Positions 1-64,000 of a stretch of DNA of 64,000 nucleotides are shown here, in pieces. Where the stretch lies: the NCBI RefSeq assembly GCF_963675165.1, contig NC_087377.1:14442198-14506197 (forward strand). Direction: 5' to 3'. This DNA is from Halichondria panicea. Its lineage: Eukaryota; Porifera; Demospongiae; Suberitida; Halichondriidae. The translations under genes were made by a program, and so were the position numbers. Numbering within the stretch: the first letter of the stretch is position 1; each line of letters begins with the position of its first letter. The notes under the pieces are model-generated. The model searched no databases, was not told the origin of the DNA, and worked only from the letters and a program-made list of their open reading frames with translations.

Positions 1-75
1 GCTTCCTGAAGGTACGTAACTTAATTATGTGAACGGTTTTTCATTTAGTTACATGTACACTCTATACTTGAATAG

Positions 76-2887
76 GATGGTTGAATGTATCGGACTCAGA
101 GGATGTCCATATTTCCAAGCATGCTCAGTTGGCCGTCAGCATAGTGATACACAGTGATCTTTCTTGGCATGCTCTTGCCAATGGTTGCAAAGTACCTAGC
201 AACAATCCTGAATTATCAATGAAGCATCAAGTAATTGCGTCTGTGACTGATGTACAAGACATTATCGACTTCTTGGACTCATGCACTGTTTGTGTTGGGA
301 ATGACGACGCCAAGTATGCTGCCTTAGTAACTGACAGAAATGGGACCTTTGTGGATGTTTCAGGTACGTATACATGTAGTGTACTGAGTGCATGTGCTCT
401 TGCCAAGAATGAAATCTGCTATTACAGTTAATTAATTTTGTGTATACAGGGAAAAATCGTGTGGCATTTTACGATGATAAGCTCAGCCACGGAACAATCC
501 GATGTGATGGATGTCAGATTCTTGTGCCTGTGGAATTAAACCAGTGCAATGTATGCCATGCCTACAGACAAACACTCAATCGAATGTTCCTTCGTTTTGA
601 AGATTCCACTAGAGACACGTGTACCGAGTTAAACAGGGTTAATCCTCAGAGTCATACTATCGATACTTGTCATCACTTGAAAAGGACAAACGAATGAAAG
701 TTCTACATCAACAGAGCAGAGTGGCACAACAACAGATAAATCGCCTTAAAAAGAAACTCAAAAAGGTAATTGAACAGAGAAGCAACTTCGTTGAAGAAGA
801 GCTCCCATAATGATCTGTCACAGATCATAAAGGATAATGACGATTCTGTTAAGAAAACCTTCCCCCTGGAAGATTCGTTTCAACGAGTGTTTTGGGAAAG
901 CCAAAAGCGAGCTTCCTCTCTCAAAAATGCCAAATCGATGAAGTGGGATCCCTTAATGATACGTTGGTGTCTTTATCTTAGACATCTGTCGAGTAGTGCA
1001 TACCAAATGCTGCGAGAGTCTGGTGTTATTTGCCTTCCCTCGCAGAGGACATTGCGTGATTATACCTATCACATCCAAAGCTCCATTGGCTTCTCCGAAG
1101 AAGTTGACAAGTACTTGATGGAAGTCGCTAAAATCAGCTTGTGTCCAGAGAGGGAGAAGTATGTGGTTCTTTTAATGGATGAAATGCACATAAAAGAAGA
1201 CTTGGTGTATGACAAACATTCAGGTATTTACACAAATGCATGCACTAGGTGTGAAGGTAATTTATGCATTACCTTTTTATCTCTATAATTGTAGGTGCTA
1301 TCATTGGCTTCACCAATATTGGCGATATCAATTCCCACTTGTTGGCTTTTGAAAGATCTCTAAACAACGATATGGACCAAAGCACTCCACTGGCACATTC
1401 TATGCTTGTACTACTTGTGAGGGGACTCTTTAGCAAGTTACAGTTTCCTTACGTTCAATTTCCTTGTACATCATTGACTGGTGACCAGATGTTCGAGCCA
1501 TTTTGGGAGGCGGTTGGTCGGTTGGAATTGTGTGGATTTAAGGTACTTGCACTCACTTGTGATGGCCTAGCAGCAAATCATCGTCTCTTTAAGTTGCATA
1601 AGCCTGGTTCGAAGTCTTTGGTCAACAAAGTTGGTAACCCGTATGCCAGTGACAACAGCAGGTCTCTGTTTTTCTTTTCTGACCCACCCCACCTCATTAA
1701 GACTGTCAGAAACGGCTGGGCTAGCCCTAAGAGAAAATTGTGGGTGAGTGCTTGCGTTTATAGATTTACTGTCTAAGACTCTTGTTGTACATAGCTACAC
1801 TTACAATATTCTAATTGTAGAACATGTATGTATTATTCACATTTCCACAGTGCAAAGGGAAAGATGGTCTCAACTGAAGCTACTGTATATGAAGAATCGA
1901 TCTCAAGAGACCCCTGGACTAGCATTGATACCGAAGCTTAAGTATGAGCATGTTGAGTTATCCAGCTTCTCCAAGATGCGAGTAGATCTGGCAGCTCAAG
2001 TAAGTGAATTAATGGTGCTGTTACAGATGTACAAGCACTCTATGTCAAAATTCCGTGTGTGTGTGTGTGTATACTTAAAATTCCCACATTCGTTTATGTC
2101 TTATATTTATGCATGCAGGTTCTCAGTAACTCCGTTGCTAAAGCACTACAACTGACGCAGGGAGATGAAGTTGCTGAGACCATAACGTTTGTTGACAAGT
2201 TCAATAAGTTGTTCAACACATTGAATGTCAGCAGTATTTCTGCCGGGAAGCTAAAGCGAAACCCATTCAAAGACCCTTACAGATCAGCATCAGACTTTAG
2301 GCTGAAGGTAAGATATACTGTGGGATTGTGGAGTGAACTGTGAGTAAATTCGTAATTGTATACATAATTATGCATGTACAAATATTATTACTTACTGTAC
2401 AGTGGTTGGAAGAGGAATTCATTCCATACTTGGATGCTTGGGAGAAAAGCGTGGAGGCTAGGGAAGGCTTCACAAAAACCCAAAAAAAATTGATGATGCT
2501 CAGCCCTGAGACTAGTAAAGGCCTGAGGATTACTGGTAAGCATATACTATTATTGCCCACACTATACTTTTATAGCAATACCTGCAGGTGAGGTCATTTG
2601 TGGAAATGGTTAAGTATCTATTCACGATACCTGGAGTCACACTGTTCCTCAGCAACAGGTTGTGCCAGAACCCCGTTGAGAATTTTTTTGGTCAGCAAAG
2701 ACAGAGGGGTAAATCGAACGAAAACCCAAATGTTAGCGAATTTGCAAAGAACACACAGGCTCTTCGGGTGATCAACAGCACATGTGCAACAATTAGAGGC
2801 AACTGCCGAAAGGACAGTAGAAAACGAACATTGGAACTGGGTGATGAGAACAAACCCCTTCCCAAAAGAAGGCACAAGCACAAGTAG
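76..2887 (+). pseudogene. P-element/THAP9-like transposase, frameshifted
   Basis: Relic of a P-type DNA transposase, which cuts and reinserts its own element in the nucleus. Exons seen include 76-363, 450 to about 1223, 1295-1743, then pieces near 1855-2000, 2120-2307, 2400-2535 and 2588-2887. Family marks are 'LPSQRTLRDYT', 'LLMDEMHIKEDLVYDKHSG', 'FFSDPPHLIKTVRN' and a C-terminal 'LCQNPVENFFGQQRQRG'. The frame slips near 650 and 805 and again after the acceptor near 1851, so no single product is made. The N-terminal DNA-binding THAP domain is not inside the window; the window edge may cut it off. A (GT)n run lies in the intron near 2056. I could not place terminal repeats. Family assignment is firm; activity is unlikely. 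Confidence 0.8.
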
Positions 2888-3021
2888 TAGTATATAGTGT
2901 ATAGAGTAATGTTTTGTAACTCAATAATTGTACATTCACATTAATTTTATCATACACATGTTGATAATTAATGTAAATTTAACCATGATTATTAAATGAT
3001 GTACAGAGTGTATGAAGTTAT

Positions 3022-4057
3022 TTACACGGACTTTCGAAGTGCCCTTTTTTTCTGAAGAGATTTCTTTTGTGCTTGTTCATACAATTCTAGGCAAGACGTT
3101 GCAAATGCAAATCCTCGAATAGTTACACAATGATATGATCTTCCTCAATAAACTTAAGTCTACATCATTCGTTTCAACACCAAGAATACACCACTGGAAT
3201 AGGACATCTTCATTCTTAAGCAGGGTATCAGTAAGTGTTTTACCTCCTTGTACCGTACTTGCGGTTGCTATGGTCATGTGTTCTCTGATACACTCTTCTA
3301 TTATCAAAAACAGCATGTAGGTATCATCACTGATATGCCAAAGTCCACCTCTATCAATAAGATCAGTCCAAGCTTCTGTGTCTTGGTCATTCATTTCATC
3401 TCCACTTAACTCCATCAGAGCATATATCATATCATCTTTATCAGGAATCGTAGATAATTCAAGACGTTTTCTCAATGTGCGGCATACATATCCTGCAACA
3501 TATCTCAGAGCATTCTTCTCCTCAAATGTCATCAAACCCGAGTGGCAATTTGAGTTCGTTGTACTGTTCAGAGGGAACTCCTCCTCTTCTATCAGTTGTT
3601 TGAAGAGTGTGTTAGTAACAAACTGGACAAAAGAAGCACACGGTTGATGTCTACCACACTCATGCAGGAAACGACTCCATTCCTCCTTGAAGCTGTCTGA
3701 TGTGCGCAACTCATGATACAATCCCCACATCTTTTCTCTGTTTAAGTGAAGTGATGAGTGAGTGTGCTGGAAACACGACTTCAATTTTGAGTAGAATTTG
3801 ACAGTAAAATCCTCAACCATCACACTATGCTTTGAATCCTCTAACAAAACTATCAACGCAGAAGCTGTGTTGAGGGCAACTGCTGCCTCTGGTGATGAGG
3901 CTTTGAATCTACCCTCGGTCAAAACAGCTTTAACAGCTTCCTTAAACCTACCTGCATTTACATGAAAAGGGAAGAAAGTAAATGGAAAGTAATTAGCTAA
4001 TTCATAAACAGTTCAACATCACTTACTCTGAAATGGAGCCGGAGCACTACTTGCCAT
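3022..4057 (-). pseudogene. Transposon-associated ORF of unknown function
   Basis: Two exons: 4027-4057 starts at an ATG (MASSAPAPFQ), and 3951 downward is joined in phase. About 300 codons stay open, with 'ALRYVAGYVCRTLRKRL' and 'DLIDRGGLWHISDDTYMLF', motifs I associate with repeated transposon-linked proteins of sponges and cnidarians. No named domain is claimed. The open frame stops at 3077. In another frame the expected C-terminus (TIRGFAFATSCLELYEQ...) continues to a stop at 3022-3024, so a small indel near 3125 has broken the gene. It lies tail-to-tail with the P-type transposase and may belong to the same element. Confidence 0.55.
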
Positions 4058-4651
4058 TGTATAACAGTGCAAATGTACCTGAGCTAGAAAGCCATACTAG
4101 AGAGCATACTCGAGAGCTAGAAAGCCATATAGAAATCAGCTGGAACGCTTTTGAGGAAGTATAAGTATAGTTATCACTTCCCTCTTCGATCTATACTTCC
4201 GGCAGACAAGGAGTGTTCGGCACAAGTGATTCGTTTCCAATCCTTTTCCTCTATAGGTATACTGTAGCAATTTTAATGTTAGTCGCGATCGACTCCTAGC
4301 TGTTGTATATACTTTCTATAACATGTGCATGCACTGATTGGAGATAAAACGTAAACATTTCACAGGTCCTTACAGATGCCGCCAGGAGTAGATAAGAGTA
4401 AGAGTATTAAACTGCTGTAGTAACGTACGTGGTTATCACTGTCGTCACATTCACGAGTGTTGTTGTCCAATAAGTTTGTGAGTAGCCTCGAATCCAGGCC
4501 GCAGCCTGGTACCTATTGCATGTGTAATTTTTTTTTTTTTTTTTTTTTTTTGTGTGCAGGCCCCAGGTGGGGTAAAAATAATTATTATAGGAATGGCATG
4601 TACAGTGACAAGGGTACGTGTAAAATAGTAGATAATTATTGTTAATATTAA

Positions 4652-5179
4652 TTATTGTCCTGTGAGATGGGATTCTGCTGAGATCAGGTCGATCTCAATG
4701 GGTGTCCTGGCTGCATGTCCCACCGACGATCTAGCGCCTCTAATTGCTTGGATGGCTGAGCGTAGGAGGGAGAACGTTAGGCGACATCTTAGCCAGCATA
4801 GAGTTTTATTGTAGGTGATGTCCCATTTCTGGGCAAGTAGTGAGCTCAGGCGTTTGTAGAAGAGTGATGCTTCTACGTCCATGCCTCCTGTAACGGATAA
4901 AACTAACGGTGTGAAAGAGGAGTGTTCAACTTCCTGGACTCTTTGCTGATAAGCCCGTTTCTTTTCCAGTTCGTGTTTTCTGTATGTTGCTGCATGTGAC
5001 TGGTTTCTGTTGGAGGGGGCGAGGGGGTTAAACACTCTCACATCAAAGTATGTTTTTTGGAATCTTCCCCCCCAGACACCATTGGCCGATATATCCAAAT
5101 GTGCGTTTTCTTGGCTGTTCGCTGAGGCCCCGTTGAGTTGGTCCGCGCTCACAGGTTGTAGGTTGGGCTCTACACACAC
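4652..5179 (-). CDS. Reverse-transcriptase-associated C-terminal fragment
   Basis: An open frame of about 175 codons with 'FDVRVFNPLAPSNRNQS', 'YRKHELEKKRAYQQRVQEVE', 'FTPLVLSVTGGM', 'FYKRLSSLLAQKW' and 'LRSAIQAIRGARSS'. This conserved tail recurs in sponge and cnidarian genomes behind reverse-transcriptase domains; that is recall, not a search. No polymerase motif (YxDD) is present, so at most it is a 3' fragment. It lies wholly inside the TAGCCTCGA element, so it was either captured or is native to that family. A decayed relative is at 12060-12400. Confidence 0.6.
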   Translation of the reverse strand: MCVEPNLQPVSADQLNGASANSQENAHLDISANGVWGGRFQKTYFDVRVFNPLAPSNRNQSHAATYRKHELEKKRAYQQRVQEVEHSSFTPLVLSVTGGMDVEASLFYKRLSSLLAQKWDITYNKTLCWLRCRLTFSLLRSAIQAIRGARSSVGHAARTPIEIDLISAESHLTGQ

Positions 5180-5217
5180 TTCACTGCATAAATGAAGTTT
5201 TATATTAAACCTAGCTA

Positions 5218-5418
5218 GCTAGCTGTGGCCCTCTATGGTGTTGTCGAGAAGGCTTGCACACTAGTCTGAAACCAGAAGAGGCTCTCATCTACCTCCATGA
5301 TGGTTGGATGGTCGTGATGTTTTGAACTTGGTTTCTGTTACAAATGAGAGCTTCTTCTGGCTTCAGACTAGTGTGCAAGCCTTAATTTCTCGACAGCACC
5401 ATAGAGGGCCACAGCTAG
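5218..5418. repeat. Imperfect inverted repeat, about 70-bp arms
   Basis: Arms 5218-5287 and 5344-5418 are near-perfect reverse complements (for example GCTTGCACACTAGTCTGAA) around a loop of about 56 bp. A third partial copy follows at about 5427-5470. It sits inside the 4483-5664 element. Confidence 0.75.
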
Positions 5419-5720
5419 CCAGCATGCAAGTCTTCTCGACAACGCAATAGAGAGCATAAGCCACAGCTTCACAGGAGACAAGTATTTGTTAAAATTAATA
5501 CGGAAAGAAAACTAGTAAACAAACTAGTTTACGATTTAAATTTACAAAGGTTTACTAAAGTATAACGAGTCACCCAGATTCTGGGTGACTCAGTTCGCGC
5601 ATGTGCACTATCACCCAAGCAATAGAGACCAGGCCGTATTTTAATCGGCCTGGTCTCGAGGCTAGTTTGTGAGCTACTACTTGTCACACAGACCGAATGT
5701 CTGGAGCTAAGAGAGATTCT

Positions 5721-5815
5721 ACTATGACTCTCATCAGCTTGCAGCATCACGAAACAAGCGAGCATGCCCCACGCTCGCTTGTGTTGTGATGCTGCAAGCT
5801 GATGAGAGTCATAGT
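5721..5815. repeat. 43-bp inverted repeat (hairpin)
   Basis: Arms 5721-5763 and 5773-5815 are complementary with about two mismatches (ACTATGACTCTCATCAGC...). The 9-bp loop makes it a strong hairpin or a miniature palindromic element. No gene is seen between 5816 and 6287. Confidence 0.75.
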
Positions 5816-6287
5816 TACTTGAAGTAGTTCAATACTGCATGGCCGGCCGGGGAGCTATACTCCTATATTGACTATAGTATAACTAGGAGTATGCAGAGCA
5901 TGTTTGGGGCGAGCGAGCAATTTGTGTTTGTTGTACAGTACATGATGTGGTAATTTAAGTTTATTTATCGAATTAAATGAAATTAGTAACAGTGATTGTG
6001 TAACAGTGAATATAAACCGAGTAGTCTGATGCAGTGGATTAGATACGACTTCCCTGTGCCAGCTGTATACCCGTGACAATTATTCTGAGTGGCGTATATA
6101 GGGTTGTTGTGGTCTTTGACTGTGGTGTAACATCAAGATTCAAGGTTAAACATATGTAAGAGTGAAAGTTCAGCATGAAAGAGCTGGCTATACAAACTAA
6201 CATGAGGAGCAAAGTTAGCACTTCTTGCTGGACCTAAATTACAAGATAGTATACTGTGAACAATCCTTGCCGGGTAAGTAAGTTACT

Positions 6288-6640
6288 CTGACCTGTTGTA
6301 AGCGTGCCTGTGTGGCCTCAGAAGTTCCATCTGAGCTGGTCTGACCTGCCGTAGTGCTGTATTGTCTAAAGGTGCCTGTGCAACTTCAGAAGTCTCCATC
6401 TGAGCTGCTCTGACCTGTCGTAGTGACTGGTCTCGATCTCTGTTTTGTCCTGTTGAGCTAGCAGGTTTATTATCACAAAAACACAAGACTTGGAAGTGAA
6501 ACATGGCAAGTGAGCTGCTGTGACCTCCTGCAGGCGTGCCTGTGTGATCTTAGGCTCAGAAGGTCCCCATCTGAGCTGCTCTGACCTGCTGTAGGCGTGC
6601 TTGTAGCCTCAAGAGTCTCTGTGTCCCTTCGTTCCTGAGT
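6288..6640. repeat. Degenerate tandem repeat, roughly 70-bp unit
   Basis: About four diverged units share 'CTGACCTG..GTA.GCGTGCCTGTG' and 'CATCTGAGCTG'. Open frames across it are repeat artefacts. Confidence 0.6.
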
Positions 6641-7048
6641 GTAGCTAGAGCTCTTGTGCCCATGTGCAGCTTTCACGTAAAAGTTGGTAAAGGGTCACAA
6701 GTACAAAAAACAAATATCGTGCCGGTGTCACAGGACACGGCCTCCCCCAGGACAGGAGCTCCGGGGGGGGGGGGGTTCCGTCCTTAGGATAAATCCTCCC
6801 CCCGGAGTTTCTGTCCTAGGACAAAAGCTCCTACCCCAGGACCAGAGCTCCCCCATTCTGCGGTGCAGGTGAAAGTCAGTCCACAGGTAATCTGAGAGGA
6901 CTAGTCTAGGCTACGAAGTAAACAGCCATAGATAAAGCCTAACTAGATGCAATAGATTCTGTATCTATTATGTTATAGATCTCAATACTCAATATATACA
7001 ACAATGCAAGAGAAAGAAGTACAATAAATATAACCAAAAGTGCACAAA

Positions 7049-9923
7049 TCATAAAGTGATGCAACCAGAACAAAACCAATTACCTACTGGTTCTTTGCGA
7101 ATTTTGGCACAGCGATAGTGATACCACTCACTACATTTGTCACACATGACCATATCCTCAAAAGAGTCCGGTCTCTTGCACATGCAGTATATTGTAATGG
7201 CAATGGTTTGTGGTGTTGGTCTTTTGGGCATCGCTTTCTTTGTGCGAGGGAACCGTGAGAGTTTGCCCTTCTCAAAGCACTTAATGAGATGTGCTCTCAT
7301 TTTGGCCTCATCAAACACTAGAGAATCCACATTATCGTTCATAGCAGCGTGATATGCAGCAGCAATGCTAAATAGTCCGCAGTTGTTAGCACCCTCTTGC
7401 TGCTGGAGAGCCACCACAGAAATCAACAGCCCATTGCATTGAATTAATGGGCTATACACTTGTGCTATCTGGAGCTCAGTACTTGGGGAAAGCGTTCCAT
7501 TGAAGCAGCTGTCGTACAAATACAGTTCACCCTTAAACAGAGAAGTGGCAATCCAGTGCTGTCGTTCTTCAACAAAGAAGATTTGCACAGCTGCACGTGT
7601 ACAAGTAAAATTATCATAATTACATAAACGTTGTCTTACCTGGGCCTTGATTATTGGAAACTGGTGGAAATGCCTTTAATTGGGCCAAGAGAGTATTATA
7701 GCAGCCTTCAAACTTAAGGAATTGCATCGATAATAACTGGTGGGCTGCACGCATATGCTTGTCGGAGAGCATACCACCTATTGCACTCAACACTTGTTTG
7801 TCAAAGAGGTTTAGATCTAGGGTCTTCAGCCACATCGTTCCCTATAATCATATACACAGAAGTCTAAGAATTGTACAAGATATATACACAGCTTATACAG
7901 AATATTCTACCAAGAAAATAGACATGTTATGATAATTATATATTATTACCTGACTCTTTTGTTTCTTCCTAGGAGGTGACTTGCAAGGATCTTTTGTGTC
8001 AAGAGGACGCTTATCACGCTTATCTTGCTTTTGAGAGGGTAGGTCAGGCTTTTGAGAGGGTAGGTCAGGTTTTTGAGAGGGTACATCAGGCTTTTGAGAG
8101 GGTACATCAGGCTTTTGAGAGGGTAGGTCAGGCTTTTGAAAGGGTACATCAGGCTTTTGAGAGGGTATATCAGGCTTTTGAGAGGGTACATCAGGCTTTT
8201 GAGAGGGTATATCAGGCTTTTGAGAGGGTACGTCAGGCATTCGTTTATTCTTAGGAGGTGATTTGACTGGAGAAGAGTGGTTGTCTTCAGAGCCAGGAAG
8301 AGTGTTTTCTTCATCGTTGGTTTCTGTAAAATGTTTTAAGCATAATTATATAGCAAGGAACACGACAGAAGGAGGTTATTGCTAGCCACACTTTACCTGG
8401 AGAGTAGTATTCCTTTAGCAGTACCCCGTTGTAACACTTTTTCAATACTTTGCCGCTCCCAGACTGCAACTCGTATCTACCCTTGTCAAGGATCTTATGG
8501 ACAATATATGGACCTTTCCAGGTGCAGTCCATTTTCCCTCCCATTCGATGAGAATTGGCCATATTCTTTAGCATGACACTGCTGCCAACTGGATAACTCT
8601 ACGACAAAAATGGAAAAAAATAAGCTAAAGTTTGCTATATAAAATAATACCTTCAAAGAGTTATGCTTGTTGTCATACTGCTGCTTCTGTTTTTGCTGTG
8701 CAGCAGCAATGTTCTCCTTGGCATTGAGGTGACAGCGGTCACGAATTTCCATCAACCTTCGGAGAATTCCATCCATGTCTTCTCCGTCTTCTTCATTTTC
8801 AGTCTCCTCTCCACTCAATTGGTCAGCATCTCCTCTATCTTCTATAGCGTCAGCACCATCTCGTTGATCCATATCAAAAGTAACAGCTTTCCGCGGGTGG
8901 CGATTGAACATTAGGAAAAAGGGTGTGTACTTTGATGACGCCTACAATCAAAAAATAACATATGCATGCATGATATAATAATTAAAATTTTACCTGTTTT
9001 GATATGCGATAGGCATAAAGAGCAGCAGAGAGATGCTGATCCCAGTCATCAGTACTAGAATCGATTACCTTCTTGAGAGTGTTCACTAGAGTCTGGTTGA
9101 AGCGTTCATCAAGGCCATTTGTTTGTGGGTGGTAAGCACTTGATACGCAGTGCTGTATGTCAGTCAACTGAAAAAGTCGGGTGTTGATTTCGTTGACAAA
9201 CTCTCTCTTCCTTGGTCTGATTGAATCACTTTTGGCCACCCATGCCTGCAAAATGTGTCAAACAGAAATTTTGCTACACCTTCTGCTGATTTTGATGGGA
9301 GTGGGGCAGCCTCAGGCCACTTAGAGAAATAGTCTGAAAGGGTGATAATGTACTTGTTTCCAGAGCTTGTTTCAGGTAGAGGTCCTACCAAGTCAATACC
9401 AACTCTGTACCAGACCTTTGTCACAGGGATGGGGTGTAGTTCTGCTCTGGGCTTCTGCAGTTGGTGATTCGTTCGTTGGCATTTGTCGCAGTGCTTGCAG
9501 AGCTGTATGACGTCAGCATGTAGGCCTTTCCAGTAGAAATCCTGAGCAACCTACATGCATGAAACAGATATAATTATACTTTATAAGATATGATGATAAA
9601 TATACCTTTCCATAGGTCTTGTCTCTCCCAAAATGCATCCCATCCAGTCCATCGTGGCACATGTTTAGTATCCTGCTTTTCTCCTCTTGCTTCACCACAA
9701 CTCTTCTCATTCTATGCATGCCAGTGCTGTCCTTCTCAGGCAGGTATAAGCATTGTTGCTGCAGAGCATATCTTTGAGCTTTGTCTCTTATACTTCTCTT
9801 GTCATTAGTGGAAAGCCCGTCTCTGTATTTCTTCTGGCCAGCATTGCTGGCAGCAGTCTTGTACAGCAGTATGTCCTCATCCTCTTGTTGAGTAGCCATT
9901 CTGATTGCTAACAGTCTATACAT
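7049..9923 (-). pseudogene. Ginger1 transposase (integrase-GPY-Ulp1-PHD), one frameshift
   Basis: Seven exons: 9606-9923, 8994-9550, 8651-8941, 8397-8598, 7950-8323, 7640-7841 and 7049-7590, for about 827 residues. In order: an HHCC zinc-binding region ending 'CKHCDKC'; an integrase core with D in 'VGIDLVGPL', D in 'QSDQGRE' and E in 'GLDERFNQTL'; a GPY/F-type segment ('WKGPYIVHKI'); a proline/lysine repeat; a Ulp1/C48-like cysteine-protease domain with His in 'RQHWIA', Asp in 'LYDSC' and Gln/Cys in 'QQQEGANNCGLF'; and a C-terminal PHD finger. Exon 2 has a (CT)4 run at 9201-9208 that leaves two extra bases and breaks the frame between the second D and the E. Every other exon is open and in phase, so the damage is recent or a sequencing or slippage artefact. 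Confidence 0.85.
8027..8232. repeat. 21-bp coding tandem repeat (PSQKPDx)
   Basis: About ten 21-bp units (GCTTTTGAGAGGGTACATCAG and variants) encode the minus-strand heptapeptide PSQKPD(V/I/L) in the linker between the integrase and protease parts of the Ginger1 protein. Confidence 0.85.
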
Positions 9924-10421
9924 TTCGCATGCACGCGCACGCTTATTATACTAAAGCCTTGACAGGTTTTGACAGGGTACATATACCCGGATGATATATC
10001 CTGGGGGCGGGGATTCTGTCCTAGGACGAAACCACCAGGGGGGAGGCATTGTCCTAAGACCGCAGGCTCCGGGGGAGAAACTGTCGCCCGGAGGTTCTAT
10101 CCTATGACACCGGTGTAGAAGTGCCCAGCGATTTGGGTGTTAGGGGAGGGGGGGCCTATATTGCGCTAGTGATATAGGCCCCCCATAGTGATTTAGGGCC
10201 CCCCTCGAGATAGCAACGCAATGTTCTACCATGTAGTCTACCAGGAGAGAAAGGTGCCTCATCGATGAGCAAGCTGCCAGGTGCAACCTCTGAAGGTGGC
10301 TTTCAGTTCTACCTATTGATGACCACGGTTTCAGAGATGCATCCTGTATTTGTTATGGCTGGCCACTGCCATCAACCCCAACTAAGTGCAACTGTAGCTC
10401 AGCCTTCTCAGCAAACCATGC

Positions 10422-11874
10422 CAGAGGCGGATCCAGGGGGAGATCCAAGGGAGCAAAGGAACCCCCCTTTTGCTCAAAATATTAAAATTGATTTTTAGCA
10501 ATCTACAGTCATTTACAGTCATGTTTTACCTATTCTACTTATGTAGTAATGTCAATACCTGCATGTAGTCCACTCTAGAAGGAACAGAACTTAGCTAAAA
10601 GCAGTGGCAGCTTCTTTACTCTTTCTCAACTGATCGCGTTGCAAAAACTGCATAGTAAGCAGTAATTAATTGGATACAAGATGGGGATAAACCCATGTGT
10701 GTCCAGTGGTCATGCAGCTTTGATTGTGGTAATTATGTTCAACCTATTATACAACAATGAGTAACAGGAAGAGACCAAGTCAAGTACCAATTTCAACATT
10801 CTTCAAAAAGAGTAAAGCAGGTACGGTTTCACATAAATAAAAATCCAAATCATATAAATTATGATAAATAAACAACAAAACTTATAAATAAAAACAACTT
10901 CAATTGTAGGTTCAGAGTCACAGGAGTCACAGGATGCTATTGTCAGCCCCGCTGACTCGTCTCCCCCTACTGACGTCCCCAGTGACACTGAAGATTCAGA
11001 CAGTGAACTTGATATGGAGGAGGGTGACTGCGTTATCCGGTGTGGCTTAGGTGGTGCTACCTCAAGTGATGATTGCGACATTGGGAAACTCCTTAACTCA
11101 GGGGTAGATATTAAGAGTTTAACAAGAGATCACAAGTATCGAATCTTGACTACCAATCCCAATACTGATCCAGAGAGCTATCCACGCACCAGACCATGTC
11201 CTTCAAGCAATTTCCGTCGGTTCAAACCAGAATGGCTGAGATCATACCCGTGGATGCATTACAGTCAATGTTCTGATGGAGTGTATTGTCGTGCCTGTGT
11301 ACTTTTCTCACCATATCAGGTTGGTGGTCAAACGCTTGGTAGATTTGTTTTGACTCCATTTCGATATTGGACAAAGACGGCAACGGTTCATTGCAAGACT
11401 GGGTACCACCGATGCAACCAGCTTTTGTCTGCAGAAAATATAAAAAAACTAGTAGTATCATACAGCCAGCTACACCCGTACCAAGGAGAATGAAACTCCC
11501 TTTTATGCTACCTGATGATTGAATGTCTTTATATGTGTTTTTTACAATCAATTATTAAATACTCTAAGCTCTTGTATAAAAATTACTCATTTACTCACTC
11601 ACACACTTACTTAACTTCTTGATCTTACTATCACTGCACTGGAGCCATAGCTATCTAGACATAATGTTACATCTACTACGGTACTATAAAATAGACCTCC
11701 CTAGCCCCTTGGCCTAGCACTCAGGTGACAGGAAATGGGCGGAGGTTACACCGGAAGTGGGCGTGGCCCAATTTTCCGCGCTGCGCGCGGCTTAACACTC
11801 ACCCTTCGGGCTCGTTATCCTTTTACCAATTGCTTTTAGGAACCACCCTTTTCTAATGTCTAGATCCGCCTCTG
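10422..11874 (+). mobile_element. Short hAT-type transposon
   Basis: The termini are CAGAGGCGGATC (10422) and its reverse complement GATCCGCCTCTG (ending 11874), a classic hAT end. CATGC flanks both sides directly (10417-10421, 11875-11879). That gives 5 bp rather than the usual 8, as in some hAT subgroups, or a decayed 8. The element encodes only a transposase N-terminus. A GC-rich palindromic stretch (CCGCGCTGCGCGCGG) lies near the right end at about 11780. Confidence 0.75.
10757..11493 (+). CDS. hAT transposase N-terminal part (TTF-type zinc finger)
   Basis: Two exons, 10757-10820 and 10910-11493, join in frame from an ATG (MSNRKRPSQVPISTFFKK) to a stop. After an acidic/serine stretch, 'FKPEWLRSYPWMHYSQCSDGVYCRACVLFSP' positions match the TTF-type zinc finger that heads many hAT transposases. 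The product is about 215 residues against 600-700 for a full transposase, and the RNase-H-like catalytic core is absent. It could be a DNA-binding-only derivative or a deletion product. Confidence 0.7.
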
Positions 11875-12059
11875 CATGCGCAATGATTTTTACCAAAGAG
11901 CGACTTCCCAACTAGAAGGCATAACGAGCTACATGACCTGACTGCTTCACTTCTCACCAAAGTCTGCCACAATGTTGCCACAGAACATGAGAACCCCGAC
12001 TACAACCACTAAGCGAGAATCTTTAACCACTGACAATGCGGCTATGCCCGCTTAGACAT

Positions 12060-12400
12060 CCGTGCAAGAGGTTCTGGTTTGCTGCTCAAAATGCATATTT
12101 TGATGTACCCGAATGCACCCAGCAACAGCTCCAGAACCATCAAAGCTGCCTACAAGAAACATGAGGTACAAGAAACATGAGGACGAAAATAAACAGGCTT
12201 ACGGCCAACGCGTCAGAGACATTGAGCAAGGAGTTTTCACTCCCTCGTCGATGTCTTCTATAAACCACAGGTGGACTGGGGCAAGAGGCCGCCACCTTCT
12301 ACAAAAGACTAGCAGACATGCTCGCCTGGAAATAAGGAAAACTATACTCAGTAGTAATCAGTTGGCTAAGGTGCAAGCTATCCTTCGCTGCCGTCCGATC
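12060..12400 (+). pseudogene. Decayed RT-associated fragment
   Basis: 'NAYFDVPE', 'YKKHEDENKQAYGQRVRDIEQGVFTP' positions and 'LRCRPIFN' correspond to the same conserved tail as 4652-5179, but in broken frames. It lies downstream of the hAT element with no other retroelement domain. Confidence 0.5.
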
Positions 12401-12420
12401 TTCAATTATGTGCATCCGTG

Positions 12421-12525
12421 GAACAAGATCATCAAATCATGGACCCCTATATATACGGAACAAGATCATCAAAATAATCATGGACCCCTACGGAACATGA
12501 TCATCAAATCATGGACCCCTACGTG
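12421..12525 (+). repeat. Three tandem copies of a ~35-bp unit
   Basis: The unit is 'AACA(A/T)GATCATCAAATCA' followed by 'TGGACCCCTA', present three times with small indels. Confidence 0.8.
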
Positions 12526-12804
12526 ATGCTACATCACTCTTGCTACAAGAGGGCCTGATCCCTCAAATTTAATTAACTGTCACTATAAACTGCTTTCAAT
12601 AAACGTATTCTTATTATTATTACTATTATACTACTCCTGGTTCTACACATAATTATATCGGTATGAGATGAGGCCAGCGTCGTACGTATTAGAAGTAATG
12701 GAGGTCTACGTATAATAATGGCAAAACAATAATATTCAATAATTAATAATAAATTCTATAATATAGCTTGCTAGCTAGCTATTTAATAACAATTGGTGAT
12801 ACAG

Positions 12805-14431
12805 TTAACATGAATTAGATCTACATGTTATACACAGCCATCCTCTTGGCCTGACCTTGATGTTTATGCGTTTAAAGTGAAACCACTTTTGGCATTCTGT
12901 ACACTCGGTCATTCGGCTATCATATATCTCTGGAAGACCACAAGTGCAGTACAGCTCGATGATTATCTGTTTGGGATCACATCTGTTGATTGCTGCCGAA
13001 TTTTTAGATTGAGGAGAAGTGCTGAACGTTTTAGCTTCAAAACAGTGCTGAATGTGTGAACGCATTTGTTGTGAGTCATACGTTACATCTTTCGTACTCC
13101 TCGCCTGTGCAGCATTGTATGCATTTGCAATGCTGAAAACACCACAGTCCATTTCTCCTTCTTGCTGCTGTACAGGCTCAATGTAAACTTTGAGTTTGTT
13201 GTTTACCGCAAATTGATTGCCGTATATTTGAGCTAGCTGTACTTAAAGACTTGAGGTTAATTCTCCAGTTGAACAGCTGTCGTATAGTCTCAGTTTTCCA
13301 TTGGTGAGGCTGGAAACAACCCAGTGCTCTCTTTCCTCAACAAATAGTATCTGAACGGCTGCATATAATTATAGGCGATAATTCTTCTATGTACATTACA
13401 GTAATATAATTAGTGATCCATCGAGATAACATTATATAAGCCTAACCCTTACCTCTTACAACAGAGTCATGACATTGCATTGCTTTAAACTCTTTTTGAG
13501 TAAGTATAATGTCGATTGAAGACCATGCAGATGAGGGAACTGATACCTCAGCACTTCATGGGCAGCATACATATATGCTTGTCACATAGTTTTCCTCTCT
13601 TTACAACTGCCCTATCCCTGTAACGTAGATCTAAGTCAGGTATCCAGAGACTCCCAGCATACCTGGTCTGAGCATGTACAATTATTATTATGTAGTTAAT
13701 AGTATATCTACATATTAATTGACCGTGCCTGATCACAAAATTAATGTCAGGACAATTATAATTATATACATGCCATGCACGTGGCTGACAGAAGTTACCT
13801 TTTGACTCTTAGGTACAGACTGATTAGACTTTCGTCTCTTAGGTGGTGGTGGACGGTCTAAGGGGACATCAATTGGTTGCAAATGAGTCACCACAGGTCC
13901 ATGTGTAAGGCTCACGTCTGGTGTTGAGCAAAGTGGCATCTTTTGCTGCTCTTTGCCCATCACAGAACTTTGTGGTAAGTCTGGAATATACTTAGTGAGA
14001 TGATAATTATACCCACACGCAGTTTTAGTATACACGCATGCATAATAGTTTTACCGTATATAATAATATACCTTGAGGGTGTTGTTTTCTCATATCGTAT
14101 AGATCCATTGACATAGTTCATTGACTTGACCACAAGTGCAGGTTAGGTATGTTTTACCATACTTTTTTGTCAGGAAAGTACCAGACTGGGGGTGTTGACA
14201 GATGTAGAAATGTAACAGGCTGTTCATTTCTAAGTAGCTGATGTCAGTGTTTTCTGCTTTTTTGAAGTCGTCAAACTGATTGTGAAGGAGTGAATTGACG
14301 ACCACGAAGTCAAACGCTTCAACTAAGTCTGGTTGATGGGTGTATGCTCTGTAAGCTAGCCACAGTGCCACATCAGTATCTTTGCTCAAGCCATACTCAT
14401 GCTTGTTTTGAAAGAGGTACGATAACTGCAA
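12805..14431 (-). pseudogene. Second Ulp1-PHD element, decayed
   Basis: The 3' exon (about 12805-13358) encodes a Ulp1/C48-like domain ('EEREHWV', 'LYDSC', 'QQQEGEMDCGVFSIANAY') and a C-terminal PHD-like finger, parallel to the last exon of the Ginger1 gene. A TAA at 13243-13245 interrupts the domain. Upstream, 13460-13650 matches the preceding Ginger1 exon ('DKHM..AAH') but is frameshifted by extra bases in a TA run. Two further exons (13733-14035 with 'PPPPKRRKSNQS', and 14090-14431 with 'LTCTCGQVNELCQW') have no counterpart in the intact copy, and I do not recognise the latter. The integrase part is missing, so this is a relic of a related but distinct element. Confidence 0.6.
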
Positions 14432-14488
14432 TGGAGAATTTCAGTAATCTATACTACATGAAATTGAAGTGTTAAAAATGTACAATAC

Positions 14489-14636
14489 GATGAGCTGAAT
14501 TGATCATTATCTCAATCACCTGTTTACAGCGCAATCACATACACTGAAACTAATTGCCAATATTAACGAGAATTGTCACAGTGTATGTGATTGCGCTGTA
14601 AACAGGTGATTGAGATAATGATCAATTCAGCTCATC
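14489..14636. repeat. 56-bp perfect inverted repeat
   Basis: Arms 14489-14544 and 14581-14636 are exact reverse complements around a 36-bp spacer. The right arm alone recurs 3' of the A4 and A6 genes (about 33510, 54290), so the left arm is an added inverted copy. Confidence 0.9.
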
Positions 14637-14710
14637 ACACCAGTGGAGGGAATACTATCTGACTCGTCAAATGTACCACAATAATATTGGCTGGAAATTT
14701 ACTAACACAG

Positions 14711-16167
14711 TCATGTTTTTCCCACTCCTACTGGTCCATAAGCTTGGTTAGTGTTCAGTTCAATCTCTTCTTTAGGCAACACCTCCTCATAAACAGGACC
14801 AGTTGATGCAATGGGTCCTACGTTAGCTTGTCCTTCAGCTGCCGAGGAGTACACTGCCTTCTTATGAGAGCAAAAGTGCATCACTACGAGTCCAGTGAGA
14901 AATCCAAGGAGTGTTGCCATTAAGAACGTTATGCCTGTGCTCATTCCTGTAATCTCAGCATTTGATAAAGAGTAGCCATCTTTCTCTGATACTCAAGACG
15001 TATTGATGTGAACTGATTCGTTAGCAATGGGTGCTGTACATTGAGACAATTATTATAATGTCATGATTCAGCTATTATCTTGTGTAAGACACCTTCGCAA
15101 TGCAGGTCAGCAGGATTAGGCACCCACCCTCCTCTTCCTGAAACTTTAACACAAGTTGCTGTTCTTGGGTGACTGGGAAGTAGACCATCATCACACTGGA
15201 GCACAATTTCTGATCCTTCCGTGAAACCAGATTCAGCAGATAAAATACTAAGGCTCCCGTTGATAGGAGTAGAAGGTGTATCACACATAATAGCACCAGC
15301 TTGGGGAGAAATGGGGATTTAATTAGGATTATGATTTATTTGATCTAATACCTGGTATAATACCACTGTATGTAGTGATATTACTAGTCCCTATGCTGTT
15401 TCTAGCTTGAAGGGTGACAACATAGATCCTGTCATTTCCAATCATCGAACTTCAAAGGGGACAAAGCAAGTTGTTGTACATACACTACTGCTCACACTTT
15501 TGTTATAGCTTGTATTGTCATAGAGAAGATAAATATTGTAAAAGATCTCCTCCTGATATTGCAGCATTCAATCTGCAATGTGTGCAGTTGACTTATTGCA
15601 AAACCAATTATAACTAACTTACATATTGTTTCCAAGTGACAGCCAGTATAAATATAGAGGGGATAGATGATGTATTGATTCTTACACTGACGTTAGAGAC
15701 ATTGGGCAGTATTTCTTTCACTATTGAGATTTTCACCAAGGTGTCATTGTTAGTTTCTGGGTCACCACAGCTGATCCTCGTAATATTTATAATCTCAATG
15801 GCTGTTTGAGAAAGTTCTAAAGTAAGAATTGATGAGAAATTAGCAAAAACTTTAGAAATTCTATCTTGTGACACTCGAACAAGTTCAACAGATGCGAAGG
15901 CCAAAATTGAGACATTTCTTGTTTCATTCACACTATCAGGCGAAAAGGTCTTGAAAAATACATGTTTTCAGCATGGTACAACCTCCACTCTAACTGTGTG
16001 AGGTCCACTCCCTCACAGAAGAGTCTAACAGTTCCAGGACAGTGTTCACCAACCAGACTCACTCCTCCCTCAACAGTCAGAGACACTGATGATGAGTACA
16101 CCTCTTCACTTATCATTGAAATTAAGATGATTAGTACTGCACTTGGCCTGCAGCACACTGTCATCAT
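14711..16167 (-). pseudogene. Receptor A1 (Ig-FN3-CCP-TM), broken
   Basis: Same plan as the intact A genes. Signal peptide plus Ig-like exon is 15623-16167 ('MMTVCCRPSAVLIIL', Cys in 'VRLFCEG', Trp in 'LEWRLY', Cys in 'RISCGD'); FN3 15352-15572; CCP 15093-15299 (CDTP...CDDG...ATCV...LHC); stalk/TM/tail ending 14711. Lesions: a 1-bp deletion in an A run near 15953-15957, at least one 1-bp deletion in the FN3 exon, a TGA replacing the stalk cysteine codon near 14993, and a lost normal stop that extends the tail. The tail still shows YEEV and YGPV. It is the duplicate of A4 and shares the first frameshift with it. Confidence 0.8.
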
Positions 16168-16799
16168 GTTTTACGACTATAGAAGTTGTATTTGTTCATA
16201 GCGTATGCGCATTGAATGATAAATAAACTTTGGGATAATTAAAAGTTCAGACATGATATCCGAGGTAGGTGTGATGGACTGTAAACAGAATAGTAAATTA
16301 TTGACAAACACAAGTCTGTTATTTGGCAGATAGCTGATAGCTGAGGATGTATAGGCAACATGTAGGTGTCGTCCTGCACTTCCAAGAGTACTTTGAGGTT
16401 GTCGAAAACATCAGGATCCCCTTCACATTCCGATCGATATTTGCAAAAGGGGAGGGTTCAAAAAGTATTGAGTGTGGCTGGGTTGGGTTACAAATGGGGA
16501 AAAAAAGACAAAAATTTATGTCAGTGGGTGCACGTGAATCGGGCGAAGTAGCAAAGATTGGTATTATTTTTTAGTTAAGGAGCATTCAAGTGCATGGGAG
16601 ACTATACGATTGATCTGGGTGGTATGTGTTTGTATTTCAAGGATACCAAGGTATAATATTATTTATTCTCAGAAGAAGAGGGAACGAAAGTATCATGCTT
16701 ACATGTATATAGATACGTACTGTATACGTTGTCAAAATTGAGCTCAATTGGAAAGCAATCTGACGTATAGTGTATTAATTATAGTCATTCAATATTCAG

Positions 16800-16860
16800 T
16801 CACAGTCTGACAGTTTCAGGACAGTGTTCACAAACCAGACTCACTCCTTCAACAGTGATA
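16800..16860 (-). pseudogene. Relic of an Ig-exon start
   Basis: About 60 bp match the conserved start of the A-type Ig exon (GTTCACAAACCAGACTCACTCC) without the rest of the gene. A near-identical relic is at about 35765-35830 in the duplicated block. Confidence 0.55.
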
Positions 16861-17256
16861 ATGATTTTATCAAATGTACGTATATACAATCCCCATCATC
16901 CCTGAAATTTATTCCTGAAATTTTAAGTGAATTGCATGCATTTTGTTGACAAACACAATCGTGCTCATGTTTAACTAGCCCTCTCAATCCTAACTTTATG
17001 AAAGAATAAGTTTTCTATTCAAACTGTTGGTTTTCTCTTGCTGTTGAAAGTTTGTGACAATTCTCGTAATTAGTGGGAACAATAATACATGACTGTATTT
17101 AGTTTCAGTTGTGATTGTGTGATTGTACTAATTGGCTAGTGTGTGAATAATATTTTATGAACTGTTTGTAAACACTAAAATTAATACTTAGAAAGCGAAG
17201 TACTTTTTGTGTGATGCATTTTGTAACGCGTTTTTAAACTCAATTCAAATCAAATA

Positions 17257-17440
17257 CAGTGGAACCCCTCTATAACGGACACCTTTACATTGGGATCAAT
17301 GTTTTGGCTTTTATACAGAGGTGGCCTTTGTTGAGGGGTTGTTTTGTACACAAACTGTTCATTGGGACCTGGGTGCCTGGTCGTTATATAGCAACTGCAT
17401 GGCCTTTATTTGGAGGTCGTTGTTAACAGAGGTTCCGCTG
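17257..17440. mobile_element. Tigger/pogo-like MITE
   Basis: The ends CAGTGGAACCCCTC and GAGGTTCCGCTG are flanked by TA on both sides (17255-17256, 17441-17442), which is the Tc1/pogo pattern. It is 184 bp and non-coding. It lies inside an insertion (about 17207-17757) absent from the paired block at about 36233. Confidence 0.8.
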
Positions 17441-17559
17441 TACTGTATAATTTATAGGGCGAACTTTTTGGCACATTATGCTAGCATTTGTTCTACGTGT
17501 GCGTCGATTAGACTCTTAAAAATCAGTTTGCAAATCATTATAGCAGTAGTATACTGTCC

Positions 17560-17739
17560 GATATAGCGGGTTATTTTCGAGGCACTAAATTTTCGCGGAT
17601 TGCCCAAAGTAAAGATTTTGAGGATGAATTTCAAATGACCACACCCTCACAGTAGAGAGATTCAATATCTAATTTTCGACGCACATTTTGGTGTTTCTGG
17701 GTCGACCTCGAAAATCTAGAAAAATAACCGGCTAGCTAA
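17560..17739. mobile_element. MITE with GGTTATTTTCGAGG-type ends
   Basis: The left end AGCGGGTTATTTTCGAGG and right end CTAGAAAAATAACCGGCT are imperfectly inverted, with AAATTTTCGCGGAT inside. Single-end or fuller relatives occur near 24295, 57110, 62118-62320 and 63460, so this is a multicopy family. Confidence 0.6.
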
Positions 17740-17963
17740 AAGGTAATTGAGAACAGTAGGTGGATGAAAAGATTATTACAGCTCACACTTAATTTAGTGA
17801 CCTTTTTATACACCTCCACGGATGTAAGCTAGATCTATCTGATTATTGTAAAAACAGGATTTTGAACATCACCATAAAAATAATAATGTTGATGCGCAAT
17901 ATTCACGTGTTACTAAACGCTAGCTATATAGAAGTATAATACTGGCTGTAATGTACATGAATA

Positions 17964-19680
17964 CTAACACATGTTTACTGGTCCATACGATTGGTTACTG
18001 TTCAGTTCTATCTCCTCTTTGGGTGACACCTCTTCATAAACAGGACCAGCTTGCGCAGTGGGTCCTCCGTTAGCTTGTCCTTCAACTGCTGGGGAGTACA
18101 CTCCCTTCTTACGAGAGCAAATATGCATCACTAGGAGTCCAGCGAGGAATTCTATCAAAATTCCCATTAAGAATGTGATGCTTGCGGTCATCCCTGTAAT
18201 TTCAGCAATTGATAAAAACTCATCAGCTTTTTCTGCTACACTTGACAATGTATCGATGTGAGTCAATTTCGTTGTCTGGCTTGTACTGGGTGCTGCAAAT
18301 AAATATTATTTTGGCAAAATTGGAGCAAATAATTTTATAATTGTACCATTAGTTTCATCAAGGATGGAATGACATCTGAATGCAAGCACGTCAGGTTGCC
18401 ATGTCGTATCATTTGTGCAAGTGCCAGTAGTTGGCCCAATAAGAACAAATCCTTCATTACAAGAGAGTGACGATCGTGCTCCCTCTGCCTGGCTACTGAA
18501 TTCAAACGTTCCATTTGTCAGAAGAGGCGGGACATCACACCTTACTTAATTACAATACATTTAAAATCTATTCTGATCAATAAAATAATGCTTACCTAAT
18601 ATGATATTGAGTGATACGGGAAGACTGGACCCAGCACAATTTGTAGATACTACCATCACTGCATATTCCTGATTGTACTGAAGTATCAGCTCAATGTGTG
18701 ACTCTGTTACCACTAGCATGGCATAAGCAGAGTTGTTTGTGAGAGTGACTGTTACAGAGTATAGTAAACCTTTGCATTAGAAAGAGGAGGGTTCCATTGG
18801 AGAGTAACAGTGCTATTCTGTGATTTATTGACAATATCAGAAACTTGAAGAAGCTCTGGTAGTCCTGGAGAGTCTATATAGGTATCCAAGAAAAATCTTA
18901 GTGAGCATGCACTGTACAGAACAGCATACGGTGCATTCCTCACACAATGCAGTTTTATGGGGTGCCCTTTGTGTCAAAATTAATTACAATAAGTGGATGC
19001 ATGCTTCTATATAATTATATATAGTAAAGTGATGATAGTCACAGTAACATAGATGTCTCTCTTATTACTGTGTCACTATTGACGCTCCACTGTCTGATAT
19101 ATTCATCTCTCTTACTGCGACTATATCGTCGCTTAACCATATAGAAGCATCCATGCACTTAGTGTAATTTTGATACAAAGAACACACTATACTAATGTAA
19201 ATTTAACCACAATTAGATCAACTCACCATAGAGATCAATTCGCACAGTTGTTCCAGAGCACTCAATATCTCGACCATCCATCGAACTGTACAGGGTTAGT
19301 TCCAGTGTGGAGTTCAGATGTGGTGTTACTGAGTTGAGTGATACTGTGTAGGCTCCAAGTGTGTCTTCACTAATGTTACGTTTCCCAAGTGTAGGTGAGA
19401 GTGAACTTGAAAAGTCCACACGATTAAGTGTTTCCATTGGACGTCCAAAAGGATTTGGAGCAATCCATATCAGTGCATCACTTTCACTTATACATGTCAG
19501 ACTTCTCTTCTCTTGGGGACAGGCATTCTCAATGAAGGATGGAGACACTGTTGCATAATCTGCAGCTAGTATCTAGATATAATTATATTGACTCTTATAT
19601 AGACTACCTAATAATAAACTTTTACCTGCTGAATTGAAAATCATGAGCAGAATCTGGGTGAGCTGTAGCTGATATACCAT
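17964..19680 (-). pseudogene. Receptor B1 (Ig-FN3-CCP-TM), single frameshift
   Basis: Five exons: signal peptide 19626-19680 (MVYQLQLTQILLMIFNSAG), Ig-like 19227-19559 ('SLTCISESDALIWI', 'DIECSG'), FN3 18596-18873 ('SPGLPELLQVSD'), CCP 18347-18544 (four Cys, 'TWQPDV') and stalk/TM/tail 17964-18292. All junctions are phase 1. The tail has YEEV and YGPV like the A genes, but the ectodomain is a separate subfamily. Compared with B2, two extra bases in the FN3 exon (near 18757, TACTATAC for TACTAC) bring an early TAA; the remaining exons are open. It could be a true null allele or a sequence error. Confidence 0.8.
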
Positions 19681-20747
19681 TGTTTCCTTGCCAGCAGAAA
19701 AAGAATCAGAGAATTCTTTAAAGGTGTTTTGAAGCATGGGTGGTGCAAAAAATGATGTAATTAATTGTGTCACTGTAATTATGGATTTAGACACAACTTA
19801 CTGTCAATTCAGTAGAAAAAAGCAAAGTCAATATAAAATACTATAGCTGTAAATTCTGTAACATGCAGTGTCTCCATCCTCCATTGATCTAGGTAGATAT
19901 GTGTATAGATTGCATGCATGGGAAGTTTGGCCGATAATTATATGCACGTTGACCATGTGCTATGCGCTGTCACTGAGCGGGATGCTATTTATTGGTAGCT
20001 TGACTTAAACAGCAAGATAAATCCCAATCACCAGGCTTATGCTGTCCATGACCGTAAGAGGTAACAAAACCCACCAGAAGCACATAACAAGTATAATTAT
20101 AAGGTAAACAAAAGTGAAAAAACAACTCGTAATTTAAACACATAAATATACCTCTCCCCTTCTCCAGCGTGAAACAAGTATAAGGGTAGTGTGCCACATA
20201 ATTAGCACTTGGCCATTCCATTGGCTTCTTGATTATAAAAGTGTATGATTGAAGAGCTCAGTATAGAACTAGAATCCAACAACTCAATCGAAGGTTGTGA
20301 GGGCATCATAATATTATATATACACTTGCATGCTTTGGGAGAGTTTTTTTCGTCAAATCTGAGCCGACAACGAAGAAATACTTTGGAATTAAACAACACT
20401 CATGCAGCTCCAAGAATGATCTCTCATCATTCTTAATCTTCGTAACAGGTAAAACCACAACTGCATGCTGTGCATGCAGTCGTGGTTTTACCTGTTACAA
20501 AGCACAAACACTCGATCCTTCATGCAAATCTGGCACTCTTAATTGCTGCCCGTCTCTGAGTTCTTGTTCCAGGTGAACAAGGTGGTTGTTCCAAGTCTCA
20601 CTGTACACGAACTTACCAAGTCCATTAGTTTCTATGATTAGCCGCTGGAAGGTGCATTGCTGGGGCCCTTTTAGACCAAACAGCATTTGGGAGCAAGTGA
20701 AACTTACCAGTGTACAATTTTTCGCTCATTTAATATAATTTAAATAC

Positions 20748-22213
20748 CTTCACAAAGTAGGTCAGCAGGATTAGGTACCCACTCTCCTCTTCCTGAAACT
20801 TTAACACAAGTTGCTATTCTTGGGTGACTGGGAAGTAGACTATCGTCACACTGGAGCACAATTTCTGAACCCTCCATGAAACCAGATTCAGTAGATAAAA
20901 TTCTAAGGCTCTCGTTGATAGGAGTAGAAGGTGTATCACACACGATAGTACCAGCTTAGGAAAAAATGTATGGGGACCTAATTAAATATAGGTTATGATT
21001 AAATATACCTGGTATGATGCCACTGGATGTAGTGATATTACTAGTCCCTATGCTGTTTCTAGCTTGAAGGGTGACAACATAGATCCTGTCATTTCCAGTC
21101 ACTGATACTTCAAAGGAGACAAAGCAAGTTGGTGTACATACACTACTGCTCACACTTTTGCTATAGCTTGTATCGTCATAGAGAAGAGAAAGATTGTAAA
21201 GAATCTCCTCCTGATATTGAGAACATTCAGCCTGCAAAGCAAATATGATGCAGTTGACTTGCGACAAGCATTACAAACTTACGTATTGTTTCCAAGTAAC
21301 AGCCAGTATAACCATATAGGGGATAGATGACGTATTGATTCTTACACTGAAGTTACAGACATCGGGCAGTGCTTCTGTTACTATTGAGATGTTCACTGAA
21401 GTGTCATTGTTGTTTATTGCATCACCACAGCTGATTCTGTGTATTTCAGTGACCATTTGAGAAAGTTCTAAAATAAGAATTGATGAGAAATTTGCAAAAA
21501 CTTTAGAACTGTGCTGTGATACTTGAACAAGTTCGACAGATGCAGAGCCCAATGATAAATTGTTAAAGACTTTTTTGGTACCATTCACACTATCCGTCAC
21601 AAACTTCTCAGAAGAATACATGCTATCATTGTAGTACAACCTCCACTGTAGCAGTGTGAGGTCCACTCCGTCACAGAACAGTCTGACAGTTCCAGGACAG
21701 TGTTCACCAACCAGACTCTCTCCTCCTTCAACAGTCAGAGAGACACTTGTAAACGCTAGCCCTATAATAATTTTGTCAGCTTATGTTCATAGCTAATAAC
21801 AGTATACCTTAAACAGTAATCTTACCAGTAAATGTCGAGAACATTAGAATTAAAAGAACAAAGTAAATTCTCAAATGTACAGTGTGTTGTTATTATTATG
21901 TGTATGTGTGTGCACTTGACTAATGTGTACATTGTTTACTTAGTTAATTTGTACTGTAGCTATGGTTTCTGTTATAGGAATGTTAAGTAGGTTAATTACT
22001 TCCTGTGGAGCAGAGCCTCCTTTTGTGTTAACAATAGATTCTTTGTTGTAAAGAGGCCCTGCGCGTCTCTCTTGTTTTTGGTGCATGTATGATCTCTGTT
22101 TTGTCAGTTGTTACTTTTGTCTATCTTGTTTAATGTTAAATCCTTGTCAAATCTTGAGCTGACTCCGCCGCTTAGCTAGTTCTAGCACTCAACTCTGCCA
22201 ACACAGTGCCCAT
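20748..22213 (-). pseudogene. Receptor A2, split by a solo LTR and lacking its TM exon
   Basis: Ig-like exon 21283-21761, FN3 21009-21231 and CCP 20748-20954 are all open and have the same lengths as in A6. The signal-peptide exon is cut: the ATG survives at 22211-22213, but the rest (VHLRIYFVLLILMFSTFTG, to about 21830) lies beyond a 319-bp LTR. No transmembrane/tail exon follows the CCP. The sequence instead switches at about 20727 to DNA matching 39246, a duplication junction. Because the last junction is phase 1, the ectodomain could in principle splice to B1 exons downstream; no transcript evidence is available. Confidence 0.75.
21885..22203. mobile_element. Solo LTR in the A2 signal-peptide exon
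   Basis: Starts TGTTG and ends CAACA, 319 bp, flanked by the 5-bp duplication CAGTG (21880-21884, 22204-22208). The paralogous A6 exon at about 55940-55960 has the uninterrupted empty site. The TG...CA ends and 5-bp duplication fit an LTR retrotransposon. No internal coding region is present. Confidence 0.85.
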
Positions 22214-22441
22214 TATATTCTTTTCTATACAGCCTGGGTAAATTAATGTTAGTAAATTGCATGCAGTTTTTTGGCAACAAAGATTCATTTCAGATTCAAA
22301 TCAGGTGGTTTGTCATAGACTATATAAACTATATGCCACACTTTTTACCTGCAGTTACGAGAGTACTTCGAGGCTGTCGAAAACAAAGATCCCCTTCACA
22401 TTCCAATCGATATTTGCAAAAGGGAAGAGGTTCACAAGGTA

Positions 22442-22611
22442 CACAGTAAAAACAGATTTGTTATAATAACATAAAACATCTCAAATAAAATGCATCATTT
22501 GAAATTTAATGTAGAAATGACATAAATTTCTGTCATTTCTACATTAAATTTCAAATGATGCATTTTATTTGAGATGTTTTATGTTATTATAACGAATCTG
22601 TTTTTACTGTG
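22442..22611. mobile_element. 170-bp palindromic MITE, TA target
   Basis: Ends are CACAGTAAAAACAG and its complement. The two arms, about 81 bp each, are complementary with one mismatch around an 8-bp loop. TA flanks both sides, and the paralogous empty site (GGTTCACAAGGTATTGG, about 56180) lacks it. This is a Tc1/mariner-type non-autonomous element by target; the family is inferred. Confidence 0.85.
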
Positions 22612-22613
22612 TA

Positions 22614-23940
22614 TTGCATGTGGGTATGGCTGAGTTTGGTTATACAAATGAGGAAAAGGAACCAAAATTGAGAGGGTAAAAGCTTGTTGCACAAATCTGA
22701 ACATGAATCGGGCGAGGAGCAAGAGATCTATAATTTTAATGAACGCAGGTGAAGAGCAGTGGACATTTACCATTCAAGTGGGAGATCAGTGATCAAGATA
22801 ACTGCTGTGGTATGGGTTCAAGGATACCAATTAATTGCAAGGTATTTACTCAGAAGAAGAGGGAACCAAAATACCATGCTTGTGTATATACAGACTGACG
22901 CAGTCTCAAACTGGCATATCATCAAAAGTGAGCTCAATTGGAATGCAACCTGACCCACTCAATATAGTCTGAATATTGATGGAATGTACTGAAATTGTAT
23001 AATTATCTGTACATAATTATTGTTTATGCATGCATGGTTGAGCAACTCACATCTGTTTCATATTTCTATAACCAAGTTAACAAGCTGTTCTTGTCCTACG
23101 CACTTCATGCAAGCTTAAGATATCACATAATTATATAGAAGCCTTCCCAATCTCATTTTGAACTGAGTCAACTGCATCAAGACTTGATGATACATAATAA
23201 TTATAGACTATAGTTGCATGGTATGTATACCCTTAGTCTGAGAAGGTTTTGGTTTTGGCATTGTTCGCCAACAATAATTATAGATGTTGAAAAGCCACTA
23301 AGGCAAGAGGGATATTTCACTGGTCAATCGAATTAAGTTAAGCGTGGTTGACTAACTGGGAAGTGCATGCAGTAACAGTAAACTTAGGCGTAAAGTGGAC
23401 CTTGTGCCCAGTTTTGTATGTTTCCAGCAACACACTAAAACTGAACCCACTTTTGAGATCGGGGGAGGTCAATTCTTGATTATAGCAGGAATATGAATTA
23501 GTATTACGGTGATAAGAAAACATGTCTTCATCATCATCGAGGGTATAATGTGACATGTGCAATGCATGTGCTATAATACCAAAACTGTTTTTTCTGCCTT
23601 ATAATTATATACTCTTAATTCAGGCTGTTCACCGTATACAGTTACGTCCGTTGGTTCTTCACGCTGTGTGATCTCCTTACTGTATCATGTTTACTATCAA
23701 TTGAAGTTCTTCTGGAATTCTTGTTCTTTAATGATCTCCACAGTTACATCATGTTCCTGTAGCTGTAATAACTCCGAGAACAGAAGAGAAGTTACCAAAT
23801 TGCTGGTCTGCCAAGTTTTGTGATACATGTGTTAGGTGTATAAATTGGAAAGGGGACTCAAGGCTCAGATGTATAGGATGGTATTATTTGAATGGATCAC
23901 ATTGATTGCCATCTCCATTGTATAAGTCATATAATATGAC
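22614..23940. other. Intergenic DNA with tail-exon relic
   Basis: No intact gene. 23040-23540 resembles 61850-62110, which encodes a GPVYAEV tail piece on the minus strand; here the frame is degraded. The paired block lacks about 22691-23522. Confidence 0.5.
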
Positions 23941-23944
23941 TTGT

Positions 23945-24060
23945 CAAAATGCTGAGGTCCTCTCCGTCACAGAACAGTCTGATAGTTCCAGGACATGCAG
24001 TATTCACCAACCAGACTCACTCCTCCATCAACACTCGACAGCCATGCAGAGAGACACTAT
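23945..24060 (-). pseudogene. Relic of an Ig-exon start
   Basis: Matches the start of the A-type Ig exon but carries two TGCA insertions (23996-23999, 24045-24048). The counterpart at 56785-56895 has the same two. No neighbouring receptor exon. Confidence 0.6.
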
Positions 24061-24625
24061 TATATACTCATACTCAACGTAGCAGACCTGTCAAATGGTC
24101 AGGATATTGTATACCGTGTAGGAGAAGTGTTCTAAGTGTGTGAAGTGTTCTAGTGGATAATTTTCGTTGGTGAAAACCCATTTAAATATTTCGTAATATT
24201 CCTACAGCTCGGATTAGAGACGTTGAATCTATTTGTGTTCATAGCTTTAACTTTCGTACGATGCTCTTCAATCGAATATTTATATCATATGAAAATAACC
24301 CGCTAATACGGTATATAATCCGGAATGAATGTGCCTAAGCACAATGCTTGAATGTAGAATAAGAACGTATGAGAAATTGCACGGAAATAATATTAATTAG
24401 CAGCTCACACATGCATTATATTCTAGTGACTTGTTATAATTATACACCTCCCCATAAGATGAACTTTCTGATTTCCATCAACTCAAAAATAGTTAAGACA
24501 CCATGATTATAATAAGGTCAGTTATACTTCTCATCTGTAATTTATGCATATGCATTGTTATGTAAAACGTTATAGCTATAACCATATAAATAATGGCTGG
24601 ATTGTTACATGGACACTAACACAGT

Positions 24626-27079
24626 TTATATTGGTCCATACGCCTGGTTAATGTTGAGTTCAATCTCCTCTTTGGGTGACACCTCCTCATAAATAGGACC
24701 AGCTGGTACAGTGGGTCCTATGTTAATAGCTTGTCCATCAGCTGCCGGGGAGAACACTGTCTTCTTCCGCATGACCCAGTACATCAAGAGAGCACCACAA
24801 GCACAACCAGAAACCATTGCCACAATAAATGTTACAATGGTGGAAATCACAGCAACTTCATTGATGGTCAGAGAAACTTCCTTGGAATCTGTAAATCATG
24901 TCAAAACATTGTCAAACATGCAGACTAAGATCACCTCATTCCAGTCAATGTACCATATACTAGAATGTTTTGCAAGAAAAAACAAATAAGCGAAATTTGC
25001 GAGGGTTGACCAATTCTTCGCAACGCGAAACTAATACACACGATCCTTGCCAGAACGCAATAGTTAAATCGCAAAGGGTCAATTTTCTGCTGATTTGGCT
25101 TATTTGCAAAGGTTTTTCACCCGCAAAGTATTCACATATGTACTAACCCTAACCCTTACGCATATATCCTATAATTACCAGTTGCTCCCTGCATGGAAAC
25201 AAACAGTAAGCAATATATACATAAGTATCATTATATTATGTAAACTGCAATGATAAACAAGGGCATTTAGCTAAATCAACTGTTGAGTACACAGTATAAT
25301 AATTATTTATCTAAATGAATGGTTCATCAATATATAAGTGCTGTTTGGGTGATTTAAAACCCAGCACATATAATTTTAAATTTATAGCAGGCTTTTACTG
25401 AGGGAATCGCAGAGCCTGTTAGGCCATGTAACAGCAGTAATACCGTGCTTTATTAAAACGCTGTTTTTGAGCTATAGTTACACAAATAATATTATTAGTG
25501 CTATAACTATAGCACGGAGTGTCGATTGTATCCATACTCTTGAATTCGTTATAAAACAATGCAATGCATGCAAAAATTTACCTTGTCCTAAACATTTAGG
25601 TCTTCAAGGTTGAGACTCCACCGGTACGTACTATTACAGGCAAAAATATTCTGTCCAATGAGCTCGTATCTTTTTTCGCACCAAAACCTGATAGTTAAAT
25701 GTTCACCAATGCTCGTGTAGGAATATTTGAGTAATGGGTTGTTGGTTAGTTTTTCTGGAAGGGCACTGCATTTCTCTGCATACAAGTATAGCATACACAT
25801 GCACTATTTAAAAAACACTATACTCATATATTTATAAATAAGGGGAGAGAGTGACCCAACCCACAAAACCAGTATTACATACAGGAGGATAATTCAAAGA
25901 CTATTTTCTATTATTGTTTGGAGGATTATGTGCAGCATTTTATTTTGTGTTAGGCCACTCAGCATGTATTCAATTTTATTATTGTTATGTAGTTAACATT
26001 ACCTTCTTCACAAAGTAGGTCAGCAGGATTTGGCACCCACTCTCCTCTTCCTGAACTTTAACACAAGTTGCTGTTCTTGGATGACTGGGAAATAGACCAT
26101 CGTCACACTGGAGCACTATTTCTGTCCCTTCCGTGAAACCAGATTCAGCAGATAAAATTGTAAAGCTCCCGTTGATAGGAGTAGAAGGTGTATCACACAT
26201 AATAGCACCAGCTTGGGGAGAAATGGAGATCTAATTAGGATTATAATTTATTTGATCTAATACCTGGTATGATACCACTGTATGTAGTGATATTACTAGT
26301 CCCTATGCTGTTTCTAGCTTGAAGGGTGACAACATAGATCCTGTCATTTCCAATCATCGAAACTTCAAAGGGGACAAAGCAAGTTGTTGTACATAATTAT
26401 ACTACTGCTCACAATTTTGTTGTCATTTGTATCATTGAACAGAAGGGCAACGTTGTAAAAGATCTCCTCTTGGTATTGTGAACATTCAGCCTACAAAGTA
26501 TTAATTGCGGCATTACAAAGTTATGAGCTTACATATTGATTCCAAGTGACTGTCAGTATAGTAGAGATAGAAGTATTGATGCTCACATTGAAATTATAGA
26601 CAATGGGTACTGTCTCTTGTACTACTGAGATGTTCACTGAGGTATCATTGAAGTTTCGTGCATCACCATGCACATCTGATCCTGAAAACCATCTGTGTCC
26701 CAATGGCTATTTGAGAAATTTATAAAGAAAGAATTGACGAAAAATTTGCAAAGATTCTCGATATTCTGTCCTGGGACAAATGAACAAGTTCGACAGATGC
26801 AGAGACCAATGTTGAGTCATTAAAGACTTTTGTGGTGTCATTCACACTATCAGTATCAAAACGTTTGAGCAAATACATGTTGTCATCATGGTAGAACTTC
26901 CACTCTAACAGTGTAATGTCCACTCCCTCACAAAACAGTCTGACAGTTCCAGGACACTGTTTACTAACCAGACTCACTCCTCCTTCAACAGTCAGAGACA
27001 CTGATAATGAGTACACCTCTTCACTTATCGTTGAAGTTAAGATAATTAGTGCTGCACTTGGCCTGCACACTGCTGTCAT
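24626..27079 (-). pseudogene. Receptor A3 (Ig-FN3-CCP-CCP-TM), several lesions
   Basis: Duplicate of A7. Exons: signal peptide plus Ig 26533-27079 (MTAVCRPSAALIIL), FN3 26264-26490, CCP1 26003-26211, CCP2 25582-25775 and TM/tail 24626-24888. Lesions against A7: TAA at 26720-26722 in the Ig exon; a TGCA insertion at 26669-26672 just before the Ig F-strand cysteine codon region is completed; a 1-bp deletion in CCP1 (TCCTGAACTTT for TCCTGAAACTTT); and a 1-bp deletion in CCP2 that removes its last cysteine and stops early. The tail exon is open with YEEV and YGPI. Confidence 0.8.
24959..25132. mobile_element. MITE with AGAATnnTTTGCG ends
   Basis: Left AGAATGTTTTGCAAGA and right CCCGCAAAGTATTC are inverted, with GCGAAATTTGCGAGGG inside. 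The paired copy in A7 is at 57843-57980, so insertion predates the duplication. Confidence 0.55.
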
Positions 27080-27760
27080 CCGGCATTTAATGTTTATAAA
27101 AAATGACATGAGTTGTGTTCGTGTATATGGTAATTTAGCACATGTGCATTGCATCATGATAAATAAACGTTGTGATGATTCTAATTAAAAATTCAGTCAT
27201 AATATTATGCATTAGCATGTAAATGGTGTATGTGATGGTACCGTAAACAGGTTATTGCCGGGAAAGTGTTGCGGTGTGAATACTATATAAAGTTTATACA
27301 CACTCCGTTGTCTGAATGATTTTCTAGCTAACTAGCAAGCCTGCATGGGGATTAGCTTTATAGGAGGGTGTAGCATTTTCATTGGGAGACCAGCCAAATA
27401 GCTGCAGCGCAGTGGTATATTCAAGGATACCAAAATATTGTTTGTTTTTTTGGGGGTGGGGTGTCCCCTTTAAAATACATAATTATTATGGAGGGCAGTA
27501 CAGAAAAATAAAGGTGAAAGCATACAGTGTAATGATGATAATTGTTAGTTTAACCTGTTTGCAGTTCAGAGGTAACCAGATGATGACCGATGATGGAGCG
27601 AGCACCACAAATATACACTGTATAGCAGACCAGAGATAATTATAGTAAGGAAAGGGATTGGCAACGGTCGAAAAAATGTGACTATTTGTGATGCGCTACG
27701 TCATCGACTTTTTTTTATCTTTTGTAGCCTCCATTTATAGCTAAAAGTTAAAAAAAAAAC

Positions 27761-28361
27761 ATGCTTAAGAAAATCAAAATCAAGAATTTATGCAGCCTAG
27801 TTGATCAACAATATCTAGGAATCCAATTTTCATCAGATCTTTCTTGGCATTCCCACACTAAGGCTCTTTGTAAAAAATCGAGAAAACTTAATTGTTGGAC
27901 TGCTACACAGAAACTTCGCAACTCATTCTCCCCCTTCTGTTATGCTGAAATTATACAAATCTTTCATTAGACCAAAACTAGAGTATGCTTCAATCGTTTG
28001 GAACCCACACTTAAAATGCATTATCAAGGATATGGAAAAAGTCCAGAAGTTTGCATTAAAGGTTTGCCTAAAACAGTGGGATTACTTTATCAGCTATTTG
28101 GAACTTTTGAAAAGAGCAGAACTACCAACGCTGGGTCAGAGAAGGGCATTGGCCAGTCTGCACCATCTATTCAAAATTATGCATAATATAAGTTACTATG
28201 AGGACACACCTAAGAAGAGACAATTAACATACAATACAAGACATGTTAACAATCTCTCTCTGACTCCAGTATCATGCAGAACATCGGTCCATAGTAACTC
28301 CTTTTTCCCAAGGACCATTGAACTGTGGAACAGGATTATGGGGCAAATTGTGAACTTATAA
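27761..28361 (+). pseudogene. LINE reverse-transcriptase 3' fragment
   Basis: 'YLGIQFSSDLSWHSHT' followed, in another frame, by 'LYKSFIRPKLEYASIVWNP', 'MEKVQKFALKVCLKQW' and 'FFPRTIELWN' are C-terminal motifs of CR1/L2-like non-LTR reverse transcriptases. The catalytic part is missing (5' truncation) and the frame shifts near 27940. An AT-rich tail with A runs ends at about 28560. AGGGATTGGCAA near 27652 and its complement near 29088 bracket the region, but I could not show a host element. Confidence 0.7.
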
Positions 28362-28587
28362 TCAGCACTTGTACTCCCTTAAAATTATTTAAATCTATGC
28401 TTAATGACCCTGTAGTATACTTAGCATTCTTTGAATAGGTAGTTACACTATATATAATTATATATATAATTATATATATATATATTTTTTAGGGTACTAA
28501 CTTATTAGCTTCTGCTATTTTATTGTATCCTGGCTTTGCCGAATTGTTAAAAAAAAACAAAAAAAACAGAGACACAACAAAACAAGA

Positions 28588-28843
28588 TATGTAGGTAAAA
28601 CATCATAGGCTTACAGCAGTGCTTCTTAAAAAGGGGGCACAAACTAATATAACACTTTCTCGTCTTTTACAGCCTCCATTTTAGCAATTTTGATTATAAA
28701 TGTAAAAAACATACAAAAGAGATTTAACCAAGGAAATGTATGCAGGCCAGTTTGTCAACATAGACACAAATAAGCAGGATCTGTAGGCAAAACATCATTT
28801 GGCTACGGCAGTGCTTCTTAAAAGGGGGCACAGACCAATAATA
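28588..28843. repeat. Direct repeat of ~68 bp, 188 bp apart
   Basis: 'GTAGG(T/C)AAAACATCAT' followed by 'GCAGTGCTTCTTAAAA' and 'GGGGGCACA' occurs at 28588-28655 and 28776-28843. No gene is seen from here to 29630; a possible exon at 29370-29455 lacks support. Confidence 0.65.
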
Positions 28844-29631
28844 ACTAGTTTTCAAGCTCTAGAGCACCACAGTCAATTCTTCCACGCTTGGACTTCACTT
28901 TAAATAAAGCACAGGACACGTGTAGCCTTACTATACGCAATTCTAAAGTCTCATGAGACTAATAACTAACTAAAAGTAATATTACTTCGTTTCGCGGGCG
29001 TTGTGCCGGGAAATAATGCGCATCAAGGATGGTTAAGAGGAAATCAATATGAAATCAATGTGAAATGATCACGTGAGTTACTCCCTTTGCCAATCCCTCT
29101 ATTACTCTATCTCTGAGCAGACATAGCAGTAAGAAAGTCCATCGGCAATGGAGCCATGCCATGGTAGATGAGTGCGAGTGCTCCCGTTTGTCAGCAAGGC
29201 GTGCGGCTTAAAGCCTTTTGCACCTCACCGAGGCATCAGCACTAGATCTAGCGGCAGCGCGGTGGTGCTTTCAATATTCAAAAACACAGATTGGTAATGG
29301 TCGTTAAGTTTAATCTAAACTTTAGACAGCTATAATATTTCCGTTTTTCCGTTTCCTTCTTTTCCATGCAGCACCCGCTTTGCTTTGACCAACTTACAAG
29401 TGATATTTCAGCAGTAACTACTCTTTCTATATTATCTGGCAGTGCTAAAATGAAGGTAAGCAATTTCTCAATGATTGTAAGAAGGTGGCATGGTTTTATT
29501 AATGCTTTCAACACCAACTTTATAGATGTTATCTTCATGTCGCTATGCTAATAGAATACTCAGCCCAGCTATTGTGCCTGATTCGAGCTAGACTCTATGT
29601 ACTGTTTCACAAATATAATTATAGTGCATAG

Positions 29632-30048
29632 CTGTGAGACAGGCTCTGGGAAAACCAGACTTTTGGAGCAGGCTAAAATGTTTGCGATATTAATGTTACG
29701 GTAGACCAAGTACCTATACCAAGTGATAGAGAAAGCATCCCCTATGCAATGATATGCTGCTTAGTGTGCACATACCTAGTTTCATACTCGAGTTTTGTGT
29801 GCTGGAAACTCGAAGCTGTGAAAAAGAAGTGTTGAAAAATGCCCCTCAAAGATTGCTCATTACGACAATATTATTATTAGGTGATAGCGAAAGTTTGGAT
29901 GAAGCGCTTCGGTGGATTTCGAGCATCAGATTTTACAGAGAGGTATATATAGATGCACTGTAAATATAATGTAGACCTATAGCCATTTAGTTATAGCTCA
30001 ATACTAAACTCTGCTCCAAAAGTCTGGTTTTCCCAGAGCCTGTCACAG
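29632..30048. mobile_element. 417-bp element with ~35-bp terminal inverted repeats
   Basis: CTGTGA(GA)CAGGCTCTGG...GACTTTTGGAGCAG at the left is matched in reverse complement at the right end. No clear target duplication and no coding capacity were found. The superfamily is undecided. Confidence 0.7.
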
Positions 30049-30489
30049 TATTACGATTGCTGGGTGTTTGAAACTGCCTTAAGTTACTATAATTATAGAG
30101 ACTCAGTATAGTTGGTTTTTATAGCAGTTAATTTGCCGAACAAAAATCAATAAATCGATTGTCAATGATATATGTTTAGATTGTTGTGTTTATGACTTTC
30201 ATACATTTGCATAGAACTTATAATGAAATTCATCTTGAAAGTATTTATGGCTGGCATATAGATTTCATGAATTCTGCATAACTGTCTGGCCGCCTGTGAC
30301 AGTAATAATTATGCTATAGTATATTCATCAATAAATGCACATGCAGTTCACATGCATTGAGGCCTGCCTGTATGTAATTATAATTAAAGTGTCAGTTACG
30401 AAATAAATAGAACAATTAATGCAAGCATGCAAGCTCAATGTTCTGCTGTAATTCCCCCATGATTGTAGCAAGGTAAAAATGCACTGTCA

Positions 30490-32705
30490 CTACTCAGATT
30501 CATCTGGGCTACATCACATATATACTGTTTACTGCTGCATACTGGATAGCTCAGTCTGAAGGTGAGTAATCAAAATATCACTTGTGCATGCATGTTCTAG
30601 TGCATTGATTGTTGCTTCCTTGTAAAGATGCAAATCCATCAGTGTCTCTGATTGTTGAGGGAGGAGGGAGTCTGGTTGGTGAACAATGTCCTGGAACTGT
30701 CAAGATATTATGCAATGGAGTTGACTTGTCATTTTTACGATGGAGGTACAATGGGAAAATAAATATAGTGACCTTTTTCTCAGATACAGAAGCACCTTCT
30801 TCTGTTAATCCTAGTAATCCAGCATTCGTAAGAGTTGAGCTGTTATCAGTAGCACAGGATCCAGCTGCAGATCCAAGTATTGCTAACTTTTCATCTGAGC
30901 TTGTTGTAAACGTGTCGAATCTAAGAACAGTATCAAATATTACATGTGGGGATCCAAGAATTTCAAAAAGGATTCCAGTGGATGTTGAGATTATACAAGA
31001 AACTGAGCCTGAGAGTCCCAATGAAACTAATGTGACAGCTCTCTATGGATTTGGATCCTTGACTGATGCCATTGTCTCTTGGAAAAAATTGGTGAGTAAG
31101 TTATAATCAATGCTCTTGTAAAATTGTAAATATCTCGTATAGGAAACACGATGTCCAGAATTTCAGACCTCCTTGATCTATCAAGTCTCACTGTTGGACT
31201 CCGGTGTTGTCACAGTAAATCACACAAGCTGTGGAGAAGTGTGTATAGTCAACTTTCAGAACTTTTCCGATACTACTGAAGTGTATAGGGTGACACTGTT
31301 AGCTGTCAACGCCATCGGGGCAAGTAAACTTGTGGAATATCCAGTCATTATCGGTATGTTAAAATTAAGTATGTCTTCAAAATGCATTTATTATAGGGAC
31401 CGGCAATTTAATAGTAAAAGCTATGAAATACCGTAAGGCCATAATTATGTCTTATTATTAGTGCAAACTTTTTCAGTGAAACAAAGCAGCTTCTACTTCA
31501 CACCTACCATCCTCTCAAGAGACTGTCTGTTTACTTATGAATGCTTCTCAAATGGAAGTCTGGATACAGACAGTTGCAATGTGTTGTACACGACTGATTC
31601 AATGTACAGGGATCCAATGATGATTGTTTCTCCACTCGATACACAATTTGAAATAGCTGACATAACTACTGAGAGAGTCTATTTTTTTGAGTTCTCTGTG
31701 TCTGTGAATGGCACTCTAGTTGTTAGGAACAGGCTTACTGAAAAAGCGATATCAAGTAAGTATCACACAATTATAGACGTTAACTAATCTTCACTGTTTC
31801 AGGTCCGAGGTTCAGTACAGTGGCTATAATTTTCCTTGCTCTAACCATTTTGCTGATCACTGTCGGAACAGCATTTGGTATAATATAGTATAATGTAAAA
31901 TTTCCTAAACTACGTCTTGTACATTTTTGCAGTTATATATATCTGTGTTACAAAGCAGTTGCAACGGGTTCTAGTAAAGATTGTTTTGTTTATGGTATGT
32001 CTCTTGGGAATGTTGAGCTTCATTTTTCTTACTGTTTTTTCCATTATCACTGGTGTTCAACAAGGTAAGTTCTTACTGAGTTGAGTTTATTTTCTAAGAC
32101 GTCTCTCTGCAGATACATGCAGTCTGGATTGGAGCATAGCACGTGATGCATTGGTCATTGTAGCCTTTCTATTTGCTCTATTTGGAAATGCTCTTCTGGT
32201 CTGTTTCCTGCTTGCCCCTCGTCAATACAAAAGTAACATTTGTTCCATTTTTCAACACTGCAATTAACTCCATGCATATATACATCTGTATATTCTCAGA
32301 GTTTGTCCAGATAAATTTGCAATATAGCAAAGAAGCTTCATGTTCTCAGATCAGCATGAATAGGTAATCATAGCGTAGCCATACAATTTTGGTTTTCTAA
32401 CCATTTTCATTTCTTCAGTAGTATCAAACTCGACAGCTCCTTAGTACAAATGGACACAACAGCTGAGGTACGTTAGTTGGTGGATTTTCTTGATAAAATA
32501 CTTTGCATAGGGTTCAACTAGCAATTCTGAGGAGACCAAAGCAAATCCTGAGAAGACAAACACTAGTTCAGAAGCCAACAATGTAGTAGCACCCTTAGAA
32601 GAAGTGCAGGATATAGATCTAGACAGAGAGCTGGAGTCTAGTCAAAAGAAGGGAGGGAAATTCACTGTCTACAAAGTTATTATTGTGGGAAAAGAGCACT
32701 CGTAG
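30490..32705 (+). CDS. Receptor C1: Ig-FN3-like ectodomain, three TM helices
   Basis: Exons: signal-like about 30490-30561, Ig-like 30628-31091 ('SLIVEGGGSLVGEQCPGTV', Trp in 'LRWRYN', Cys in 'ITCGD'), FN3-like 31143-31353, a third cysteine-containing segment 31477-31755, helix 1 31803-31877, helix 2 31933-32064, helix 3 32113-32232, then 32300-32363, 32419-32467 and 32511-32705. All junctions keep frame. Three helices (VAIIFLALTILLITVG, IVLFMVCLLGMLSFIFL, ALVIVAFLFALFG) with a basic loop after helix 1 predict an intracellular C-terminus. The tail ends with 'FTVYKVI', fitting the ITSM form TxYxx(V/I). No in-frame ATG was found for the signal-like exon, so the start is unresolved. Confidence 0.72.
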
Positions 32706-33640
32706 CTCGAACGACCTGAACTGTAAGGATCTAGAACATTCTAGATTGTGTGTAGGCGTATAGGTATATATTTATGATTTGTGCCATGTGCTGTCAGTAT
32801 GTAATGATCTCATTATCTCTTATGTCATATTATGTAATGACCTCATATTCTGTTATGTCATGATTGGTTTGTGTCATGTACTCCGTCGTTGGAGAGAAAG
32901 CCGCCATTCGTGAGCTTGCCATGTCGAAACAGTTTATCCTCGTCGCCAATTTGTAGTAACTTAGTCTTAGCTACTTTATACTGCACGCTATATACTTGAT
33001 ATATATGTTCAGAAGAATGGTGCATTCATTATTTATTAAGCACATGGACAAGACTGAGCTAGTAATATAAAACTCCAACATAAATAGAACATAGTAACTA
33101 AGGAAATGACATCATACACCAGCACTCTAAATATAGCTGGTTAGTCCATAGTTCAGGATACTACAAACAGCATAATAATCTTACCAGTATAAGGAAAATT
33201 AGAAGAAGAACGTAAGAATTTCTCAGATGTACAGTGCCATCATCTCTTTAGCTGAGTATAAGCCTATCAATGTTAGTGAATTGCATGAAGTTTTTGGCAA
33301 CACAGTACAGGATTCATTACTTTCTTGAACAATTAAGATTGTCAAATCAGGTGATTCATCAATTTTGAGTATACTATAATCATAATAATTATAACACTGC
33401 ATCAAATGTAAAGCCAGCCCTCATAGCAAAGTGTTTTCTATTGGAGTATCTCTGGCTATTGAAAGTTGATGACAATTCTCGTAATTGGTGACAACAATTA
33501 GTTTCAGTGTATGTGATTGCACTGTAAACAGATGATTGAGATAATGATCAATTCAGCTCATCACACCAGTGGAGGGAATACTATCTGACTCGTCAAATAT
33601 ACCACAATAATATTGGCTGGAAATTTACTAACACAGTCGT
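32706..33640. other. Intergenic, no gene seen
   Basis: Repeated 'TATGTAATGA(T/C)CTCAT' units near 32795-32850 and a GC-richer stretch near 32880-32940 suggest an old repeat, possibly an LTR, but no ends could be fixed. From about 33430 on it matches the 3' flanks of A1 and A6. Confidence 0.4.
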
Positions 33641-33645
33641 GTTTT

Positions 33646-35094
33646 TCACACTCTTACTGGTCCATAAGCTTGGTTAGTGTTCAGTTCAATCTCTTCTTTA
33701 GGCAACACCTCCTCATAAACAGGACCAGTTAATGCAATGGGTCCTACGTTAGCTTGTCCTTCAGCTGCCGAGGAGTACACTGCCTTCTTACGAGAGCAAA
33801 AGTGCATCACTACGAGTCCAGTGAGGAATCCAAGGAGTGTTGCCATTAAGAATGTTATGCCTGTGCTCATTCCAGTAATCTCAGCATTTGATAAAGAGTA
33901 GCCATCTTTCTCTGATACACAAGACGTATTGATGTGAACTGATTTGTTAGTAATGGGTGCTGTACATTGAGACAATTATTTTATAATGTCATGATTCAGC
34001 TATTATCTTGTGTAAGACACCTTTGCAATGCAGGTCAGCAGGATTTGGCACCCACTCTCCTCTTCCTGAAACTTTAACACAAGTTGCTGTTCTTGGGTGA
34101 CTGGGAAGTAGACCATCATCACATTGGAGCACAATTTCTGATCCTTCCGTGAAACCAGATTCAGCAGATAAAATACTAAGGCTCCCGTTGATAGGAGTAG
34201 AAGGTGTATCACACATAATAGCACCAGCTTGGGGAGAAATGGGGATCTAATTAGGATTATAATTTATTTGATCTAATACCTGGTATGATACCGCTGTATG
34301 TAGTGATATTACTAGTCCCTATGCTGTTTCTAGCTTGAAGGGTGACAACATAGATCCTGTCATTTCCAGTCACCGAGACTTCAAAGGGGACAAAGCAAGT
34401 TGGTGTACATACACTACTGCTCACACTTTTGCTATAGCTTGTATTGTCATAGAGAAGGGAAATATTGTAAAACATCTCCTCCTGATATTGCGAACATTCA
34501 GCCTGCAAAGTGTGCAGTTGACTTGTTGCAAAACCAATTATGACTAACTTACGTATTGTTTCCAAGTGACAGCCAGTATAACTATAGAGGGGACAGATGA
34601 TGTATTGATTCTTACACTGAAGTTAGAGACATCGGGCAGTGTTTCTTTTACTATTGAGATGTTCACCAAGGTGTTATTGTTGGTTTCTGCGTCACCACAG
34701 CTGATCCTCATAATATTATGTATCTCAATGGCTGTTTGAGAAAGTTCTAAAGTAAGAATTGATGAGAAATTCGCAAAAACTTTAGAAATTCTATCTTGTG
34801 ACACTCGAACAAGTTCAACAGATGCGGAGGTCAAAATTGAGATATTTCTTGTCTCATTCACACTATCAGACATAAAGGTCTTGAAAAATACATGTTTTCA
34901 GCTTGGTACAACCTCCACTCTAACTGTGTGAGGTCCACTCCCTCACAGAACAGTCTGACAGTTCCAGGACAGTATTCACCAACCAGACTCATTCCTCCCT
35001 CAACAGTCAGAGACACTGATGATGAGTACACCTCTTCACTTATCATTGAAATGAAGATGATCAGTACTGCACTTGGCCTGCACACGGTCATCAT
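33646..35094 (-). pseudogene. Receptor A4 (Ig-FN3-CCP-TM), one 1-bp deletion
   Basis: Exons: signal peptide plus Ig 34553-35094 (MMTVCRPSAVLIIF), FN3 34280-34502, CCP 34021-34227 and TM/tail 33646-33959. All exon lengths equal those of intact paralogues except the Ig exon, which is 1 bp short. The missing base falls in the A run at 34884-34888 (after 'NMYFS'), and the correct frame resumes at 'DSVNETRNI'. A1 has the same deletion, so it predates their duplication or spread by conversion. The tail keeps YEEV-x13-YGPV. Confidence 0.82.
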
Positions 35095-35764
35095 GTTAAC
35101 GATGATAAAAGTTGTATTTGTTATAGTACAGCGTATGCGCATTGCATTGCGAGATAAATAAACTTTGGGATGACTAAAAGTTCAGTCATGATATCCGAGG
35201 TGCATGTGATAGACTATAAACAGGTAATATGAATAGTAAATTATCGACAAACACCAGTCTGTCATTTGGCAGATAGCTGAGGATGTATAGGCAACATGTA
35301 TTGATAATTATAGGTGTCGTCCTGCATTTCCAAGAGTACTTTGAGATTGTCGAAAACCACAGCACATTCCGATCGATATTTGCAAAAGGGGAGGGATTCA
35401 CAATGTATTGAGTGTGGCTGGGTTGGGTTATACATCCAGGGAAAAAGGATCAAAATTGATGCCAGTGGGTGCACGTGAATCGGGCGAGGTAGCAAAGATT
35501 GATATTATTTTTACGAAAATTATTTGGCAGATAATTTATTAGTTAAGGAGCAGTGGAGCACTTCACATTCAAATGGGAAACTATAATTATAGCCAATTGT
35601 GGTATGGGCTTGTATTTCAAGGATACCAAGGTCATTATAGTAATTACACTCAGGAAAGAAAGTAACATGCTTGCATGTATACATACAGTCTTAATTGTAT
35701 ATGTCGTCAAAATTGAGCTCAATTGGAAAGCAACCTGACGTACACAGTATAGTTATTCAATATT

Positions 35765-35830
35765 CAGTCACAGTCTGACAATTCCAGGACAGTGTCACCA
35801 ACCAGACTCACTCCTTCTTCAATAGCGATA
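35765..35830 (-). pseudogene. Relic of an Ig-exon start
   Basis: A 65-bp match to the A-type Ig exon start (CCAGGACAGTGTCACCAACC), truncated on both sides. Duplicate of 16800-16860. Confidence 0.55.
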
Positions 35831-36467
35831 ATAATTTTCTTAAATGTGGTACCTCTCTTAACTTATTTCTGAAATGTTAGTGAATTGCAAGCAGTTTGTT
35901 GGCAACAGAGATTTTCATGATTATTGCTGATTTGCGCTTGAACAGGTTGATTCTGTCAACTTTGAGTCACACAATCATGCTGCATCATTCTAAAAGTGTA
36001 TCACATGTATAACAACCAGCCCTCTCGTGCAATCCTAATTCGATGAAAGAATACGTTTTCTATTCGAACTGTTGGTTATCTCTTGCTGTTGAAAGTTTGT
36101 GACAATTCTCGTAATTAGTGGGAACAATAATACTAGTTTCAGTTGTGATAGGGCTGTAAACAGGTAATTTGGGTAGATCTAGTGTGAATGATATTATAGG
36201 AACTGTTTGTCAACACTTAGAAAGCAAAGTACTTTAGGTGGATGAAAAAATGATTGCAGCTCACACTTAATTTAGTGACCTTTTTATACACCTCCATGCA
36301 TGGATCTAATACTCCATGATCTATCTGATTATTGTAAACTCTTCAAAAATAGGATTTTGTTTTTTGAACATCACCATGAATATAATAATGTTGATGCTCG
36401 ATTTTCACGTGTTACTAAACGCTAGCTATAGAAGTATAATACTGGCTGGAATGTACAGTCATGAATA

Positions 36468-38158
36468 CTAACACATGTTTACTGGTCCATACGCTTGGTT
36501 ACTGTTCAGTTCTATCTCCTCTTTGGGTGACACCTCCTCATAAACAGGACTAGCTTGTGCAATGGGTCCAACGTTAGCTTGTCCTTTAGCTGCTGGGGAG
36601 AACACTGCCTTCTTACGAGAGCAAATAATTATGCATCACTAGAAGTCCAGCAAGGAATCCAATCAAAATTCCCATCAAGAATGTGATGCTTGCGGTCATC
36701 CCTGTAATTTCAGCAATTGATAAAAACTCATCAGCTTTTTCTGCTATAATGTATCGATGTGAGTCAATTTCATTGTCTGGCTTGTACTGGGTGCTGCAAA
36801 TAATTTTTATTTTGGCAAACTTAGAGCAATCAATTTTATAATTGTACCATTAGTTTCATCAAGGATGGAATGACATCTGAATGCAAGCACGTCAGGTTGC
36901 CATGTCGTATCATTTGTGCAAGTGCCAGTAGTTGGCCCAACAGGAACAAATCCTTCATTACAAGAGAGTGACGATCGTGCTCCTTCTGCCTGCATGGCTA
37001 CTGAATTCAAACGTTCCATTTTCCAGAAGAGGAAGGACATCACACCTTACTTAATTACAATACATTTCAAATCTGTTCTGATCAATAAAATAATGCTTAC
37101 CTAATATGATGTTGAGTGATACGGGAAGACTGGACCCAGCACAATTTGTAGATACTACCATCACTGCATATTCCTGATTGTACTGAAGTGTCAGCTCAAT
37201 GTGTGACTCTGTTACCACTAGCATGGCATAAGCAGAGTTGTTTGTGAGAGTGACTGTTACAGAGTAGTAAACCTTTGCACTAGAAAGAGGAGGGTTCCAT
37301 TGGAGAGTAACAGTGCTATTCTGTGATTTATTGACAATATCAGAAACTTGAAGAAGCTCTGGTAGTCCTGGAGAGTCTATATAGGTATCCGAGAAAAATC
37401 TTAGTGAGCACTGTACAGAACAGTATACGGTGCATTCCTCACACAATGCAGTTTTATGGGGTGCCCTTTGTGTCAAAATTACAATAAGTGGATGCTTATA
37501 GTAAAGCGATGATAGTCACAGTAACATAAATGTCTCTCTTATTACTGTGTCACTATATTGACGCTCCACTGATATATTCATCTCCGTCACTGCGACTATA
37601 TCGTCGCTTTACTATATAGAAACATCCATGCACTTATTGTAATTTTGATACAAAGAACACACCATAATAATGTAAATTTAACCACAATTAGATCAACTCA
37701 CCATAGAGATCAATTGGCACAGTTGCTCCCGAGCACTCAATATTTTGACCGTCCATCGAACTGTACAGGGTTACTTCCAGTGTGGAGTTCAGATGTGGTG
37801 TTACTGAGTTGAGTGATACCCTGTATGCTCCAAGTGTGTCTCCACTAATGTTGCGTTGACCGAATGTAGGCTCAACTAAACTTGAATAATCAGCATTAAG
37901 TGTTTCCATTGACCGTCCTGGCAAAGGATTTGGAATAATCCATATCAGTGCATCACTTTCACTTATACACATCAGACTTCTCTTCTCTTGAGGACAGGCA
38001 TTCTCAATGGAGGATGGAGACACTGTTGCAGAATCTGCAGCTAGTATCTATATATTGACTCTTAGACTACCTAATAATATACTTTTACCTGCTGAATTGA
38101 AGTTACTTAAAATCATGAGCAGAATCAGGGTGAGCTGTAGCTGATATAGATCTACCAT
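36468..38158 (-). pseudogene. Receptor B2 (Ig-FN3-CCP-TM), broken at CCP and TM exons
   Basis: Exons: signal peptide 38089-38158 (MVDLYQLQLTLILLMIL), Ig-like 37702-38034, FN3 37101-37376 and CCP from 37049 down; TM/tail ends 36468. The first three exons are open. The CCP exon has a TGCA insertion at 36991-36994 relative to B1 that shifts the frame. The TM exon has a 4-bp ATTA-type insertion near 36628 and a short deletion near 36746. B1 and B2 are thus broken at different places, so each lost its frame after duplication. Confidence 0.8.
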
Positions 38159-39246
38159 TGTTTCCTTGCCAGCAGAAAAAGAATCAGAGAATTCTTTAAA
38201 GGTGTTTTGAAGCATGGGTGGTGCAACAAAAATGATGTAATTAATTGTTTCACTGTAATTATGCATGGCTTTATAGACACAACTTACAGTCATTTCAGGT
38301 AAAAGTATTATATTAGGTAGAGTTAATATAAAATACTATTGCTGCAGATTCTGTAACAGTGTCTCTATCCTCCATTGATCTAGGTAGATATGCGTATACA
38401 GTGCATGCATGGGAAGTTCAGCCGATATATGCGCGTTAACCATGTGCTATGCGCTGTCACCGAGCGGGTAGGTATAGGACGCTATTCATTGGTAGCTTGA
38501 CTCTATATACTTTAACAGCAAGATAAATCCTAATCACCAGGCTTATGCTGTCCATGACCGTAAGAGGTAAACAAAACCCATAAGAAGCACATAACAAGTA
38601 GTATCTAACAAAAGTAAAAAATAAGTCGTAATTTAAACACATACACCTCTACCCTTCTCCAGCGTGAAACAAGTAAGGGTAGTGTGCCACATAATTAACA
38701 CTTGGCCATTCCATTGGCTTCCTGATTAAAATTGTATGGAATCCAACGACCCAATCGAAGGTTGTTCTCTTTCAATGATGCAACCATGTGAGGGCATCAT
38801 ATAATTATATACACTTGCAGAGAGTTTTTCTTCGTCAAATCTGAACCGACAATGGAGGAATAGTTTGGAATTAAACAACACTCATGCAGCTCCATGAATG
38901 ATCTCTCATCTTTCTTAATCTTCGTAACAGGTAAAACCACGACTGCATGCTGCACAAACACTCGATCCTTCATGCAAATCTGGCACTCTTAATTGTTGGC
39001 GTTGACAGTCAATTAGCCTGCCCGCCTGAGAGTTCATGTTACAGGTGAACAAGGTGGTCGTTCCAAGTCTCACTGTACACGAACTTACCAAGTCCATTAG
39101 TCTCTATGATTAGCCGCTGGAACGTGCATACGTAGCTGGGACCCTTTTAGTCCAAACAGCATTACTGTGAACTGAAATATAACCAGTGGAAAATAAAAGG
39201 CAGCTTTGGGAGCAAGTGGAACTTGCCAGTGTACAACTTTTCGCTA

Positions 39247-41490
39247 AATCAGAGGTGTGACAAAGTGTGCCATTCCTAACAAATTAATCGATACGTGGTA
39301 TCGGATACGCATCTCGATCCAATAACAACATATTCAGCTTCTTAAATTTGAAAGAGATGCGAAAGGAGCCATTCTTAACTGGTACAATATCGGGAAACTC
39401 CACCAACTGGTGGATGGTTCAATCACACCTGCCTGTCGTATCTTCTGTACTTCTGCTAGGACATCGGCCATGTACATGTGTGGGATCTCCCGTCTGTCCT
39501 TCTATATCCATGCACATGTCACCATACTTTTCTGTACATTTCCTCGTTGTGAATCTGTCAGTTTAGCACCTAGAAGTGCCTTGCTTGCAAGTGAGCTATA
39601 ATTATAGTAGTCTCTCAAACATCAATCTCTTCTTCCAGACAGTCTGTATCATGACAAATCCTATATACATGAATTATACTATAATAACTGAAAACAAACA
39701 GCTTCTTGGTATCAGTGCATGGGTATAATTATATAGAATTCTTGCAATTGTGGTTGCACCCTCTGGCCATACATTACTGTCGTTTGGTATACTCATCTTT
39801 TCTGGTCTCTCACTTTTCTGAAGTATTTTCTGAGATTTATCAGGACATCCGTAGGACACAATACTACCAACTGTACACCAACGCAAAAAGCTATAGAACT
39901 TTCCCAGTCTTTCCCCTATGAAATGGCTGCTTTCCGCTTCAAAGACTTGTTGAATCACTCTACAACGATCTGTGGATTAAGGTGTTGTTCGAATTGGATA
40001 AAAGTGCTATATCTGGTAGAAGCTAACTCTTTGGTCAGTCGGGGTACACAAAATCTCAAACAGTTAAAAAGAGAAGTGTGACTATAACTAATTTGTATGA
40101 GATTTGCATTGAAGCTGGCATTGTTACGTATTAGTAACTGAATGTATACTTATAGTATTACATGCATGTGTATATAATTTATCGTAATTTAGCTGTGTTA
40201 CAGGAACGTGTCTTGCTTGGAACTCAAGGCTCATGATCAGACGTATAGTAGCTGTGATGGTATTTCGCCATCTTCATTATTGTATAACCATGTTAAAATG
40301 CATGGTGAGGTCCATTCCGTCACAGAACAGTCAGGAAAGTGCCCATCATCTCGTAATTACAACCTGAGTAAGCCATAATTATTATGTTAGTGAATTGCAT
40401 GTAAAGCCAGCCACTCATAGCAAAGTTTTCTATTGGGATATCTCTGGCTATTGAAAGTTTGTGACAATTCTCGTAATTGGTGGCAACAATTATTTACAGT
40501 GTATGGAAAGTTTGTGACAATTCTCGTTAATGGTGGCAATTAGTTTCAGTGTACGTGATTGCATTGTAAACAGGTGATTGAGATAATGGTCCATTCAGCT
40601 CACACCAGTGGATGGAATACTATCTGACTTGTCAAATGTACCACAATTAGTAAAACCAGTAGGTTTTACATAGGATTGGCAGTGGGTTTGCCCGTGTTTA
40701 GCAATATTTCAATTATTTTGACTCATGTTCAAACTGTTCTATCTCTGCAGGGAAAGGCCACATCAAGAAACTGGCTGAACAGATAGTTTATTTAGCCTTT
40801 TCTCTCTTTGTATCTCTCATTTCATAATCCATAAACATTTTAATGAATGAATATTTTCATTTTAAAAATTGCACTATTTCGACGTTTCACCGCTCTTTGT
40901 CTGACTGACTAAGTAAGTGAGTAAGTAAGTAAGTAAGTAAGTTTTGTGCCCAGCATTTACTCCAAGTACAGCCATCTCCAGGACATTCTGCACAGGGTTT
41001 CCAAACGACTACAACCTGGATTACAAAGCGCTTCTTCAGATTTGCGATTGCTTCCACAAGGCAGATGACCTCTCAGTCTCTATTTCTCTTACCTAGACAA
41101 TTCCGCCATATTTAATGACTCAGCAATTGCGTTGTGGCCAATAATAATAGATAGGCGTGGCTAATAAACCGTGCGCCTAAAATCAGTGCAGCAGTGCTTT
41201 TCCAGAGCCTGAGGTGTTCCTTTTCTTCACACTGTTCAGCTCTAGCTCCCTTTCTCTGACAGGCATGCTATATGCACTGGCTAGATATCATGCTCTTAAA
41301 ATGGCTGTCATTTAATACTGATTCGCAAATTCAACATAATTATCAAGCAATAAATTATTACTCATTATACTATAATTATTAGTCCAGAGATATTCTAGAA
41401 GATATCTGATTAGTCCTGTCTTCTCTTCTTGTACTGCCTCTTGACGTTCCACTTATGCATGTCATGATACGTAAACTGTACTGAAAAAGA
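39247..41490. other. Intergenic, relics and simple repeats
   Basis: No supported gene. It contains a short Ig-exon relic (40290-40345) with a TGCA insertion at 40299-40302, two partial copies of the A-gene 3' flank (40400-40650) and a (GTAA)n run at about 40911-40942. Small open frames (39348-39601, 39674-39958) show no motif I recognise. Confidence 0.5.
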
Positions 41491-41496
41491 AAGGGA

Positions 41497-42043
41497 ATCC
41501 GACTAGAAAAACATTTGCAATGTGAAAAATTGCTAGGATTGGCCAGGGGAACCACAAAAAAGCGTGGGAACAAGAAATCAGACGAGAGCATAACTCCAAT
41601 CCGTTACAACGTCATGAACATGTACAATACATAGTATATTAAATAATAGACTGTGTTCCAGATCCACCTATCAGCTTCCATCCACCACATCATTCCATGC
41701 AGTCACCAGTACGGTCCGTGCATGTTACTACGCATGGATGGACTGTGTGTACCTGTGCTCAACACTGCATGTATTAGGAACATCAATTCATCACAAATCA
41801 TCGTGATTATGTGCCCCACATTCTAAAATGGATGTATAATAAATATATATAGGGATTGGTCATCACTCCACCAGTAAAAATTGCGTGGCATATTGGCTGG
41901 GAAAACATGCCAGTATACATGTGATTGACGTTGTAACGGATTGGAGTTATGCTCTCGTCTGATTTCTTGTTCCCACGCTTTTTTGTGGTTCCCCTGGCCA
42001 ATCCTAGCAATTTTTCACATTGCAAATGTTTTTCTAGTCGGAT
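41497..42043. repeat. Foldback: 118-bp perfect inverted arms
   Basis: 41497-41614 and 41926-42043 are exact reverse complements (ATCCGACTAGAAAAACATTT...) separated by 311 bp. The right arm ends about 50 bp beyond the A5 stop. A diverged fragment (TTTTTCTGGCCAATCCTAGCA) lies near 46910. No target duplication was found. Confidence 0.9.
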
Positions 42044-42096
42044 ATAATAATAAGTGACTGGAATATTAGATGAACACTGTAACACAGTCACGTTTT

Positions 42097-43551
42097 TCAC
42101 ACTCTTACTGGTCCATACGCCTGATTAGTGTTCAGTTCAATCTCCTCTTTAGGTAACACCTCCTCATAAACAGGACCAGCTGATGCAATGGGTCCTACGT
42201 TAGCTTGTTCTTCAGCTGTCGGGGAGAACACTGCCTTCTTACGAGAGGAAAGGTGCATCACTAAGAGTCCAGAGAGGAATCCAAGGAGGGTTGCCATTAA
42301 GAACGTTATGCTTGTGCTCATTCCTGTAATCTCAGCATTTGATAAAGAGTGGCCATCTTTCTCTGATACACAAGACGTATTGATGTGAACTGATTTGTTA
42401 GTAATGGGTGCTGTACATTGAGACAATTATTTATAATGTCATGATTCAGAAGCTATCTTGTGTAAGACACCTTCACAAAGTAGGTCAGCAGGATTAGGCA
42501 CCCACTCTCCTCTTCCTGAAACTTTAACACAAGTTGCTGTTCTTGGGTGACTGGGAAGTAGACCATCGTCACACTGGAGCATAATTTTTGACCCCTCCGT
42601 GAAACTAGATTCAGCAGATACAATACTAAGGTTCTCGTTGATAAGAGTAGAAGGTGTATCACACATGATAGCACCAGCTTGGGGAGAAAATGAGGAACTA
42701 ATTAATGGATTATTAATAGTACTAATACCTGGTATGATACCACTGTATGTAGTGATATTACTAGTCCCTATGCTGTTTCTAGCTTGAAGGGTAGCAACAT
42801 ACATCTTGTCATTGCCAGTCTCCAAAACTTCAAAGTGGACGGAACAAGTTGCTGTACATAAACTACTGTTTACAGTTTTGTTGTCGTTAACATCATCGTA
42901 GAAAAGGGAGAGATTATAGAGGATCTTCTCCTGATATTGCGAACATTCAACCTACAGTGTGAATTAATTAATGCAGCGAACTTTGCGACAAGCATTACAA
43001 AGTTATTAACTTACTTGATTCCAAGTGACCGTCAGTATATCTATAGCAGACATAGAAGTATTGATGCTCACACTGAAATTATAGACATTGGGTACTGTCT
43101 CTTGTACTATTGAGATGTTTACTGAGGTTTCATTGAAGTTTAGTGCATCACCACAACTGATCCTAAAAATATTCTGTATCCCAATGGATTTTTGAGAAAT
43201 GTATAAAATAAGAACTGATGAGAAATTTGCAAAAGTCATGATGTTGCCCCGGGACAAATTAACAAGTTGAACAGATGCAGATACCTGATCCAATGTTGAG
43301 TCGTTAAAACATTTTGTGGTCTCATTCGCATTATCGACATCAAAGTGCTCGGAAATATACATGTCGTCATCATGGTACAACCTCCAATCTAGCACTGTGA
43401 GGTCCACTCCTTCACAGAACAGCCTGATAGTCCCAGGACAGTGTTCACCAACCAGACTCACTCCTCCTTCAACAGTCAGAGACACTGATGATGAGTACAC
43501 CTCTTCACTTATTATTGAAAATAAGATGATTAGTACTGCACCTATCATCAT
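42097..43551 (-). CDS. Receptor A5: Ig-FN3-CCP-TM with ITAM-like tail
   Basis: Four exons, all in phase, about 426 residues: 43015-43551 (signal peptide MMIGAVLIILFSIISEEVYS and Ig-like domain: Cys in 'IRLFCEG', Trp in 'LDWRLY', Cys in 'RISCGD'), 42729-42951 (FN3; the domain is split by the intron after 'TVTWNQ'), 42471-42677 (CCP with four Cys and 'GEWVPN') and 42097-42410 (stalk 'VHINTSCVSEKDG', helix 'ITFLMATLLGFLSGLLVMHL', RKK stop-transfer, tail). The tail carries YEEV and YGPV 13 residues apart, close to an ITAM and with a Src-SH2-like YEEV. Many N-x-S/T sites mark the ectodomain. It is predicted to be a type I surface receptor; the ligand is unknown. Confidence 0.85.
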
Positions 43552-44460
43552 GTTTAACGACTATAGGAGCTCGTAATTGTTTTACAATTATGCGCATGCA
43601 TTGCATTGAATTGCACGATAAATAAACTGTGGGATGATTCTCACATTATCCGATGCGTATCTGTAAACAGATTATTGGGAAAGTGTGTGAATAGTAATTA
43701 TCCGACAAACACTAAAAATAGTACTTGAAAGAGTCAAAAGCACTTTCAGTTGTCAAAGTATGATTTTATAGCTGACACTAGCTATAAAGGCATTCTCTCT
43801 TCTTAGCTTTAACCCGTTACCTGCCATTGGTGCCCTGCACTGTGTCTACTAGAAATGTCACAGAGAGCGCACAAAGTTGAGGCATGTAGTAATTTTTCTC
43901 CGGTGTTTTGGCTCGCCCTCTCGCCCAAAGGTGTATGTGAGAGGATCTTAAGAGAGGTGCGAAAGTCCCCCTTAATCGGGGTTCGAAACTCACTTTGTTT
44001 TCACACTTCAAAGCACCCCTGAGACTTCATTTGCGGCGAATAGCTGATGGTGAATAGGCAACAGTTTGGTACCAAACTCATCGTGTATAGATATTGGTAT
44101 TTACAAAAGTATTTTGAAGCTGTCGAAAACATCAGGATCTCCTTCACATTCCGATCGATATTTGGAAAAGTTGGGTTCACTGAGGTATTGGGTGTGGCTG
44201 GGTTGGATTACAAATGAGGAAAAGGAACCAAAATTGAGGTCAGTGCATGGGTAAGCTTGTTGAAGAAATTTTGCACGTGAATCGGGCGAGGTATCCCTTT
44301 ACTGGTCAAATTGTTGTAAATTTTACAACAACAATCTGGGAGGGAGCATGCTATCAACTTGACGTTACTTGTGAATGTTGCATGATATTGGATTCTGTGG
44401 CAGATTGGATAGTATCATGAATGCGATTATCCTTTGAAGTTCTGCTGAGCTGTTCAATTA
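43552..44460. other. A5 upstream flank, no gene seen
   Basis: Shares short stretches with other A-gene upstream regions (TCGAAAACATCAGGATC near 44123). 'TTAACCCGTTACCTGCCATTGGTG' at about 43806 resembles the right end of the piggyBac-like element at 60881 but has no partner. Confidence 0.4.
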
Positions 44461-44466
44461 GGAAAC

Positions 44467-44814
44467 TTACTGTATTTTGTAAGTTGCTTGTCATTGTGCA
44501 CAGTAAATGGGTGTTGTCTATAGCACTACTGAGTCTGTAGTAAAGTGAATGTGTCTATTCAGCATAATTTGCTAACTTAGTTAGCTAAGCGTATATGCAC
44601 ATGCAGTACTCTGTTGATTGAGCCAGTGGGAGTTGTTTTAGTTATAGAAGTGCACTAAAAGAGCAGGTAGAGATTAGAGGACATAAAGAATCTAGTTACA
44701 GCCAGGGACACACACTGTAAGAAGTAGCTATACTAAATTTAGTAACCACAGTAGTACTATAGACAACGCCCATTTTACTGTGCACAATCACAAGCAACTT
44801 GCAAAACACAGTAA
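44467..44814. mobile_element. MITE with ~60-bp terminal inverted repeats
   Basis: The left end TTACTGTATTTTGTAAGTTG and right end (complement) TTACTGTGTTTTGCAAGTTG continue as imperfect arms through 'GTGCACAGTAAA' and 'GTTGTCTATAG'. About 348 bp, non-coding. Confidence 0.7.
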
Positions 44815-45593
44815 AAAAAAAAAAAGAAGAAGCTATACAGCATGTATAGGACTGAGTAGTATCCATTGGTAGACCCTCTGGACTATCTTGGTAGCCATAG
44901 AATATTTTCGAAGAGGAAGCAGCAAGCCATTTGTGTACACAGGCACTTCAAAAGTGGACACAAGCTCTACAATAGTCGACATGCTTGCTAAGCAGCTTAG
45001 TTGACCAGAGTGCAGCTTTTAAAGGCCACACATACTTCCATCAAGGCAGCAGCAAGGCATAAAATCGATGGTTAGTTTTAGTCTGGGGGCCAGACCTTTT
45101 TCTCAGAGGGGGGAGGGGGAAGAGAGAAAGAAGTCTAATATCCTAGCCCATCTCTACAAGCCATAGGCTCCACTTCATTGGGTGCGGCGATAACATCAAG
45201 CTAATTTGGTGGGTTGGTGACGGAACTGTTCCAGATTGTGTGCGATTGACCTGTGGAAAGGGGTATGTATAGTAGAGATTACGAAAATTATTATCCGGAG
45301 CATTTTACATTCTAGTGGAGTGGTATGAGTTTGTATTTCAAGGATATATATACCAAGGTATTAAGTATAATTATAATAATTGACTTAGTATAATTATAAT
45401 AATTATACTCATGATCAGAAGAAGAGGGAACTGACAAAAGTAGCATGTTTGTATACATACAGCTGTCTGGTATGTCGTCAAAATCGAGCTCAATTGGAAT
45501 TATAGCTCCCTCCATTGGCATCATTTCAGTCATTCTCTCACATAAGGCCACTGTTAGTTGCATACTTGTTTCAGATCAACCTCCCTCCTTGGT

Positions 45594-45830
45594 TAGCCTT
45601 GAGACCAGCCGTTCGTTATCTGAACGAACGCCGGGTCAAGTTCAAATGTAGCACTCGTCCAGCGGTCCAGGAATTTCTTGGACCGGTAATTGCCCACACA
45701 AGGTCCGCCCAAGGTATATTACCCATGAATATCATTATGATGCTATAAACCGCTGACTCAGCTGGACAAGTTGCACATTGGAACTTGACCAGGCGTTCTT
45801 TCAGATAACGAACGGCTGGTCTCGAGGCTA
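45594..45830. mobile_element. TAGCCTCGA-family MITE, 237 bp
   Basis: The ends TAGCCTTGAGACCAGCCG and (complement) TAGCCTCGAGACCAGCCG extend into about 55-bp arms. The flanks CTCCTTGGT (45585-45593) and CTCCTTAGT (45831-45839) are a 9-bp target duplication with one change. Same family as 4483-5664. No gene is seen from 44815 to 47482 beyond this. Confidence 0.8.
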
Positions 45831-47482
45831 CTCCTTAGTTTTTGCTCACCTCCTCAATTAAGTCATTATTGCTGATGTCAGCCATTATTTGAGGTCAAAG
45901 TCCTTTTGTTTGCTGACATTGCCATGTGCCATGTGCAAGTTGCATTGTGCACCAAAAAGCCAGTGCGTAAAAAAATTGTTTTCTATTTTTATGTTCAGAC
46001 TCCATCGTTTTGTGTATTTTAGTCACTTAAAAAAACAGGATATGACGTCATCAAAATAATAATGGGATAATGGGTAATGAAGACCTCCCTCCCTCATCGG
46101 GTTGAGCTAGTATATTCTCATCTGAAACAAGCATGCAACTAACAGTGGCCTAACTGTCAACACAATGCACAATTCCTTGTACAGAAGTCAATCAAGTCAT
46201 GCAGTCATTAATTCCCTGAACGTCATTGCCAATATATGCAGCAAGGCTCTATAATTATACTTGCTCAATGTGAGTCACTGGAACATTTAGAGCCTTCCCA
46301 ATCTGCTGCGAATGAAGATGTTTGTCTTATACATTTGACTTTGGTTAATGAACGAATATCTTGCACGTGACCACATTCCTCAGTGCCACGGAATCACTGC
46401 AATAGTGACCAGACCGCCCCTGCCCCCCTCCCCCAACGTTTGCTCGCGAGACTAGGTAGTTCATTAATAAAAATTAATGATTGCTGATTCAGCAAAGCAA
46501 GAGTGCGTAGTCTATTCTACTGACAACCCCTCCTCTTTCAGTTTACTATTTTGTCTTGATTTGCAAGGTTTCGAACTGAAGGGGTCCGAAATAGCGATCT
46601 ACTAGCTGTTTTATCAGAGAAAATATCCGAGAAATACATTTATTATCATATAATTATACAGAACATTTTGCGAGCATCAAACATTTGCGAACTTTGCGAT
46701 AGTTCCTCCATTCATTTGCAACTGCACCAAGACTCGATGATCTAGACTATAGCTGAGCAGATTTTGGTTTGACATTGTTCGCTAGCAATCAATATAGATG
46801 TTGAAAAGCCACTAAGGCAAGAGCAAGAGGGATACTTCACTATTTTTTTGCCAAGCGAATAAGCGTGGTTGTGACTGACTGCAATGGGAAGTGATATATT
46901 TAGTGGTTTTTCTGGCCAATCCTAGCATTTTGCTGGTAGATGATTTGCTCTATAAAAGCAACTGGTAAAAGATTCCCTGTCATTTATCCGAATTATCACT
47001 GAGAAATTGACTACGAGTTTATCGCTATAGAGCTATAATTATAACCCTGACATCTAAACACGTGACAATGAGCATTTCTATGCACCACAATAATTATCTG
47101 CATGCATGGTTTCTCATAATTATTTGCCTCACCACCAAAATTAACTAAACTCCTTGCTTCTGATAGAGTAAATTATTAATGTGTGCATAATTTGATTGAC
47201 GTGAATCAGTTCTAACAAAATATAGACTAGCTATCCGATTAATTTTATGTTTCAGAATGCTCACTGTTGGTGTAATAGTTATTATGATTGTGTTTAAGTG
47301 ATCTATTCGCATGTACTAAATTCTGATAACAATTAAATCAGGTTACACATAAACAATACCAATTATTATTGCAACAGGAAGCATGTACTTTATAAACATG
47401 CACCAACAATTAATGAACAACATGAGAGATTATGATAGTCATACAGTTGTTGCTGCAAAGAAGAGGATTACTTACAAGAGGT

Positions 47483-49920
47483 ATGATGCAATGTTATACA
47501 AGATGCTTTGTACTCTTTCTGCTAAGCTGGTTACACTACTGCCAAGGTATGTGATAGAGATATTCTAGAAACGTTATACCATTTGTGAACAATGATAGGA
47601 ACGTCAGTAAGTGTAATTACGGATGATGGAAAAGATACACTTTCTGGTTCGTACTGTCCTACAACTGTTAAGCTTATCTGCAATGTTACAAGTCTTCCTA
47701 ATTTGCGATGGACGTACAATACCAGCAAAAACATAATTGTTCTTTTTCACTCGGATAGTGTAGTACGCTACCCAGTTGCAGCATTTCCATTTTACCAGTT
47801 AACACAGTTTAATGTATACAAAAATCATATGAATCGGACTCGGATTAATGCTTCAACAATTCTCACTGTTGATCTGTCAGATCTGAACAAACAGAATATT
47901 GAAATTATCTCGTGCGGTTCTTCTTTTCTGGACAAGACAGTGCCAGTGAATATCAGCATTTTGCAGCCAACATTTCCTTCTGTTAGCCCCCAAGTTTATA
48001 CAGCTGTGATTGTACGTTATGAGTCTGGACTTGTATCTAGTGTAGATGTATCATGGAGAAAATTTCAGGTACGTATAATTAGACTGTACTTGACACAAAA
48101 TGTTTGAATACACACTGCATTGCTGCTATAGCAACCAGATTGTCCTGAATATGAAAATTCCCAAGAATACCTCATCAATGTCACTGGATGTGGGTGGACG
48201 TGGCTCAACCACAGTACCTGTCAAGATACTATTTGCTCGTCTATTTTCAGTAATTGTACAGAAAACGTGAGTGAAATCACCCTACAAGCCAAGATCGCTG
48301 ACATTGAGAGTGAACAAGTAGTTTTTCCCACCTCTGTAGGTGAGAGCATTAATCTAGTATAGTTATTACATTTATGGACTTTTTTACAGATTCCAATAAT
48401 CGCTACTTTAGAGCTGCTGTTAACCAGTCGTCTAGATGCCAAATTCATGTGCAGTGTTTACCCATGAGAGGAGATGTTAGTATACATCAAATGTGCACCA
48501 TTCGATACACTGCAGATCCGGATTATGGAAATCTATCAAATCCTATCACAACTCTAGTTGGCACAGCACCTGTCTCACTTTCACTTACTACTCCTGGTAC
48601 CATGTACTACTTTGAGTTCTCTGTGTTGATGAATGATACCTTGTTGATTGTGGAACGAATGGAGTACATGATTACAGGATCGGGAGGTATGAGAATATAA
48701 AGTAACAGCAAGAGTCGTATAATCATAATGAACTCATACACAAATAATTATTTGTATCTAATTAAAACTCCGATTACTATTGAGAATTCTCATCTACAGA
48801 GTTATTCCAGCTGGGTGTAAGAGAGGGTGCTATCCTTACTATTGTATCATCATTCTTAGGATGCTTTATTGTGCACACTACAATGATACTGTACCTTTTA
48901 ATAGCTCGGAATGCTAACGGTGAGTAATTATTATCGTCACTACATGAAGCTAATGCCACCCAACTTCATGCATGCACAGGTGTTCATACAATATCCCGAT
49001 TGAATGTGTTCATCATTACTAACAAACGCATTCAAATCTCGATAACACTGATCCTCTTCACGCTGTTTATTGGATGTAGCACTCTGTTGACAGCCTTTGC
49101 CATTATTTCAAATGGTACGTATTGAAAGATTCAACTCTCATTTGCAATACTTTCTGTGTTTATTTCATTACAGATGTGTGTTTCACAAACCAACAAGTTC
49201 CCAACAGTTTACTTGATGCAATGTTAGTACTTTCATGTGTTGGGATAGGAATCCTTCTCCTCTATTGGGCCTTCATAATATACAAAGTGTATAAACAACG
49301 CACTAAAGGTAATTTGGAGAGTGAACAAATCAAGGTTTTCTTTTTCAACTTTCTTATTTTGTATAGGAACTAAAAACAAGCTTGACATCAATTCAAAAAC
49401 AGTTAAATATGACGCTCAAGAGTCATCTGAGGTGATAAAATTGTTTTAATCTAGACAGAATTATACATTTGCATTTGCTATCCAGAAGCCACCCAATTCT
49501 CAAGAATGCCAGCATTTGGAAGATATGCATCCTGATGGTGTTGAGGAAATGGTTCCAATGCATAAGAAGCCTTCGAATGACAACCAGCTAATGACGACAC
49601 CTAGTAGGAAATGTCCACCCTCTACACTTCCCAAACAAAGAAAGTCAGGTCAGCATTCCAACACTGTTTTGTACGATGAGGTTGGTTTAGCGAAAATCAA
49701 AGGCAATGTCTCGGATATGACAGAAGTTGAGTTGAAAGCTAACGAGTCTTACGGGCACACAGACAAGAGCTTTTCAACTGCCAAGAGCAACGTGGCTGCT
49801 TGTTCACTATGTTTGTCTCCAGGCAGCAAAATCCAGCAAGATTTGTCATTAAATCATCAGTACAGCGATCTCAAAGTGACACCAAAGAACGAGCATCCTA
49901 AGCAAAATACTATTGAGTAA
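47483..49920 (+). CDS. Receptor C2: Ig-FN3-like ectodomain, three TM helices, ITIM-like tail
   Basis: Nine in-phase exons, about 642 residues: 47483-47546 (signal peptide MMQCYTRCFVLFLLSW), 47599-48068 (Ig-like: 'VKLICNVT', 'NLRWTYN', 'IISCGS'), 48132-48339 (FN3-like, Cys-rich), 48390-48686 (third segment 'YYFEFSVLMND'), 48800-48919, 48980-49114 and 49174-49308 (one helix each), 49367-49431, and 49486-49920 (tail). Odd helix number puts the tail inside the cell. The tail has 'TVLYDEV', a match to the ITIM form VxYxxV, 'ELKANESYG', and 'HQYSDL'. 'EVELKANESYG' aligns with 'EEIELNTNQAYG' of the A tails, tying the two families. After the TAA at 49920 the same frame continues with another such unit. 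Confidence 0.82.
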
Positions 49921-49999
49921 GAGCAGATAGAGTTGAAGTCTAATCAGTCATATGGTCAGCTAACAAGTTCTGTTGGTCAGATATATAGGGGGATGTGAA

Positions 50000-51213
50000 C
50001 CACTGTACGAGTACGACTATATATACGTGGACCCCTAGTAACTCACAAGACAATTCCCTAAATAACTGCCATGTAGCAAACTGTAACATTATATTTGAGT
50101 GCATTGCGTTTTATGATAATAATAATAATTATTGGGTATAGTTCCGATCACGTTGATACAAGTTTTAGATTATGAATATGCCACATAAAATAATACTATA
50201 GAATAGCTAGAATTAACTAATTATACAGTACAGTAATTATTTGTCCGTTTTAAACACCCACATGCATCATTATACCCTCACCCTTGCCATACCTTCACTA
50301 CACAAACACGACAACACACACACCCTCACATGTCGACCCAAGAAAACGTGCATGTTGTTTTCTAAGGCATTAATGGCTTGCGAAAAGAAGGTCAAATACA
50401 TCATGGCCAGGAGAAATGTCACAACCCATCATTTCCCACTCTTTTGCACCGTTCCCTGCATGCATGAAAATATTGTATATTCACTTAATAATGAATATTG
50501 TTGTCTGCTAGTTAGTCAGAGTATGATTATATCAATATTCAGCCATCAGTCCCTCACAAAATAATGCACTGCAGACTTTTCAATTTTCTGGTGCAGGCCT
50601 TCATTGCACCATGTACATCACATGATGAACGTCTGTACCAGTCCTATATATATATACAGCTACACCAAAATTGATGGAAAAAGATCCAGCTGCAGCAATA
50701 CCGCTACCTATATCACTTTTTTGCTACTAGAGCGATATATATACACTAGTGTCTATATATAATTATGACCGTCCGAAGTCTGTCTGACAATTCATGGCCA
50801 ATAATTATTCTGGATTATCGTCAAACCTATTTTAGTAGCTGGTATCTCTGCTGCAGTTGGTTTTTGTTTTTTTATTCAACTTTGGTGTACAGCTGTAGAA
50901 CAAGCAGGCCTTCATTATGATGTACAAAAGTTGACTGTGCAGGTTATTTTGTGAGCGTCTGATTTTTAGAGACAGTCAATTATTGATAAGCTATACTCTA
51001 GCTTCATGCCGTAAAGGTTAAGCATCAGCATACACAAACCATTGGATTTGAATCGGACTTAATTAGTATAAAAAGGCACATTTGCAGCCGGTCCTATGTA
51101 TTATTCTCATCAGCTTAAAATTAAGGCTTTGAACAATTAAGTCTGTCCTTCAAGCTGTAAATAATTATACAGATTATATAGACCATGTCCCTATACGCGT
51201 ACCATTCCTTAAA
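50000..51213. other. Intergenic, no gene seen
   Basis: AT-rich DNA 3' of C2, with TATATA runs near 50646 and 50740 and short open frames without recognisable motifs. Confidence 0.5.
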
Positions 51214-51360
51214 CATGTGTTACCCATTAGATTCTATGCTGCTAAGATCACCTCTGCCCTCGGGTACCTATATATACACACATTCAATATCTATTGGAAT
51301 CTAAAGCTTGAAAACATCCTGCTGGACGCTAACAGTTTCATCACACTTTCGAGTACATGT
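51214..51360 (+). pseudogene. Relic of an AGC (SGK-like) protein kinase
   Basis: 'RFYAAKITSALGYLY' followed by 'WNLKLENILLDANSFITLS' corresponds to helix E and the catalytic loop of SGK/AKT-type kinases, where the family has an HRD/YRDLKPENILLD pattern. Here the catalytic Asp is replaced by Asn and the Pro by Leu, and neither flank continues the domain. A single processed-looking fragment, certainly not active. Confidence 0.6.
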
Positions 51361-51711
51361 ATATTATTTAAAATAACGTTAACAGTGAGCATAATCTTAC
51401 GTTTTGTTATTTCTCTATAATTATAGTGTCTGCCTGTCTGGGATCAATTCAAGAGCTCGCATTGAAGAAGATTGTTAATGAATTATAAACCATTAAATAA
51501 ATTTTAAAAGAGAATTTTGAGTATAAAACTTATGAGATGTGTATTGAACAAGCATTGTTACTATGTATGCAAGTGTGTTGTTCAAAATTGACAAAGCGTG
51601 AGGTACTATACAATAACTATTGATATAACTGGTTCATTGTTAACTTGGAGAGTTTGTGACACTGCATGCATGTGCTGATAATTATGTGTTAAGAGGTTTA
51701 CTTATGAGACT

Positions 51712-53210
51712 CTATTTACAATGTCCGAACAGTTCATTGTCAACGTAATCATACTCCACTCTCTTATCCAGGTCAGAAGTTTCTCTTGCCAAACCATACG
51801 AATGATTCGTTTCCATTTTCACCTTTGTAGCTCCACTACTTCTCACTTCACCATACGACAAGTTAGCTTTCAATCTCATTTCCTCATCTGGTCGTGAACG
51901 TTGCTTCTTTGACTCTACACAAGACTCGTTAGGAAATAACTTTCCACTCAACTTTGTAAAAACACCAGTTCCTTTTATTGGATCATCGGCCTCACAATAG
52001 GAGTGAGTCAGGTCTTCATTTTGCTGTTGTGTTTCTTGATTCGAATAGACAACCTCCTGATCAATTTCCCTTGACTCTTGTATTCGTATTTCCGGTGCAG
52101 TCTCTCTCGGTTGCACTTCAGTCTCCGTTTTTGTTTTCAATTTTAATTTTTTCAGCAGAATATAGTATACACCAACTCCCATGACGAAACCGAGTACAGA
52201 AGAGAATATGAATACAACAATTGTAGTTGCTACGGTCACTCCGATAGATACAACTCCATTGGAACTGCTGTCTGTCACTGAAAGTACAACTGATGTTAAA
52301 GGCTCATGCATTAATAGAACTCACCAATAAAAACATTTTCTGTGACAGGATCACTAGCTTCTCCCCACGTCGTTAATGGCTTGGAGCTCCAACACGTAGT
52401 TACCATCTCCGGAGTGAGGGACAGTGAATGTGACCCTGCACACCATTGTACAGTCACCACCACTAGTTGTTAAGATTTGACGATCATCACTCCCAGTTAA
52501 GGTGATCTCATAGCGGATTTGCTGTCCATAATGAGGGCATACCGAAACCTACAAGGAAATATATGAATGTGTATAGTGCCCTGGCCAGTGACTCAGTGCT
52601 ATAATGAAATGCATGCATAGTAAAATCAATAGCTTACTGGTGGTTCCCATGAAATTAGTAGCAGAATATAAGCAGAAAAGTCAACAGATGTTTGAATATT
52701 GAATTGTTGAGGGTCTTTTGGTTGTGACTGTTGTCTTATCTGAATATCAATAGGGATCATCTGGTAGTTTGCTGGATCTCCGCATCTGATTTCATTAATG
52801 TGCTGATCCACAATCGGTGAGATGTCGAGAGTAAGAGTGGAAGAAAAGTTTCCGTAAATTGGGTTAGCTCCATTTTGTGAAACTGCTCTCAACGCAACAG
52901 AAATGAAGGCTGAATTCAATTCAATTTGAGTGGAGGTCACGCTGTCAGGGTAAAATGAATGAATTTCTTTGTTAGTGACATTGTAACTCCAACGCAAAGT
53001 AGTGAGCTGCACTCCTTCACAGAACAGTCTGACAGTTCCAGGACAGTGCTCACCAATTAGACTTGCTCCTCCCTCAACAGTCAGAGAAACACCTGCAACA
53101 TGATTGCATGTAGCTGATCACAATAAACAAGGGATCTTACTCATTGCTCTGCTTTTTCCAACAGTGAAGGACAATAAAACAATATGCATTAACAACTGAA
53201 GTACTCCCAT
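51712..53210 (-). pseudogene. Receptor D1: Ig-FN3-TM with long tyrosine tail, one extra base
   Basis: Exons: 53141-53210 (signal peptide MGVLQLLMHIVLLSFTVG), 52638-53092 (Ig-like: 'SLTVEGGASLIGEHCPGTV', 'LRWSYN', 'IRCGD'), 52325-52548 (FN3) and 51712-52277 (helix 'VATTIVVFIFSSVLGFVMGVG', KKLKLK, tail of about 150 residues). There is no CCP exon. The FN3 exon has one base too many, most likely in the C run at 52363-52366; with three bases the frame reads to the splice site. Tail tyrosines: 'VVYSNQ' (Grb2-type YxN), 'HSYCEAD', 'LSYGEV', 'HSYGLA' and 'EYDYVDN'. 'RLKANLSYGEV' and 'KMETNHSYG' repeat the motif found in the A and C tails. A single homopolymer lesion leaves open a sequencing error. 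Confidence 0.78.
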
Positions 53211-53504
53211 CTTACTTGAGGTAGACTATACTTAACTTGCTAACTGGATGTTCCAAAATTCATGAGAGTTTCCCAAAAACATGTGATTCAATTCACAGGT
53301 GCATGCAGTTTATTTTAATTCATGCACCTATCAATTACTGATGTGAGTTATATTTATGAGTGAATAGCTGAAGAAATAACAGTTGCACAAACTTCAATTG
53401 CTTTCTACACGGTTATGATGAATTATATATAAAGTATACACACTAGTAAGCAACAACACACAGCATGTCCTTGATTTGTATTTATAAGTTAACACTGCAT
53501 GGTC

Positions 53505-53610
53505 CATAAGCTTGGTTAGAGTTCATTTCAATTATTTCTTTGGGTGACACCTCCTCATAAACAGGAACAGCTGGTACAGTGGGTCCTTGTCCTTCAGCTG
53601 CCTAATTCTA
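53505..53610 (-). pseudogene. Relic of an A-type tail exon
   Basis: GTCCATAAGCTTGGTTAGAG and CACCTCCTCATAAACAGGAA match the A-type tail; the frame reads PVYEEVSPKE...NQAYG before decay. No helix-coding part remains. Confidence 0.65.
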
Positions 53611-53754
53611 TGAAAGTATAAGTTTTCTATTCAAACTGTCTCTTGCTATTATTATTCTTATTTAATAATTATGATGACAATTCTCGTAACAATAATATAC
53701 ATATATTTAGTTTCAGTGTATGAACTGTTTGTAAATACTACTGTCTTAGAAAGC

Positions 53755-54077
53755 GAAGTCTAACATGTGTATAACATGTGTATAACATGTGTATAACACT
53801 GTGTATAACATGTGTATAACGTGGTATAATTATGCATGTTATGCACATTATACTGGTATTGAAAGAATACTGACTATCAAAACAATGACATCATAACTGA
53901 AATAGTAAGACAATGCACGAAACTGATTCACATTATACTTATTTATACTAGATTATGGTGGTAATTTGTGACTTTATACATCAGGTTTTACATGGTTCTA
54001 TACACATTATACACATGTTATATTGCACTCTATGCAATATAACATGTGTATAATGTGTATAGAACCATGTAAAACCT
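53755..54077. repeat. ATAACATGTGT tandem units and a 45-bp perfect hairpin
   Basis: About five ATAACATGTGT units (53762-53820) precede a perfect inverted repeat, 53983-54027 against 54033-54077, with a 5-bp loop. The arms contain TATACACATTATACACATG, so the two structures are related in sequence. Confidence 0.8.
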
Positions 54078-54429
54078 CTGTGTGTATAACATCCTAAAGT
54101 ATAAATGGTATAAATAGCCAATCCTGCACTGTATCACATGTAAAGCCAGCCTCTCATAGCAAAGTTTTCTATTGGGGTATCTCTGGCTATTGAAAGTTAG
54201 TGACAATTCTCATAAATGATGGCAACAATTAGTTTCAGTGTACGGAAAGTTTGTGACAATTCTTGTTAATGGCAACAATTAGTTTCAGTGTATGTGATTG
54301 CACTGTGATTCAGATAATGGTCAATTCAGCTCAAATCAGTGGATGGAATACTATCTGACTCGTCAAATGTACCACAATAATAATAATTGGCTGGAATATT
54401 AGATGAACACTGTAACACAGTCATGTTTT

Positions 54430-55953
54430 TCATACTCCTAATGGTCCATACGCCTGGTTAGTGTTCAGTTCAATCTCCTCTTTAGGTAACACCTCTTCAT
54501 AAACAGGACCAGCTGATGCAATGGGTCCTACGTTAGCTTGTCCTTCAGCTGCCGGGGAAAACACTGCCTTCTTACGAGAGGAAAGGTGCATCACTAAGAG
54601 TCCAGAGAGGAATCCAAGGAGTGTTGCCATTAAGAACGTTATTCCTGTGCTCATTCCTGTAATCTCAGCAATTGATAACGAGTGGCCATCTTTCTCTGAT
54701 ACACAAGACGTATTGATATGAACTGATTCGTTAGTAATGGGTGCTGTACATTGAGGACAAAATTATAATGATTCAGAAGCTATCTTGTGTAAGACACCTT
54801 CGCAATGCAGGTCAGCAAGATTAGGCACCCACTCTCCTCTTCCTAAAACTTGAACACAAGTTGCTGTTCTTGGGTGACTGGGAAGTAGACTATCGTCACA
54901 CTGGAGCACAATCTTTGACCCCTCCGTTAAACCAGATTCAGCAGATAAAATTCCAAGGCTCTCGTTGATAGGAGTAGAAGGAGTATCACACACGATAGCA
55001 CCAGCTTGGGGATAAATGTATGGGGACCTAATTAAATATGGGTTATAATTATAAAGTAGATCTAATACCTGGTATGACGCCACTGTATGTAGTGATATTA
55101 CTAGTCCCTATGCTGTTTCTAGCTTGAAGGGTGGCAACATAGATCCTGTTATTTCCAGTCACCAATACTTCAAAGGGGACAAAGCAAGTTGGTGTACATA
55201 CACTACTGCTCACACTTTTGCTATAGCTTGTATTTTCATAGAGAAGGGAAAGATTGTAAAGGATCTCCTCCTGATATTGAGAACATTCAGCCTGCAAAGC
55301 AAATATGATGCAGTTGACTTGCGACAAAACCAATGCATTACAAACTTACGTATTGTTTCCAAGTGACAGCCAGTATAACTATAGAGAGGATAGATGACGT
55401 ATTGATTCTTACACTGAAGTTACAGACATCGGGCAGTGTTTTTGTTACTATTGAGATGTTCACCGAAGTGTCATTGTTGTTTACTGCATCACCACAGCTG
55501 ATTCTGTGTATTTCAGTGGCCATTTGAGAAAGTTCTAAAATAAGAATTGATGAGAAATTTGCAAAAACTTTGGAACTGTGCTGTGATACTTGAACAAGTT
55601 CGACAGATGCAGAGCCCAATGATGAATTGTTAAAGACTTTTTTGGTACCATTCACACTATCCGTCACAAACTTCTCAGAAGAATACATGCTATCATTGTA
55701 GTACAACCTCCACTGTAGCAGTGTGAGGTCCACTCCCTCACAGAACAGCCTGACAGTCCCAGGACAGTGTTCACCAACCAGACTCTCTCCTCCTTCAACA
55801 GTCAGAGAGACACTTGTAAACGCTAGCCCTATATAATCATTTTGTCAGCTTATGTTCATAGCTAATATAACAGTATACAACAGTAGTCTTACCAGTAAAT
55901 GTCGAGAGCATTAGAAGAAGAACAAAGTAAATTCTCAAATGTACAGTGCCCAT
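54430..55953 (-). CDS. Receptor A6: Ig-FN3-CCP-TM with ITAM-like tail
   Basis: Five in-phase exons, 427 residues: 55893-55953 (signal peptide MGTVHLRIYFVLLLML), 55350-55828 (Ig-like: 'VRLFCDG', 'LQWRLYYN', 'RISCGD', into the first FN3 strands), 55069-55291 (rest of FN3, 'YVATLQARNSIGTSN'), 54798-55004 (CCP, four Cys, 'GEWVPN') and 54430-54743 (stalk, helix 'ITFLMATLLGFLSGLLVMHL', tail with YEEV and YGPL). Unlike A5 and A7, signal peptide and Ig domain sit on separate exons. Domain-boundary junctions are phase 1; the one inside FN3 is phase 0. It is the intact partner of A2 and shows the empty site of the LTR that broke A2. Confidence 0.87.
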
Positions 55954-56784
55954 TAATTATTCTTTTCTATACAATCTGGGTAAATTAATGTTAGTAAATT
56001 GCATGCAGTTTTTTAGCAACAAAGATTCATTCAGATTCAAATCAGGTGATTTGTCATATAGGCTATAATTATAAACTATATATGCCACACTTTTTACCTG
56101 CAGTTACGAGAGTACTTTGAGGCTGTCGAAAACAAAGATCCCCTTCACATTCCAATCGATATTTGCAAAAGGGAAGAGGTTCACAAGGTATTGGATATGG
56201 CTGAGTTTGGTTATACAAATTTAATGAGGAAAAGGGACCAAAATTAAGAGGGTAAAAGCTTGTTGCAGATGTCTTCATCATCATCGAGGGTATAATGTGA
56301 CATGTGCAATGCATGTGCTATAGCAAAACTGCTTTTTGCCTTAACTAACTGCATATATACAGTCATAACAATGTCCATAGAAAAATCTGCGGCGGTGGTG
56401 TGATTCAACGGGTAGATCTCTTTCGAAAGCAGTTTAGCCTTTATATACTCTTAATTCATGGCTGTTCACCGTATACAGTTACGTCCGTTGGTTCTTCACG
56501 CTGTGTGATCTCCTTACTGTATCATGTTTACTATCAATTGAAGTTTTTCTGGAATTCTTGTTCTTTAATGATCTCCACAGTTATCATCATGCATGTTCCT
56601 GTAGCTGTGATAACTCCGAGAACAGAAGAGAAGTTACCAAATTGCTGATCTGCCAAGCTTCGTGATACATGTGTTAGGTGGATAAATTGGAAAGGGGACT
56701 CAAGGCTCAGATGCATAGGACAGTGTTATTTGGTTCAAATGAATGGATCACATTGATTGCCATCTCCATTGTATATGACTTGTC

Positions 56785-56895
56785 AAAATGGTGAGGTCCT
56801 CTCCGTCACAGAACAGTCTGATAGTTCCAGGACATGCAGTGTTCACCAACCAGACTCACTCCTCCCTCAACACTCGACAGCCATGCAGAGAGACA
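56785..56895 (-). pseudogene. Relic of an Ig-exon start
   Basis: Duplicate of 23945-24060, carrying the same TGCA insertions (56835-56838, 56884-56887). Confidence 0.6.
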
Positions 56896-57263
56896 CTATT
56901 ATATACTCATACTCAACGTGGCATACCTGTCAAATGGTCAGGATATTGTATACCGTGTAGGAGAAGTGTTCTAGTGGATAATTTTCGTTGGTGAAAACCC
57001 ATTTAAATATTTCGTAATATTCCTACAGCTTGGATTAGAGACGTTGAATCTATTTGTGTTCATAGCTTTAACTTTCGTACGATGCTCTTCATTCGAATAT
57101 TTATATCATACGAAAATAACCTGCTAATACGGTATATAATCCGGAATGAATGTACCTAAGCACAATGCTTGAACGTAGAATAAGAAAGCTATAATGAGGA
57201 ATTGTACGGAAAAAGTATTAATTAGCAGCTCACACATACATTATAATTATTCTAGTGACCTGT

Positions 57264-57315
57264 TAGCCTTGAATCCACGCCGATTAAAATTGTAATCGGC
57301 GTGGATTCGAGGCTA
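57264..57315. mobile_element. TAGCCTCGA-family MITE, 52 bp
   Basis: TAGCCTTGAATCCACGCCG and its near-complement surround a 6-bp loop. GTGACCTGT is duplicated on both sides (57255-57263, 57316-57324). The paired block at about 24430 shows the empty site (CTAGTGACTTGTTATAAT). Confidence 0.85.
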
Positions 57316-57505
57316 GTGACCTGTTATAATTATACACCTCCATAAGATGAACTTTCTGATTACCATAAACTCAAGACACCACAATTATAATAAGGTGATG
57401 CTCAGTTATACTTCTCATTCTGTAATTTATGCACATGCATGAATATGTAAAACGTTAACTATAACCATAATAATGGCTGGAATGTTACATGGACACTAAC
57501 ACCGT

Positions 57506-59956
57506 CTATACTGGTCCATACGCTTGGTTAATGTTGAGTTCAATCTCCTCTTTGGGTGACACCTCCTCATAAATAGGACCAGCTGGTACAGTGGATCCTA
57601 CGTTAATAGCTTGTCCATCAGCTGCCGGGGAGAACACTGCCTTCTTCCGCATGAACCAGTATGTCAAGAGAGCACCACAAGCACAACCAGAAACCATTGC
57701 CACAATAAATGTTACAATGGTGGAAATCACAGCAACTTCATTGATGGTCAGAGAAACTTCCTTGGAATCTGTAAAATAATGTCAAAACATTGTCAAACAT
57801 GTAGACTAAGATCACACCTCATTACAGTCAATATACCGTATACTAGAATGTTTTGCGAGAATCAAATAAGCGAAATTTGCAAGGGTTGATCAAAACGCAA
57901 TAGTTAAATCGCAAATTAAGGGTCAATTTTCTGCTGATTTGGCTCATTCGCAAAGGTTTTTCACCCGCAAAGTATTCTAGCAATTCATATGTACTAACCC
58001 TAACCCTTATACATGCACACAGATCTTATAAGTACGAGTTAATTGCTCCCTGCATGAAAACAAACAGCAAGCAATGTACATAAGTATCATTATCCTATAG
58101 ATGTAAACTGCAATGATAAACAAGGGCATTTAGCTAAATCAACTGTTGTGTAAACAGTATAGGGCTCAATGAATGGTTCATACTCTATAAGTGCTGTTTT
58201 TGGTGATTTAAAATCCAGCACATATAATTTAGCAGGCTTTTAGGGAATCCTAGAGCCCCATGCATGCATGTTAGGCCATGTAACAGCAGCTAGTAATACC
58301 GTGCTTGTTCTAAATCATTAAAGCACTGTTTCTAACTATAATTATACAAATAATTAGTGCTGTAACTATAGCACCGAGTGTCGATTGTATCCATACTCTT
58401 GAATTCGTTATAAAACAATGCTATGCAGTGACTGACTTGGAATATTTACCTTGTCGTAAACACTTTAGGACTTCAAGGTCGAGACTCCACCGGTACGTAC
58501 TATTACAGGCAAAGATATTCTGTCCAATGAGCTTGTATCCTTCTTCACACCAAAACCTGATAGTTAAATATTCACCAGTGCTTGTGTAGGAATATTTGAG
58601 TAACGAGCTGTTGGTTAGCCTTTTTGGAAGAACACTGCATTTCTCTGCATATACAAGTATATAGCATACATGTTATTTTAAAAAACACTATACTATGTAT
58701 ATATAATGGAGGGGAGAGTGATCCAACCCACAAAACCAGTATTATATACAGGAGGATAATTTCAAAGACTATTTTCCTATTATTTTTTGGAGGATTATGT
58801 GCAGCATTTTATTTTGTGTTGGCCACTCAGCATGTCTTCAATTTTATTACTGTTATGTAGTTAATACTACCTTCTTCACAAAGTAGGTCAGCAGGATTTG
58901 GCACCCACTCTCCTCTTCCTGAAACTTTAACACAAGTTGCTGTTCTTGGGTGACTGGGAAGTAGACCATTGTCACACTGGAGCACTATTTCTGACCCCTC
59001 CGCGAAATCAGACTCAGTCGATAAAATTCTAAGACTCCCGTTGATAAGAGTAGAAGGATCACACACAATAGATTCTGAACCAGTTTGAGGGGAAAACGAG
59101 GACCCATGCAATTAAATATAATTATAATTTAATAATTATAAATTTTTTTTATACCTGGTATGATGCCACTGTATGTAGTGATATTACTTGTCCCTATGTT
59201 GTTTTTAGCTTGAAGGGCGACAACATAGATCCCAGTTTCCAAAACTTCAAAGGATACAGAGCAAGTTGGTGTGCACACTCTACTGTTTACAATTTTATTG
59301 TCATTTGTACCATCAAAGAGAATTAGGGAAACATTGTAAAGGATCTCCTCTTGGTATTGTGAACATTCAGCCTACAAAGTATTAAAATGCAGTTGACTTG
59401 CGGCATATTTTTATGAACTTACGTATTGATTCCAAGTGACTGTCAGTATAGAAGTATTGATGCTCACACTGAAATTATAGACATTGGGTACTGTCTCTTC
59501 TACTATTGAGATGTTCACTAAGGTTTCATTGAATTTTTGTGCATCACCACATCTGATCTTGAAAACCTTCTGTATCCCAATGGCTATTTGAGAAATGTCT
59601 AAAGAAAGAACTGATGAGAAATTTGCAAAGATTCTCAAAATTTTGTCCTGGGACAACTCAACAAGTTCGACAGATGCAGAGACCAATGTTGAGTCATTAA
59701 AGACTTTTGTGGTCTCATTCACACTATCAGTATCGAAGCGTTTGAGCAAATACATGTTGTCATCATGGTAGAACTTCCATTCTAACAGTGTGAGGTCCAC
59801 TCCTTCACAGAACAGTCTGACAGTTCCAGGACAGTGTTCACCAACCAGACTCACTCCTCCCTCAACAGTCAGAGACACTGATGATGAGTACACCTCTTCA
59901 CTTATCATTGAAAATAAGATGATTAGTACTGCACTTGGCCTGCACACTGTCATCAT
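57506..59956 (-). CDS. Receptor A7: Ig-FN3-CCP-CCP-TM with ITAM-like tail
   Basis: Five in-phase exons, about 470 residues: 59423-59956 (signal peptide MMTVCRPSAVLIILFSMIS, Ig-like: 'VRLFCEG', 'LEWKFY', 'KIRCGD'), 59155-59371 (FN3 remainder), 58871-59074 (CCP1, 'GEWVPN'), 58450-58644 (CCP2: 'KCSVLP', 'FWCEEGY', 'FACNST', 'LKCL') and 57506-57768 (helix 'ISTIVTFIVAMVSGCACGALLTYW', RKK, tail with YEEV and YGPV). The usual CCP1 acceptor CCCCAAG is mutated to CCTCAAA; a CAG 9 bp further in keeps frame. A piggyBac-like insert begins 6 bp upstream of the first ATG, so transcription control has probably changed. It is the intact partner of A3. Confidence 0.86.
57843..57980. mobile_element. MITE with AGAATnnTTTGCG ends
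   Basis: CTAGAATGTTTTGCGAGA and (complement) CTAGAATACTTTGCGGGT frame 138 bp in the last intron of A7. Counterpart of 24959-25132. Confidence 0.6.
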
Positions 59957-59962
59957 GTTTAA

Positions 59963-60881
59963 CTCTTTCCTTGGCAATCTGTTGTAGAAATTACAACAAC
60001 GGTAACGAATCGTTATGATGAATTAGATGAAGTTGTATGTGAGCTCCTCCCTGACAAACAAACTGTAGTCTAGGTAACGGCCTTATCAGTCAAGTAGGCT
60101 AAAAATCTGTGTCCTTTGATGTAAGCTTTAATGTCTCTTTGTGCATATGTAGTTAAAAAAAAAAAAAGGAACCTTTGACTAGCTAGGAAGAGTAGCAGTA
60201 GTAGTAGCAGTGCAAGCAGGACTAGACTAGATTAAAAAGTTGGTGGAACGAATAACTAACCGTTTGGACGTCACCTGGCTGCCAGACTTTCATCTCGACT
60301 CTTCCCCCTGAGTAGCTGGCCTTTCTCTAAGCCACAAAAAACTGAGCAAGAAGCTGAAGAAGCAGCTAGACAGAGACATGTACCTAGCCTTGAGAATTGG
60401 GAGGCGTGGCTCAACTAGTTAGCCCAGCCCAGAGGAATTGTTACCGTGGGTACTGAACAACCGTAGAAGTACAGCTACCCCTGGCTTTACTGAATTAACT
60501 AGCTGTGTCTGCTGTCTAGTTGGACCAGATTTAGCTAGATAATGGGGTAGAGAATAGTTGAGCGGTGCTGTGTGTAGCTTGAACTGTACTGGCTGGCAAG
60601 AATCTAGTAAGCACCCTATGCACTGATAACTCGTCAGAATGGAGGGTATGTTCTAGGGATCTGGACAGCTGTACATCCAAAGGAGCCAGGGAGTGCCAAT
60701 CACCTTCTCCCAGTCTCTGACACGCTAAACAAAAAGAACTAGAACTGGGAGTCCCAGCTAGAATTGCTAGCCGGATCTAGACTAATAGAATGACATGGAG
60801 GCGTGGTGAGGCCGGATCCACACTAATTGATCGACCTAAAGACGCTCCTGTTCCAGATTTTCACGAATGGCAAGGAAAGGG
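59963..60881. mobile_element. piggyBac-like non-autonomous element, 919 bp
   Basis: Ends are CTCTTTCCTTGGCA and, in reverse complement, CCCTTTCCTTGCCA, each directly against TTAA (59959-59962, 60882-60885). TTAA plus CCCT-like ends are the piggyBac pattern. The flanks rejoin to match the A3 upstream region (about 27080-27110). No open frame with transposase motifs was seen. Confidence 0.78.
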
Positions 60882-61817
60882 TTAACGTATAAAAGCTCAT
60901 GACATGAGTCGTGTTTGCGTATAATTATGGTAATTCAGCGTATGTGCATTGCATGGAAAGTGTGATGTCTATGAATGTGCATATTGCATTGCATGATAAA
61001 TAAACGTTGTGATGATTCTAGAATTCATATACATTAGCATGTAAATTGAGGTGTATGTGATGGTACCGTAAACATGCAGGTTACCTTATAAACGCAACTC
61101 ATCCAATGGAAGTTGCATGGGCGTTGCCTATATCCCTCTTATATCGGGTTGGAATAGATAGGAGAACAGAAGTACCATGCATGTTTCATGATGTGCTCTG
61201 ACACTAAGGGGATTCTGGAATATCCATTGAAACTCTCAGGATACTCCAGGGTACATCCCATGTACCTTCCAGGAGTGCATGCATGGCTGTGGCCAGCCTG
61301 AAGACCTACCTCCCTCCACCCTTAGAAGACTACCGTGACAAAAATTATGGAAAGCACAAAAATGTGCGGGTGTTGAAGTTGTAAATGTGGTTTGTGAAGT
61401 CAAGCACACGACACAAAACATACACATGCATGCATGTAGTGCATAGCACGGATCAAAGAGTGTTTACTATACTATGCCCAGTTGTAAATGGGTTGGATAT
61501 AACAGCTTCCAATCGATAGTGTTCATAGTACAAGCTCCTGTACCATTGGATATCTGTGTGTGACGGTATTGTTTGTACTACCTCCTGTAGTTGTATGTAT
61601 TCCCTCGGGCGTTTGTTTAGTGGCCCTCGGGGAATACATAGATCTGCCTCGGTAGTACAAATCCAATACACCCTTGATATCCATGCATGATACAACTGTT
61701 TCTTGTATATACATAATCATACAGTCTCGGTATGTTGTCAATTGAGTTCAATTGAGAGGCCACGTATGCAGCCATTCAAGGAAAAATTGATGGAATGCTA
61801 TATGTAGATGGAACGTT

Positions 61818-62012
61818 CTAAAATCGTAAATGGACATAATTATAATTATAGTTGAAGAGCTCATGCACACCTGTTTCATAGACTTCCATAAGCAAGTTAG
61901 CAAGCTGTTCTTGTCCCACAACTTCAGCGTAAACTGGACCTTGTGCCCAGTTTTGTATATGTTTCCAGCAACATACTAAAACTGAAAAGATATAATTAAA
62001 TTGCTTGCTCAC
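61818..62012 (-). pseudogene. Possible receptor-tail exon relic (GPVYAEV)
   Basis: The frame contains 'NWAQGPVYAEVVGQEQLAN' and then 'MEVYETG', a YxxV followed by a second tyrosine, reminiscent of the cluster tails ('AGPVYEEV'). No helix or ectodomain exon adjoins it. A degraded copy lies at about 23380-23560. It may be the remnant of another subfamily. Confidence 0.4.
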
Positions 62013-62117
62013 TTTTGTGATCGAGGGGGGTCAATTCTTGATTTGGTTGTGGCAGTAGTAGAATTCACAGGAATCTGAATTGGTGATAAGAAACATGTCT
62101 TCATCATCATCGAGGGG

Positions 62118-62320
62118 ACCGTATAGCGAGTATATAATTATTTCGAGAGTATAAATGTTCGCTGATTAGGCATGTATACCTCAAACATTTATACCCACGA
62201 ATTTTATCGCATGCAAGCATGCTGCAGAATGGCTGCTATTCCGCGAAAACCTTTCTACCGGATATTCCGCGAACTTTTATACCCTTGAAATATACCCGCT
62301 GGCCACTATATATACGGTAT
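62118..62320. mobile_element. MITE with ACCGTATA ends
   Basis: ACCGTATAGCGAGTATAT and (complement) ACCGTATATATAGTGGCC, with inner paired 'GTATAAATGTTCGC'/'GTATAAAAGTTCGC'. Related single ends occur near 17570, 24300, 57120 and 63470. Confidence 0.6.
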
Positions 62321-62505
62321 TAGTAATTATAGTTGTGACACATGCAAGAGTGCCACATGGGATAACAGATATTGGCTACTCGTGCAGACGTCAAAATGCA
62401 ACAATGTGATCATGTGTAATACATGTGCCATTATTACCATAGCAAAAATGTATAGTCTGGTTCAAATGAATGAATAGCTTAATTTCTCAATTTCATGTCA
62501 AAATG

Positions 62506-62605
62506 GTGAGATCACCTTACAGAAGAGTCTAACAGTTTCAGGACAGTATTCACCAACCAGACTCACTGACTCCTCGATCCCTCAACCGTCTGAGAGATAC
62601 TTGTA
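62506..62605 (-). pseudogene. Relic of an Ig-exon start
   Basis: 'TAACAGTTTCAGGACAGTAT' and 'CACCAACCAGACTCACTGAC' match the A-type Ig exon start; everything downstream is lost. No gene follows to 64000, only A-flank fragments (62640-62880) and a (TA)n run near 63205. Confidence 0.6.
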
Positions 62606-64000
62606 TACACTATAATTATAGCCTTAAGAATTTTGTCAGTTAAAAGGTTCATAGAATTAATTCTATGAAAGTATAAGTTTTCTATTCAAACTGTTGGGTT
62701 ATCTCTTGCTATTGAAAATTGGTAACAATTCTCGCAATTAGTGGGAACAATAATAAATTATCTACTTGTATTTAGTTTCAGTGTATGATTGCGCTGTAAA
62801 CAGGTAATTGGATCTATAGTGTGTGAATAATATGTTATGAACTGTTTGTAAACACTAAATACTTAGAAGCAAAGCATTTCATTTTATAGCGCGTACTTTT
62901 CGAGGGCTTTATTGTCGTACATTAGCAATCTTTGACAAAAATTAGGTCCACGGAATGCTTAGCTATCGGAAGACACAACGTACCAATGGAGTGGAAACGA
63001 AATGTTTTAATTTAAAGGCTATACATTCCGCTATAATACGGTATAATACGGTAGTCTGCATGGACAAATGCTGTGGTGTATATAACCAGGGTATCACACT
63101 CCAGCTGGTTTGAAGCCAAGTGATCGGATTAAAATTGGTCAAAAGGTACAAATCACTAGGCCTGCATGCATGGGTGGATTATGCTAGCATAAAAGACAAT
63201 ACTGTATATATATATATATATACTTGTGCAACGACTGGGGCCTATGTTGTGTTTTGAAGGAATAATGTGGGAATAATAGGCGATTTGAAGAATAATAGGC
63301 AATTTGAAAAGAATAAAGGCTGTTTACTTGACATTAAAAATAGCATAATAGGTATTATCTCGAGCATAATCTACAAACCCCTACTCGAAAGTTGGTTTAT
63401 ACTACTGTCATTTGAACTAAAATCCACGAAACATTTACTTTGAACCATCCGCGAAAAGTAGTACCTCGAAAATAACCAGCTATACGGTATAGGTACTCTT
63501 GAGCATTGAGAATAATGCACCACTAGCTATATCAGTTGTATTCACTATCAACATTATTTTGGAAAGTAAACAAGTGTAATGATTTTGATGAAATGAAAGT
63601 CATGTAAATCAACAATCAGCCACACAAGTAAACAGTCCAAAAATGTACATATATGGCGAGATTCGATTCATAACCGTATTACTGTCAGGAATCAGGAGTG
63701 CTCAAAAGAGAGCTAGTACGTACTGCTCCACGTCACTGACCACTGTTATTATCATTTGCTGTATAATGTTGTATATTTCTAGGGTGTAAATGTTTGAAGT
63801 TTTCGCTAATTGCAAACATTAATTTATACACCTAAATTTAGTATATCGCATGATTGCATGCAATGGTTTTGGGTAAAGGTATATGCACTGTAAACAGGTT
63901 ATTGGGAAAGTATATGTGAATAGTAAATTATAAACATTATGTGTGACAAACACTAAATTCTTGGAATTCAAAATCAAGCACTTTCAGTTGTCTGAGTATG

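Follow-up and report, generated by a model that had tools for sequence, protein, structure and literature searches.

What kind of gene complex lies in a 64,000-nucleotide stretch of contig NC_087377.1 of the demosponge Halichondria panicea (hereafter the window, meaning the whole stretch analysed)? An earlier note on this DNA had proposed a cluster of Ig/FN3/CCP receptors with activating- and inhibitory-type tails, at least twelve related genes in about 45 kb. Using tblastn with exon seeds and spliced alignments across the window we found 12 receptor gene bodies, at 14726-59956. A complete reading was obtained in four of them only (A_42k, C2_47k, A_54k and B_57k); one further gene, C1_30k, was open with its start codon not found, and seven of the 12 were broken. 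The observed gene structures were as follows, in window coordinates.

57506..59956, minus strand: B_57k, intact, 470 aa, SP-IgV-FN3-Sushi-Sushi-TM-tail
59423-59956, 59155-59371, 58871-59074, 58450-58644, 57506-57768, minus strand: the five exons of B_57k, an open GT-AG model
57560..57571, minus strand: YEEV codons of the B_57k tail, by sequence reading; YGPV codons at 57509-57520
54430..55953, minus strand: A_54k, intact, 411 aa, SP-IgV-FN3-Sushi-TM-tail
55893-55953, 55350-55828, 55069-55291, 54798-55004, 54430-54695, minus strand: exons of A_54k
42097..43551, minus strand: A_42k, intact, 410 aa, SP-IgV-FN3-Sushi-TM-tail, Sushi above the Pfam cut-off
43015-43551, 42729-42951, 42471-42677, 42097-42362, minus strand: exons of A_42k
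47486..49920, plus strand: C2_47k, open, 650 aa, SP-IgV-FN3-like-third domain-three helices-ITIM-form tail
49666..49683, plus strand: VLYDEV codons of C2_47k, ITIM form
30627..32705, plus strand: C1_30k, open from the IgV exon onward, three helices, ITSM-form motif at the end
32664..32681, plus strand: TVYKVI codons of C1_30k, ITSM form
51715..53210, minus strand: D_51k, broken, SP-IgV-FN3-TM-long tail with six tyrosines
33652..35094, minus strand: A_34k, A-type, a single frameshift in the IgV exon
24629..27079, minus strand: B_24k, B-type pseudogene with lesions at five places
20748..21889, minus strand: A_20k, IgV-FN3-Sushi exons open, neither a start codon nor a TM/tail located
14726..16167, minus strand: A_14k, A-type, three frameshifts, tail open
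36471..38035, minus strand: E_36k, Ig-FN3-Sushi-TM-tail, two frameshifts
17967..19560, minus strand: E_17k, Ig-FN3-Sushi-TM-tail, one frameshift
53485..53601, minus strand: isolated relic of a tail exon (YEEV...YGPC), TM exon missing
56618..56855, minus strand: IgV relic
23770..24016, minus strand: IgV relic
62516..62578, minus strand: IgV relic

The intron phases of B_57k were 0,1,1,1. In C2_47k each of the three helices lay on its own exon, and the last junction was uncertain, being either a 27-nt intron or a 123-nt intron with a weak donor. An ATG for the first exon of C1_30k was looked for and none was found, nor in the C1 block copy; this copy, at 81.9 kb, reads TVYKVV at the ITSM-form position. 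The lesion in D_51k was a 4-nt CTAG insertion leading to a TAG stop within FN3, which is shared with a near-identical copy 394 kb away and absent from two other copies. No RNA families scored above threshold within the window.

The cluster proved to be far larger than the proposed 45 kb: we place the window at one edge of a receptor array of about 4 Mb on a single contig of chromosome size (contig C1). Scoring 150 of 269 candidates for the YEEV tail gave at least 150 matches, which all lie on contig C1 at 11.27-14.93 Mb, 149 of the 150 being stop-free; the Ig exons nearby were mostly of the Ig-FN3-Sushi-Sushi-TM type. The E-type Ig gave at least 119 matches (150 of 200 candidates scored), of which 118 lay on contig C1 and one on contig C32, and 110 were stop-free. 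The V-type Ig gave at least 149 (150 of 206 candidates scored), on contig C1 only when dispersed-repeat matches are set aside. The first 59 residues of the V-type query are such a dispersed repeat, the source of all matches on other contigs. ITIM-form tails were found at 21 loci interspersed in the array, all on contig C1, as were 22 of 22 C2 tail matches and 17 of 17 D tail matches; the array holds about 14 D loci, some broken. Confinement to this contig holds among the scored matches. Exons with identical scores recurred at constant spacings of about 234, 567 and 1,427 kb. Such identical blocks could partly be assembly duplication, in which case the gene count would be lower.

By sequence similarity, FN3 and Sushi domains were confirmed in the ectodomains. 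Sushi scored above the Pfam cut-off in the A, B and E types, including B_57k, with two stretches, and E_17k, and was not found by Pfam in the C1, C2 and D proteins. Sushi candidates were widespread across the genome (4112), and for this reason the domain was dropped as a marker for the receptor locus. Single-protein Pfam fn3 scores stayed under the cut-off (18.7 bits against 25 in E_17k); the E-type FN3 profile matched titin A77-A78 at 1.5e-8 and, weakly, fibronectin (0.021). A model of moderate confidence gives the V domain a putative Ig V fold. In seven V exons Cys26, Trp36 and Cys104 were invariant (alignment A4, C1 numbering), which corresponds to the V-set pattern of a B-strand Cys, a C-strand Trp and an F-strand Cys, the strand placement being taken from the structure model. 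In six proteins of the window no Pfam Ig family matched the V domain at E<=1, and PDB sequences gave no useful match; the E-type Ig profile gave weak matches to antibody light chains only (best E 0.0094). In the Foldseek ranking for the V-domain model, adaptin-ear and further beta-sandwich folds stood among the Ig hits; the basis for the Ig assignment is therefore the VIA rows together with the Cys/Trp pattern and the domain context. A second V-domain model, built from C1, was poor (pLDDT 54).

The tail motifs described in the earlier note were all found again. A and B types have one predicted helix followed by YEEV-x13-YGP(V/I/L). An ITAM is defined here as Yxx[LI]-x6-12-Yxx[LI], and by regex there were no matches in A, B, C1, C2 or D tails. 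A classical ITAM identity was rejected on two counts, the spacer of 13, already recognised as too long, and the V at +3 of the first tyrosine in 21 of 21 YEEV tails. All 21 tails read carry YEEV and NQ[AS]Y, the N at -3 making an NxxY in each; the tails counted were found by similarity, a bias toward conserved copies. The A/B tail is not a chance pattern, because its 41 residues had genome-wide matches at E down to 4.7e-21 and the two-tyrosine Yxx[LIV] pair was rare in shuffles (P 0.005 for the A tail, 0.013 for the B tail). The C types, with three helices predicted by hydropathy, end in the VLYDEV (C2) and TVYKVI (C1) listed above. With an ITIM defined as [ILVS]xYxx[ILV] in a cytoplasmic tail, VLYDEV has the ITIM form. 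This regex alone is unremarkable, occurring in 19.5% of C2-tail shuffles (P 0.195); VxYDxV was kept in 14 of 14 distinct C2-type copies read (picked by similarity to the C2 tail), which is the better evidence for the motif. The D tail, for which five or more tyrosines had been claimed, has six behind its helix and two ITIM-form matches (shuffle P 0.017).

By pN/pS, constraint is stronger on the codons near the tail tyrosines than on the ectodomains. The YEEV tail core gave 0.21 (0.07-0.49) against 0.56 (0.46-0.73) for the relaxed V exon. Over the whole 43-residue tail there was no clear constraint, with 0.62 (0.39-1.28) for 21 tails and 0.68 (0.30-1.98) for 11 A/B tails. In six distinct D copies, codons up to four from a tyrosine gave 0.31 (0.14-0.67) and the rest of the tail 0.84 (0.46-1.73). 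In C2 tails the tyrosine codons gave 0.34 (0.13-0.80) and the rest 0.52 (0.37-0.72), with overlapping ranges. No ratio exceeded 1, the V exon included, and positive selection was thus not indicated by pN/pS. A mosaic V exon was observed, and near-identical tracts adjoin diverged tracts in the copies.

Our preferred reading, which we hold to be probable by a narrow measure, is an array of about 4 Mb on one contig of germline-encoded non-self receptors, whose activating-type tails would be restrained by the C2 and D types. In types A, B and E, which have one helix, FN3 and either one or two Sushi domains would carry a diversified V-type Ig domain. Once a ligand had clustered the receptors, a Src-family kinase would phosphorylate both NxAYGPV and YEEV, the latter resembling a Src-SH2 site; with both tyrosines phosphorylated, the tail would attract a tandem-SH2 kinase (Syk-like or Shark-type), and engulfment or cell activation would begin. 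The NxxY may also draw a PTB adaptor. About 20 three-helix C2-type receptors (VxYDEV) and the D loci would engage an SHP-type phosphatase and restrain the response, and diversity may come from gene duplication, from the turnover of pseudogenes and from exchange among copies. Here we infer phosphorylation, SH2 partners, the sign of the signal, the ligand and the cell type. The host genome encodes SH2-SH2-PTP (SHP-type), SH2-ankyrin-SH2-kinase (Shark-type) and SH2-SH2-kinase-start (Syk-like) genes, and PTB domains gave nine matches. The earlier proposal is supported in part: a multigene Ig/FN3/Sushi cluster with two contrasting kinds of tyrosine tail stood, recurring over megabases, in a genome that also encodes the types of kinase and phosphatase on which these tails would depend.

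Vertebrate paired receptors (KIR, LILR, NITR) likewise form clusters of Ig receptors in which activating- and inhibitory-type members occur together; they turn over quickly and include many pseudogenes. Their activating members usually borrow an adaptor via a charged TM residue, whereas in the array the motif sits in the receptor's own tail. Nearest in kind, compared by description, seem to be Hydractinia Alr and Botryllus schlosseri FcoR. Alr, to our knowledge without a Sushi domain and in this unlike the array, has a genetic tie to allorecognition, whereas the array is known here from sequence alone. Like the array with its putative V-type Ig domains, Alr is described as a linked family with V-set Ig domains, with 41 genes in the allorecognition complex, and a review reports ITAM/ITIM motifs in its tails. 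FcoR are likewise described as type I receptors with V-type Ig and Sushi domains, tails with a Yxx[ILV] core and ITIM or hemITAM motifs, and a birth-and-death multigene family (PMC12065747). They differ in that two C2 Ig domains are described for them, that their 53 loci are spread over more than one chromosome, and that FN3 goes unmentioned (PMC12065747); the array has FN3 between Ig and Sushi, a dominant YEEV tail (at least 150 scored matches, one contig) and a three-helix type.

These likenesses bear on a dedicated allorecognition complex, in which polymorphic ectodomains would bind self or kin and paired tails decide between fusion and rejection; a histocompatibility role has been proposed for Hydractinia Alr and Botryllus fuhc. 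Single-contig linkage, contrasting tails and IgV with Sushi as in FcoR (PMC12065747) speak for it, as do gene turnover and exchange between copies. However, with about 150 near-uniform YEEV tails the array is larger than Alr (41 genes) or FcoR (53 loci) as reported, and a uniform activating-type repertoire would also suit microbe sensing, so that we regard this alternative as possible but doubtful.

The YEEV tail also resembles, in its motifs, engulfment tails of the Draper/MEGF10 type. Draper, CED-1 and MEGF10 are one-pass receptors, like those of the array. The tails of Draper and MEGF10 combine an ITAM with NPxY and, once phosphorylated by Src-family kinases, are recognised by Shark or Syk, CED-6/GULP are adaptors of such receptors, and Corkscrew binds a Draper ITIM isoform; the Src42A-Draper-Shark-Corkscrew circuit is described as an established precedent (PMC8092387, PMC4503800). 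The array tail departs from a canonical NPxY plus ITAM, having NxxY without P and a non-classical ITAM-like pair. Draper, CED-1 and MEGF10 have EMI/EGF ectodomains and no diversified Ig array, whereas one E-type protein and six proteins of the window matched neither EMI nor EGF and gave Sushi and weak fn3 instead.

As motifs, the YEEV tails also fit endocytic and PTB sites. In receptors for endocytic or scavenger uptake, YEEV and YGPV would be sorting signals of the YxxPhi kind and NQAY an adaptor site akin to NPxY, for clathrin or phagocytic uptake without ITAM-type signalling. Sponges feed by phagocytosis, both A/B tail tyrosines fit YxxPhi, and the NxxY of all tails read and the PTB domains of the genome agree with this. 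Yet the YxxPhi pattern is permissive (shuffle P about 0.04), as is NxxY (0.10-0.12), the conserved EE and the 13-residue spacer seem beyond the needs of sorting, and the different tyrosine contexts of the C2 and D tails suggest signalling. We consider uptake without signalling unlikely.

If the family had instead expanded in the service of tissue organisation, as cell-adhesion or cytokine receptors, this would draw on FN3-region similarity to LIFR domains and tissue factor that is weak and below the Pfam threshold; a Porifera-specific cytokine receptor superfamily has been suggested (PMC8242945). Rapid turnover, with seven of 12 window genes broken, and the huge copy number in one array fit conflict-driven families better, which makes a role outside immunity improbable. 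That most copies are pseudogenes or assembly duplicates, with few functional genes, would account for the broken genes and the fixed offsets, but is most improbable given the stop-free tail and E-type Ig matches, although single exons say little on whole genes, and given that the tail core is constrained, as are the tyrosine motifs of D.

The array of non-self receptors that we prefer is, from the evidence of its sequence, a strong candidate for self/non-self or microbe recognition. At least 150 scored copies of one tail on one contig, and three-helix Ig receptors, are unusual in themselves. Receptor families with ITAM/ITIM-like motifs tied to allorecognition have been reported in cnidarians and ascidians, and by the same source the proteins put forward for allorecognition in sponges, cnidarians and ascidians are not conserved (PMC12065747). 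One locus, four intact window genes and defined peptides make tractable material, and with a candidate array and tandem-SH2 kinases and phosphatase in an early-branching animal the origin of ITAM/ITIM-like logic becomes testable. That the sponge has a complete non-self complex, a one-contig 4-Mb array of about 150 or more Ig-FN3-Sushi receptors sharing one Src/Syk-type tail and checked by three-helix ITIM-form receptors and SHP, is a tentative proposal and, taken whole, not a likely one. If true, the coupling of paired activating and inhibitory recognition to tandem-SH2 proteins would predate the sponge split, or would have arisen separately in sponges.

The earlier note had claimed at least twelve related receptor genes in about 45 kb, and an exon-seed search indeed located 12 receptor gene bodies between window positions 14726 and 59956. 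Genes were modelled by spliced alignments in which frameshift and stop events were scored explicitly, together with a GT-AG check of the introns. Four genes (named by type and approximate window position in kb) were complete and open, and seven of the 12 were broken (D_51k, A_34k, E_36k, B_24k, A_20k, E_17k and A_14k). All nine exons of C1_30k were open, but its first exon showed no ATG in the window gene or in the copy of this gene in a related block at 13.93-14.13 Mb of the same contig.

Receptor types and complete open genes. FN3 of types A-D and the third domain of the C types are labelled from position and general look; a profile confirmed FN3 in the E type only.
Type A: SP-IgV-FN3-Sushi-TM-tail
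Type B: as type A, with a second Sushi
Types C1 and C2: IgV-FN3-third domain-three helices (each in its own exon)-tail
Type D: IgV-FN3-TM-long tail
Type E: a different Ig, FN3 in one exon, one or two Sushi, TM, same tail as A/B
A_42k: 410 aa, complete and open
A_54k: 411 aa, complete and open
B_57k: 470 aa, complete and open
C2_47k: 650 aa, complete and open

Of the introns in the intact A/B models, the one between V and FN3 was in phase 0 and the remaining ones in phase 1, and the tail introns of types C1 and C2 included phase 0 or 2. For the join of C2_47k to its tail exon there were two candidate introns, one of 27 nt and one of 123 nt with a weak donor. Right after the stop of this gene (49918-49980, +) the frame runs on into a further IEL-x-x-N-x-S-Y-G module, which could mean that the tail was once longer and has been truncated. 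Immediately 5' of the B_57k start (59957-60022, -) the stretch FIITIRYRCCNFYNRLPRKEL has matches at numerous sites spread over many contigs; judged from these matches, the 5' leader of B_57k is host to a dispersed element. Remains of mobile elements, namely an integrase and fragments of P-element-like transposase, occur in the left flank together with PHD-finger ORFs, at 770-1776 (+), 9164-9550 (-), 7049-7675 (-) and 12805-13242 (-); the PHD-finger ORF at 12805-13242 (-) is under the Pfam cut-off.

The window (14442198-14506197 of contig C1, distinct from receptor type C1) belongs to a genome of 131 Mb and 39 contigs. Gene counts across it are approximate, because the searches ignored introns and each match covers a piece of an exon. 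With 150 of 269 candidates scored, the 41-residue YEEV tail gave at least 150 matches. Every one of the 150 scored lay on contig C1 at 11.27-14.93 Mb, and 149 were stop-free; the remaining candidates may sit anywhere in the genome. E-type exons were present in all five stretches read around YEEV tails, and the E-type Ig, with 150 of 200 candidates scored, gave at least 119 matches: one was on C32 and the other 118 on contig C1 at 10.42-14.93 Mb. Nine of the 119 contained stops. The first 59 residues of the V-type Ig query are a dispersed repeat; setting aside matches within them, all scored matches lay on contig C1, at about 69 loci once pieces were merged (hand count). Three further queries matched this contig only: the C2 tail gave 22 matches, counted by hand as 21 loci, the D tail gave 17 at about 14 loci, and the three-helix region of type C1 gave 12 pieces from six loci. 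On a hand reading of the match lists for 11.4-14.5 Mb, C2-type tails were opposite in strand to most YEEV tails listed, either side of about 13.96 Mb.

Both YEEV and NQ[AS]Y were found in 21 of 21 tails read, and VxYDxV was retained in all 14 distinct C2 tails. The claim that the A/B tail spacing exceeds the 6-12 of a classic ITAM by one residue was borne out, the spacer being 13, and the V at +3 departs as well; the YEEV tail was thus ruled out as a classical ITAM.

pN/pS (bootstrap range in brackets). Comparisons are of paralogue with paralogue and distorted by exchange between copies; copies were gathered by similarity, which biases towards conserved ones, and some come from broken genes.
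YEEV-tail core, GPVYEEV to YGPV, 21 tails: 0.21 (0.07-0.49)
Whole 43-residue YEEV tail, 21 tails: 0.62 (0.39-1.28)
Whole tail, 11 A/B tails alone: 0.68 (0.30-1.98)
V exon, 15 A/B ectodomains: 0.56 (0.46-0.73)
FN3, 15 A/B ectodomains: 0.40 (0.27-0.64)
Sushi, 15 A/B ectodomains: 0.59 (0.38-1.13)
D tails, six distinct: 0.31 (0.14-0.67) at codons no more than 4 from a tyrosine, against 0.84 (0.46-1.73) for the rest
C2 tails, 14 distinct: 0.34 (0.13-0.80) at such codons, against 0.52 (0.37-0.72) for the rest

A ratio above 1 was sought in the V exon, FN3 and Sushi of the 15 A/B ectodomains and none was found; diversifying selection is therefore not demonstrated. At an E-type locus in another stretch of the genome (L030:872-1225), an extra tail exon upstream carries the IEL-x-x-NQAY module twice in tandem, the second copy being IELHTNQAYGPL, and tail modules can therefore duplicate.

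The window and the block shared stretches of at least 1 kb at 76-98% identity. The D gene at 51539-53874 of the window and its copy at 169446-171781 of the block (stretches L025-L026), separated by 394 kb, were all but identical and shared the 4-nt insertion, and are likely a conversion or very recent duplication tract; the adjoining C2 gene fell to 77-85% identity at its 5' end. The V exon of A_54k was 85-88% identical to its counterpart, and the adjacent 2.6 kb 98.5-100%. In one block V exon the first 33 codons match A_54k at 98% identity; beyond them, identity is 70% to A_54k versus 92% to A_34k. These patterns fit exchange between copies, with haplotype blocks duplicated in the assembly as a possible alternative. 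At 11.7-13.7 Mb of contig C1, E-type Ig exons with equal scores repeat at constant spacings of roughly 234,250, 567,25x and 1,426,75x bases. Such spacing suggests that large segments were recently duplicated or, again, that haplotype blocks are duplicated in the assembly.

Known allorecognition families were set beside these receptors by published descriptions. Botryllus FcoR, for which 53 loci are given, are described as combining a V-type Ig domain with Sushi, two Ig domains of C2 type, a TM and a tail that bears ITIM, hemITAM or Yxx[ILV], and are placed in a locus that controls fusion (PMC12065747); for Hydractinia, 41 Alr genes are given (PMC11999971). The present family was not found in the open-licence literature on sponge immune or allorecognition receptors; subscription papers lay mostly outside it, so the family has possibly been published. 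The large SRCR and Sushi numbers in the genome agree with a sponge repertoire published in PMC8242945. SRCR gave at least 213 matches (150 of 1364 candidates scored), many of them clustered (C3 at 6.4-6.9 Mb, C5, C11 at about 2.0 Mb and C16 at about 2.0 Mb).

Possible signalling partners were present, with 71 SH2 matches in the genome. Reading of three of these loci gave an SH2-SH2-tyrosine phosphatase on C3, an SH2-ankyrin-SH2-kinase on C9, which is the Shark arrangement, and on C4 a Syk-like order of two SH2 domains and then a kinase-domain start, its kinase piece under the Pfam cut-off and at the end of the stretch read. PTB-domain matches numbered nine. In flies, according to PMC8092387 and PMC4503800, Draper is phosphorylated by Src42A, read by Shark and opposed by Corkscrew, and both Draper and MEGF10 carry an ITAM and an NPxY. 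These elements recur in looser form in the receptor tail described here, as YEEV and NQAYGPV.
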